A stretch of DNA of 64,000 nt from Haliclona indistincta. Taxonomy: Eukaryota > Porifera > Demospongiae > Haplosclerida > Chalinidae. The notes beneath the pieces are model-generated. The model saw nothing but the letters and a program-made list of their open reading frames with translations. It was not told the origin of the DNA and made no database searches. Position numbers and translations under genes: made by a program. The stretch's first letter is position 1. Every line of letters begins with the position of its first letter. Location of the stretch: NCBI GenBank assembly GCA_964017065.1, contig OZ024785.1, forward strand, positions 3,820,588 through 3,884,587. Direction: 5' to 3'. Below are positions 1 to 64,000 of the stretch, in pieces.

Positions 1-2409
1 CCAGATACTGTTAGGAAAAAAACTGACGTCACTTCACAGTCTGAAGAAACTGAGTCACTGAGAAGAGATCATACTGACTGCCATTGCTCTACCAACCCAC
101 AAGCTCCTCCAGATGCTGAACCAGATAATAATACCAAGAGAAAAAGTGATAACACTAGTATGCTGTCTGAGGACAAAGATATTGAATCCCAGCAAGGCTC
201 TATTATTATCTCAACAGTTTCTCCCCACCTTCTCCCTACGTTGTCTAAAAGTAAAAAGCAGGAACCAGTCTATGCTGATCTCCATCGCTCTTCTAATCCA
301 CCAGCTCCTCCTCTACCTGTTGAACCAGTACAATATGCTACTGTCAAGAAACAAACTGCTACAGTTTCAGGGGAACTAGTCTATACTGATCTCCAACACT
401 CTCCTAATCCACCAGCTCCTCCTCCAGCTGCTGAACCAGTACCAGTGCAATATGCTGTCAATACTAATCTCCAGCACTCTAGCATGTCTTCTACTGTTTT
501 ATCACAGGTAATTATTGTTAATCAATATTAAAATTTTTAGTCAATATTTTCAATACTGTTGATTTTACAGCCTGAGCAAAACCAACCTCAAGTTCGTGTG
601 GACTCTACATCTGGTTGTTATTCTGAAAGTGATGACATCAGTATTTCTATGATGCCTACTGAGTCTACTGAGTCTACTGAGTCTGCTGGACCTGGTCAAA
701 CAGTGTTTCTACTACCGCCAGCTCGTAATCCTCTATTTGCTCATGCAAACTTACCCTCTGAAGATAATGGTTTGTCTAATTAATGGAGTGTTTTACAAGA
801 TGTGTGTGGTTAATTCTGGGGCTTTGTTTTATATTAATAACCATTGTTGTCTAGTCATGTGCATTACTGTGCTGTAGTTAGTTGTATGTCATACAAGAAC
901 TGCTTTGCATCACTTAGGTTCCTGTGCTGTATTATATTACAATCCTCAACCGTCATTGGATTGTCAAGACACCAACAAAGATAAAAACAGTGAGTTGATT
1001 GTGTATTATGAGAGTTTCTTTTATCATCTTGCTTAGCACACGTCGTTCCTGACCGTGCTGTTAAGAACAACATTCATGTGGTGGCAGAAACCAGAGGTGG
1101 TGGTGGTAATACCAATGAAGATAGCTACATGTATCATCATGGTACAGTTCAGCATTTCCCTTTTATTTATCAAGAAGCACCACCTTCAGAGGATACCTCA
1201 TTTAGAGAAGAAGAATCTTTGGTAAGTTCATAAAGATTGTTTGTTGAGTTGTCAAACAATGTGCAATCTCTTCAGGCCATGGGCAAGGCTCTTTTTCCAA
1301 CACCAATGCTTGCATGCAACAATGATTCTGATTCTCTTATCGTGGTAAGTGTGATGTTCATAATTATTATGAAATGCTCATTCACCGACTAACACAGGAT
1401 GAACCTAATCCACCAGGCTCTCCACTACCTGTTGAACCAGTACAATATGCTACAGCCAGTGAACACACTAACAACACTGAGACAAAACATTCAACTGAGG
1501 ACACAGCTATGTGTACTCAGGAGTCACACGATGCTGATACTGAACTCGTATTAGTGAATTGTGTGCGTGTCTCTATGCACATGACTGACTGGAGTCTACC
1601 CTTGAGTGAAAGTTCAGTTTTTATACAGCGTCAGTCAATTTCATCAGATGAATTGACGCCACCATCATCAGCAGATCAACACACAATGCTCACACAAACT
1701 GTCTCCTCTCTGATGAGTGAAGAACAAATTGTCAGCTCTGTGGTAAGGTGCTTACCTGCAACACGATTGCTTTATTCTTCATCTTCATGTATTAGATTAA
1801 ACCCATTGACAAAATGAATGAAGGAATGAGGACTGGAATGAAACCGCATAGCAGTCTTCACGAATATTACAGGAGCAATCTTTGCGTAAGTATTCATGAT
1901 CATATCCCAACAATAGACAAACGTAATTTCTTTTGTGTTCAATGCAGTGGTGCTTTGAGGAACAGGTTTCTGTATCACACGTGGTAAAAGAAATCATCTC
2001 CAACCTGGCATTGAACTTTTTCTTGAGCATTGTGTGTAGTCTTGCAGTGGATACTATAACATGGCTGGAATCCTTTCAAGATAACACTATTGAGTGTACC
2101 ATAGTGGTACGCTATATAATGAACAAACTGATAGAGGCTTTGCTGGATGCTATGGTGTACTCTGCAGCTGCAGTGAATCTCATTGATGTGTGCCCGTTTT
2201 TCCGCACAATTTCAACTGTGGTTTTTTGGACGTCAACTTTAGTCTTACTTGAAGTTGTCGTCATTCTTCCAGTCTACGATTGGGACAATAGAAATTTTCA
2301 CAGAATGAATCTACTGGTAAGTGTATTATACTGTGTATTGATTTTAATATTATTGTATTCTTTCCAGTCCGAACTTCCCTCATATCGTGATTGGCCGCAA
2401 TATTGCTGA
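1..2409 (+). CDS. Receptor A, 3' part: long cytoplasmic tail with ITIM-like motifs (5' end outside window)
   Basis: Inferred exons: 1-507, 571-769, 1037-1221, 1276-1344, 1398-1742, 1796-1885, 1948-2316, 2368-2409 (stop TGA). All junctions are GT..AG and keep one frame (601 residues in window). The first exon is open from base 1. It carries VQYATV and LVYTDL, both fitting the ITIM pattern [ILVS]xYxx[ILV], plus EPVYADL and proline-rich PPAPPLP stretches that could bind SH3 domains. VQYATA recurs in exon 5. The SEDT/SEDEE acidic block in exon 3 and the last two exons (ending ..NLL then SELPSY) correspond to the tail of gene D. Exon 7 is unusual: 123 residues with two hydrophobic stretches and no clear counterpart in D. 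An alternative end is the in-frame stop at 781-783 if the GTTTGT donor at 770 is not used. Ectodomain and membrane exons must lie upstream. No function is assigned beyond an inferred inhibitory-type signalling tail. Confidence 0.65.
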
Positions 2410-2590
2410 ACACTTGTGTGTAGTTCGGGACAGTTGTTTATTTATTTTAGTGTGTTGTCTGCTTAGTCAGTCCTGAACTTGAATGCTTATGCTAGTACAC
2501 TGCATAAATGCAAAGTTGCTGTGTAAAGTTGCCGTATTACTCTAATAATTATGTAAAGTGGGCGTGACAATTATTTTAAAATGCTCAAAG

Positions 2591-5500
2591 ATGTCTGCAT
2601 CTGGTAGAGATCAGATCGTTCTCATATTTTACGTTGCGCTCTACTTTAGTTTGTGTACTCCTTCACGCAGTTTGGAATCGGACGAAGACAGATGTATTGA
2701 AAGCGTCGATTGTGGAAACAACCTCCCATCTTCCTGCCTGCAGGCACAGTCATGCTGTAAGTTTATAGTCCCGCTTAGTACTCCACCACTCTAACATTTT
2801 ACCCTCTTTAGCGATTCTTATCAATCAAGCAGTTGTGTATGCTTACAGTGACGAGGTAGTGAGCTTCACTGGCACTTATAACAGTAGCTGTCCGGCCGTT
2901 ACTAACCTTGAGTGCTATGTCAATGGTTGCAAGAGCTGGAACACTTCCTTCGCTGGGCAGACATTGAGATGTGATGTTTGTACCAACGCCAATCAGACTA
3001 CTGAAGTAGCATTTCGCGCTTTTCATCATCAGAAAGGTTTCTGTTCGGACACCGCCTATTTACATCCAATAGGTAAGGACAACATATAAATTATAGACTA
3101 TACATGTACCTGTGATATAGGGAAACCGCCAAAAGTTACGGATCTTACGTACAAGTTGGATTGTCGGGGATTCATTGTTTCGTGGAACCATTCTTTAGTG
3201 AATACAACTCATTTTTTGGTAACCGTAACTTCAAATGAAGAGAAACTATATCAAAATACGACAAAGAATACCTCATTCTACTACACAACTGTTGGTTGGA
3301 ACAGATCCGCTGAATACGAAGTCACAGTACAAGCGGTCAATCCTTCTGGCGCATCTTTAGCTACAACAAAGAATATCAACTTAAACAAAAGTAAGATGCT
3401 CAAATCCACTAGCATCTCTGTACATGCATATAACCAGCTTTGGGTTAGAGATCTTAAACTTACTTTGATATGTATGCTCTAACTTTGGCTTTGGTAATGA
3501 ATAATGAGTATTTTTTACAAACTTTTATAGTTGTTTCAAAGCTCATGTTTACAATGTGCTAATGCTTCTCTCAGATTCAGATCTTGACATTACGAAGCAT
3601 CTTGTGCGAATGAATGATAATGGGTTGCCCACTATACAAGTGACCTTTGGACCGGTTAGTGAGTAATGTGTTTAATAACTAGTGTTGTTGATCATTGTGG
3701 TTTCTTATTACTTGCTCATAGTTTGCTCCTGACTGCCCATTAAGACGCCCACATTATCTACATGCCTTCATTGCTTGTCACTATGAGGGCAAAGAACAAA
3801 GACACATGCGTTTGTCGGCTGAGATCAAGGATGGAGAGAGTTCTGTTATTCTGAATTTGAAAGAGATACGAACGTCTCGTCATTGTGAAGCTACTCTAAG
3901 CATCCATGGACGAAATTTGTCAGCGTTTGACTTCAGTATGTCATGCATGTGTTGTGTACTGACATGTCTGTGTTGCATACTAAATATAATTTTACCCATA
4001 AATTAGAATTCTGAAGTTAATTTTTTAGAATGAGTATTCACAGCTCTATGCTTGTGTTGGTCCTTGAAATTTGTTGAAACTACCTAACCACTGACTATAT
4101 TTAAGTTGGTACAGGGGTCAGCCCAGAAGCGACATGTTCGTAAGATATGGGCCCATATCGTATGAACATGTGTGCATGCAGTTTCATTTCTGTGGGTGTG
4201 GCTTGCTGCCAATATCCATGAGTAAATACATAGAACCCCTTTTCAATAATACCAGGAGCATATTGAGCCAGAAGTGGGCGAGGGAACGTGTGACTCTGTA
4301 TTCTCACAAATTCGGGGAAATACAAACATGAATGCTGTCTGACATGGGAACCATTGCTGTCTATACTGTACTGCTGCTAGGGTTATGCTGCTTACTAACA
4401 CTTTACATTGACAACTTTATGATCTGAAAGGCGACTAGGCTAGAGTTGCATTTGATCCATCTATACATTATTTTTAGCATCAGAATTTTGCTGTTTACAG
4501 AGTTGTACGCTCCTTTGATCAGAATGTCTCGATGAGCTCCTAATAATAATGTACATGTACAACAACTAGTGGTGGGTGTTGCTCTACAAATGAATGTCTG
4601 CATAACACACTCTGTCTATTACTCACACTATGATCAAGTATGTTGCTTTGTTATAGGTATGTTCGACGTTCAAAATGTCACTATGACTGTCGATGGAAAC
4701 TTCGTTCTTGTTCAGTGTATCTATGCACTGAACAGCCAAGCACGAGGTTGCTGTATCAAATCAGCTACACAAAAAGACCTCAATCCACTTTGGATTGAAC
4801 GAAATATTTCTACTACAAGACCATTTGGTCCACTACGCAATGGTTCACACCACTTCATCGTGTCCTCATCACAAAGATGTGACTTTACTGAAGTTGATTA
4901 TACAACCACCATATCACTTATGTATAGCAGTAATGAAAGTAAGCAACAGTATATCATTGTAATTTTGACTTATTGTGCTTTTTTCAGCTAACAGAAAAGA
5001 TGCTTCATTTGGTAAATTTCTTATTTTCATCTACTACTATACTTATGTGTTTCTTTAGCCGGACCAATTGCTGGAGCAGTAGTGGGTGCCATTTTGGTTT
5101 TGTTTGTCATAGTATTACTGGTTGGCGGTGTTTTGGGATCAATAGCATGTTATCGTCATTGTGAGTCGACATAATTTTTTGATTAAATAATTTTTTCTTT
5201 GCTCAAATTTAGTCACTTCTAAAAAGAGGACAATAAAATTTAATGAGTGAGTTATAATTATGTCACAGATTTGTTTATTTTAGTCTCAGATGTAGGGATG
5301 ATGGTCATAATGAATCACAGCGTGAAACGTAGGTTATGATAATTATTGTTTAATAAGTCAAGTTTGATTGTTGTACACAGAGATCTATCACAAGCCGTGA
5401 GTGAATCTACAGCCACTGTCACTGATGATTCGTTTACAAACTTACTGGTAAGACAGTAGTGTCACTAGTGTGCACTGCCCATATTATACGCATATCTCTG

Positions 5501-5867
5501 TCAGAGCGATCATAAAAAGGGAGAGAATGAACTTGTAAGGAACAAATTAGTCATTCCGAATGCGCCACCCGATGCAGTTCTTTCAGTCGCTCCAAGACCT
5601 ATTCCTAAAAGAGAAAACGAATTCGAAATGACTTCTAAGGAACCCAATAGAGAAACAGGAGAAGGTCTATCAAAGGTGGAAGTACCATCTGCTCAGACTA
5701 AGCCTGAGAAGATCTCACAGCTAGTTCCAGCACCACCGCCTACTACACAGAACAAGGCCAATACTGTGTTCAGTAAAGTGCCACCCACTTGTAGACATGA
5801 CGGAGATATGGGCTATCTGCAAAACGGTATTCCTGAGTCAGAAAACTGGTTAGTGAGTTCACAATAG
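2591..5867 (+). CDS. Receptor B: signal peptide, Cys-rich/Ig-like domain, FN3 domains, TM, short tail
   Basis: Inferred exons: 2591-2756, 2812-3072, 3121-3390, 3575-3654, 3722-3935, 4657-4938, 4988-5011, 5059-5160, 5213-5246, 5284-5328, 5381-5447, 5505-5867 (635 aa). Residues 1-27 form a signal peptide. Residues 56-142 form a Cys-rich domain that may be Ig-like. Residues 143-232 are a recognisable FN3 domain (PPKVTDL start, IVSW, YEVTVQAVNPSG end). Residues 233-330 are a second FN3-like unit over two exons. Residues 331-424 are a membrane-proximal domain. Residues 433-466 include a Gly-rich TM helix. The 170-residue tail has no strict ITIM. Ectodomain introns are mostly phase 1, as in the neighbouring family, and the layout matches receptor G, but nucleotide identity to the array is low. 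The 722-base intron after 3935 is much longer than the others. The last exon may instead splice near 5850 to an exon at about 5909. Confidence 0.7.
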
Positions 5868-7116
5868 TTACGTATACATTACAAGAACTTTTTCACCTCT
5901 TTCTTTAGAATTATGTCAAAGCCGTATGTTCCTGTCATTTGCAAGCATGATAGCATTTCAATACTTTTCAACTGCTACAAACATTATGCCCTGTGAGACT
6001 ATAGTTGTGCTGTATTGATATACTGTCTTAGAAAACCTTGTTTTATCGTTATACTGAGATGTTGTTCATTTTTTATTCTGTATTTAACCATAGACTTTAT
6101 TATTAATATTTGTCATACTACATAATTATACAGCTACATATGTACTACAAGTGACAAAGTGTGTAAATTGTTTTCAACACAATGCACTATTTGTATGAGG
6201 AAACTACCGAGCAATACATATACCGTATAAACACCAGGCGGGGATTCGAACTGGTCTTCCTCGCAGTCAGAGACCAACTGGGTTGAGCCATTTGAATTAC
6301 TTTACACCATGCGTAGCGGGCTGCTTACTTATTTCAGCCAGGTATTTTAATTATTCAAAGAAATAAGGTGGTGTCTACAGCCACTCCCACTGTTGCCATA
6401 GATTTACTAACTAAAACGATATCACACATGCCGTTCTAGAATAAGGACTCAAATGATGGATTGTAAGTAACAAATCTAGCAATTTACCACTTGAGTTAAG
6501 ACCTCACAGCATTGTGAGCATGAAGGAGGAGGTTGTTCACTATTCAAACATATCTGTCTCACTCAAAACTGGATGATCCTGTGAGCATGCTGTATGTAGT
6601 CTACAGAACCAATGAGAAATAATGCTGTTGTAGCAAATCTGTGCATGCACTGCATAAAAAGTATTATTGAAGACAGTGATTGAGGATGCCTATTTTCTGT
6701 CAGTATTGGCTGTGTACCCAAGTAGTTTGAAAGATCACTACTGAGAGAACAGTCTATTATTCAAAAAGTTGCTTGCTTGATACATAACAAGCAATTGTGT
6801 CAACAGTATCTTCATTTTCTGTTTGTTGTTTACTCTAATGAGTTGTGTACCAGTAACAAATCAACCACCATCATATTCCCAGTTCACGAGAGCATCTATA
6901 GTTGAATAATAGTGCAAACAGGATCACTCTATAATAGCAATTTTATAACAACTGTAAACCTGACTTTTACTTTCATGTGTAGTACTACGTTGATATAATT
7001 ATTTTGTGAGCATAATTATTACAGTGCTAGATATACTCAGATACTGGACTGGTCATATACCAACCCCTCTTCCTTACTACAGTCTTTGAGTGGTTTAGTT
7101 AGCTAGGAGGCTTTAA
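5868..7116. other. Intergenic stretch between receptors B and C
   Basis: AT-rich DNA without convincing coding exons. It holds a tRNA-like sequence at about 6233-6295 on the minus strand, listed separately. I see no clear TATA box for gene C, whose signal-peptide ATG is at 7117. Confidence 0.5.
6233..6295 (-). ncRNA. tRNA-like sequence, probably a SINE head or tRNA relic
   Basis: Read on the minus strand it has an A-box-like TGGCTCAACCCAGTTGG and a B-box-like AGTTCGAATCC at tRNA-like spacing. I could not fold a full cloverleaf with a clear acceptor stem, so a functional tRNA gene is unlikely. A tRNA-derived SINE fragment is the simplest reading. Confidence 0.35.
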
Positions 7117-9096
7117 ATGAAGCCTCGAGTTCTTGCTATTGGCCATGGTTTATCGTTGGAATCTCTGACTGTAGCTCTCTTCTGCATTTGGATTATGTCC
7201 AGAACTGCTCATTCTGCAGGTATGTTAGTAACAAATTATACACAAGCACAGTAAAAGCTTTTTGCTGTTAAAAAATTCTCTAACATTTTCAGATGGTCCA
7301 GTGTCAGTGAGTGCACTGGTTGGAGAGAATGCTGTGTTCCACTGTAATGGTAGTGGTATCATTATAGCATGGACAGTGGATGGATTGCTAGGAACTGACA
7401 TCAGAATTGTAGAACGTGGGATAACTTTCCATAATATTATACCATCATCAGGCACAGTACAGTCCACTCTCACTGTACCAGCAACACAAGAGAACAATGG
7501 CACTACTGTACAGTGTATAGTGTTCCCTGGTTCAGTGACCAGCAACAATGCTACGCTGACTGTTCTCCCTGGTGAGCTGTAAACTGTATGCACAATGTAT
7601 GTATGCATGCATATGCAGGTATTGATCCAGTTGTCAATGTGAGGTTCACTCCATCATTCAGTGCTGTACTGTGGGATCCTCCAGCAACTGCTGGTGTACT
7701 CAGTGGTCTCTCCTACAATGTTACTGTAATGAACAACAACACTGGTCAAGTAGTTGTCAACAACACTACCAACAATAATAACTATGTGTTGGATATTCAG
7801 CCGTGCATGTACTACATAGCTAATGTGACAGCATTCTCATCTCAGCATCATAGTGAGAGTGTATTTACTGGAGGGAGAGCACCAGGAGGTGAGTGAGAGG
7901 CCATATGTACAATGAGATAATCAATAAATTATGATAGCAGTAATCAATAAATTATGATAGCAGTAAAATTATTATTTCTACAGAGTACTATGATCTTATG
8001 GAAGTATCAACAGCTCTGATAGTTAGCTACAATATCACTCATTTTGCTGTGATTTTTGCTATTGATATACACCAGGTGAAATGTTATATCACTGTTTGGG
8101 ATTAAAATCATATTGTTTTGTATCCATATATAGCATGGTGTCCCGGTCTGTCCTGATCAAGAGCTGTTGCTTGTAACATATCCAACTGCAAACAGTTCAG
8201 ATAAAAGTAGACATGCTAAATTGTGAAGACGGCTCTATTCAGTATGTCTAGTTGATTATTTTCTACTATGATCTTTTCAATTTGCTCACGATAGGCTCTT
8301 ATACTACTCAGACCTGTAATGTATCCAGTGACCAGCACACTAGCTCCATACTAGTGGAGTGTACATTTGTCATCAATTCAACAGCACCAGCGATTGTAGT
8401 GATACAAGATGACCAGAGTCAATATACCATCAACAAGACACTGCAGAGACTGCTGCAGGATAGTGATAAAGGATCTGTCAACATTACTGGTCTACCAGCA
8501 GGAGAGTATAGTGTGAGAGTGTATGACAACAGTCCAGCTACTGACAGCACTAGTGCTGCATATCAGCATTCTCAGTTAATACACATTATGGGACTACCTA
8601 CTGGTTCTACAGGAAGTAACGTTTTATCCACCATTAATGCAGCAAATATTTCAGGTAATGAGTTATTGATACATGTATCTGTTATCAATAGCCATCTTTT
8701 ATCCAAGTTTATTTAGTAGTCACATCAACACCACAACATGAGAATGCAAACAGCAACAACACAATCATACTAACTTCCACCATTACTACTGGACTAGTAG
8801 TGTTGATACTGCTTGTTACACTGATTACTAGTATAATAGTGTGCTCAACTGTTGCTCTGAGAAAAAAGCACGCAGGTACGCATAATTCTATGTACTCGTT
8901 TTATATTTTATTTTCTATAGGAGGTGCAACAGGTGTTATAGATCATGTACCAGTTGATGATAATCCTGCTTACATCACAATGAAGAGGATCACCTTGAAC
9001 AAGAACACTGCTTATGAGACTGTTAATATGAAAGACTGTCATTATGAGACTGTCACTGCAGCTGGCGATTATGAAACTGTTGACATAATGTTATGA
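7117..9096 (+). pseudogene. Receptor C: Ig-FN3-TM receptor with short YETV tail; one ectodomain exon damaged
   Basis: Exons: 7117-7219 (signal peptide), 7293-7571 (Ig), 7619-7888 (FN3), 7984-8075, 8134-8241, 8295-8654 (conserved domain 5), 8717-8875 (TM), 8921-9096 (tail, stop TGA). The Ig exon has the FHC...W...C core. FN3 has VLWDPP and ends in TAFSS. The TM helix is followed by a basic anchor. The tail has PAYITM (a YxxM motif), TAYETV (ITSM pattern TxYxxV), HYETV and DYETV. Exon 8134-8241 is 108 bases against 196 and 211 in D and H. It has lost about 90-100 bases and its frame stops at TGA near 8222. Exons 4 and 5 together form a 1-0-1 phase cassette, so skipping both restores an open receptor. 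It could therefore be a live gene with altered splicing rather than dead. Confidence 0.75.
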
Positions 9097-9280
9097 AAAT
9101 TACTGAATATTAATTAGTGTAGCTCTGCGGCTTGATCACCTGACTAGGTTAGACTCATGCTCGATCGACGGTCTTACTCTAGCTACTTTCATGGACTCTT
9201 GCTACGAAGAGTTACACGTATTGAGCATAACTTGAAGCTGCAACGGCGCTGCAGGGATTTGATGAGCTGATAACTTAAAT

Positions 9281-12200
9281 ATGATCTTATACTCGTTGTT
9301 CCATTCTCTAGCACTCATATGCATAAAGGCTCCAGTGTCAGTGAGTGCACTGGTTGGAGAGAATGCTCTGTTCCACTGCAATGGTAGTGGTTTCACTGTA
9401 CTGTGGTTAGTGGATGGATTACCGAGCATGAGTTCTGGCAATATAGCTCGAGGAATAAGTGATTATACAGAATCATCAGGCATAGTACAGTCCACTCTCA
9501 CTGTACCAGCAACACTAGTGAACAATGGCACTACATGTACTGTACAGTGTGTGATCTATCCTGGTGAGGTGACCAGCAACAATGCTACACTGACTGTTCT
9601 CCCTATACCTGGTGAGCTGTGAAAGACTTTGTGTTGTACTTTAACAATCAATTCACTGATACAGGTATTGGTCCAGTTGTCAATGTAAGATTCATTTCAT
9701 CATTCAGCATTGTTGCATGGAATCCTCTGGTGTACTCAGTGATCTCTCCTATATAGTGATTGTGATGAACAACAACACTGGTCAAGTGATTTTAAACGAA
9801 ACTACTAACAACACCAACCATACACTGCCAATGATTAAAATTAACCTGTGTCAAAGCTACACTATTATTGTGACAGCATTCTCATCTCAGCAACAAAGTG
9901 ATAAGTGTCAAAGCTGTATTGAACATACCAGGAGGTAAGCGAGAATGGTGCTAGTGAATGCCAGCCTGTAGTTATTATTTATGTCATCTCTATAATGAAT
10001 GTGTGTGCTCTGTCTGTCACTATTTTTAGAATACTATGATCTATTCAATGTGTCAGTGGGTAAGTTAGTCAACCACAATCCCACTTACTTGGAAATTACT
10101 TTCAGTATTTACATACAACAGGTAGTTTAGCTATTCAGTCTACTGTACAAGGATTGTAATGACAATACTTGTTTTACTTAGTACGGTGTTCTTCTTTGTC
10201 CTGATCAAGAGCTGCTGATTGAGACTTTGCCAGCATGTTCTGTGAACTATGGAATGAATCTCACAAAACATGGTTCACTGATCCGCACATTCCTTGTTAG
10301 GAAAGGCTATCATTGTGCAGCTAATATTAGCATCGTTGCCAATGACAAAGTAGTTGATGTAAAGACAGTTCTATTCAGTAAGTCATGACTAGTGTTGTGT
10401 TTAATCTGGTCATACTGTGACAGGTTCCTATAATGTTCAAGACTGTGATGTATCCAGTGACCAGCACACTAGCTCCATACTAGTGGAGTGTACATTTGCC
10501 ATCAATTCAACAGCACCAGGGATTGTAGTGATACAAGATGACCAGAGTCAATACACCATCAACAAGACACTGCAGAGACTGCTGCAGGATAGTGATAAAG
10601 GATCTGTCAACATTACTGGTCTACCAGCAGGAGAGTATAGTGTGAGAGTGTATGACAACATGTATAAGAAAGACGACCAACCTGCATACGAACAACCGCA
10701 GTCTCACATAGTCATTATGGCACTACCTTAATCAAGTTCGCCTGTTGTTACAGGTACATAATAGTTGTGGTAGTACATGTATCTCTTTGCTATTGATGTT
10801 TACATTTTGTATCTCATAACAGAAACATCCCTTGCTGAAAGTATTATATCATCGACCATGCAGCACAGTAGTGTCTCTGCTACCAGTACACCTGGTCTAC
10901 CAAGTATGTTTAGCATCAGTGTAATGTGTGGTTAGTGTTGTGTATTCCTCTATAGATAATTCTGCTGTCACCATCGGTCTCACTACTACATGTGTTTTCG
11001 TAGTTGTTGTTGTTGCTATTATTGTAATAGCAATTATCTCATGTTATCTATTGAGAAAGTATAGGCCAGGTAATGACTCACATTCTTATCAATAACAATT
11101 ACTATCAACTATGTTTGTTTCTGTATAGGTAGTTACAATGCAATAAGTAGCAGGTTAGTTTATGGATATTGTATACTATTGAGTACTTGTATCTCATCCT
11201 ATAGTTTTACTACACCCAAACAACCTGTAAGTTACCATGTGATTGCACTTGTACTACACACACATAGTATTCATGGGTTTGTGAAGCAATTATGACTCTA
11301 GTCTAGGATTGGTCCACTTTATAAATGTATCTATCAACAGTCTATTGAGCAAGGACCATTTGACACTGCTGCATCATCCCAACTAGTACTGGTACGAGAT
11401 GCTACTGTCAAGAAGCTAACTACTGACAATACTGTGACTACACAATCTGAGGATGAAACTGTGGTGTCCCAGGAGCAGCAGGGATCAACCCATAACCCTA
11501 CTAACCCATCAGCAGCTGTATCAGAACCAAATGCAGCCATTACACAAACTGAAAAACCCATAACTCTATCATTAGTAGACAATTTCATGCAATCCCAAGG
11601 GCAAGAATCACGCTATGCCGATCCTCTGGACCATCACTCTACTAATCCACCAGGTCCTCTTCTATCTGTTAAACCAGTACAATATGCTACTGTCAAGGAA
11701 CAAACTGATAACACTGTAACTGCACAACCTAAGGTCAGTCATTTGTGTACTGCTAGACGGCGTTGAGTTATAATTTTGGAACAGGGATTCCCACCTACTG
11801 TGGAGACCGATGATGAGAAATGGTCTATGACTCCATTACAGGTACATGCAGGTGTCTTTTTTGTAGATTTTATTCACAGTCATTTGTGTACTAAAACAGG
11901 AACAGGGAGCTCCTTCACAACCTGCTGAGCCCACTCAAAAACTGGCTCACCCTACACAGGTAATCTTCTTTGTTGTTTGATAAAGCATTTCCTTGACGAT
12001 ATTCACATCTAGCATACATGTGAGGATTCATCTGGTTATCACTCAGCCAGTGCACACATTGTGGGTGTTTCTGGTATGTCTACTGACCCTAAAGATGAGG
12101 CAGTGTATGTACAACCATCAACTGACCGTGCCCAATACCCACAACACCAGACCACTAACTCTGTGCTTGCCTCTAATACACCACAAGGTATGCTATTACT

Positions 12201-13444
12201 ATTATTGAGGGAATTCCCAGTGCTTTGATACAGTATGCACATACACATGTATACTTTACTTGTACATAATCCTGAATATTATGTGATTTATTAGAACACA
12301 GAAAAGAGTCTGCTGGTCAGCATACTTACTTTCACAAGAAATCAGAGGAATGTGATACTTCTACTGATCGTAAGCTACACATATGTTTTGTCATCCATTG
12401 CTGATTTCATTATTTTACTCAGCACGAGTACAGCATGTCATTTCTAGTCCAGTTAGTACCAACACTCCTGGTGTGACTAGAGGTGGTGGAATGTATGCTG
12501 AACCTACCAGTGAAGATTGCCATAGTGGATTTGTTCTGCACTTTCCGTGTCTGAAAGAGAATTATGAAAAATTATCACCTTCAGAGGATGAAGAAGCTTT
12601 AATGTCACCTAACCATGTCTCACTAAAACAAGACCAACTAATGTTTGCAGTCAATGCAGTGGTATGTGTAGCTATGCTCATAGTTACTTGATTTGATCTA
12701 ATGCTTTTGTAATCCTCTGCACTGTACAGATGATGATTAAAAGCAATAAAACTAAAAAGGCTCTGTTGCCCACATTCTTGGTGAGTATGTAATTTGTTCC
12801 TGGTCTCAATACATTGATCATTAGAACAACTGCAATAATTATGGGTGGGTGGGTGCGTTCAAGTAGCAAGTGGTATGTCTGACAGAAATAGATTACATTA
12901 GGACTGCATTAGGATAGAATCATAGAGAATTGACCTCTCCTAGTATATCAGTATAGAGTTGACCACTCCTTCTATTCATGTGTTCCTAGTCTCATGTAAC
13001 AGTTTCATTATGTGAACCTGGAGCCCATGTATGTGTGAACTGAACTGTAAATAATGTACATCACCAATACTGTTTGGATATAATGATGCTTTTTTATTTA
13101 CCAGCAACCAGAGGAACCACTCCATGATGAAGTCCACCACTCTGGTAATCCACAGTATCAGGCCGACACTGTCAGTCTACAGTCAGCTTTTAATGACGTC
13201 ATCGGACCTCAGGAGGAGTATGCTAATCACTGGCATTCTACTGACCCACCTGTCGTACAGGACACTGATCCTTTGAATTGCCAAGCATTTGGCACTCATA
13301 CTCATACTGTGTATGAATATGAAAACAAAAATCTTCGCAGAAGAAATATTTTGGTTAGTGCATTGTTAGTATGAAGATTGGTATTTGCTAATTATATTTT
13401 GTTTTATTTTTCTACAGTCTGAGTTGGCATCTTATGGGGCTTGA
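9281..13444 (+). pseudogene. Receptor D: Ig-FN3-TM receptor with long ITIM tail; frameshift and nonsense codon in ectodomain
   Basis: Exons: 9281-9611, 9665-9934, 10030-10121, 10182-10377, 10424-10740 or so, 10823-10903 (Thr/Ser stalk), 10956-11069 (TM), 11129-11153, 11205-11226, 11341-11733, 11785-11841, 11900-11959, 12013-12187, 12295-12369, 12423-12661, 12730-12780, 13105-13353, 13418-13444. The first exon reads a plausible signal peptide straight into Ig, unlike the separate signal exons of C, F, G and H. The tail has VQYATV (ITIM pattern) in the 11341 exon, proline-rich spacers and an SPSEDEE acidic block. Lesions: the FN3 exon lacks about 10 bases after 9718 relative to paralogues, with an in-frame TAG soon after, and regains phase by an extra base near its end. 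Domain 5 has a TAA at 10729-10731 in place of a Ser codon. Tail exons are all open and in phase, so decay is recent or alternative splicing rescues them. Confidence 0.75.
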
Positions 13445-14986
13445 ACTCTTCACTAAACCGGGCTGGACTGCTTAGCTGTCAGGACTCTTGTTTGCCGCTA
13501 GTCAATATTATGTGTGTTATTATAAAGATGTATACCCCGGTTTAGTCCTGAACAGAATTGTGTGACTGCTTTTTAAACATCTTGTATACTGCTGTAGTAC
13601 ACCCACAGTTTTATTTGCTGTATCAATTATTTATAAATTCAATTTGGGCATTTTAATTCCAAAACAACTTTGTTATTGTACTTTACTTGAACATTTGAGA
13701 TGAAGACGCGCTTGAAGATGACACTATGCTTGTAATTAAGAATAGGTCTCTGTAGATCTGTCAACCAAGGAGATGTGTATGCTAGTACTATGCTTATAAT
13801 AGTGAGGTTGTGAGCTTCCTTGCACTGTTGATAGTACTGTGAAATTTGACAAAATTAATTGTATCTGTTACTAATAATAACTTTAGCCATTTTAGTATAA
13901 AGCTAAAGCCCGCGGGCGTAGCCCAAGGGCTTTAAAAGCTTAAACACCGACTGTGAAACACCGACTACTTTAAACCATAGTGCGCTGCTTGCCTGAGGTC
14001 TAGCTGGCTATCTTACGTCGCAGGAAGACCGCAGAGCAGCCCGAGCGCCGTTTCTTTGTGGATTCTCGAACGCGGCGGCCATCTTGAAACGCGTGCGGGC
14101 TGTACACGATTTATAGCCCTCATTAACGCTCGTTACGTCAAAGAGAATTCTTCATACTATGGTTTAATCCCTGCATATGTACCTGTGCTAAATACTATCC
14201 ACTTGTACCCAGCACAGGTACAGCTATGATATAGAGACAAAATGTGGTTTAAGACATGTATCCCAAGGTTGAATACTAGGAACAGCCATCTCACACAAAA
14301 ATGAATGATCGTGTTGAGCATGCTGTTAGCTACAAGTCCCTGATGAGCAAAGCAGTCTACAACAAAAAATCGCCCAAAGGACTATTTTAATCTGGGACAC
14401 ATTGAAGTAGCGAAAACAAGGATACTTCAGTATGCAAGTCATACAGTATAGCGAGACATTTTCGCGGGAGAAAATTTCCCGCTATACGGTATTATAGTGA
14501 TTCTCTTCAGAATGTGCAGTAGTTACTTACACGTTTTCCATATTAAAGCTTTTAAAATGATTATAACTTGTAAATAGGTGCAATGACATGTTGTCAAACT
14601 ACTGTTATATATGAGTATAGACAACATTCAAGTAGTTTAATTTCACTGACTTGCCAGTTTTGTGAATAAATAGAATCATCTTTCAGTACACTGCATGAGC
14701 AGTTTATTGAATAATTGCCGAGCGCCTTATTGCCGAGCGCCTTAGCGCGAGGCATGTAATCGCGGAGTACTGTGTCGAAATTGTATGTTTGTATATATGT
14801 ATATATATATGTACAGAGCTTTGCAAGTTGCTTGACCGTGCAAATGAAAAATGGGCGTTTCCTCTATTGCGCACGTGCGTAAAACCACAACGGCGCGTGG
14901 ATATGGACTAGCTAGTACTACATAGCCAGCTACGTAGCAGCTCTCGGAGTCTCAGACTGTTTGTCCTGCCACCTACAACAGCTGCG
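13445..14986. other. Intergenic repeats between receptor D and the SHOCT-like gene
   Basis: No coding exon recognised. Visible structure: a short inverted motif (AAAGCCC..GGGCTTT) near 13903-13932, an imperfect inverted repeat around 14448-14495 (GTATAGCG..CGCTATAC), a duplicated CCGAGCGCCTTA near 14718-14745, and a TA/GTAT microsatellite near 14785-14813. Confidence 0.5.
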
Positions 14987-15268
14987 ATGAGTTCTACAGA
15001 CTTGGATCTTTTAACCCAGCTCTCTGGGCTGGCCAACACTATTAGTGATGCAATGAAGCACAATGTTGCTACCACTCCATCTGCTCCTTCTGCTGCTGAT
15101 TCTCCCAGCAAGATGAGTCAGGTAACCCTTCGTAGCAAGTATCTGGAACAAATTAGAGAAATACATTCACTCTTTGAAATGGGCGCACTCACAGCAACAG
15201 AGTATGAAGAACAGAGAAAGTTTGTGGTGGAACAAATGCGTCAGATAAACACGCCCATCACTCAGTAG
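14987..15268 (+). CDS. Small SHOCT-like protein, single exon, probably element-associated
   Basis: 93 aa, open and intronless. The N-terminal half is Ser/Thr/Ala-rich. Residues about 48-83 (LRSKYLEQIREIHSLF..GALTATEYEEQRKFV) look like a SHOCT short C-terminal domain, a helical module with a G-x-[IL]-T-x-x-E-[FY] turn. It is convergent with the transposase at 15405-16370, only 136 bases away. The pairing and lack of introns suggest it belongs to the same mobile element or hitchhikes with it. No catalytic residues are seen. A host gene is possible but less likely. Confidence 0.5.
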   Translation: MSSTDLDLLTQLSGLANTISDAMKHNVATTPSAPSAADSPSKMSQVTLRSKYLEQIREIHSLFEMGALTATEYEEQRKFVVEQMRQINTPITQ

Positions 15269-15404
15269 TCACTACTCATGATCACTGTCATATTCATGTG
15301 CATGCATACACCCAAATTGACCCAATAATCACTTGAAACATTCAACAATCAAACACAACACAATCATGTGTATTACTAAAACTCTGAACCATGTTTACAG
15401 AATG

Positions 15405-16370
15405 CTATGCAATATATCCAGAATGTCGAATGTAACCAGTGCAGTCTTCTTGTGTAACACTTGCAAATGCCATTGCTACTAAAAGTCTAGCAGATGACGT
15501 AGTAAGAAATATGTGTTCATTAGCTCGAATAAATGATTTGACTTTTGAAAAAACCTCTTCTAGGGGCATCAAATCAGGACTATATGGAGGAAGATAGCGT
15601 ATAAGTGCACCTGAGCTGGTTATGATGTCATAAATACAATCCAAATGATGTATAGATGCATTGTCCAGTATTACTACTGATCGACTGTTCGTTCCATTGA
15701 ACGGTTGCAGTGTAGGTACTAGTGTAGTGCGAACAAAGTCCTCAAAAACCTCTCCATCAACAGTGCCCTCATGAATGTACACATCTTCAACTCCTCGTGT
15801 GCTCATTACTCCAATAGCTGATACTCTCTTCCCTCCTATTCGCAGCTGATGATCGACTGGAGTCATGCCTCTGAGACCATAGCCGTAGCGACGTATATTA
15901 TTGCGACGATCAAATCCTGTCTCATCCAGCCATACAAACATGTCTGGGTCTAAAAAGTCTATCTCAGCAGCAAATTCTCCACGTCGTTCTTCGCTTCGTT
16001 GGATGGCTATCTTTCTGAGCTTCTGACGGGTAAAGCCAAGGCGATGAACTGTCCTGCAGATGGTTGATAAGTGTACATCTCTTCCACTGGCTTCAAATAG
16101 TGCATCACGCAGTTCAGTCAAGTACATGCTAGGGTTATCCAGCAAGCAGTGCATTAGTGTGACTTGCTCAAATTCATCCAACAGCTTGTCCGGTCCATGG
16201 TGGTATTCAGTAGGCGATACAGATCCGCTTGCGTAAAATCTCGACGTGAAACGGCCGACGGTACTCTCGCTAACACACAGCAGGTCCGCGATCTCGCTCG
16301 GACTCTTATCTTTAGCGATTCGAAGCCAAACAATTCGCCAACGCAGATCGTCTGAATAAGCTGTTGGCAT
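15405..16370 (-). CDS. DDE transposase, IS630/Tc1/mariner superfamily
   Basis: 321 aa, intact single exon. Residues about 1-60 form a helix-turn-helix typical of the superfamily (DDLRWRIVWLR, then SPSEIADLLCVSESTVGRF). A second HTH region follows to about residue 125. Catalytic motifs: D in FVWLDETGF, D in VVILDNASIH, and E in YLPPYSPDLMPLEEVF. There are 34 residues between the second Asp and the Glu, giving DD34E. The length is normal for the superfamily and there is no stop or frameshift, so the enzyme may be active. I could not define certain terminal inverted repeats. The sequences near 14845-14885 and 16405-16445 share only weak inverted similarity. Confidence 0.9.
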   Translation of the reverse strand: MPTAYSDDLRWRIVWLRIAKDKSPSEIADLLCVSESTVGRFTSRFYASGSVSPTEYHHGPDKLLDEFEQVTLMHCLLDNPSMYLTELRDALFEASGRDVHLSTICRTVHRLGFTRQKLRKIAIQRSEERRGEFAAEIDFLDPDMFVWLDETGFDRRNNIRRYGYGLRGMTPVDHQLRIGGKRVSAIGVMSTRGVEDVYIHEGTVDGEVFEDFVRTTLVPTLQPFNGTNSRSVVILDNASIHHLDCIYDIITSSGALIRYLPPYSPDLMPLEEVFSKVKSFIRANEHIFLTTSSARLLVAMAFASVTQEDCTGYIRHSGYIA

Positions 16371-18247
16371 AGTTGTGAAAACAGCAGGACAACCATTTAA
16401 AACACGTGCAAATTAGGAAATAGGCTGTGACCGTCTACTAGGGCGCAGCCCATTTCACAATTTCCAATTTTCGATTTACAATTTCCTAAGTCAAGCAACT
16501 TGCAAAGGTCTGTATATATGTCACGCTTAGGAATGCAATCAGTCCATACGGCGAGGCCCTTACTGTAGTATTGTATGCGAGGGCCACGAGGGCAGCAATT
16601 GCAAGGCCCCGGGATTGCACGTTCTTTCATAACTACTCGACGTTCTTTCATAACTCGACTACAAAATGGACGATTCGCCTTCCCATCTCGCTTTCCATGC
16701 ACCGCCCTCATCAGCGATACTGTGACTGATGCTGCAGCAAGAACCAGGGCTTTGGCGCGGGAGGGGAAGCGCAGACAGCGTGAACTTGAAGAGAGACACC
16801 ACTGCTACTCGGTAAAAACATAATCCCGCGCTGTATTTACTCTCCATTACAAATGATAGAGCAAACAGACTTTCACACCTTCGAATTCGTGAAAGGGCTA
16901 ACAAAAGACTGTCTACAGAAACTGAAGAACAGGTTATGATTCTTGACTCAATGCTAAGACATTTCATGCTTATGACTCCTCCTTTTTCCCGGACACTGTT
17001 AAACTATGGAACCTGCTGATCATGAGATTGTCCCTGCAGCAGATTGTCTCCGCTTCATCGATCCCTCTCTGTTTTCAAGAGAGATATTTGTGGCTATCGA
17101 TCTAATTTAATCTAGTAACTTATGTTGTTTGTCTTTTCTTTTGGTTGGTACCATGCATTATTATTATTAATGAATTTTATTTCCGTGCGAGGCAAATACA
17201 TGCTGTAAGTATACCTAGTAATGTTTTAACTACAATCTGTCTTATTATGAAAACATTCAAGTTCACTGTTTGATCTTGATTGTATTGCTACTCTAAATGG
17301 AGCTTATCAAAACATTGTTTCATGATCAGAAAATTCACACATCAACTAGTGTATGCGTATATCTCAATTCAGTTCAAAATAAAAAAATGTGTTGCGATGA
17401 GTAATACTTAGTGTGACAGTATACTAACAGCAGCAATGATTCCTAGGATGGATAATGCAGTGACAGTTTACTGTATGTTACTATAATACAACACTATGTA
17501 CATTGTAAGCAGTTGTCCGATAATAGTAGGTACAGTCCCTGGATCTCAACTAGTGCATTAGCTGTTCCTAAGCTAGTGCACGTGAGCTTCCATGGATGAA
17601 TGAAATAGGTATCAATTATTGCATCATAGTATTTTCTTGCCTACATAACTATTTGTCTTTTTAAATTCACTCTCGCTTTTCTGTTAGAAGGATGAATGCC
17701 ACTAAATCAGGCAATAATTCTGGCTTCTGCTGATTTTTAAAACTGAAAATTGTAGGGATGACTCTTGAAAAAGTAAAGGAACAAGATGGAAAACTGCTTG
17801 CAAATTTAAAGACATCATGCTTGCTGAGACGACATACAACTGACAAATGCGGAATCCTCTTCCTATACCTTTTACAACCGTTAATTACTTCACTAGGGAG
17901 GCACGGTAGTGCCTCCCTTTGTAGGGTTGAATGGAAAAACAAGATGGCGGCTACATACAATGTATTAGCGTTATCTGTGTATAGTAGTACATGCTGCAGC
18001 TGTAAAAGACAGTTTGCTTTCACTCTGTCATTGATATTATAAACGATCATTGAGAACAAGCTGCTGACTGTATAATGTTTAATCTATTTAATGGATTGTG
18101 CATATTGTCAGTGTGCATTCAGTTCAATAGTAGAATGAAGCCAGCATATTAATTGTCTATCTGAATTTTTTTTCTTTTCATCTTAGTCTGGAATTCTTGC
18201 ACAAGTGCAGGTAGGTGAAAAGGTTGCTGCATGCTTGATCACTTTAG
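16371..18247. other. Transposon debris upstream of pseudogene E, with an STPR-like coding remnant
   Basis: An inverted repeat (TTAGGAAAT near 16413 and ATTTCCTAA near 16484) could form a hairpin. Between 16730 and 16960 two short open stretches (TRALAREGKRRQRELEE and ANKRLSTETEEQ) resemble degraded 23-residue STPR repeats like those at 35784. At 17895-17918 lies a perfect 10-bp-arm hairpin (AGGGAGGCAC..GTGCCTCCCT) followed by sequence shared with the repeats at 42880, 43812 and 45884. Confidence 0.5.
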
Positions 18248-19860
18248 CTCTCACAGAGGGTCCAGTGTCAGTGAGTGCACTGGTTGGACAGAATGCTCTG
18301 TTCCACTGTAATGGTAATGGTACACTATTCAATGGGTAGCAGATGAAGTATACGTGACTGATACAGATCATGTTATTGTTGATCGAGGAATTTCTGCAAG
18401 TTTATCAGTATCATCAGGCACAGTACAGTCCACTCTCACTGTACCAGCAACACTAGTGAACAATGGCACTATACTGTACAGTGTATAGTGCATTCTCTGC
18501 TTAGTTCAGTGACTAGCAACAATGCTACTCTGACTTATCTCCCTGGTGAGTTTTCTTACGGAGTCAGACCGTGATTATTATAGTATCTCACTGGTTTTGT
18601 TCTTACAGGTATTGCAATATTTTTAATGTTTTTAAGGTACGCTTCTTTTCCTCCTCGAAAGAGAAGAGTACCACAAAAGGTGGAAAAGTAGATTAGGAAT
18701 GATTGCAAATCAAAAAGAGTTTAGATCAGCTAAAAAGCGAAGAATGGGAATTTGAAGGATAGAATCAAGGCACCGAGCACATGATCAACCAACAGGTGTG
18801 GAGAGAGGTGTTAAATCTTCGGTAACCCCATGTTGTGGACAGGTATGTCATGTTAATTTGATACAGTGAGCTAGCTTTAGTGCATTTCAATGTAGATATA
18901 AAGAGATGAACTTGATACAAGTAAGAAAGGAAACAGTTTCTTAAACGTAATTTACTACATATCTTGTGACATGCTTGAGTCCACATTAATTACCATTGAC
19001 CCTAGATATTTTGTTTATGAATAATTATGATTATAAATTATTTTATCATTATTCAGGGTGCTGAAGCCTCTGGTTGTCCTCTTTTGGTTGATGATTCTAT
19101 AATTGCTGATCCTCCTGCAGCGAAGCGTCTATACCTGCTCCTCTTATCACTGGTCCGCCTGATGTGATAAGTGCATGTGATATTGATATTAAGGAACATG
19201 GTATTGACCGCTATACAGAATGGGCAAGTAAAGGAACCTGTCTATGCTGAATTACAGTACACTCGGGTGCAGGGATTACACTAACCTGTTGGTGTGAGTT
19301 AGCACAAGTTGTTTACTGAAAGTTGTTATGTTCAATTTGTGTTGATGACTGTAACAACAGCTTTTCCCTTCATAGAAGAGCTTTATAACAACATGTTTAT
19401 CCACTATGTGCCTTTGTTTTGATAGTATAGTTACATACACATTGGAAGTATGCACACTCTAAGTATGGCACTGAGACATGCTAATTGTTTTTGCAAAGTT
19501 TATTAATTTTACATTCTAACATGTGTGAGGTCGCTAAGAGTGAAGTCAAACATCCTTGATCTTGTGAAGGATCCTCATCTGGTTACCATTCAGCCAGCTG
19601 TGTGTCAAGTAAAGGTCATCCATCTACTGACGTGACACACCTGAGAGGTTCTATCACCTTCAATTTCCCATACTAATAATTATATTAAATTATGTCAAAG
19701 GTTAACAATGCAGTATAATACTCGACTGGCTATTTAATTATCATCAAGAGGTATGATGGAAACTCTTCACTTATCGTTACTTTTATAATAGATGGTGATG
19801 CTGCTGCTGAGTCCTATGACTTGGTACTGTCACAACCAGTCACAGTGACAATGCTCATAT
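18248..19860 (+). pseudogene. Receptor E: relic of the Ig-FN3-ITIM family
   Basis: The Ig exon is 18248-18546. It starts with the family's constant edge (LTEGPVSVSALVG) but needs one extra base near 18320 to continue into WVADEV, and has a 2-base insertion near 18473 that shifts the second-Cys region. Only the first bases of the FN3 exon follow (GTATTG at 18609). Tail remnants are recognisable: EPVYAELQYT at about 19232-19261, preceded by an AATGGG..AAG start as in gene K's 62838 exon, and a block at about 19568-19620 resembling gene D's 12013 exon (SSGYHSAS). No open transcript can be assembled. Confidence 0.7.
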
Positions 19861-21158
19861 GTTGGGTGAGTTACATTGTACTAAAATAGAGTTGTTACTG
19901 TAACCTGAATGTCATGAATGTCCATAGTACCATTTTTCTCTGTTCAGAATCAAACCGACATGTGATTCTTAATCTTGCTGTTAGTACTATCACTCCCTGC
20001 TGCTGATAATAAATTATACAATGACACTAAAAAATAATAATTAATATTCACGATCAGAATGTATTCATAACAGGCTCAGTATCTTTTATGTGAACTCATT
20101 CATAATTATTCTTATGATAATTTTTAGAATAAAAGTTGTCTATTAGACTATAATAGTGGAGACATTACAACAGATTCTCGTTTTGTGGGAATTGCCATGT
20201 TATTATGGCTTGCCTTCTCTTGCATAGTTTGCTATTAATGGAGCACTGAGTTGATTTAATGCATGCATGATTTAAATTATAATTTTCCCAACAAGAGTTA
20301 AGAATAAAAATCCTGAACTGGCAGCTGCAAACAAACACAGCTCACATGCAAGCATGCTGTCTTTTTTATGTGCCTATCAATGTCATGCCCCAACCCCCTG
20401 TTTTTTTATGTGTCAAATCCCCACCACCTACGGGGTTTTGGTGGGGATTTGTCAGACGAGAGCTGTTCGAGGGGCGGGGCATTTGACATATCCATGTTTA
20501 TGCAATTTATGGATATGTATACAAGCATAATTACGAATACTTATGTATGCATGGGCATGTAGCACGGCCCCTAGTTGTATGTAGGGGCATGGTAGGGGAT
20601 TTCCATTGCCCCTACCTGTAAAATCAAAAATGCAAATCCCACCTTGGCCCGTACTGGGAGGTGTGGTGTGACATTGATAGACGCATTATTATTATATCTT
20701 ATTAAACCATCCTTGTTAAGTCAGTAAGTTAATGATAACCTATAGCTTGTATGGCTTACTAACAATACAATTATTATTTTGCTAGCATATAACACAGACA
20801 CTGCAATACATGCATGTGTTTACTCTGCCTAGCAACATGCAAATGCACAACAATTACAGCATTGTATGCTTTCACCTTTTCTCTAGTTTATCTGCAGTTG
20901 CGCAATGAAAGAAAACTACCTAACAATAACGTTCATTAGCATGCATATTCTATAGCATGCATGCATGCTGGTATTAAAGTAGCTGCATGCAGCACACTTA
21001 AGACTATGTTCGAATAAGATTACTTTCACTATCGTCACTTGCTTACCAAATGTGACGTTGTTATGAAAACATGAAGGCTACTAAAAGTAAGTTGTCCGTC
21101 CTATAGTTGTACCAGTAGGTCCTTCAGCTCAGTGTGTGAGGTATCGTATCAGTAGAGA
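19861..21158. other. Intergenic stretch with a GC-rich foldback repeat
   Basis: No coding exon recognised. Inverted repeats occur at 20373-20490 (ATGCCCC.. with ..GGGGCAT) around an inner hairpin (AAATCCCCACC..GGTGGGGATTT). A related piece follows near 20565-20625 (GGCCCC..TAGGGGCA). GCATGC-rich sequence lies at about 20940-20990. Confidence 0.45.
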
Positions 21159-23416
21159 ATGACAATTCTTAGTTATCCATTACTATTCTTCCACATCTGG
21201 ATCAAATGTGAATTTGCTTATGCAGGTACTTGATACATAGTTTATGCCTATTATATACATCGTGTCAAAGGGCTCTTCCTCTAGAACTCACACAGGGTCC
21301 AGTTCCAGTGAGTGTATTGGGTGGAGAGAATGTTCTCTTCCACTGTAATGGTGTTGCTGTTCAAGAGATTGCAGATGAGGTGCATGTTACTGATACAAAT
21401 CCTGTTATTGTGGATCGAGGAATTACTGCAAGTGTAGCAGAATCATCAGGCACAGTACAGTCCACTCTTACTGTACCAGCAACACTAGTGAACAATGGTA
21501 CTACTGTACAGTGTGTGCTCTATCCTGGTGAGGTGACCAGCAACAATGCTACACTGACTGTTCTTCCTGGTGAGCTGTACCGACCAGCTACATACCATTA
21601 GAAACTATTTTTAATGTCCTTGTTGCAGGTATTGGTCCAGATGTCAATGTGAGGTTTACTGATACATTCAGTGCTGTACTGTGGGATCCTCCAGCAACTG
21701 CTGGTGTACTCAGTGGTCTCTCCTATATAGTGATTTTGATGAGAATGAACTCTAGTGAAGTGGTGATTGTCAATGCCATTACCAGCAACACCAACTATCC
21801 ACTACCAGTTATCAAGTACTACACAGCTGATGTGACAGCATTCTCATCTCATCGCAGTGAGAGTGTGGTTACTGGACAGAGAATACCTGGAGGTGAGTTC
21901 AAGAAGGCCTGGTCTATATGCATTACTAGAAGTCATATAAACTGTCAATCACATTTTCTGTGGAAAAAAGCTTTCTGTTTTGTTTTGTTTTTCTAGTATG
22001 CAATGCAAAGAGAACACAATAACAAAAGTTAAATACTAAGTGTGAACGAAGCACTGTTTTTAGTCCGGCAGATATGTGCATGAATTGTGAGTTTTAACAT
22101 AGAAGCATGAAATTTGGTAAGAAAATAGATAATAGTTTGTTAAACAATTTGAGATGCGAAGCCACTTCAAATTTGACCTTTGCCGATTTCTAGGTGTTAA
22201 TTAACTATTTTAAAAATTCTGTCTTTGCTGATATTCATTTGCTAGCAGGCTTAGTCGACAAAAAAAACACTATAATTCCTGTTAAATATGCGTATTTAAT
22301 TAAGACTGTGATGGTATTGCATGCAACCATAGACAACTTAATAAGGAAAGTTACAAGCTATTATATCCATGATACAAACTAGCCTCGTGGGTACGAGGCT
22401 AGATACAAACCTGCATGAGATATCAAGAGTGAAGACTGATTGGTTGCTGCATTTGTTAAAAGGTCACAATTATATACTGCAATGCTTAGCCAAGCCAACA
22501 CAGCAAGATTTATGATCTGTTCTAGCTATATGCCACACAGTTTTGTTGTCTACTAAAGTTTTTTTTATAACTTAAATATTGAAGTTCACCCAACACAATG
22601 AAATGTTTGTAGATAGAGGAGTAGCTAGATCAAATGCAATAATTGATCCAATCAGTCTTCATTCTTGATATCTCAGGTTTTTATGGATCTAATAGCTTGT
22701 AACTTTCCTTATTAATTTGTCTATGGTTGCATGCAATACCATCACAGTCTTAATTAAACACACATATTTAACAGGAATTATAGTGTCTTTTGTCAGCTAA
22801 GCCTGCTAGTAACCATTCACGTATATGTGCGAGCAATCAGCTCACTACTAAGCATGCTCAAAGAAACAAAGAGGATTAGCTATGCAGTCAATTTAATTTA
22901 CAAGTGCAACTACAAAATACATGTATACAATGGTTTGTTCCCCATGTATGTAAAATTAACCATAAATTTTGAGTTAAAGACATGATTTAAATTTCAAATT
23001 ACTCCTTATAAGCTTAAATATACTGGTCTACCAGCAGGAGAGTATAGTGTGAGAGTGTATGATGATTAGAATAGTGACAGTTTTGCCTTTGAGAATTCTT
23101 TACTGCAAATTGTTGCAAGTCTTATCTTTTTAGTTACTACACATGCTGCCAGCACTGGTAACTATACACAAGAGCATACAAACACAGTTTATCTTTCTAT
23201 TGTACACAGCTGCAAATACTGTTTTCATCGAGGAAACACCTACTATTAGCTCAAGTATGAGTGTTGGATCTATTTTGCCATCACAGGACAGTTACAGCAC
23301 AGCAATACTAGCTTCTTCCATTGCTTCTGGACTAATTTTACTGCTTGTTTTGTTAATTTTATTCATTTTGATACTGATAGTTTTATCAGTCGCTGGAAAA
23401 AGAATGCAGAATAAAG
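21159..23416 (+). pseudogene. Receptor F: signal-Ig-FN3-TM, truncated by a foldback element and lacking a tail
   Basis: Exons: 21159-21225 (signal peptide, start at the ATG giving FHIWIKCEFAYA), 21285-21569 (Ig), 21629-21892 (FN3), 23210-23416 (stalk plus TM helix and basic anchor). The Ig lacks the usual core Trp: the variable block reads VQEIADEVHV. A leftover of domain 5 (TGLPAGEYSVRVYDD then stop) is at about 23025-23069 without its upstream half. The two-exon module is gone, and a foldback element occupies 22235-22812. FN3 and TM exons are both phase 1, so signal-Ig-FN3-TM would still be in frame. I find no tail exon before gene G begins, and the reading frame stops shortly after 23416 if unspliced. 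A short membrane form or a decoy is possible. Confidence 0.6.
22235..22812. repeat. Foldback/MITE with long inverted arms inside gene F
   Basis: The arms 22241-22450 and 22648-22810 are inverted copies with few differences, sharing for example GATGGTATTGCATGCAACC and its complement. The left arm is interrupted near 22379-22402 by a small palindrome (AGCCTCGT..ACGAGGCT), possibly the footprint of another excised repeat. No coding capacity. Confidence 0.8.
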
Positions 23417-23730
23417 GTATTGTTTTCTCTGTTTTATAATATTGGCTGCTTCACTTGCAACATTAATTTTATGAATTTGCAAGGAAGAGTTGTTAAAAGT
23501 GTACATATTTATTGTTATGTAGATTATTAGTAAAACTGCATATATGTAGCTATTAAGCAGTTTGCATTCGCCTTATATGGATCAGACAACACATGCTGCA
23601 TGATTTGTTATGTATTCACACATGCACGTGTGATTTCAATATAATTATTTTGTTAATCCATTAAAGTTAAATTGCATCGTAGCAGCTGACTTTAGTGATA
23701 ATGGTTTGTTTTAAATTGACAGTCACGGTG

Positions 23731-25696
23731 ATGGTATCTTTCATCTACTGCTTGATGAGGATCACATGTAGATCTGCCACTGTTACTGGTATGTTTATCA
23801 ACATTGTATGCTGGTAGTTTATAGTGACTGTTATAACTATAGAAGGTCCAGTGTCAGTTAGTGCATTAGTTGGAGAGAATGGTCTGTTCCACTGTAATGG
23901 TAGCGGAGACACTGTAGTATGGATAGTGGATGGATCACAGGAAAATGAAGCTTCTATCATACAACGAGGGATCTCATCAGTTGTAGTACCATCATCAGAC
24001 ACAGTACAGTCCACTCTCACTGTACCAGCAACGCTAGTGAACAATGGAACTACTGTACAGTGTGTAGTCTTTCCTGGTGAGGTGACCAGCAACACTGCTA
24101 CACTGACTGTTCTCCCTGGTGAGTTCAATAATGTATTTTTTCATTACTGAGTCATACTCGTACACAGGTATCTATCCAGTTACCAATGTGAGGTTTACAC
24201 CACTATTGAGATTTATAATGTGGGATCCTCCAGCAACTGCTGGTGTACTCAGTGGTCTCTCCTATATAGTGATTGTGATGAACAACAACACTGGTCAAGT
24301 GATTGTCAGCGACACGACCAACAGCACTAAGTATCCACTACCCAACACTATCGAACTGTGTCAGTACTACACAGCTAATGTGACAGCATTCTCATCTCAG
24401 CATCATAGTGAGAGTGTGTTTACTGGACAGAGAACACCAGGAGGTGATTTATCGAAAATTTTGATGATGTATGACATTGCAAATTAATTTTATATTAGTG
24501 ACACTGTCATGTACAGTACACTGAGTTATCAATTATATACATGTAGAATATTATGCAATCACCTCATTTATGCAAGAGACACATTTACTGTCTGTGGACT
24601 TATTTATCACTGTCAAGGTATGTATTCAGTTTAAAATTATTACAGGGAAATAATTAATAAACAATGATAGATGTTACAGCCATTAAGTATACCGTGTCCT
24701 GTTCAAAAGTTATTAATTCAGACGTACCCTCAATCCAACACATCTGATATCACTAACCATCCTGAGCTAGTGATAATGAGCAGTGGAGATATTGTATACT
24801 CCATCACTACTGGTATTGAGAGGAAGCAACACTACACAGCTACTATCAGCCTCATTGGTAATGAGGGCATAGTAAAAGTTATTGAGTCTACTTTCAGTGA
24901 GATGTTGATTATTGATGATTATTATTACGAATATTGATACAGGTACTTTTGATATTAAAAACTGTGATGTACATGTTCATGTATCCAGTGACCAGCACAC
25001 TAGCTCCATACTAGTGGAGTGTACATTTGCCATCAATTCAACAGCACCAGGGATTGTAGTGATACAAGATGACCAGAGTCAATATACCATCAACAAGACA
25101 CTGCAGAGACTGCTGCAGGATAGTGATAAAGGATCTGTCAACATTACTGATCTACATGTACCAGCAGGAGAGTATAGTGTGAGAGTGTATGACAGTTTGG
25201 AGGATAAAAAATTTGCGTTTTTTATTTTACTGAAAATCATAATTTCAACTCCAATTCCTAGTAACACACCGCCGACTACTCATATACTGTACTCAGGTAA
25301 ACTTACGTGGTTAATACTATTATGTGATTGATGTTTTGTGTATCACTGTAGTAACACAGTCACCTGCTCACATTGGCAACAATCAGTCTATTGTATTAGC
25401 AGCATCTTTATCTATGGTTGTATTACTACTACTTGTTTTATTGGGAACCTTTGTCTTAGTATTGTGTTTGATAGTGGTTATGAAACACAGACAGAGTAAA
25501 GGTGAAACACAGACAGACAGACTTTGGATAAATTGACACTACATAATGTTTATTGATTCACATTTCAGGTGTTATTGATCATGTTCCAGTTGATGATAAT
25601 CCTGCTTACATCACTGCTATGATTACCATGACTAGGAATGATGCTTATTATGACTCTCAGGATGTGACTGTGGACGATTATGAGACTGTTAACTGA
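23731..25696 (+). CDS. Receptor G: intact Ig-FN3-TM receptor with short Tyr tail
   Basis: Eight exons: 23731-23788, 23843-24118, 24168-24443, 24547-24617, 24680-24896, 24943-25296, 25352-25501, 25569-25696 (509 aa, no lesions). Residues 1-19 are a signal peptide. Residues 20-111 are Ig (FHCNGSG, VVWIVDG, VQCVVFPG). Residues 112-203 are FN3 (IMWDPPATAG). Residues 204-227 are a linker. Residues 228-299 and 300-417 are two beta-rich domains with many N-glycosylation sites, the second being the most conserved in the array. The TM helix is at about 430-456. Residues 468-509 are the tail. The tail shares VIDHVPVDDNPAYIT with gene C and ends in DDYETVN, but lacks C's TAYETV, so signalling capacity looks reduced. 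Domain 4 is almost identical to gene K's. This is the best template for the short-tail class. Confidence 0.85.
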
Positions 25697-27175
25697 CTGA
25701 AACAAGAGGCTAGATGAGTCTCAACAATCCGAATAACAACAAAAACAATACTTATTTTAGGCATTCCCTCTTCCGCTATGTATGGTAGATTGTAGACTGT
25801 AGATTTTACTATTTTCGTGGACGATAATATATTTCGCTATGAATGTAATTATTGTGTGGCTGCTGTCATGGTAACTGCTTACAATGCTTTACAGAAGCAC
25901 AGAAATAGCAAGAAAATGGTGATACGTATATGTAATAGAAGTAAATTTGGTAAATGTAATAGAAGTAAACGTAGCACTGAGGGTTAGGCCCAATATTGGG
26001 ATAGCCAGGAAAAACTAGTGACTATTCAGTTGTGGAAGGTGTATGTCGACAGTTTGGACAGGGCAGTAAATAAAATGAGCATGGTATGTGACTTTGCTGG
26101 AATCAGTACAGCTTGTATCAGAGGGAACTGCTGGACTGCACCCATATTATGATAGTCAATCTTTGGTCAACTTTTCGAAGCAAATTCCAGTAACTGTGCG
26201 TATTTACCAGTATTTACAGTGCCTTTTGTGAAATAGGATTGAAAGGTAATGAATTTGTTAGTTTCGTTGTTTGTCCATCTTGCCAGTCAGTATATGAATA
26301 TGACAACTGTTTTGAAATGGTTGATGGAAAAGAGGTTGAAAGGCATGATTAATATTCATAATTTTTATAGTCAAAGTCCTAATAGTAGATTTACTTCAAC
26401 TTGAGCAATTTTATCATGAAAACCATGTGCTTGCAAGAGTAAACTGCAGGACTGGTCTAAAGTTGTGTAGACATCTCGAGAAAAGTCTATCTAAGCGTTC
26501 ACTCAGCTCACGTGTTCATGGTCACGCCCACGTATTCATGGTCATGAACCACTTGGCACACCTTGAGGTCAGCACTCTGGTTTAGCAGTGGGCCAGTGGA
26601 GTTTCAATAGCAAGCAGGTTGGCTTTAGCTCCAAAGCTCCTTCTGCAAACCATAACTAAGGAGCTACCCATGTATTCATTCATTCTGTCTATCGAGCTGC
26701 AGAGATAAGCGACCACTTCTACGCGCTGGTAAGGGTACGAGCTAGAGGCTAGGTTATGAGCATGACAAGTTCGACAATGGCTTGAAAGGTGACTCGTGGA
26801 TTTTACTAGTAAAGTGCTTTCGTTCTTGAGTTATGGCTGGCTCACATTGACTGACGACCATCTTGGACCTCTTTGACTACAAAAGCGCCCATAGTTGACT
26901 ACCTAGGTACTTGTAGATGCTGCAGGACAGCCCTGAGGGTGCGTGGACATTTCAAGAAAGAGCCTACACTATTACGCGAGGACCGAGGCGAGGACACTAC
27001 GCACGTTTTTATGGACACGCCCACACGACACGCCTAGAAAGTGCAGTGGTCATGTCTTTATCTGAAATGCACACGTGACTATAATCATGTTATCAGATCT
27101 ACTGGTTGCTAGCTCCACTATCTCCGGCCTATAAGGTTAGCTTAGCTAAGCTTAAACCGCCTGTATCATGTCAAC
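25697..27175. other. Intergenic stretch between G and H, mostly a dispersed repeat
   Basis: No coding exon recognised. 26500-26990 is shared, inverted and with its two halves in the opposite order, with 32755-33200. Gene H's start follows at 27176. Confidence 0.55.
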
Positions 27176-30100
27176 ATGGCTGGCTGGCCTGCTTGTACGC
27201 TACTGCCGGTGCTGCTTCTACTACTGATTTCAGTATACTGCAGCGTTCGTATGTGTCACCATTAAGTTTGTGCTAGATGGATTATGTATATTTATTATGT
27301 AGGTACAGTCGTAGAGGGTCCGGTGTCAGTAAGTGTACTGGTTGGAGAGAATGCTCTGTTCCACTGTAATGGTAGCGGTATCGCTATATTATGGCGAGTG
27401 GACGAACTACAAGAAAAGGAAGCATCTATCAGTCGACGAGGGATTTCTTCAGTTCTAGTACCATCATCAGGCACAGTACAGTCCACTCTCACTGTACCAG
27501 CAACACTAGAGAACAATGGCACTACTGTGTACTGTATTCTCTATCCTGGTTCGGTAACTAGCAACAATGCTACATTGACTGTTCTTCCTGGTAAGCTATG
27601 TATAGTATGTTGCTGATTATAATCTGACTGGCCAGCCCACTGAAGGGCCTGGCCATTTTGCAAGAACATCAAACCAATCAGATCGCAGTAGTTATAACCC
27701 TCGCGCATGCGCTGAGAGTTAATAATAATTAGACAGTGCATCAGAGGATCTACGCAATTTAGAAGCCCGAGAGTCATTGCTATCTTAATCTAGTGTCTGA
27801 GCGTAGCGAGGATGCTCTGGCAACGGTATGAGGGCTTCTAAATCATGTAGATCCAATGGACTGTTCAACTGGCTTAGGCTACGCTGACCAGGAGCCCATA
27901 CAAACAAGGGAGCATGTAACTTTGAATACTACCCCGTATAATGGTGAAATCCAAAGATGGCGGTCGTGTTATTTTTATTAACATCCATATAATGGATTAT
28001 TGTGACGTATGCATGCTAGTACACACCTCTAATAATAAATTAACCTAGTAGCCCTGGGCGCGTGGCATAGAAGACGTTCTGATCGGTGAAACGCCAGCAA
28101 GCGATGGAGCAGGCGAAGTCGTCTTTTGTTTCGCCACACAGCTCTTCAAGATATTCTTCATCTAGAAGGCTGAGACCCATAAATGCTAAAGAGAAGACGC
28201 CACAACGCTTACAGCTTGGCTGTGGTGTGCTGCAACCTTCTGTCTGATCATAATCAGTCTCAGCAGTACTCTCCGTTTGTATACTAGTGGTAACTATGGT
28301 ACCGCATTCACCACAGATGCTAGCTTAACCATGTGCGCTCGCCAGCATAGAATTTATTGAAGGCGCAGTTGAAATACTTCTTATATGGATTATAGTTCTT
28401 ATATAGCGACTGTTATTTTTAGAACACCCACCATCATTCTTTGGATTTTGCCGTTTATGGAGTTACATGCTCCCTTGTTTAGTCGATGCGCTCCTGGCTG
28501 ACATTATTTGCTGACACACCCAGTAATTATCAGACTTCAAGTGTGGTCAACACTTTTGGCTTATTGCATAACTTGACCTCATGTTAAAAAACCAGATAGC
28601 TATACTTCAATGTGTTGTCGTACTGATGTGCATGCAAGTGTCACCCTTATCCACTGAAAATGAGTGGTCCAATATAGAATCTTTTTGTCTCCAAGCTTTG
28701 GACAATCGTAATAAGTCATTGCTTCTTGTTGTTGCAGGTATTGGTCCAGTTGTCAATTTGAGGTTCACTGATACATTCAGTGCTGTACTGTGGGATCCTC
28801 CAGCAACTGCTGGTGTACTCAGTGGTCTCTCCTATATAGTGATTGTGACGAACAACAACACTGGTCAAGTGATTGTCAACACCACTACAACCAACACCAT
28901 CTATCCACTACCAGTTCTCAAGCTGTGTCAGTACTACACAGCTAATGTGACAGCGTTCTTATCTCAGCATTGTAGCGAGAGTGCAATTACTGGACAGAAA
29001 ACACCAGGAGGTAAATATAATAGGAGTGACTCATTTTTGGGTTTATGATATCATTCGCTAGATTACTATAAGATTGTGAGTGTTTCACAAATTGTGGTAG
29101 TCACCAGTTCTGCTCTAGCTGCTGTAACTTTCACTGTTAATATAGATATGGTAAGCATAACAATTTTAATTATTAATTTTATTGGTTAATTGTTGTTCTG
29201 TAGCATAGTCCCCAAGTTTGCCCAGGGCAAAGTCTGTTGTCTGTTACATATCCATTATCAAACATTGACAACAAAGAAACACATGATGAACTGCCTCTAG
29301 CGTATGGTGGTGAAGTGAACTACACAGCCATTGTTGAAAGTGGATATCATTGTGCAGCTGATATTAAGATCATTGCTGATAACAAAGTAGTTGATGTAAG
29401 GACAGTTCTATTCAGTAAGTCATGACTAGTTGATGTTGTGTTTAATCTGGTCATACTGTGACAGGTTCCTATAATGTTCAAGACTGTAATGTATCCAGTG
29501 ACCAGCACACTAGCTCCATACTAGTGGAGTGTACATTTGCCATCAATTCAACAGCACCAGGGATTGTAGTGATTCAAGATGACCAGAGTCAATATACCAT
29601 CAACAAGACACTGCAGAGACTGCTGCAGGATAGTGATAAAGGATCTGTCAACATTACTGGTCTATCAGCAGGAGAGTATAGTGTGAGAGTGTATGACAAC
29701 AGTCCAGCTACTGACTGCACTAGTGCTGCATATCAGCATTCTCAATTAATACAAATTATGGGACTACCTTCATCTACTCTATCACCACCTGTTGTTAATA
29801 TTGCAGGTACATTCAGTGTTTGATTTAGAGTGCCTTGAGACTTTCCCTCCTAGCTTAATCCTGTGTGAAACTTGCATGCCTGTGTGGTTAACAATTGTTA
29901 ACGTTTATACAATCTCAATCTTCTATGCAATCTTCTAGCTTAATAACTTGCCTGTGTGCAGTTGTGTGGTTATTTAGTATTTATACTATCTCCTCTAGAA
30001 AAATCCCTTGCTGTGAGCATGTCAGAACATACATGTACCACTGTATACAACAGTGTCTCTCCTACCACAACGGCTGTTGTAACTGCTGATACAGGTATGT

Positions 30101-33100
30101 ATGGTACTGTCAGATTATGTGAGGAGTTTAAGTACATGTAATTCCTTACAGCTATGCTAACCACTCCCACCATCATTGGTATTGCTGCTTTCATCATCAT
30201 CATGATCATTACTATATCAATTATTGTCATCATTTGTTTCATGGTACGAAAACGCAAGAAGACTAAGCTAGGTAATGATTGATCTTTTAGATTCATCATA
30301 CTTTAGGGCTTTTTAACTCTTAGCTCCTTTAGAGACATTGCATGAGCAAAAGACTGAGAACAAGTTAGTTATATCATAGTGACAGGTACATGATGTTAAT
30401 TGTCTCTTTCTGTAGTTATATCGACAGGAATGAGTTCACAGTAAGTGTTGTATCATTGTTCAATTCGCCTTTATCCCTTATCATATCATATGCCTAACTT
30501 GAAAATGCATAGTATTGATAGCATTGTCATGATTATTATTATGCTTATCACTACATGTTGTGTATATTTTCTCAGCTTGATGGAGCAGTAGTGTCTACCA
30601 CATCACTTACTATTGCATCAGACAGTACCTTATGTATTCATGATCCAACTTATATGGAAGCAAGGAGTGATTACCTATCTACCAGGAAGGAACCAACTGT
30701 GAGTAGTGCTAACAACAGCAATCTGTCTAATACAATAAGCACATTATCATGCCTCTTGGGAATATTCACAGTAGCTTTTGACATACTGTGCACGACCAAA
30801 CTTAAAATAACAAGTAATAAAAACATTTTAACCAAAATGCAAGAGATTTAGGGTTGGTACATTTGTCGAAAAAGAATGGAAACAAGATTTTGAAATGAAA
30901 AGGATTGTAACAATAGCAGTGTAATGCTACCTCCCTATTAAATTAACCACAACTATCGAAAGCAGTTAATTTAGGGAGGTAGCATTACACTGCTATTGTT
31001 ACAATCCTTTTCATTTCAAAATCTTGTTTCCATTCTTTTTCGACAAATGTACCAACCCTAAATCTCTTGCATTTTGGTTAAAATGTTTTTATTACTTGTT
31101 TCTTTTCTTTTTTTTATTAATGACTTAGTTGGCACTTATGCTAGTACAGTGTAAAGAGCCTCTTGAACTATTTCAGCCGAGACCGGGGCCGTACGACGGT
31201 AGTGCACTGGCGATCGCGGATCGTCTTAGTACACTGCCGCATGCATGCAGCAGCAACACGTACCATGCAACATTAGCTTTGCTTAATCTAGCATTCTTAC
31301 AAGCCTGAACATACAAATCCAGTGTAACAGTGAAGATTTGCACGTTGTCTGCTGTGAACAACACTGCTAGTGGCAGCAGCACTCGCCTTCCAAGGAATTT
31401 GTACTAAGGTGCGCTTGTATTAGAATAATTACATACACGGGCGTGCGCGAGTAGGCGTAACCTAGTAACGGAGTTCAAACAGAATGATGGAATGGAGTCT
31501 GTTATGGACCAAAAATCGCTGTTTTCTTGGAAATACTCGCTTCTGTTAGTGTTTTAGGCTTAAATAGATATCAGGTGCACTGCTCCCAACGACTAGTGTA
31601 GTTGCTGTGTAGGTTTTGTTTTGAATAGCTCACTCGCCACGGCGGTAGGCTGGCTGGAGAAGAAGAAGAAGAAGAAGAAGAAAGAAGATGAACAAACGGG
31701 TGACCACGTGAACTCTGGTTTACCACCTTAGACCTGGTTTCTTTTGCTTCTGAAGGTCTCTTTATAATCACACAAATCGTGCAAAGAGCGTAAGAACGTT
31801 AGATTAGCTTGAAACGCCCGTATGGCGAAGATATGGCAGTGCCGTACTTAGTGCCTCCAGACGAGACGCCATCTTGTCATGCCCATAGCAACTTGCCTTA
31901 TAGTCTTTATTAGTAGACTCATTGTAAGCGCTTACCTCTTAGGATAGCCCCTAGGTAGTTAAAATACCCCTGATGTCGTCAACAGCCTAGATATACGTGA
32001 TTTATTGCGTTTAGCCTAAGTGTAGCCGCCATCTTATTTTCCGCCCAACCCTAAATATGCCACGTCTACCGCGTGGCATAATTATGTATGATGTAGGTAG
32101 CCTGATTAGGAATTGTGTGCTTCTTCACTCAAGTTCATTAATTAAATACAAATTATGCACCTGGAGAGCAATGCACAGATGACGTTTTTTTCTGTAGGCA
32201 TGTGGTTAATGTATGACCCTCTCTTTGGTGATAGTAGAGTAGATAGAATGTGTAGTATAATATTTGCAGTAGATATGTCTTATGCTGTAAATCAATCCCA
32301 GTTTCAGCATCCACACTAAGACACTAATTCCAATCTGATTTGATCCAGAATGGCATGAATTAAGGTGGCGTTTCTGCTATATTATATAGCACTAACTAGA
32401 AAAGCCAATGGTACATATATGCATTGGTATCAGATCTTTGTTGCTATCTTGCTATCTATCTGTATTGTTTGTCTGCCTGCCTGTAAGACATACACTATGT
32501 CTTAGCGCCACACTGCTTTTACAGCGTGGTCACACTATAAATTGATCCACTGTAAGTCAAACCAGAGCGGTGAGATTAAATAGGAGATGCATTCACACTG
32601 TATGCAAACCCAGGAATTGATCTGAGCAAGCCACACCTATAATTTAGGCCAAGAAACATCAAATTGTGTGAAATTTCAAATAAATCCAGTATCCGGTTGA
32701 ACTACTTGTTAAAAAGATTTCACAAAACCCTCGGCGTGTTGCACATTGTAGAGTTAGCTCCTTAGATATGGTTTGCAGAAGGATCTTTGCAGCTAAAGCC
32801 AACCTGCTTGCTATTGAAACTGCACTGCTAACGAGAAGACAGCAAAGTGCTGACCACAAGGACAAGGTGTGTCAAGTGGGCGTGACCGTGAACACTGAGA
32901 AGGTAGCCATTGCTCTTGGCTTTTTCTTGAGATATACGCACCCCCAGAGATGTCCTGCAGTTTAGATCGAATCTACAAGTACTTAGGTAGTCAACTATGG
33001 GCGCTTTTGTCGTCAGAGAGGTCAAAGACGGCCGTCAAGGTGAGCCAGCCATAACTCGAGAACGAAAGCACTTTAACAAAATCCACGAGTCACATTGCAA

Positions 33101-36100
33101 GCCATTGTCATGCTAAGCCTGTTTATACCTTTACCGAGTTTCAGAAGTGAGCGATGGTCTCTGCAGCTCGATGGACAGAACGAATGAACGAACGACAAAC
33201 TAAGTACCGTAACCCTCGCGCATGCGCCGAGGGTTAACTACCATCGTGTTGTTACTCTTAATTAATTCTGCCTCAATAATGTCAACATTCCTAAAACCTT
33301 AAATTAACACTATTTTGGTAGCGATGGGTATGATATGAGTATATATGTTCCGTGCTTTTTGGCAACTTGCGCAATTTCGAAACTGCGTTGCGCAAATTGG
33401 CGATTGCCAATTTGCCCGGTCAGTTTCGAAACTGCGCATCTCTTGCGCAATTTTGAAACTGCACGTACACGATCACTTGGTGCTGTGTAAACATTGCTCT
33501 ATACTTGTTGTGTGTGTGCAGCTGCTACTTTGGTGGCTTGTATATTACAGAATGTGAGTTGATGTACTGTATACTGTTATTCATCAAAGAATAAGTGCAC
33601 TGCTGGTTGAGTGAGTCTATGAATTATAATAGCATCCAATAACTTCTTCCTCTCGTGTGTCAGGATTCTTTTTAAGAGGGCAGTTATAACAGCCTGCAAT
33701 TATAAATAAAATCAAGTCAGCTAGCTGTACCATTTGTACCTGAGGAAATAGAACATCATGGGCTAGTCTAAAAAATCATCATCACTGTACTGGACTCCTG
33801 TACTACTGCATATGTCCTCCAGTTATCCATTTGAATAAGTATGTGCTACAGTTTAGCACATGGACAATACGAGTTCCCTTTTCCTTCCATATTGCTTTGC
33901 TAGTACTCGGTGTGGCATTTGCTTCAGCACTGTCACCATCAGCGTCACTAGTAGAACCTGAGAACTTCGCTCGACAATACTGTTCGAAGCGATCACGGTG
34001 TGTGTTGATGCTGGCATCCATGACCTTCGCACGCCACGTGTTTAGTAGGTTTGAAGGTGTGTTTGCTGCTTGCAACCATAGCTGCAATAATGTAGACGGC
34101 CATTTCTAATTTGAGCAGAAATTGTCGTTGCGCAGTTTCGAAATCGCGCACACAGTTTCGAAACTGGCACGCAAATTGGCAACCACCAATTTGCGCAACG
34201 CAGTTTCGAAATTGCGCAAGTTGCCAAAAAGCGCGGAACATATATATATGTGTAGGATGGATGACCCAATCATAAGTAATCATGGCAAATCATAGCTGCA
34301 CAGTATAGTTTAGTTTATACATTAACAATTTTTACAATGTATACGTTCTCAGGAACCAGTTTATGCTGATCTTCCTCACTCTACTATTGGTCGACCAGCT
34401 CCTCCTCCACCAGTTGAACAAACTGACAACACTGTGAATACACAGTCTAATGTTAGTCTATACTGCTATGTTTTCTTATAGTGTTTTCACAGTCTTGTAT
34501 GTTTTCAATGCAGGAGTTACAAGTACAGCACTGTACTATTGGTCGACCAACTCCTCCTCTACCAGTTGAACAAACTGACAACACTGTGACTACACAGTCT
34601 AAGGTTAGTCTATACTGTCATGTTTTATAGTGTGTTCACAATCTTGTATGTTTCAATGCTCAATGCAGGAGTTACATTATGCTCAAGTTCAGCACTGTAC
34701 TACTGGTCGACCAACTCCTCCTCTACCTGTTGAACCAGTACTATATGCTGCTGTCAAAAAACCACAAACTGACAACACTGTTATGGCACGGACTGAGGCC
34801 AATACTGAACCAGTACAGGTCTGTTAACTACATGTAGCGTTATCACCAATTCAGCATAATACATGTAGTAATGTCCTTTGATCATAAATACTCCAGACTA
34901 ACATAGTATTTCCTATATCATTTACGCAGTCTAAGTAATTATTAATTCTTATTATCTGACTTAATGCACACTTGATTTTTACAGTATGGAGACAATTGCG
35001 ACAATAAGCATCCTTTGGTCTGTGAAGGATCTGCCTCATCCTTCATAGGGCATCCTTACCACTCAGCCAGTGCACTTAGTGGTGATCATGTTGATATGCC
35101 TACTATGGCTAGTGAGTCGACTGGAAATGATAAAACAGTGTTTCTACAATCAACACCTTACCGCCCTGACAACACAAAGTGTGCTGATGCTGGCTTACTC
35201 TATTCTGACACAGAAGGTGAGCGCAATAGAGCCTATTGATATGAATACTCACCATTACTCAGGGATAGTACCACTCACAATGCTTCCCATTGTGTTAATT
35301 TGTACTACGACATGGTAGTATGTTAGACAGCTGTTTCTATAATGATCACATGATAGTAATTGTACACTATAGAATGAGCAGAACAAGAACATAATAAAAT
35401 ATTATGTATTGTAACTGTTTTCGGGTCCAAAGAGAAGAGATTTCTGGGAAAGCGAATCTCGAATTGGGTGAGCCTTTAGCAATGGCTATCAGCGGCTGTA
35501 CAAAGAGAGAACTATGGCTCCATCATGGGCTCTATTTTTTAATTATTGCTTTGCATTGCTTAATTCACTTTAACTAAACCATTATTGGGGCGAGCCTGAG
35601 CGAGCCCCACATGGATTGAATGACGTCCCCCGTGAGCTATGTATCTATGTATGCGTACGTCATTCTGTAAATGCCCCCGCGCTCTATTTCATTGGACTTT
35701 TGAATTTACATTCATACCACGTGTATTGGGTTGCTAAGCCAGATACTATTCTTTGTTGCTAAGCGTACTGTTTAACAAAGAGCGTGAATATGGCATCCAA
35801 GAAGGAAGAGCAACTGCTAAAAAGAAGAATACGTGAAAGAGCTTGCCGAGCTGCTGAAACTGCGGAAGAAAAAGAGCTGCGATTGAGTAAGCGAAGAGCT
35901 CGTGATAAGGCACTTCGTGCTGAGCGTACTGCTCAACAAAGAGAAGAAGAACTACAACAGCTGAGACATCAACAGCATGAGTTACGTACTGCTGAGACCG
36001 ATGAACGTAGAAAGAATAGGCTAAAGCGCATGAGGGGCCATGAACATGAACGACGTGCTGCTGAGACTAGTGAGCAAAGAGAAGACAGGCTACAGTGTAC

Positions 36101-39100
36101 GAGAGGCCAATGTCAAGAACGACGCTAGACAGTTATAATCATGAGATGCGGAACTGCTTGCTGCTGTTTTATACTTCACGTACAAGATACTCACTTGCCA
36201 AAAGCTACAAGCATTGTATCAAACCACTTAGTTATCAAACTATGACTAGAGATAATCTGCAATGCACTCGCTCAGGCTCGCCCCACATTGTCCATGTACA
36301 ATGTACATGTACAGATGATTAAACAGTAAACAGTACGCTTAGCAACAGAGAATATTATCTGGCTTAACAACCCAATACACGTGGTACAAATGTATATTCA
36401 AAAGTCCAATGAAATAGAACGTGGGGGTATTTACAGAATGACGTACGCATACATTGATATATTGATATGTTCTGCGCAAACCGTGGATCGGGACCATCCA
36501 TGGATTGTCTTGCGCAAACCGTGGATCATGGCCTATAGCTGCCACACAGCAATGAGCATGCTATGCATCAAGTTCTCTCCAGTGCAGCATGCAAACCTGA
36601 CTGCCCCACAGCATGCATGTTTATATACCACAGCACAACTTGTCATTACTAATAGCTATAACAATTCACTGGGCTTGATCATTGTTCACAATGTGCTCAA
36701 AAAGAACATTTAGGGATGGCTTTTTATCCTCAAACATAGGAAAAGGTGTCAGCGTTTTTAGTTCAAAGCATTGTAGTAAGTGTGTGCGCATCAAGTTCTG
36801 ATCAAAGTTGTAGATGCCCGGATTGTAGCCATGTAGAATTCTGGTGGCATAAGCAATAGCAAACAGTCCACAGTCTGAATGGCCAACTTGTTCTTGCACA
36901 CCATTGCCATCATCGACTACAGGTCTTCCTAGTCGCGTGGCAAACTGTGCGCTTGCGCTTCATAGCGGCTGCCAAAAGGTACAATCCATGCGCAAACCGC
37001 GGATAGGCGGCCTATCCACGCTTTGCGCATGACAATCCATGGATGGTCCTGATCCATGGCTTGCGCAGAACAGATACATTGATACATAGCTCGCAGGGGA
37101 CGTCATTCGATCCATATGGGGCTCGCTCAGGCTCGTCCCAATTACGCTTCGGTGGGCGGAGCTATGAGGCATACAGTAATTGTGCGCGTCTGTCTGTATG
37201 TATGTCTGTCCGCTCTAGTTCTGAAAGATGGCAAAGAATCAGCTGGTGGTAAGTGCAATATCGACATGTTAAAGCTCAAACTTGATGGTCTTAGATTTTT
37301 TAATTAAAGCTTTGTTCGTGAGTTATGGTGTGATTTGCTTACTTTGTTTACCATTTCTGGCGAACTAGACTTCTCTGAAGTCGAATATGTCCATGGTTAA
37401 CTGGCTAGCAGATTGTAGGTTTGATCTGGACTACAGAATAGCTTGGCGGGTCCGGATAAAATTCAGCAAAAACCATAAAAGCTGCTACAAGGTTCAAAGG
37501 TTCATATTAGGCAGAGACCCAGAGGGTATAACCATGCATGCACAAAATAAACAATTTGGTGGACAAACAATACAATATTAGTTCAGGTATATCCTCTTGA
37601 AGCAGGAAGAGACTCCAACTGGCCAAACGGAGAACTTTGGCCTTAATGCTTGTCTCCTATCCAAAGTTGTCCTCCCGATCGCTGCCTACAAGAGAAACAC
37701 CCCGAGTACAAGGGGGAGGAAGGAAGAGCGGAGCCTTGTCTTTATCGAGAAACCCCATGGAGAAAGATATCAAAGTCCGCCATTGAATCCGTCCTTCACG
37801 ACGCACACAAGAGACACATTACACATACAAAAGAACAAACAAACGACGACAGACACAGAAACCCTGAACCGAGACACTAGGTGAGAAGTTCAGCAGGTGA
37901 CTGTCGGCAATACGTCCCAAGGAGGCTACCCATCTCACCATGTATGATAGGAAGACCGAGTATAGGGTATGATTCCTAACATCCACGTGGACGCATCTAG
38001 CGGCCACCAGCCGGGATTTCCCATCCGTGTGCCACTCCAAGGTAGAGGTCAGTCTGAGTTGTTACACACGTCAGCTGAGCCAAAATGACAGCGTAGTACT
38101 TCCACTGGACAAAGGAGTCTTAGTTGAAGACGCAAGAACTACGATATCCGAAGACCAGGTCGTCAAGCTCAGCTCCTTGAAGCAGCGTTCTCCTTGAAGC
38201 AGCGCTCGCTTGTAACGCATGGCTTGTGCACGCCATGGCTTGTGTACAAGCATGGCTTGTGCACGCCCAGCTAATTAGTAACATACTAGTACTATTGGCT
38301 TCTGTTATACTTTATAAATCTGTTATAATCATCATCTGCTGATGGATTAGCTGTAGTTGCTGTGTGCTGTCAAAGCATGTCCAGTGTGCAGTATGCGCCG
38401 AGGCATCTGCACTATGGGTGCTTGCAGTTTGATTCCTTTTTCACAATCATATTACTACCATTGTAACTGTAGTTATTCTGTTGCACTATTATAGTGTTAG
38501 TGTGGTGTATTAACTTATGATTCCAATTCTTTATCTTCAGATGCCGATGGTCAGGTATCATGGTCAGCTAACCCATCAATGGATGTGACCAGTAATCACT
38601 GTAAGCTGTACTAGTGTATTGCATGTGCTACCATTACTCTCTCACACTTTCTCTCAGCGCCAAATCAATATGTTATGCCTTCTGCTACTGTTAGTGCCAA
38701 TACTACTCATGTTGTGGATAGAGGTGGTGGTTTACAGTCTGCTAATGGAGATAGCCAGACTAGATCAGTGCAACAATTCCAATGTCAATTAGACGCTAGT
38801 AATGATGATATAGTTGAAGAATTGTGCCCGTCAGAAGATGAAGAAACTTTGTTGTATGCAGCAAGTGAGCAAAATTTACCCTGGATGGAGATTTACTCAG
38901 GAATGGAGCAGAATGACGGTGGCTCAGTAAAGCAAGCACAATTGCTGATCACTGCGGTACGCTGTATCTTAGTTATCATTGATTCATGTTGTGATTATTA
39001 TTACTCAATATATAGGAAAAACCAGCTGAGATAAATAATGAAGAACATGAAGTTGTATTTGGATGGACCAAACCAGAAGATGAGGAAGATATGGTACGTG

Positions 39101-40353
39101 TAGTCTGTTATGACACAATTTGTAACCTAGCGTGTTTTGAAGCCAGCAACCAGATTTGAAGCTGGATATGAGTGCAACAGTGCATTCTTCATAATTATTG
39201 GAAATATTTGTTATTGGAAATATTTTTGGAAGTATACGTGAGAGTATACATGCTTGCAAGATTATGATTTAATAATTACCCCCAAAATTACCATCATGGG
39301 GTTGTGGCATTCGACTAGTTAATTCAACCGGTCCTCTCAGGGCCACTGAGGTCTTCCAAGAAGAAGCAACAAAGAGCATTAGAGTAGAAGGTATGATTAA
39401 TAGAAGTGGAGTCACAACAAGCAAGGGTTGGGCTTGAGCAGCAAGAGCCTATAAGAGTGTCAAATCCATAGTTCTTGAATATAAATACTTTATGATCAAT
39501 AGGACATTGTGTAATGTGTGTTGAGCGATCTACGATCCATTTCAGCGATCTACTGAGTCACTTTCCTTGTTTGACGCTCCTTCAACTATGGAACAGGCTT
39601 CTGTTTCTAAGCAACCTCATGAAGCAGACAAATCAGAGGTCTCTGCTCTGTCTGAGCACAATATTGACACAAATGATGTACCTGATTTCTAGTAAGAATC
39701 ATCCTTATGATAACATAATTATACAAACAATGTCCTTCACTTTATTTTTCTATGACTGTATTGCAGCTCTGTTGACAATGAACTGATCAGCAGTTCTAGC
39801 TTTGATGAACATGATGATCATGATGCTCTTCAACCTACTGTGGCTTCAAAAGCTTCTGTGCTCTTGTGCGAGGGAACTGATGAGCCTACACCACTGAAGA
39901 TGATTAATGACAAACCAAGTACCATAACCCTCACGCATGCGCCAAGGGTTAGCAAGGCAACAAGTATGAATGAATCTACCAGTTCTGGTCTGTCGGAGAA
40001 AGAAGAAGCTCATAAAAATAATTCATCACCTCTCTCTGATGATTCTCTTACTCCACCTAATAGTGGTCATCTCTCTTCACTCTCTCCATTTTTTTCTTTT
40101 TCTTTACCACCATTTAATGATTCAGCTTGTGCAATGCTCAGCAATGTGAGTTGGTGCTATACAGTATGACTGCATGATCTCATTCTATACTGTTCTTTAG
40201 GAATCACCGTCTGTCGAGTCTGATGAGGTATCACCGAATGTTGAATGCCCATCAGTTGCAACAAGTATTTTTTCACTGACAGCAGCTTTTGCCAGACTTA
40301 AAATTTCCTTGCGACCTGGTTTTTCATCTCATACTTATCATGGTATGCAATAA
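27176..40353 (+). CDS. Receptor H: intact Ig-FN3-TM receptor with very long ITIM tail and transposon-filled introns
   Basis: Exons: 27176-27248, 27303-27590, 28738-29010, 29062-29150, 29204-29414, 29465-29806, 29999-30094 (stalk), 30152-30271 (TM), 30333-30363, 30416-30440, 30576-30698, 34353-34451, 34514-34603, 34669-34818, 34985-35216, 38541-38600, 38658-38956, 39016-39093, 39546-39691, 39767-40145, 40201-40353. All are in phase (1118 aa to the TAA at 40351). Residues 1-24 are a signal peptide, then Ig (25-120), FN3 (121-211), the two-exon module, domain 5 (312-425), stalk and TM (458-497). The tail has LHYAQV and VLYAAV, both ITIM-like, EPVYADL, and repeated PP[AL]PP..VE spacers. The start is the second ATG (27176), because the ATG at 27168 runs into a stop. 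The last exon can also splice at 40342 (phase 1) to the Death-domain exons from 47786, which would give about 1493 aa. Confidence 0.8.
27591..28737. repeat. Transposon-derived intron between Ig and FN3 exons of gene H
   Basis: In other members this intron is about 50 bases. Here it holds a near-palindrome (ACCCTCGCGCATGCGCTGAG) at 27696, a small MITE at 27743-27853 with about 23-bp arms (GGATCTAC..TTTAGAAGCCC), and a minus-strand open segment at about 28040-28328, listed separately. Confidence 0.6.
28040..28328 (-). other. Open segment encoding a Cys-pair-rich peptide, unrecognised
   Basis: About 90 sense codons run on the minus strand between stops, without an early ATG. The peptide has paired cysteines (CGECGT near its start, then PSCKRCGVF) that could bind zinc, and an acidic segment (LLDEEYLEELCGETKDD). 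It may be an exon of an element-encoded protein or a captured gene fragment. Its 3' edge (CCCTGGGCGCGTGGCATAG on the plus strand) resembles repeat ends at 44077. Coding status is unproven. Confidence 0.3.
30809..31100. repeat. Near-perfect foldback element in the tail intron of gene H
   Basis: Two arms of about 135-145 bases (30809-30955 and 30966-31100) are almost perfect reverse complements around a short loop. It lies in the intron after exon 30576-30698. If the GTGAGT donor at 30699 is missed, translation runs into the element and stops at 30849-30851. Confidence 0.9.
32750..33200. repeat. Dispersed repeat, inverted and permuted copy of 26500-26990
   Basis: 32755-32890 matches the complement of about 26520-26670, and 32935-33190 matches the complement of about 26690-26960, so the two blocks are in opposite order in the two copies. 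It is followed at 33208-33237 by TAACCCTCGCGCATGCGCC..GGGTTA. Confidence 0.65.
33341..34250. mobile_element. Non-autonomous TIR element with TTTCGAAA subrepeats
   Basis: Both ends carry inverted arms of about 110 bases starting ATATATGTTCCG.GCTTTTTGG. The arms hold several copies of GCGCA(A/G)TTTCGAAA(C/T)TGCGC-like palindromes and AATTTGCGCAA..CCAATTTGC units. The interior has no convincing gene. It sits in the gene H intron between 30698 and 34353. Confidence 0.8.
35784..36128 (+). CDS. STPR-repeat protein encoded by the TIR element
   Basis: 114 aa, single exon, very rich in Arg, Glu and Ala. From about residue 18 it is a run of 23-residue STPR repeats, each with a [RL]xAE(T/R)xEx(R/K) core: RAAETAEEKELRLSK, LRAERTAQQREEE, LRTAETDERRKNRL, RRAAETSEQREDRL. 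STPR is a DNA-binding repeat known from silkworm FMBP-1 and from many transposon-linked animal proteins. It may bind element DNA or be the N-terminal fragment of a larger protein. The ATG at 35784 or 35790 could be the start. Confidence 0.7.
   Translation: MNMASKKEEQLLKRRIRERACRAAETAEEKELRLSKRRARDKALRAERTAQQREEELQQLRHQQHELRTAETDERRKNRLKRMRGHEHERRAAETSEQREDRLQCTRGQCQERR
36666..36899 (-). pseudogene. Fragment of a C48/Ulp1-like cysteine peptidase of transposon type
   Basis: 77 aa. QVGHSDCGLFAIAYA fits the Gln..Asp-Cys-Gly active-site segment of Ulp1-like (C48) peptidases as found in animal transposons, followed by the usual NFDQNLMRTHLLQC stretch. The His and preceding catalytic part are absent, so it is a C-terminal remnant. 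Orientation is opposite to the STPR gene. Confidence 0.65.
37145..38520. repeat. Truncated copy of the 40919-47380 element end and further repeats
   Basis: 37150-37440 begins with CTTCGGTGGGCGGAGCTATG and continues with sequence matching the left end and arm of the element at 40919 (GAGTTATGGTG..TTTGCT..ACTTTGTTTACC). 38215-38270 contains repeated GCATGGCTTGTGCACGCC units that form hairpins. No host exon is recognised before 38541. Confidence 0.55.
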
Positions 40354-42054
40354 TGGTTGAGTATAATGTGTATGATAGCTGAATTACTTAATCCTCCTCT
40401 ACATGTAAGTTCAAAAACATATACTCTTTTGAAATTTTCAATTCATGCTTATCTCCATGATTCATTCGTGACTGATGGAGGCAAACAACCCTGTAAATAC
40501 TATTTTCATCAAAAAAAGATTATACTGGCTTAGTGTGAATGGGTACTATTTTCTGAGGTTTGTAGGGTTTGTGCACTTTGCAGATATTTACAGTTCTATT
40601 GTGCCTAAGAAAAAATAAACGGCTGTAGTGTTATTCAAAATAGTTGGGTAAATATAATTTGTGTACCAGATCATCCTGAATTAATGTGCAGCTATTAATT
40701 TAGATGTTTACATGTTACTAGAGTTCATGTTTTATTTTACAATAAGGTAGTTAAGTTTAATGAGCACATGTCTGAATTTGGACAAAGATTAAAGTTCCAA
40801 AAGCAGGTTTATCAATTATTTAAAGCTATGTTTATTGTGCACTGTTTTGGTGCATAAGCGACTGCAGGCCTGGGCCAGTGCTGGAAAATCCTACCTTTGG
40901 CAATGGTCTACAGAGCTCGCTAGTTATGCCTCGGTGGGCGGAGCCACGAGGCATACAGTAGTCGTGGTGTCAGTCTGTCATTCTGCCTGTCGCAACGATT
41001 TCTCGTCGCTCGCTGAAAACTAATCGCTGAAACAAGCAACATGGGTAGAAATCGATACTTGCTCGGATTTGTATTTTCAGAAGTTTGATTTTAAAGCTTA
41101 GTGCGTAAGTTACTGCTCTCGGTTAAATTGCTCTCGGTTGGTTCGGTTTTGTAGCACACGTTGAAAGTTAAGCTCTGAAACTAGCAATGCAAGTAGAACA
41201 CGGTATTATCTCGCTTTTGAACATGTGAAAACTTTATAGACCGTTTTAGTCGCTAATCATTTTCCCGCGTGCACCCGTACAACACCGGACATGACCGTGT
41301 CGATGCCACCATTTTGTCGGTATTGTGCTGCAGGCAAAAACACAAGGTTTCGTCTTTTGCGTGCTTAGCTAGGTACTTTGCACACACAAGTGAAAGTGTA
41401 CTGCTTATATGAGTCACTAGAGCTTGAAAATGCGCGTTTCTATCTCTCGAACAGCCAGCAAATTAAGCGGGAAATATGGAACGAAACTACTGACATTTTG
41501 TTCGATTTTACTGGCACGCTGTGTCTACACTCAACTACCGCATGGTAGCAAACAATACTAGATAGCGGCCTTGATCGAACAGTCCAATCGATAATAGCTT
41601 GGCTGATACAGAGCAGCAGCAAAACTGGACCGGTTTCTAGCAGTCAACTGCTTGGTAACTTCGCTTTCTTGACCGAGATTGTGGCAGTAATGTTCGTTTG
41701 TAAACTCTTAAGCTTGCAATGTAATATTCTATCGCTTGCAAGTGGGAAGTAGCCTGCCAAGCGCGCAAAGAAACGAATATCTTGTGTTTTTCCAGCAGCA
41801 CAATACCGTCAATATGGCGGTCCAAAGATTCACGCCTATTAGCGCCTAAAATGGTCTATATGAAGCTTATTTCGTGAGTTATGGTGCTATTTGCTCACTT
41901 TGTTTACCGTTGCTGGCGATCTGGACTTCTCCAAAGGCAAAGCTGTCCACAGTTGACTGCCTAGAAGCTGATAGGATATAATTTTACTACAGGACAGCAG
42001 CGAAGGTCCAGAAAATTGTGTAAGCAAGCTATGGAAGCTATCTTATGCGTGTGA

Positions 42055-42436
42055 TAGCCTCGTACCCAGGCCTGCTCTATTGAGCTAACGGCCTGATACA
42101 CACTGTTCGCGCATGCGTGTAATTAAAAAACACGTGCGTTTCTCACTTGCTCTGAATTCAGCGCGATGCTCACTATTTCAGCTCACAACGTCGCGTGCTA
42201 GACGCAAATCAGCTAAACTTACCTTACAAATAAGCGTCAGCCGCGCTGAAGTTCGCTATGCACTATCTACGTTGTGTTCATCACGTGGCTAGGTAAGTAA
42301 CGCAGATACTTACCGTACGGAGAAATGTACGGTAAGTATCTGCGTTTTAACCGGATGTTGGATAAATTAAACGCATGCGTGAACAGTGTGTACCAGGCTG
42401 TCAGCTCAATAGAGCAGGCCTGGGTATGAGGCTAAT
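42055..42436. repeat. Nested MITE with 60-bp inverted ends and an inner perfect hairpin
   Basis: The left end (AGCCTCGTACCCAGGCCTGC) and right end (its near complement ending ..GGGTATGAGGCT) form about 60-bp inverted repeats. ATGCGTGTGA occurs on both flanks, a likely target duplication of about 10 bp. Inside, 42300-42347 is a perfect 20-bp-arm hairpin (AACGCAGATACTTACCGTAC and its complement). Confidence 0.85.
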
Positions 42437-44366
42437 GCGTGTGACTGCTGTGCTAAACACTGTAGACACGCCCAATTGAATTGTGGTTAGCACTGATTGG
42501 CTTCTGATTGCATTACTAAGACACTGCATTGTGATTGCTGTACAGAAATCCTGTATCCTGCTGTACAGAAATCCTGTATATTTATGCATCTGCAGTTACT
42601 GTGTTTGTGGAATGGTGGATAGTTGTGTTTGTGGATATTGTGTCATTTCACCGAGGCATCTGCACCTTAATTAGGTGCTTCATTGGTTTCTGCATTTGAA
42701 AAGGCATATTGGACCCAGGCTCTGATCGCTGGTTGCTATTTCATGTACTGGCATTCTATTTTATTTATTAATTTATAGAATGTCAATGGAATTTGTTATA
42801 ATCATTTGTACCATAATGTGATGTTGTACCATAGGAAGCCTTATTTCAAAGGCACCTCCAGTGGTTTATTTCAGATATTAGGGAGGCACGGTAGTGCCTC
42901 CCTATGTAGGGTTGAACGGAAAAACAAGATGGCGGCTACATACAATGTATTAGCGTTCAAACGCTGATATTTCGCCAGGTGGTGAATTTATACGTTCAAG
43001 GACACTTAGATCTGCTATCTGGCGTTGCCCCATCTTACAGTAGCAAGGAGAGTGCTCTACACTGTTACTAAAGTGACGAACCTAGAAACGGTGAAAATCG
43101 AGTTTCGTCATCTTCGTTTTCTTCTTTCTTCTTTCTTTCTTCTTCAGCGCGCCTAGCGCCTTTACGCGAGCAGTGCCGAGACCAAAACACCCACGAACAG
43201 TCATGAAATTCTCCTGGCAGGTGCCTTTTGAACTTTGTTTTTAGCGAAATGGCGATATACATTCCGCGAGTTCTCGATCGTGATCCATTGTCAGCTAAGT
43301 GTTAGACGCCATTATTGTGATTGCGCAATACGCACGTGACCAAGCAGTGGTTAGCGCACGTGACCAAGCACTGCCTTGACTATCTCCGCGCCGTATGGAT
43401 CACGGAGAACACATATCTGTCTGGAGTCTTCGAAGAACGGTAAGATCGTCTGAACGTATAGGATCACCATTCTGCGCTTGCCAGATAATTATAACCGCCG
43501 TTCAGATCTACAAACTAGTGTGGGCGGGGCTCGTATGCACTTCATGCATGCATGTATGCGTAGGCGAGCTGATATGTACAGCATAATAATTATTTTTAGC
43601 TACAAGTTAAAAATTGTTAATAATAAAGAAAAGCCATCAACAACAGGAAAACTAAATCAATGGTGGAAACAAAGACGGCTCAGTACGTTCATGATATTGA
43701 ACTGCACTTCACTAAAAAGTAAAAAGGATACAAACAAGAAATTAAAAAGATTTCTATCAAAATCAAAAGGATGTAGGGTTGTGAAATCTACCACTGGTTC
43801 ACAATGTAATTAGGGAGGCACGGTAGTGACTCCCTATGTAGGGATGAACGAGAAAACAAGATGGCGGCTACATACAATGTATTAGCGTTCAAACGCTGAT
43901 ATTTCGCCTGGTGTTGAATTTTATACGTCTTTAGACACTTAGATCTGCTCTCTGGCGTTGCCCCATCTTACAGTAGCAAGGAGATTGATCGAAATTGTTA
44001 CTAAAGTGACGAACCTGGAAACGGTGAAAATCGAGTTTCGTCATCTTCGTTTTCTTCTTATTATTACCCTGGGCGCGTAGGCGCCGGAGGGTTAAGCGTT
44101 TGTCCATGTCCGTATGTATGTATGTATGTATGTATGTATATATGTGTGTGTACAAAAAACAGGGCCGTTTGGTGTTTGTCGATTGGGACTTACCATACAA
44201 TACTTCTCTACGGCTGTGTTGAGAGATTCTTACTCCTCTAAAGTGGTCTACAAAGTCGGCAGACTCTTCTGCGGCGTGCTATGGCCATAGTATCTAATAA
44301 TACAGCGCTAATAATTATGAACATTATACGGTAACTCACTAGAGGTGTGTCGCCCAACCTTCCCGC

Positions 44367-44822
44367 ATGAGCGTTGAAACTTATGTCAAAGAGACAAAGA
44401 ATGCCTTCATGGAAGGCTGTAGAGGCTATGGAAGCAGAGGAATTTTTGCGGTGAGTATTGCTTCTCGTATGTCAGTACTTAGTTTTTGCTCAGAGAAACA
44501 AAACGGATGGCTCGTAACAGGAAAAACACCTGTGCTGTTGCCAGTTGGAAATGTCAGCACGCCAAACAGATCCGATCGCCTTGCCTCTGAGACACCAGAG
44601 CAGCGGCAGATTCGGTTGCAAAGTATGTCAGCAAGCAATGCAGTTCGCCTTGCCTCTGAGACACCAGAGCAGCGGCAGATTCGGTTGCAAAGTATGTCAG
44701 CACGCAATGCAGTTCGTGTTGCCTTGATTCAGAGAAAAATTATTCTCCGCCACAAAAGGAGCTCAGAACTTCATGAACACTATAATTATGTCTACAGTAG
44801 TGAAAATATTCTTTTGTTCTAA
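44367..44822 (+). CDS. Small reading frame with two perfect STPR-like 23-residue repeats
   Basis: 151 aa open frame inside the insertion in repeat copy 2. Residues about 71-116 hold two 23-residue units (RLASETPEQRQIRLQSMSA.NAV). They are encoded by two adjacent 69-base repeats (44576-44644 and 44645-44713) differing by about one base, so the duplication is recent. The N-terminal half is not recognised. It is probably an element-encoded STPR remnant; translation is uncertain. Confidence 0.45.
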   Translation: MSVETYVKETKNAFMEGCRGYGSRGIFAVSIASRMSVLSFCSEKQNGWLVTGKTPVLLPVGNVSTPNRSDRLASETPEQRQIRLQSMSASNAVRLASETPEQRQIRLQSMSARNAVRVALIQRKIILRHKRSSELHEHYNYVYSSENILLF

Positions 44823-45565
44823 TGGGCGATACAATAGATCACAGTACACAATACAACTAGCATTCACAACAATTTCTGCACATTTGCATAGCGCACAGGG
44901 TATGTGTTCCATTGAACTCTTGTTCTTCTTCTTTCTTCCACTCGCCTAGCGCCTTTACGCGAGCAGTGCCGAGACCAAAACATCCACGAACAGTCGTGAA
45001 ATTCTCCTGGCATGTGCCTTTTGAGCTTTGTTTTTAGCGTAACGGCGATCTAAGTTCCGCGATTTCTCGATCGTGATCCATTGTCAGCTTAGTGTTAGAC
45101 GCCATTATTGTGATTGCGCAATACGCACGTGACCAAGCAATGGGTAGCGCACGTGACCAAGCAGCTAAAGTATCGCTGCGCCGTGTGGATCACTATCACG
45201 GAGAACACACACCCGGCATTTGTCTGGAGTCTTCAAAGAACGGTAAGCTCGTGTAGGATCGCCATTCTGCACTTGCCAGATGATTATAACCGTCTACAAA
45301 CAAGTGTGGGCGGGGCTCGTATGCACTGCATGCATGCGTAGGCGACTAGGCAGACCTGATACATGATACAGCTTAACAATTTTAGCTCTCATCAACAACA
45401 GGAATACTAAACTAATGGTGGAAACAAAGACTTCTCCGTACATGCATGATATTGAACTGGACTTCACTAAAAAGAAAAAAGGACACAAACAAGAAATTAA
45501 AAAGATTTCTATCGAAATCAAAAGGATGTAGTGATGAAGAAATCTACCACTGGTTCACAATGTAA

Positions 45566-45805
45566 ACCAACAAGGAACAAGCATAGAATGGTAACACAAT
45601 TGACTTGCTAACAGACCATAGATCCCTACATCAGTGGCTGTACATAAGATCAATATTATGTCACAAGCTGAATTCTATTGAAAGTGTCAGTCAACAGTAA
45701 ATAGCTTACTAGCTATAGTCAGGCCACAGCAGCCACTGATGTAGGGATCTATGGTCTGTTAGCAAGTCAATCGTGTTACCATTCCATGCTTGTTCCTTGT
45801 TAGAT
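45566..45805. repeat. MITE with about 70-bp inverted arms (first copy)
   Basis: The arms CAACAAGGAACAAGCAT..CATCAGTGGCT and their complement face each other around a 90-base centre. It is flanked by inverted pieces of the AGGGAGG repeat end. A second copy is at 47380-47610. Confidence 0.85.
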
Positions 45806-47379
45806 TACATTGTGGACCAGTGGTAGATTTTAAAACCCTACATCCTTTTGATTTCGATAGAAATCTTTTTATTTTCTTTTATTAGGGAGGCACGGTAGTG
45901 CCTTCCTATGTAGAGATGGCCAAGAAAATAAATTGGCGACTACATACAATGTATTAGCGTTTTCAAACGCTGATATTTGGCCTGGTGATGGATTTTATAC
46001 TTCCAAAGACACTTAGATCTGCTCTCTGGCGTTGCCCTATCTTACAGTAGCAAGGAGATTGCTCGAAATGGTCACTAAAGTGACAAACCTGTAAACGGTG
46101 AAAATCGAGTTTCGTCATGTTCTTCTACTTCTTCTTCTGCTTCTGTTTTTGCTTGCTTGCTTTCTTGCTTTCTTCAACTCGCCTAGCGCCTTTACGCGAA
46201 CAGTGCCGAGACCAAAACACCCATGAACAGTCGTGAAATTCTTCTGGCAGGTGCCTTTTGAACTTAGTTTTTAGCGAAATGACGATGTAAATTTGACGAG
46301 TTCACGATCACGAACAGTTGTCAGACAAGTGTTAGATGCCATAATTTATTGTGATTATGCAATACGCACGTGACCAACCACACGAATTCTAGAAGTAGAG
46401 TATCGCCGTGTGGAGAGCGCATATTGGCGTCTGGAGTCTTCGAAGAACAACTCACTGAGTAAGCTCGTGTATTATCACCGTTCTGCTGCTTCCCAGATGG
46501 TATCACAGCTGTACAGAATTTAGTAAGCTAGAGTGGGCGGAGCTCGTATGCTGTACATTCCTGCAGAATGCATGAGCTAGTTTCAGTATTTAGGAATAAT
46601 ATGAGCTACAAGTTAAAAGCCTCACATAAAGAAATTATCAACGACAGCAAACCAAACTAATGGTGTAAACACAACATTATCTTGCCGAATTCAAACTGCA
46701 CCAAAAATTTGAAACTCAAAAAGACACAAATAAGAAAATAAAAAAGATTTCTAACGAAATCAGAAGGATGTAGGGATGAAGAAATCTGCTACTGGTCCAC
46801 AATGTAAACCAACAAGGAAAAATAGCACCTAAGGTGCAGATGCCTCGGTGAATAACACTATCCACCATTCCACAAACACAGTAACTGCATATGCATGTAT
46901 ACAGGATTTCTGCACAGCAATCACAATGCAGTGCTTTAGTTATGCAATCAGAAGCCAATCAGTGCTAACCACAATAAACTGGGCGTGTCTACAGTGTTTA
47001 GCATACCACGAGAGAGATAGCTTCCATAGCTTGCTTACACGATTTCCCTGGACCTGCGCTGCTATCCTGTAGTAAAATTCTAACCTATCAGCTTCTAGGC
47101 AGTCAACTGTGGACAGCTTTGCCTTTGGAGAAGTTCAGATCGCCAGCAACGGTAAGCAAAGTAAACAAACCGCGCCATAACTTTAGAACAAAGCTTTGCA
47201 TCGAACTTTCGCTAGTTCACAACCGAGATAATATCGATTTCTACCTACATTGCAAGTTTCAGACCTTGCCTTCCTGCGTGCGCCGCAAAAATGGTGTAAC
47301 AGACAGACAGACAGAACGACAGACAGACAACGCGATTACAGTATGCCTCGTGGCTCCGCCTACACCGAGGCATAACTAG

Positions 47380-47610
47380 CATGGAACGGTAACACGATTG
47401 ACTTGCTAACAGACCATAGATCCCTACATCAGTGGCTATTATAATAAGATCAATATTTTGTCACAGTCAAGTTAAATTCAATTCAATGCATGTCGGTGTC
47501 AGTCAATGGCAACTACTATAGTCTGCCACAGCAGCCACTGATGTAGGGATCTATGGTCTGTTAGCAAGTCAATCGTGTTACCATTCCATGCTAGTTCCTT
47601 GTTGGTTTAC
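47380..47610. repeat. MITE with about 70-bp inverted arms (second copy)
   Basis: Same arms as the element at 45566-45805 (ACAGACCATAGATCCCTACA and complement). It abuts the right end of the 6.5 kb element exactly at 47380. Confidence 0.85.
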
Positions 47611-47785
47611 ATTGTGGACCAGCAGCAGATCCCTACATCCTTTTGATTTCGTTAGAAATCTTTTTTATTTTCTTGTTATACACTGTTTTTGTGAACAAAG
47701 AGCCTTCTCTATCATAATTTTCATGCATGTGGTAGATATTAATTGTACTTTACACAAGATCATTTAGATTTTGTTACGCATGCAG

Positions 47786-50083
47786 GTATTTTTTCTGGTA
47801 AATCAGTTACTGAGAAATTGCAGTCACTTGAGTTGTCTTTCTCAAAAATGCTTACTGACATCGAAAACATCGAAAAGCGCCGGTCTGGATGGTATTACTT
47901 CATGTGTTTTTGGAAAAAAAGCTTCCGTCAAAATCATGTTGATATATTCAACACTTATGATCTTGAAAGTCTTGAGAATGAAGAGATCAAATGTCTTATT
48001 GAGGCTTACAAACGGAAAAGAGATGCATTCATGGAAAGCACAACTGTGCTTGAGTTCCAAGAGGCAGTTTCAAGTACTGCAGAATTTGCTGTTCCTGAAG
48101 AAAAAGAGTGTATTAAAATTGAAGTCTCGAAGAATTGGGCAAAAGAGAAGAAGTTAAAGGATGTCATGTCCTTAGCTCAGAGAGTATTTGGTGATAACTA
48201 TGGATCTCTCATCAGCTTTAATGTGGTACCCAGAATGGAATCATTCGTAGTCTCCTGGTTATTCCCAAAGAGGCTTGAATTTGAGCTGCAAGAACTTGTT
48301 TCGACAAGAAGAGCCGTGTTTCAACTAGAAGATGTGCGCAAGGTGGAGGTTGGAGATTTTACTGTATTGTGAGTTTATGTATAGATAAATACATTAATAA
48401 CAATTTTATACATGTACTTTCAGCACTCATGAATCAAATTGTGAGATCAGGCAAAAATACATAATCAAAGGAATATTTTCCGTACCTTCTCTGGTATTCA
48501 ACAACCATCATTATTACTCTGGTGCTATTACTATTGTTTATTTATGTAGTCATTACTTAAACCAACCACTGAACCAGATGAAATGGTTTCTTTCAGTCAC
48601 TGCTCTGGTTCCTGTTTTGCTTTCCTAAACTACTTGAGCACTCCCTCTACATCACTCCCTTTGTATTCTCCTCTATCTTGTGAGTAAAGAAATCGATATT
48701 ATTTGAAGTTTGATGTGTTTCTTTATTTTACAGTGACTGTAAAGGAACTTGTGAAGGTGTGCAAGAATGTTGATGATTGGTATATGCTTGGTCTACACTT
48801 GCGGCTCTCAGTGAAACAGTTGGATCATATTCGCAGAAACTATTCTCATCTTGGAATAGAGCCAATGAAGAGAATGATGTTTGATGTTTGGTTAAAGAGC
48901 ACTCCCGGTGCATCATGGGTTGACCTGATCACAGCTTTGAGAGAAATTGGTGAAGACTATGTCGCCTGTATGATTGATGTACATAAAATATCAGGTAATA
49001 ATTATTATAGGTAAAAATTGTAAATGCTCTAGCAAATTTATATGACACATGGTATACCATTAGTATTGTTTCTTCTCTAGCAATCAGACCATATTGTTGG
49101 GAAAATTCCTTTTCCTTTGAAGATGATGTTCAATGTGAGTAAAAATATACTAATTATATAGCTACATGAATTTTGAAGATTGTACCTATTCATTTCTTAC
49201 TAACTTTGAATCAGTGATTTGCTGTGCAACTGCTCATTATGAATTTTGCTCTTTTAGATTTAATGAACAAAGAAAAATCATTTCGTTGCATTGTTCTATC
49301 TTTGCTAAACGTAAGTCTCATAAGACAAGTTATGGTTTTTCTATCATTAAGTTTTATCTTGTGTTATTAGACAATTGGTTCTTGCCAGAAAACAAGTTGC
49401 CGTGTAAGACATTGTTGGTCTTCTCATGAGGTGTTAAAAGTGGCTTATCATCACAAATGGCCTTTCAAAGATGAGGGTAAGTTATTCTTCTGTTTATATG
49501 TTCCTAGCTTTAGAAGCAGCACTGGTATTTAAGGCGCTATACATGTAGTTATGGATTCTGATAGCAGCACTGCTGATGATGAACATTGTGGTGATGTTTT
49601 TAGGCAAATAATGTAGACAAAGTGCTTATGTTTGTGTGAGTGCTTGTGGCTATCCAAGACATCCACAGTCTATGTACTAATGAATATTATTATTAAAAAT
49701 TAATGTGTTTGTGAGAGCACACTCAGATGAATGGTGTTTACATTACCCTGTGATGCACCAGTGTCTAAGCAGAGATCGGAAATGGAGTAAAAGAAGCGAG
49801 CAATTTTACATAGTTTACATTGTAGGTTAGATATCAGAGATTAGGGATCTATCATCTTCGTGATGTGGAACCCTTTTAAGGAGACAAAAATTTGTGGTTT
49901 GCTGTTAATAGGCATTTAGTGGGTACTATAGAATTCCTCATAATTATTATAACATTGCTAATGTACCTGTAGTGCTGACGTGCAAGTTCAAATGTGTGTA
50001 ATTTTTTTCACTTTTCTTTAGGTACTACAGATGAGAACACCCTGCTATCAAAGAACTGCAGTCATGACATGTTAGTTATCTAA
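47786..50083 (+). CDS. Death-domain protein, or the intracellular end of receptor H
   Basis: Exons: 47786-48368, 48424-48440, 48734-48994, 49081-49134, 49258-49310, 49371-49476, 50022-50083 (stop TAA). All junctions are GT..AG and phases agree, including a 17-base micro-exon that joins GDFTVF to THESNLTVKELV. The first exon encodes about 195 residues: a charged helical region, then a beta-rich segment around MESFVVSWLFP. The 48734 exon is a Death domain (VKELVKVCKNVDDWYMLGL..LRLSVKQLDHI..TPGASWVDLITALREIG), a helical bundle that recruits other Death-domain proteins in apoptotic and NF-kB signalling. The first exon starts in phase 1, matching the donor at 40342 of gene H. Alternatively translation starts at the ATG at 47743 without that splice. 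The short exons after the Death domain are less certain. Confidence 0.7.
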
Positions 50084-51109
50084 CCAATTGCTAGTATTTG
50101 ATGTATTATTTATGCACATGTAGGCGGTGTTCTAGCTGTGAAGTGATGCTAATAAATGTAAGAGAAATACTAATAAATAGATTATTTTTATAGTCATGCA
50201 CTCATAATAATTATGTGTATCTTGCATTGTGATTCTAAAGCTGTTTTCACTCAATAAATTTATAATACTAGCTGTGCTATAATCACAGTTATCATAATTT
50301 TCAGGTCTTTTAATTATTTTTCAGAACATTACTAACCCTAGCCTAGTCCCCAGGCTCCCACATTATATGCATGATGTAATAATTATGATTCATCGAATGA
50401 TTGTATTCGGAATTGGGATTCTGGGAACTTGACCATAGTGTGAATAACAGATCTAAGTATAAATTATGTTGTTTTGCCTTTTTATGAACTCAAGGTATCA
50501 GTACAATCATGTTGTTATATTGTCCGTGATTCATATAACTAACCATTCTACTAATTTTAGAGATGATTATAATTTTCTCAGTCATGCATAGCACATAAAG
50601 GACAGCTAGTGTAACATACATGTAACCACCCTTTATCCCATGCACCACATCAGATTTCACTTCTATTAGAAAATTGCCTTTTGCCTATTGTGTGGTTGAT
50701 GAGCAATTGTAACAGTACAAACTACACCCATTATTATGCTACACTCCAACATATACTACACATGCTGCTCCTCAAATGGAAGCTGTATTTGTTATTGTGA
50801 CAAGGCTTGTGAGTTGTGAGCTATACCAACTGCACTTAGTGTACCCAGTACAGTATAATGGGTGGGTAAGTTTAAGTAGCATGTGACGGTAGATTTTGAG
50901 GAAAGGTTTGATCAAACTATTGAGAGCTGACCACTTCCCTCTTCCATGTGATTCTGGTCATAAACTCATTTGTCTAAACACTGTTGTATTTTAAGGTTTA
51001 AGGAACTATTTTAGAGACACCAAAGATAGCCGCATGAATGAATACGATTTCAATTTTGTGTACAGTACATGTCATGTATGTAAGATAATGATCGTATTGT
51101 TCTACACAG
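50084..51109. other. Gap between Death-domain exons and the next exon chain
   Basis: AT-rich. A possible small exon is at about 50125-50159 with a good GTAAGA donor, but its phase does not link to the chain at 51110. No repeat structure stands out. Confidence 0.4.
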
Positions 51110-51874
51110 GGAAATGCTTCAAGGTTGTTGTCCTTTCTTCAACAACGTTATTATGCTTCCTCTTCTTTGGTGCAAATTTGGAAAGGTAAAGCAATAATAA
51201 TTATAGTGACTATATATAGTAGTGATTTTGCCTATACACTCATCTTTTTTATTATTGCACACTGCAGTTCTCAATTAGAGTTTAGTGCATGTTCATCTTG
51301 TAGTAACTGCCTTGTTTACATAGGGTTAAAATATGAATGCACAGAAGCTATCAGCAGGAAGGGTAAGCCAAATGTTTTTATGAAGATCTATCTGTGTGCT
51401 TGCTCGATCTAGTAACCCAACTGAATGCTCCTCTGGACACTACTGAAGAATGCAGTACCGAGGAAGACAGCACTAGATTTCTTCCTGATAACCTGTTCAA
51501 GAACACCAATAAATCAGATGTACTGTATGCTGCTGGAAAGGCTATGGGTATAGGTTGGTTCATCTAATTAGATTGTCTAAAATATTATGTCTACTATTTG
51601 TGCAGGTGCAGCAAGCCTCATTAGTGACATGGGTTAGTTTAACCATTATTATTATGCTATCAGTAGTATGTCTCTTTATTGCAGAGTCTCAATTTACCCT
51701 ATTCACTGAGACACAGTCGAATATTTCAGGAGTGATTTCAGCAATGTGGTCATATTCTATGATACCAACTGTCAACAGTTTTACCGATCAGGTAACAATT
51801 GCAATAACCCTCTGTTGACTGTGTGACTATTTCAACAGCTGGCTGGTGGTGGACTGTTGCAGTTGATTTGCTGA
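51110..51874 (+). CDS. 3' exon chain of an unrecognised protein, with a hydrophobic N-terminal segment
   Basis: Exons: 51110-51185, 51268-51362, 51413-51547, 51606-51632, 51685-51791, 51839-51874 (stop TGA). Phases are consistent throughout. The first exon encodes a hydrophobic stretch (VVVLSSTTLLCFLFFGANLE) that could be a TM helix, followed by a Cys-rich segment (FSACSSCSNCLVY), then an acidic region and the end LAGGGLLQLIC. No family is recognised. It may be the 3' end of the Death-domain gene or of a separate gene whose 5' exons I could not find in 50084-51109. Confidence 0.5.
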
Positions 51875-52664
51875 ATTGAAGCTTGTGAAGGTAAAGATAA
51901 TTTAGACCTGTTTTAATAAATTTATTATTTTGTCTTTTTGTAGTCTCAGAAGAATTCACTATGAAACTTTCCATATTCATAATGTTTAGCAAGTGCAGTA
52001 TTAGTTACTCCTGTGATGTGTTGTAGTTCATTAACCCTCTCATAGCTAGGTGTCCGTGTTATCCCACTTTGTACTTATCACTGTATAGTTACTGCTGATT
52101 TATGTATTTTAGCTAGTATTGTTATCCTGCTGTAGTGCTAGCTGCTGCTCATCATCGCATTACGCAGGACTCATGCTAGTTATGTGTGTGTTTGATGCTG
52201 TATTTAGTTAGCTGCTGTTTCAAATTACAGAAATGAACAACTGATTGAATAATCTGTATAGAGACATTAGTTGGGTACTTGTATACCATTTCATTGCCGT
52301 TATGGTGCGTTATCACATGCACAATAGCAATCGTCTACAATGAGTTAACATTTTAAAATTGCCTTAAATGGAAATGCTCCTTGCTTACATGTAGTGGATT
52401 GGTTCTAGAGTGGTAGTAAGTCCATTATTTTTGATGGGTAATAAGTTCTAATAACCTTATCGTCAGTTTGCTTTCACTAATAAAACTTTAAAGAATATAA
52501 TGGTTGCAAATGTACCAATCTGTTTGCATGTATGCATCCATGCTGTTGTAAACACTACATGTACACGACTGTGCATGTGCATGATCAAAGACAGACTGTT
52601 ACAGTGAGCGAGATATAGTTCATCGATTCCTTCATTTGTTCAGCTATATGTGCAGCCTTAAGAA
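51875..52664. other. Intergenic stretch before receptor J
   Basis: AT-rich, no coding exon or clear repeat seen. Confidence 0.45.
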
Positions 52665-54398
52665 ATGAATGTCCTTTCATTTGAATCTACGTTAGTGATG
52701 CTCTTCTGCTGTATCTGGAGCATCGTTCGTTCAGTTGTTGGTATGAACATATATACAAATAATCCGTGTTGTGAAATAGCACTCACAGAGGGTCCAGTGT
52801 CAGCGAGTGTACTGGTTGGAGAGAATGCCCTGTTCCACTGTAATGGTAGTGGAGCGAGTATTTTGTGGATAGTGGATGGATTATATGCAACTGATATTAG
52901 CATAACTGCAAGAGGAATTACTCAACACATAATGACGTCATCAGGCACAGTACAGTCCACTCTCACTGTACCAGCAACACTAGTGAACAATGGCACTACT
53001 GTACAGTGTATGCTCTATCCTGGTTCAATGACCAGCAGCACTGCTACACTATTTATTCTCCCTGGTGAGATTAAGTTAGTTGCTAATATATAATTTATTG
53101 TCAATACATGCATGAATGCACATTGTAGGTATTGGACGAGTTGTCAATGTGAGGTTCACTCCATTATTCGTCAATGTACTGTGGGATCCTCCAGCAACTG
53201 CTGGTGTACTCAGTGGTCTCTCCTATATAGTGATTGTGGTGAACAACAACACTGGTCAAGTGATTGTCAGTGACACTACCAACAGCACCATCTATCCACT
53301 ATACCAGTTGTCCAGCCATGTCAGTACTACACAGCTAATGTGACAGCATTCTCATCTCAACATCGTAGTGAGAGTGTGATTACTGGACAGAGAACACCAG
53401 GAGGTATGTATGTAGTTTGATATGCATGATGCTGGGTTATAGCAGTACATTCCCTTCATTCTGTTACATAATGCAATACAGAGTACTACAAGTTATCCAG
53501 TGGGTCACAGTTTACAGTAGTTAGCTACAACATGACTCACTGTGCTGTTGTTATTGCAATCGATGTAAAACAAGTGAGTTATTGATTACCTATTGAATCA
53601 GGTCATAATTATCATGACATACAATATTATGATAGAACATTCATGAGGTTGTTTGTCCTAACCAAAGACTGGTGTTTGTAATTCATCCAAATTCAAGCAG
53701 TTCAAACACAAGCACAAGCACTGAGGTTACCATAACACAATCTGGTGTGATGAACTACACAGTTCTTGTTAGAAGAACTGTCATTGTGCAGCTGATATTA
53801 AGATCATTGCGGACGACATAACTGAAGTTGACAAACAGACAAATCTATTCAGTAAGTCATTAGTTGAAGTTGTGTTGTGTTTAATCTGGTCATACTGTGA
53901 CAGGTTCCTATAATGTTCAAGACTGTGATGTATCCAGTGACCAGCACACTAGCTCCATACTAGTGGAGTGTACATTTGCCATCAATTCAACAGCACCAGG
54001 GATTGTAGTGATACAAGATGACCAGAGTCAATATACCATCAACAAGACACTGCAAAGACTGCTGCTGCAGGATAGTGATAAAGGATCTGTCAACATTACT
54101 GGTCTACCAGCAGGAGAGTATAGTGTGAGTGTATGACAACAGTCCAGCTACTGACAGCACTAGTGCTGCATATCAGCATTCTCAGTTAATACACATTATG
54201 GAACTACCTAGTCCTTATCGTTCAAGTATTATGTCATCTATGATAGTCCCAACAGGTATGTACATATAGCTACTTAACTAATGAGTTTAATCATTGTTTT
54301 TATTTCAGAATCTTCTGTCTCCTATTTGCTACCTTCAAGTTCCTTTTTGTTCATCCACACTAGTATCACTCCTGGAGTGGTGCTTGAATCAACAACAG
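52665..54398 (+). pseudogene. Receptor J: Ig-FN3 family pseudogene with three frameshifts and no TM
   Basis: Exons: 52665-52740 (signal peptide), 52780-53064 (Ig, intact), 53129-53403 (FN3), 53482-53573, 53636-53851, 53904-54255 (domain 5), 54309-54398 (stalk). The 39-base interval between the first two exons is also open, so it may be read through. Compared with paralogues the FN3 exon has 2 extra bases near 53302 (TATA for TA), the domain-4 exon lacks 1 base near 53781, and domain 5 has an extra CTG codon and a 2-base loss near 54127 that brings a stop at 54134-54136. Stalk sequence (PS..SSIMSS, then SSVSYL) is closest to gene K. The TM and tail are missing, cut off by the repeats that start after 54450. 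J looks like a broken duplicate of K. Confidence 0.85.
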
Positions 54399-55207
54399 GT
54401 AGCTTTTTGCCTTCGTACTATTATCACTACTCAGTTCCATTATTAATTTTTTGTGTAAAATAATATTTTATAAAACTCTGTTGTGTAAGATTACAAGCCA
54501 ACCCGTTACACTGCACACTAGACTGCACAGTACATACACTCACCGTCGTCCGCGCTGGCTAGACCAGCGTGTTTACAGTCTCAGATCATAACACTGCGCT
54601 AGACTGCAGTCAGTACTAACTACGTGAACAGACATTGTAGCACTCTGCGTGGGCGTATCAAAGGCGCCGCCCGTTCTATATTTTCCATAATGTGAACGCC
54701 GTTCGCAATATGGAAAATATAGCACGGCCGGGGAAAATATAGCACGGCCAGGGAAAATATAGCACGCCCGGAGGGTTAAAGATAGGGTGGGAGGAGACTG
54801 ACCTTGGCTCGACCTCGAGAATAAGTCGCCCTGGCACAAAGATTCAGTGACAGCGGCAAGCTGTCGTGCTACAAACCAGTAAAAGCACCGTCTGCTCGTG
54901 CAATACGGTGCTTTAACTAGTTAGTACTGGTGACCGTGCACCACTGATGCATGCAGTCTCGTCAGTGCTCAGATGTACTTTTAGAGTCAGCTACAATGTA
55001 TTTTGATCGGTTTCTCATTTCCGGTTTCCCATTTCTTATTTCCCGTTTCCCGTTCCTGGTTTTCGCCTCACGTGCTACATTTCAATTTGCAATAAGCAGC
55101 TTTCCCAATAAGACAATGGAATGTATGGGTGGAGTTAATTAAACGTGACGTCACTTGGCTGTAACGTATGGGAGTGACTCCGAAAGAAGCGGAGACTTCC
55201 TAATTAA
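54399..55207. repeat. Repeat-rich stretch cutting off receptor J
   Basis: 54712-54768 holds three tandem units of GGAAAATATAGCACGGCC. An inverted pair of TATATTTTCC and GGAAAATATA lies at 54675-54725. Short inverted repeats with the far side occur at 55157-55177 (with 59847-59867) and 55187-55207 (with 59174-59194), framing the retrotransposon. Confidence 0.6.
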
Positions 55208-58200
55208 TTTTTTTTTTTTTTTTGATTAATAAATAAAATATAATACAGTACAAGTGATGATGATTATACATCAATTTATGATAACAGAAGGAATATTAAT
55301 GATTAAACTATAGATTAAAGTTTAAATCGAGATGTTTGCTTCAGCTGTGATGAGGTCAACTGAAGCAGCTGATTTGATGGCATGGCCCCTGGATGAGCGG
55401 GCCCCACGAAGACACTGGATAGCAGAGCGAAGGAGGCTGAAAGAGAGTTGACATCTTAGCCAGTTCAGAGTTGTACTGTAAGGCTTGTCCCATTTGTCAG
55501 CAAGCATTGAGGCAAGTCTTTTATAGAAAACTGTGGCTTCTTTTGCCATGCCACCACTTGCAGAGAGAACAAGAGGAGTGAAAGAGGCATGTTCAACATG
55601 TTGTATCCTTTGGCTGTAATTTCTTCTCTTTTCCATCTCATGCTTCCTGAAACACTTGTCTAAAGGTATTTGAGAGTTCGAAGGAGCATGAGGGTTGAAG
55701 ACACGAACATCAAAAAAACACTTTTCAGATCTTCCTCCCCAAAAACCATTGGCAGCGATGTCGAGTCTGGCTCCGTCAGTGGTGTTAGTAGACCTGCTTG
55801 TGAACACTTCTCCTGTCAAAGTTTGAAGGACTGGCTCAACACGAACATCATTGCAGACTTCAGTTAGCAGTTGGGCAGTTAAGTCACGGATTTTATTGTG
55901 TCTTAGTGATGGAAAGCCGCCTTTGTTGCAGGAGAGAGCATGCTCAACAGAGAAGGAAGAACCACACTCGCAGTTTGTTGGTGATCTTGAAGGGGTCCAT
56001 CCATACCGTAAAGCAAGGGCATCAGAGAAAGCACCCTTATGGAGGCTGAAACCGTGTTCTTCAATGGGGAGTGTGGTCAACCAGCTAGAGGCACCTTTTT
56101 CTTCAGCAAGGATTAGCGCTCTCTTGATAGATGCTGAAAGAGAGGGCTTGAGAGAGATAGCAGTAGCCTTAGATCGCTCTAAACGTTCTTTTTTGATTTG
56201 AGCCTTGGCATCTAGCTGATCTTGTAAAGCGGAGACAGAGTAAACTCCGTCTTTGGAGAGGATTAGCTTTTTTAGAGGAGCAGTAACCAGCAAAGAGGCA
56301 GCATATTCGCTTTCAGCCTGAGAGACAGGGTTTGGAATACCAAGACCTCCATTCCTTGCTGGCAGAGCAAATAAGTTTCTCATTGAGTCACAGGGTGGAG
56401 GGCGACTAGTGATGTTTGGGATAAGGTCTGATCTGATTATGTCTTCAAGGCGCTGCAAGTGATTTCCTATGTCTGGCGTGGTTCTGGACAAGTATGTCCA
56501 CTTGCTAGACAAACCATGTGTAAGGGCAGAATAGGCAGCATGAGGCTGAGTAGATGCAATGGTAGAGAGCAGCTTTAGCTCGGTAGCCCATTTTAGAACC
56601 TTTTCTGAGACAAATCGGCTTGTGTAATCATCGGAACCAAGGGGAGAGCCGAGATATGGTCTGCCTTCGGAGGTGACATTGACGTTTGTTCCATCAAATG
56701 CTTTTGCGGCAGTAGAAACACAATCGCTTTTGGTGACAAGCCAAGTCTTGGAAGGATTGGGATAATAGCCAAAACTCGGTCCTAGACAGCATAGCTCATT
56801 CCACCATTCACGAAGATTGGCTAGCTTCCCCGAAGCAGAGGCATCGTCAGCATACCACACTTGTTGTACAGAGTCGGGTAGGTTACGGATAAGTGGAACA
56901 GTGGCAATTGCATACATTGGCATAGCCAACGGGTCTCCTTGTGTTGTACCTTCTTGGGAGAGAATTATATCTCCATCAATGAAGAGGTCAGAAGGGGCTC
57001 GGTACATGTTAATCAGAGGAGTAGCCATAGGGGGACAGAGAGAAATGATGTTAGTATAAGGGCAGACTGTCTATTGAGGTTGTTAAATGCATTTGTAGCA
57101 TCGACTAAAAGCACCGCCTCAGTTTTGTCATCAAGAAAGGATTGACGAACAGAGTGTACGGCAGCCTCACAACCAGCAATCTGACCTGCACAAAGTTGAA
57201 GTGAGCCAGCTGCATCTTGGATGTCGCTCCGGATGATGGCGAGGATTGATTTGGCGATTATCCGGCGGACTGTCTCACCAATGCCAATGGGACGGACACC
57301 TGGGCACTTATCTAGAGCAATCAGTCTGCAGGCGAAGAGGGGACTAGAGACGATGGGGTCTACAAGGGAAGTGCAGAGACGCTTTGTAACATTTGCTAGA
57401 GAATGACACAGAGAAGATGAGGCAGACTTGAAGGCAGTGCACAGCCTACGCCAAGCATAGGCATCTAAGCCTGAGGGACCAGCAGCACCTTTAGTCTTTA
57501 AGGCAATTTTGCGAATCAGTGGAGCATCGATTCCATCAAAGAGGATTGGGTGGACTTCAGGAGGGACAGAATCAAGAGAAGAGGCAGCAGTTGCTGGTTT
57601 AGGAAGGGGGTGCTTGCTGATTAAAACATCTCTTACGGTGGTACTGTTAGATGAAGATTCTGAAATCTTGTCATCAATGTGGAGCACCCCGCCTTTACCA
57701 TTGTTAGAGAGAAGGTCAAGAGCAGCATGTGTCTTTCCTTTAAACATTAAGTTGGCAAAGGAGCGAGAGATTTGGTGATCAGATGGACCGGAGTGGAATT
57801 TAGGTAACCTCTGTTGTAGAGATCTGCCCTCTTTAACCAGTGAGAGGAGGTCGCCACATTTCTAACTCTTCATACGCCTCTCTAGACAGGCAATGTGCTC
57901 CTTTGTTTTGGATCTTTTGTGAGGATTTTGTAAGAGTAGAATTGGTAGAACCATGGCAGCCATAAGAGCAGTTGATTCAATAGCAGAGCCCTCAGCAAAG
58001 GCACTGTATAACCTGGATAGTTCTGTAACGAAAGATTTTCCAGCGTTTAACAGAGGAATCTTAAAGCAGTTCTTCTTCCAATGTACAACTTCATCATATG
58101 TATCTTTGAGCAGATCATCATACGACTTATCATCAGTAGAATGAGTGGGCGAGCTGGGCGGAGAGTTTGGTCGCGGGCTATCAGGTGGAGCTGGTAGAGT

Positions 58201-58632
58201 GCAACTGACCAACGGAGAGACAGTGTTGGTATAGGAGAAAACTGGCGCATTTAAGTCAGTGAAAGCACCTAGTCCGCGTGAGGAGAAGGGAAGGGAGAAT
58301 AGGGGTGCTTTGGTTGCAGCTGCAAGCGGCGATTTGAAAACTGAGAATGGCGGTAACGGTCTTGAGGCAGGTAGAGACGAAGACAGTACAGAGATAGGTT
58401 GGAGAGAGTCACTATCAGGCGGGGAAGATGACTGTGAGAGTAGGGGAGACGAGGAAGGTGAAACCTCGGCGGAGGGGATATCATCTGTTGTAGCTGTTTG
58501 GCGGGTATCGGTGCTAGTAATGTTTGAACATGATCCTAAGCGACTGGGAAGGCAGCTCTGACAATGAATGCCTGCTTTAACACACGAGCAGTTCCTGCAG
58601 CGCCCGGTTTTGTTGCATTTACAGCACGTCAT
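55208..58632 (-). mobile_element. Non-LTR retrotransposon, RLE type, nearly intact
   Basis: One long minus-strand frame in three pieces. 58632-57862 starts with a Cys-rich motif (CCKCNKTGRCRNCSC) and a Ser/Pro-rich linker. After an in-frame TAG at 57862-57864 the same frame continues to 57013, through KTKGAAGPSGLDAYAWRRL and LLVDATNAFNNLNR. After a one-base frameshift near 57035 the last piece (to 55322) carries QGDPLAMPMYA, the RT catalytic WYADDASASG, a zinc-knuckle-like CECGSSFSVEHALSC, and a PD-(D/E)xK-like endonuclease core (ARLDIAANGFWG..FFDVRVFNP). A T-run at 55208-55223 on the plus strand is the poly-A tail and marks the 3' end. Only two lesions separate it from an open element of about 1100 residues. 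R2/NeSL-like clades share this layout; the exact clade is not determined. Confidence 0.85.
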
Positions 58633-58748
58633 TCTAAACCGATTCTAGTCATTCTAAACCGATCATACATAGATAGATAGAATTCTCCTCAGCACTCGCG
58701 TTGTGCGCGCGCGTACAGAATTACTATAAAGGCTTGTTTGTAGTCAGT

Positions 58749-58825
58749 TGGTTCGGTGGCACAGCGGTTTAGTATGGTGGCTTGTGATGCAGACGGTCGG
58801 GGTTCGATTCTCGCAGAATGCATGT
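58749..58825 (+). ncRNA. tRNA-like sequence, probable SINE head
   Basis: A-box-like TGGCACAGCGGTT and B-box GGTTCGATTC at proper spacing, followed by runs of T at 58826-58851. The T-stem does not pair well, so this is probably a tRNA-derived SINE promoter and not a working tRNA. Confidence 0.5.
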
Positions 58826-58889
58826 TTTTTTTGTGTTTTTTTTTATTTATAAAAGTTAAGTTTTAGCTCCATCCTTAGTTGAGGCCTGT

Positions 58890-59055
58890 TTATGACGACT
58901 CTCCCGACGATCCTTAGGCTTACTAAGGGCCGAAGGCCCGGTTTAGGACGACCCTCCCGACGATCCTTAGTTAGGAAGACTCTCCCGACGATCCTTACGA
59001 CCTTAGTTAGGAAGACCCTCCCGACGATCCTTATAGTTAGTTAGGAAGACCCTCC
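58890..59055. repeat. Minisatellite of about five CTCCCGACGATCCTTA units
   Basis: Units of about 30-45 bases share GA(C/A)(T/C)CTCCCGACGATCCTTA(G) with variable GTTAGGAA spacers. An inverted pair frames it: TTCTCCTCAGCACTCGCGTT at 58683-58702 and its exact complement at 59149-59168. Confidence 0.8.
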
Positions 59056-59199
59056 CTACTTTGCGCAGTTAGGAGAAGGTTTTTAGGGTTTTGGGTTTAG
59101 CTGTATGTTAAACTTAGTGCTACAATTAGTATCGATGATGACTCGCATAACGCGAGTGCTGAGGAGAACCCTATTAATTAGGAAGTCTCCGCTTAACGA

Positions 59200-60557
59200 G
59201 ACTCATTGGTCGAACTTTGAGCTCACCGTACTCAAGCTGGGTTTTGATTATTCTTGCTAAAAAATTCGGGTAAGTTCGAGTGCACAAGCCTGGCTATTAA
59301 TACGAACTAAAATCAGCACGATCGTGCTTGGTTGAACGGCAAAACAGCGATGGCAGAAATAGCTGTATAACTGGAAGAAACACGTTACTGAAAGAAGCAC
59401 AGGTTTGTGGAAGCGCCAACCATATGCGAGCAGTTCCGCTTTGTCGGTGTAGAGTGTTTAGCGCCGGTAAGCAACGGTATAACGAAGGCAAAGACGAGGA
59501 TAAGCTTGCTACCGCGTACGGTAGCGTGGCGTGTTGGTAGTCACGAACAACGGTTGTTTACAGCGGGAAAAACACTAGTACAGCTTGCTACAACGTTAAG
59601 CAGAAGTGCAGTAGTGTGCAGCGCCGGCAGTCATTGTCGTTAGTGAAGTAAAACAAAAATGAGTGAACGCTACAGCATGCATCTATGTACCCTGCAGCGC
59701 TGGTTGTCAACGTAGATCGCGTGTGAAATTCATAGTAAAGAATAGCCAAAGTATCGCCAATTACACTAGCGGAGTTTTTAAACTTGTGCCTGAAAGGTGT
59801 AAGACCACGCGCAGTCTAAACTGCCTAGTTTAGGCTATTTTCTCAATCACTCCCATACATTACAGCCGCTGGGAGGAGCTAAATGGGACTCCGGAAGTGA
59901 ATTCACGTTCATTAACGCTTAATTACATTCTTTAGCCCGTTATTGGGAAAGGCATTGCTGGCAGCAGCATCAGCAGATCCGGCGCACCCGGACCGTACCG
60001 GTATATAGACGGCCGTGGACTAGACTGAACTGTATTCGCTCTTATGACGCCATGAGTCGCTCAACACACCGACTTCTAGTGCCGCGGCCGGCGTGCAGCA
60101 CTAAAAGCGGTGTGGATAGTTGCCGCGACTTCCACTGACATGTAGTGAGGTAAGCCTCCCCGGCACACGGCGGTTCCTAATCAGTGGCCGACTCTCAGTG
60201 TTGGTTATGATTTGTTTTGTCATCATCTCTAGATTTTTACTTGGACAATGTGAAGAAGCAAGATGAAGCATACTAAAGTGATCGAGGCAAGGCTGTGTAC
60301 ACAGCCTTGCCTCTCGAACCGATCTCTCTTTGAGTGCTATTCACAATCGCTTTAATGGATCGCTACTTGTTAAATATCTTGTGCAATTTTCTGGACTACT
60401 GAGGGAGACTATGCGCAGCATCATTTCCACAATTCGGTCCGCATAACGGATCTACGGAAATGTGCATGGTCAATGTAACACGGATGTGAACGGGACAATC
60501 AGTTCGCAGCTAGGCCTCTCAGTTCGCAGAGCATTTGTCGACCGGCAGACAACCAAA
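59200..60557. other. Repeat-rich upstream region of receptor K
   Basis: More GC-rich than its surroundings. No coding exon recognised. 60284-60313 is a perfect 30-bp palindrome (GAGGCAAGGCTGT..ACAGCCTTGCCTC). The outer inverted repeat of the retrotransposon block is at 59847-59867. Confidence 0.5.
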
Positions 60558-63500
60558 ATGCTGTCAATGTCAATAACATTGATTCGTATTACCAGTGCTT
60601 TGGCTAGCTTGTCATTAGCATCTCAGAGCGGTAAGTTCTTCGTTTTGCTAACGTTGCTGGACTAGCTGTTACACGCCGGGCTGCACTGCCGCGTCTATAC
60701 GCTTGTTTTTTTCTGTGTATAGCACTCTGTCTTACAGAAGGTCCAATATCTGTGTATCTACTGGTTGTAGAGGACGTTCTTTTCCACTGCAATGGTATTG
60801 GAGCAAGTATAGTTTGGAAATTGAATGGATCTTTAGCAACTGACTCTATCATTGGAATCACTCAGCACACAGTATCATCATCAGGCACAGTACAGTCCAC
60901 TCTCACTGTACCAGCAACACTAGTGAACAATGGCACTACTGTACAGTGTGTGATCTATCCTGATGCAGTTACCAGCAACACTGCTACACTGACTGTTCTC
61001 CCTATACCTGGTGAGCTGTGCAGGACTAATGTACTGATAACATATCATACTATCCTATATTGTACAGGTATTGGACAGGTTCGTAATGTCAGGTTCACTT
61101 CATCACTCAGTGACGTACAATGGGATCCTCCATTGACTGCTCTGAGTGGTCTCATGTATAACGTCACTACGATCAACATGGACACTGGTCAAATTGTTGT
61201 CAATAAAACTACCAACAACACCTCCTGTCCTCTACCTACTCTTCAACTGTGTCAAAACTACACTGTTAATGTGACAGCATTCTCATCTCAGCAACAAGGT
61301 GATGGTGTGGCTACTGGACCTCCAGGAAGTGAGTTTTTTTGGGCTGTGTATGTACTTTGTCAGTGGCTGTGTTTTATTATTATTAGATCACTATCAGTTT
61401 AAGACTATGTCACAGAAGATTATTTTCAGAGAATCTTCAGCTGTTGAATTCTTCATCAAACTACATTTAATGGTATAATAGATTACTTGCCACTGAAAAT
61501 TTTAAATTATAGTTTATTTCCAGGTATCAGGTGTGCCATGTCCTGATCAGAGACTAACAGCTCAGTCGTACCCTCAATCCAACACATCTGATATCACTAA
61601 CCATCCTGAGCTAGTGATAATGAGCAGTGGAGATATTGTATACTCCATCACTACTGGTATTGAGAGGAAGCAACACTACACAGCTACTATCAGCCTCGTT
61701 GGTAATGAAGGGATTGTACAAGAGTTGCCTTTAACATTCAGTGAGTTAGTCTTGTGTTACTTTACTATTATTTTTGATGATGATACTCATGATAAAGGTA
61801 CGTTTGCCGTTCAAGACTGTGATGTATCCAGTGACCAGCACACTAGCTCCATACTAGTGGAGTGTACATTTGCCATCAATTCAACAGCACCAGGGATTGT
61901 AGTGATACAAGATGACCAGAGTCAATATACCATCAACAAGACACTGCAGAGACTGCTGCAGGATAGTGATAAAGGATCTGTCAACATTACTGGTCTACCA
62001 GCAGGAGAGTATAGTGTGAGAGTGTATGACAACAGTCCAGCTACTGACAACACTAGTGCTGCATATCAGCATTCTCAGTTAATACACATTATGGGACTAC
62101 CTAGTCCTTATCCTTCAAGTATTATGTCATCTATCACACTCCCATCAGGTATGTATAGCTACTTAACTAATGAATTTAATCATTGTTTTCATTTCAGGAT
62201 CTTCTGTCTCCTATTTGATGCCTTTAAACTCCCCTTTGTTGAACAGCACTAGTATCACTCCCGGTGTAATACTTGAATCAACAACAGGTAGCTTTTTTAC
62301 TGCAGATTTGATTATGTGTTGTTTTACACAGCTCCCATCTCTGCTTTAGTTGGAATTGCAGTTGGTGTAATCATTACAATTATCATTTTCCTTGTGGTGG
62401 TGATGCCGGTTGTTATCTTTGTCATTATGCGTGCTCAAAGAAAGACCAGATTAAGTAATGTACCAACTTTGGTTTACTTCATTATGCTGTTCATTTTGTT
62501 GCTTACAGTTTCAGTACAATGGACTCGAGAAGAAGATGACAGGTTTGTCATGTGTTCATTGCTAGTGAGTTAGCTGTCACATGAGTGTGCCTTTTGTGTT
62601 GTAGATACCAAGAGCTGAACATTAAACAGGTAGGATGTTTTGAGACATGCATAGTCCACGTCTTTCTGGTTTTCATTGTTGTTATGCAATCTATAGTTCT
62701 AATAGTAGTGTAAGTGTGGTCAAGATAATGAGCCAAAAGTGTGTCACTGTCAACACCCTAAACATAAGACTTCCTGGGTGCTATCATGTATATGTCTGTT
62801 CAAAATGATACTTTTCACTGACTAACTGTTGGTACAGAATGGGGAGCCAAAGGAACCAGTCTGTGCTGATCTTCATCACTCTACTAATTCACCAGCTCCT
62901 CCTCTACCTGTTGAACCAGTACAATGTGCTACTGTCAAGGAACAACCTGACAACACTGAGACTACACAGACTGAGGAAAACAAGGTTAGCTACCACCACC
63001 AGGCCCTGCACAACAGGTCTATTTCTGCTGTGTTTGTACTTACACAGTTATGTGAAGGCCACCTGGCTATCACTTTCAGTGTTTATGTAATGTTTGTTAT
63101 TATAAGGCATCAGAAACATTAATTTTATCAAAACTTTTTGTCAGCGGATAATCATTTAAAAGCCTGAATGTGGGCATTTATAATTATTATTTTATTTTGA
63201 TCCCAAATTCCATGTCATTACACAATTGGACAGCATGTATTTCAGACAGTTTTTTGTACAAGTTAAAACAGTGAAGGCGGTGTGTAGTGGCAACTTGTAG
63301 CCACTGAATAGTAACCTGGATTTTGTGAGTGACTGGTCTGCCGCTAACGTGAGCTGTATATAAACAGGGTTCAGACTCGGTTATACACAGCTCACGTTAG
63401 TACAGTGTTCTTATGCCATAAGTCACAGTATAAAATACAATTAATACAGGGAAACTGTCTCATACCAAATGCGCACACATTGCCGCCTCTTTCTCCAGGA

Positions 63501-63904
63501 CCAGAAGCTTTCAGGGATATTGCTGTCCACCACCGGTTGGTACATAGGTAGGCGTTTGCTAGCAGCACTAAATGAAGAGATAGAAACAATCGTCCAATAA
63601 TACATACTTCCGAACACGTCACTTGAAGGCGAATTCCAGCATGGTCGTAGAAGCGGCAGACCATGCAGTCACTCACAAAATCCAGGTTACTATTCAGTGG
63701 CTGTTTTAACTTGTACAAAAACTACATGCCGTCCGAAAATTGGTCTACTCTACATAACGTGCATGTTTAAATTGTAGTAATTAATTTTTTGTTAATATCT
63801 CATTGTTACCACATGACAAATGGTGTTATCAAGTGTGAACCATTATCTATTCAATATCACAGGAGCAGGAACCAGTTTATGCTGAGGTCCATCACTTCAA
63901 CACT
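60558..63904 (+). CDS. Receptor K: open Ig-FN3-TM receptor, long tail with ITIM tyrosines replaced by Cys (3' end outside window)
   Basis: Exons: 60558-60630, 60738-61010, 61068-61328, 61387-61472, 61524-61740, 61798-62148, 62198-62287 (stalk), 62332-62454 (TM), 62509-62542, 62605-62629, 62838-62984, 63863-63904, continuing beyond the window (574 codons, no stop). Residues 1-24 are a signal peptide, 25-115 Ig, 116-202 FN3, 232-303 domain 4 (almost identical to gene G), 304-420 domain 5, 451-491 TM. The main tail exon reads EPVCADLHHS and VQCATVKEQ, where relatives have EPVYADL and VQYATV, so both signalling tyrosines are Cys through TAT to TGT changes. EPVYAEV in the next exon keeps its Tyr. 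Further tail exons must follow downstream. The intron after 62984 contains a MITE. Confidence 0.8.
63245..63735. repeat. MITE with about 90-bp inverted arms in a tail intron of gene K
   Basis: Left arm (CAGTTTTTTGTACAAGTTAA.. to GTCTGCCGCT near 63344) and right arm (AGCGGCAGAC.. to TTGTACAAAAACT near 63723) are inverted copies. The left arm has an extra 25 bases near 63275. A second inverted pair sits inside (CTAACGTGAGCTGT near 63348 and its complement near 63400). Confidence 0.85.
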
Positions 63905-64000
63905 GTAAGACCTAAAACTTAAAGACTTTACGGTTTTGTCACTATAGCATGATTGTTAAACATTCAGTCAAGAGTTCATTACTCTTGGTTCAGTGTTAGT

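Follow-up and report, generated by a model that had tools for sequence, protein, structure and literature searches.

A tandem array of receptor genes

Profile searches of the window (the whole 64,000-nucleotide stretch of DNA analysed here) recovered eight immunoglobulin (Ig) exons, belonging to copies C, D, E, F, G, H, J and K, together with seven fibronectin type III (FN3), three exon-4 (e4), six exon-5 (e5) and six D6 exons. All of these receptor exons lie on the + strand, in an order repeated copy after copy (Table 1), and tail exons with tyrosine motifs were found at 1-1742 (copy A) and in copies C, D, G, H and K. The profiles were seeded with window exons, so their E-values are not independent; when the open frames of the window were compared all against all with no seed, the same exon groups emerged (E <= 1e-4). 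The tandem cluster of at least eight Ig-FN3 receptor copies given in a preliminary description of this DNA is borne out by these exon counts, strand and order, as is its mixture of intact, truncated and broken genes; its claim that the copies share every part fails, with disruptions in C, D, E and J and a truncation in F. Three copies, G, H and K, are open through the transmembrane (TM) segment, with canonical splice sites. Only G is one uninterrupted eight-exon gene with a complete tail: it encodes a hydrophobic N-terminus and a TM segment, and its junctions are GT-AG throughout, with phases 1-1-1-0-1-1-1.

Table 1. Receptor copies and the homogenised D6 core in the window (SP, signal peptide exon; positions prefixed C3 are contig coordinates)
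Feature	Position	Strand	Exons	Tail	State
Copy A	1..1742	+	Tail exons only, from open frames and motifs; remainder upstream of window	EPVYADLHRS, VQYATV, LVYTDL, VQYATA, proline-rich PPAPPLP; class-2 match C3:3820840-3820947	
Copy C	7117..9096	+	SP 7117-7219, Ig 7293-7571, FN3 7619-7888, e4 7984-8075, e5 8134-8241, D6 8295-8654, TM 8717-8875	Class 1, 8921-9096: NPAYITM, TAYETV, HYETV, DYETV	Disrupted in e5 (deletion and in-frame stop)
Copy D	9326..12688	+	Signal exon not identified; Ig 9326-9607, FN3 9665-9934, e4 10030-10121, e5 10182-10377, D6 10424-10753, TM near 11000	Class 2, ~11302-12688: ESRYADP, VQYATV	Disrupted by frameshift in FN3
Copy E	18256..18547	+	Single Ig exon; no other gene part recognised		Frame-shifted
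Copy F	21293..21894	+	Ig 21293-21571, FN3 21628-21894, both open	D6, TM and tail looked for, not found	Truncated
Copy G	23701..25696	+	SP 23701-23788, Ig 23843-24118, FN3 24168-24443, e4 24547-24617, e5 24680-24896, D6 24943-25296, TM 25352-25501	Class 1, 25569-25696: NPAYITA, DDYETV	Intact, 8 exons, 519 aa, one open frame
D6 core of G	24979..25194	+	Against H 29489-29698: three mismatches, one 6-base gap; exon ends strongly different		
Copy H	27176..39031	+	SP 27176-27248, Ig 27315-27590, FN3 28738-29010, e4 29062-29150, e5 29204-29414, D6 29465-29806, linker 29999-30094, TM 30152-30271	Class 2, open frames 34326-34824, perhaps 35049-35315 and 38615-39031 (candidate exons from frames and motifs)	493 aa open, first ATG exon through TM
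Copy J	52665..54360	+	SP 52665-52740, Ig 52789-53064, FN3 53129-53403, e4 53482-53573, e5 53636-53851, D6 53904-54255 (2-base deletion)		Disrupted: frameshifts in FN3 and D6; reverse-transcriptase-like insertion downstream
Copy K	60558..63920	+	SP 60558-60630, Ig 60738-61010, FN3 61068-61328, e4 61432-61472 (short), e5 61524-61740, D6 61798-62148, linker 62198-62287, TM 62332-62454	Exon in open frame 62826-63119: PVCADL, VQCATV; further exon ~63860 with EPVYAEV; class-2 matches C3:3883437-3883562 and 3884805-3884906, continuing beyond window	476 aa open, first ATG exon through TM

The window's exon types recur genome-wide. The main array occupies C3:2.852-3.982 Mb, a span of 1.13 Mb that holds 103 distinct D6 exons or fragments at a median spacing of 7.0 kb; further D6 exons lie outside it, at C3:16.2 Mb and on seven other contigs. 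The cluster as first described is thus real but was drawn too modestly, for the array runs past the window, which covers about 6% of it. Ig, FN3 and e5 exons lie within 1.8 kb upstream of D6 in 47 of the 54 D6-bearing copies that were read, and all four exons are open in 32. The copies read have their own tail exons, with no constant exons shared between them. The array represents an extensive gene family whose receptors cross the membrane once and are built from a signal peptide, an Ig domain, an FN3 domain, a two-exon module, a possibly FN3-like D6, a TM segment and a tail with tyrosine motifs. DDE transposase and reverse-transcriptase-like insertions also occur within the array. On C10 there is a tandem cluster of silicatein-like cathepsin genes, in which the cathepsin Cys is kept in both active-site exons read; the cluster agrees with a sponge, which the animal probably is, but is not diagnostic of one.

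Identity of the extracellular domains

Structure prediction, proposed in the preliminary description as a check, gave an Ig fold for the Ig exon (pLDDT 90.6, seven strands); for D6 it went as far as a model (pLDDT 86.1) whose best PDB structure match is the Fn3 domain of ROBO1 (E 1.8e-3, probability 1.00, TM-scores 0.61/0.69). The B- and F-strand cysteines (C18, C74) and the C-strand tryptophan (W27) of the Ig exon are invariant. Pfam ig was matched at E <= 0.01 by 18 of 55 Ig members, member 1 falling under the curated cut-off; whole G matched no Pfam family at E <= 0.1, and whole H no Ig or FN3 family. Because weak exon-level Pfam matches, the invariant residues and the fold model agree, exon 2 is assigned to the immunoglobulin superfamily as modelled. 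By profile, exon 3 is a fibronectin type III domain, an assignment made through K, the only whole protein of G, H and K to reach the fn3 cut-off (PF00041, 26.6 bits against 25); the FN3 exons of C and H score 20.5 and 13.6 bits. The fold search with D6 returned nothing from the PDB at E <= 0.001, with some Ig-type (VHH) chains close behind ROBO1 Fn3, and D6 member 1 matched no Pfam family up to cut-off; a sequence search of the PDB with D6 likewise gave no match.

Divergence is a mosaic by exon

The exons of these genes differ sharply in divergence, a point beyond the preliminary description. In the window sample (four D6, seven Ig, six FN3 and four e5 exons), the proportion of synonymous differences (pS) is 0.010 in the D6 core, 0.276 in the D6 flanks, 0.301 in Ig, 0.319 in FN3 and 0.559 in e5. 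In the wider set, D6 values are biased downward, as most copies were fetched as best D6 matches; 11 incidental D6 copies have a pS of 0.322, which falls to 0.205 once three copies belonging to a second D6 subfamily are set aside. Recent duplication alone was rejected as the explanation of D6 identity, since D6 pS is low between genes of different e5 class: among 25 genes, such pairs have an e5 pS of 0.633 and a D6 pS of 0.055 (173 pairs, three second-subfamily members left out), or 0.172 when this subfamily is kept (239 pairs). For 24 C3 genes, D6 distance is weakly correlated with that of e5 (r = 0.24) and hardly at all with Ig (r = 0.06) or FN3 (r = -0.05); across 32 four-exon genes the values are 0.36 (P = 0.001), 0.28 (P = 0.025) and 0.17 (P = 0.089) for e5, Ig and FN3, respectively, by permutation. 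Genomic distance and divergence were uncorrelated for every exon (r from -0.08 to 0.08).

The tail exon is likewise near-identical from its first base onward, although it stands behind 14 mutually dissimilar introns. We infer from the measured divergence that the D6 core and the initial segment of the tail may have been kept near-uniform by repeated, exon-confined gene conversion. Third-position GC content is not raised in D6 (GC3 0.364, against 0.363 in FN3, 0.331 in e5 and 0.328 in Ig); the mark of GC-biased conversion known from fish protocadherins is therefore absent, and GC-biased conversion was rejected.

Within the Ig exon, a hypervariable block (pS 0.452, pN 0.357) adjoins a near-invariant one (pS 0.085, pN 0.036; 39 copies), a pS ratio of 5.4 (bootstrap 3.8-8.2), and GC3 of the block (0.334) is close to that of the remainder (0.327). 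In the model the block corresponds to C' to D, on one face, and a second variable stretch to the F-G loop. The dN/dS ratio of means is 0.40-0.61 across every exon, and pN exceeds pS in only a few short windows of Ig. General positive selection on Ig was thus rejected, as whole-exon ratios of about 0.4-0.6 carry no such signal.

Cytoplasmic tails and a candidate effector

The tails fall into two classes: class 1, NPAYITM...TAYETV, with 120 matches in the genome, and class 2, with YADL/VQYATV cassettes and 67 matches. Among 36 distinct class-1 tails, TxYxx[VI] occurs in 30, NPxY in 35 and YxxM in 32, and those of the window carry mainly TxYxxV (ITSM-like), NPxY and YxxM. In a set of 25 distinct tails, which share descent, TxYxx[VI] occurs 24 times, against 2.7 after shuffling. 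The strict ITIM, [SILV]xYxx[ILV], is present in only nine of the 36; in the class-2 tail pieces examined in the window, A has two, D one, H two (VQYATV, LVYTDL, LHYAQV and VLYAAV across these copies) and K none. In K, Cys replaces Tyr in two motifs (CADL and CATV, against YADL and YATV). The ITIM/ITSM-like tails of the preliminary description are upheld for tyrosine motifs and the ITSM pattern, and for the strict ITIM in copies A, D and H and in these nine class-1 tails.

VQYATV and TAYETV fit SHP-2-type recruitment, and NPAYITM could also draw PTB proteins or PI3K. Two SHP-2-like genes of the SH2-SH2-PTP type are present in the genome, which thus has a candidate effector for tails of this kind; the one compared has PTPN11/SHP-2 as its best match (E 3.4e-191 across residues 2-515).

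Relation to known receptor systems

A public relative, P0001, is identical over 303 aa to C3:3237924-3238832; another, P0002, reaches at best 60-69% in long matches and 82% in one exon, and thus derives from another genome or from a copy absent from this assembly.

KIR/LILR/FCRL and fish NITR genes are tandem Ig-receptor arrays whose ITIM/ITSM tails act via SHP phosphatases; the likeness is one of description, and these families are vertebrate and, to our knowledge, without an FN3-like stalk. The sponge aggregation factor is a secreted proteoglycan core, not an Ig/FN3 transmembrane receptor with tyrosine tails. Its family is a current candidate for sponge allorecognition, according to excerpts of PMC12065747. 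A close known system is the Hydractinia Alr family and allorecognition complex (PMC11067881, PMC11999971, both in excerpt), defined by several Ig domains, V-set and I-set (PMC11999971). Compared by description only, the array appears to differ in having one Ig plus FN3-like domains, and differs in its more than 100 copies and its exon-confined homogenisation; Alr alleles control colony fusion, a role that would be hypothetical for the array. The FcoR receptors of Botryllus, as excerpted from PMC12065747, are similar: they are type I receptors, 520-610 aa long, that bear Ig domains and have tails with ITIM/hemITAM or core YxxI/L/V motifs, and they comprise 53 loci in an animal that expresses a shp-1 homologue. 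They differ from the array in having V Ig, sushi and two C2 Ig domains, in pairing with fester and in being chordate; no sushi domain was matched in whole G, H or K (Pfam, E <= 0.1).

The array has the pattern of vertebrate clustered protocadherins, in which, as excerpted from PMC1852091, the membrane-proximal ectodomain is homogenised lineage-specifically and the outer domains are diverse: here too, proximal exons are homogenised and distal exons diverse. Protocadherins differ in their cadherin fold, single large variable exon and raised GC3 in converted parts, which the array lacks. We know of no ITIM-like tails among them.

A putative recognition repertoire

We consider it fairly probable that the members of this family are recognition receptors that have diversified and signal through phosphotyrosine tails, forming a non-self or self repertoire in a sponge-grade animal; homogenisation would follow the protocadherin type and signalling the Alr/FcoR type. 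The membrane-distal Ig, varying by gene in a patch on one face, would be the ligand-reading part, carried on a membrane-proximal D6 core and first tail part presumably kept near-uniform by conversion. Engagement would lead to phosphorylation of tail tyrosines and recruitment of SH2 proteins; VQYATV and TAYETV, from what is known of such motifs, would recruit SHP-2-type phosphatases and damp the response. Ligand reading, phosphorylation, inhibition and an immune or allorecognition role of the whole family are all putative. The preliminary description is therefore supported in part, for its receptor family, mixture of copies and tyrosine tails, while its self/non-self or immune complex is a proposed role.

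The receptors might instead be sensors of microbes or symbionts, comparable to the SRCR and NLR families that have expanded in sponges; we regard this as a possible, if doubtful, alternative. A variable patch on a common scaffold would suit many microbial ligands; ITIM-like tails, however, are found more typically on receptors that read self or its absence. Sponges of low microbial abundance are reported to have more SRCR, NLR, Ig-like and FN3 genes than those of high microbial abundance (excerpts of PMC6208332, citing Ryu et al.), which would favour sensors. It seems unlikely that the array is an adhesion and identity code of the protocadherin type, with many isoforms serving tissue sorting and reaggregation rather than defence: NPxY in nearly all distinct class-1 tails would, by the usual meaning of the motif, suit PTB/adhesion signalling, but TxYxxV and VQYATV are also present, each copy read has its own tail exons rather than a constant shared one, and many copies are broken. 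The homogenised D6 core beside diverged outer exons does parallel EC4-EC6 against EC1-EC3 in fish protocadherins (PMC1852091, in excerpt).

It is very improbable that the array consists of the relics of one receptor, multiplied passively in a segmental duplication that is riddled with transposons, is decaying and retains little function. The disruption of four of eight window copies and truncation of another, the dN/dS values and the inserted transposase and reverse-transcriptase-like sequences are consistent with decay, but the four exons remain open in 32 of 54 copies, G, H and K have open frames and canonical splice sites, and relatives from public contigs have the same Ig pattern, at least one of these probably coming from a different genome.

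A more speculative and rather improbable reading is that the family evolves by exon-wise cassettes, the 'constant' exons (D6 core and signalling-tail exon) being copied, exactly from exon edge to exon edge, among more than 100 genes on several chromosomes; stalk and signal would thereby stay common while the Ig patch diversifies. A near-identical tail exon behind dissimilar introns would fit copying via spliced RNA, and not only homology-limited conversion at the DNA level. We know of no receptor family for which renewal by exon copying has been described; if true, the germline recognition repertoire of sponges would be renewed in this way.

The exon-confined homogenisation shows with unusual clarity how one domain can evolve in concert while its neighbours do not. 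According to excerpts of PMC12065747, allorecognition candidates are not conserved between sponges, cnidarians and ascidians, whereas signalling of the ITIM type is common to cnidarians, tunicates and vertebrates. An array of Ig/FN3 receptors in a sponge, with tails like ITIM and ITSM and with SHP-2 as effector, would carry this ITIM-type logic to the base of the animals, and would offer sponge self/non-self biology a concrete, testable locus.

A large tandem array of receptor genes

The window (C3:3820588-3884587, in an assembly of 144 Mb and 46 contigs) contains eight Ig, seven FN3, three exon-4 (e4), six exon-5 (e5) and six "domain 5" (D6) exons, all on the forward strand and in a common order. 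These were located with profiles seeded with window exons, and the same exon groups were recovered by open-frame comparison of the window without seeds. Gene G is uninterrupted (see table), and the reading frames of copies H and K are open through the TM part, at 493 and 476 aa respectively; all three carry a strong TM and 10-13 N-glycosylation sequons, and begin with a hydrophobic stretch that is weakest in K. Copies C, D, E and J are broken, and F is truncated. Because e4 and e5 together form a 1-1 phase unit, skipping both jointly would preserve the frame. Whole-protein matches to Pfam were weak: K reached the fn3 cut-off, H matched no Ig or FN3 family, and G had no match at E<=0.1.

A D6 query of the genome gave 150 scored matches among 202 candidates, and an Ig query 150 among 284 (identity 58-88%); both counts are lower bounds, and part of the pieces are fragments. 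Between 2.852 and 3.982 Mb on C3 there are 104 D6 pieces (103 once merged), 93 on the forward and 11 on the reverse strand at a median spacing of 7.0 kb, of which 95 are >=90% and 74 >=95% identical to the D6 of K. A second, remoter D6 subfamily (~56% identical to a type-B probe) lies in the same array. The preliminary description had proposed a tandem receptor array; the repeated exon order in the window and the 103 D6 pieces on C3 bear it out, at a far larger size.

Two fetched loci, L032 (C1:16.374-16.377 Mb) and L033 (C3:2.870-2.873 Mb), score equally against the D6 and Ig queries and share their e5, and differ at 742 of 3285 bases in an ungapped comparison of the entire stretches. They would represent either a recent inter-chromosomal copy or an assembly duplicate.

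Divergence differs among exons

Median dS in the C3 array was 0.361 for Ig (39 exons), 0.470 for FN3 (36), 0.836 for e4 (11), 1.135 for e5 (35) and 0.047 for D6 (38), the last biased low because most loci were picked as best D6 matches. The window copies are a sample free of that selection. Among them, pS was 0.301 for Ig (seven exons), 0.319 for FN3 (six) and 0.559 for e5 (four), and for D6 (four exons: C, G, H and K) it was 0.010 in the core against 0.276 in the flanking parts of that exon. The D6 exons of G and H, for example, differ by three mismatches and a 6-base gap across ~215 bases, with strongly different exon ends. Incidental D6 copies are more diverged (pS 0.322, n = 11; 0.205, n = 8, without three second-subfamily members); thus D6 homogenisation is wide, not total.

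In gene pairs with different e5 classes, pS was 0.633 for e5 and 0.055 for D6 (173 pairs), the D6 value being 0.172 (239 pairs) when three D6 outliers are included. D6 distance among 24 C3 genes was unrelated to that of Ig (r = 0.06) and FN3 (r = -0.05) and weakly related to that of e5 (0.24); these correlations rose to 0.28, 0.17 and 0.36 when satellites were added (32 genes). Across 43 copies, nucleotide coverage drops from 0.85 to 0.34 where the D6 exon starts, and is 0.26 where it ends. On six mutually dissimilar upstream backgrounds, identity was 1.00 from ~25 bases inside the D6 exon and was lost past ~170 bases, in a scan whose fixed anchor makes the first 20 positions agree by construction. 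Within the Ig exon, pS was 0.085 in the block SGTVQSTLTVPATLVNNGTTVQC versus 0.452 in the block just before, VDGLLATDSSIVDRGITDHTVSS. Strands of the Ig model (pLDDT 90.6) were lettered in this analysis: residues 6-9 form A', 13-21 B, 24-29 C, 45-50 D, 54-62 E, 71-77 F and 86-91 G. Conversion islands are the best reading of the divergence pattern, a hypervariable C'-D patch and the F-G loop being left diverging.

The D6 model is a seven-strand sandwich (pLDDT 86.1) closest to FN3 domains (ROBO1 Fn3, E 1.8e-3, TM 0.61/0.69), with Ig-type chains near behind. Nothing was found at E<=0.001 in the D6 structure search, and the first D6 member matched no Pfam family above cut-off.

Cytoplasmic tails

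The class-1 tail (NPAYITM...TAYETV) is a single exon, VIDHVPVDDNPAYITMKRITLNKNTAYETV, with 120 matches among 132 candidates genome-wide. In 34 copies pS was 0.053 and pN 0.028. Copies at C6:10.8-10.97 Mb have class-1 tails 88-94% identical, yet their D6 is merely 51-60% identical to that of K; between C6 and C3, pS was 0.056-0.153 for four of the six pattern-fitting C6 tails fetched, 0.407 for D6 and 0.392 for Ig. Fourteen of 37 tail-exon copies have mutually dissimilar upstream introns; across these, identity is ~0.3 before the exon and reaches 1.00 with its first base. As these introns were selected for dissimilarity, what the comparison shows is that many backgrounds exist, and the copies were collected by a protein pattern that fixes most of the first ten amino acids and leaves codons free. 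Among 36 distinct class-1 tails, NPxY occurs in 35, YxxM in 32, TxYxx[VI] in 30 and a strict ITIM in nine.

The class-2 tail comprises several exons, with YADL and VQYATV separated by proline-rich spacers, and gave 67 matches among 83 candidates (61 on C3, six on C6 and C7).

In copy K the Tyr is gone from two class-2 motifs; one tail cassette has Cys in place of each of its two Tyr (TAT to TGT). It is possible that K is a decoy or signalling-dead receptor.

Relatives among public proteins

The D6 profile matched 315 public proteins (120 listed) and the Ig profile 586 (120 listed). D6 cores of 123 classified proteins sort into three groups by sequence markers: both group-A markers (QHTSSIL, LLQD) occur in 37 proteins with 18 linker strings, both group-B markers (DHTS[S]IL, LQQD) in 27 with 16, and the group-C marker (TSYIL) in 13 with 11, a few linker strings being empty or pattern artefacts. 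The remaining 46 have a single marker, a variant or no marker. A D6 core that is near-uniform within groups and different between them, beside variable linkers, is the mark of concerted evolution.

Of 54 D6 copies read from the Haliclona genome, 37 carry both A markers, four the first A marker only and 12 no marker at all; the first B marker occurs in one (on C9), and both B markers in none. A group-B query found no genome copy above 85% among matches covering >=99 of 104 residues, and shorter, core-weighted matches of up to 95%. Judged by its sequence, P0001, one of the public relatives, is probably a protein of the same species as the window.

Other elements

Coordinates of features in the window and elsewhere in the genome
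Feature	Location	Strand	Description
Gene G	window 23701-25696	+	519 aa, eight exons, uninterrupted, GT-AG junctions, phases 1-1-1-0-1-1-1
Copy K	window 60558-63119		open through TM
Long DDE transposase ORF	window 15405-16412	-	PF13358 E 3.5e-29 and HTH_23; between copies D and E
209-aa ORF	window 47743-48372	+	no Pfam match
Three adjoining or overlapping ORFs	window 55322-58644	-	582, 282 and 260 aa; reverse-transcriptase-like text (YADD); after copy J
D6 pieces elsewhere	C4, C3:16.2 Mb, C6, C5, C7, C9, C10, C1		11, 8, 13, 6, 3, 2, 2 and 1, respectively
Two adjacent SHP-2-like genes	C9:7649400-7654300 (L065)		single-exon, 577 and 564 aa, SH2-SH2-PTP order, HCSAGIGRTGTF site
Dense tyrosine-phosphatase exon clusters	C5:0.92-1.04 and 5.08-5.21 Mb, C10:6.1-6.5 Mb, C3:15.6-15.8 Mb		many FN3 exons in the C5 and C10 intervals
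Silicatein-like cathepsins	C10:4.136-4.149 Mb		in tandem; NIIDCS, NQCGIATDASFP

The single piece of the reverse-transcriptase-like ORFs scanned against Pfam matched no family above cut-off. The tyrosine-phosphatase clusters are probably a further large receptor expansion, and the silicatein-like cathepsins keep the catalytic Cys in both active-site exons read.

Effectors and possible function

The genome has at least 90 SH2 and at least 199 PTP matches. One of the SH2-SH2-PTP genes on C9 was compared; its best match is PTPN11/SHP-2, over residues 2-515 at E 3.4e-191, and PTPN6/SHP-1 comes second. The tandem, single-exon arrangement of this pair suggests duplication following retrocopy.

The array is real, much larger than first noted and marked by a striking evolutionary signature. 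The reading of its function is well founded but unproven, and we consider it fairly probable. The Ig patch would act as ligand reader, and D6 and the tail as a chassis common to the receptors; the phosphorylated tail may then recruit an SHP-2-type phosphatase, damping the response, or PTB/PI3K proteins.

Among the papers listed, judged by title and abstract opening and with few subscription journals covered, none concerns a sponge array of ITIM-type or Ig/FN3 receptors; the sponge sets that these papers name as expanded are SRCR and NLR (PMC6208332). By their likeness to the Alr receptors of Hydractinia (PMC11067881, PMC11999971) and FcoR of Botryllus (PMC12065747), we infer that the receptors may serve immunity or self-recognition.
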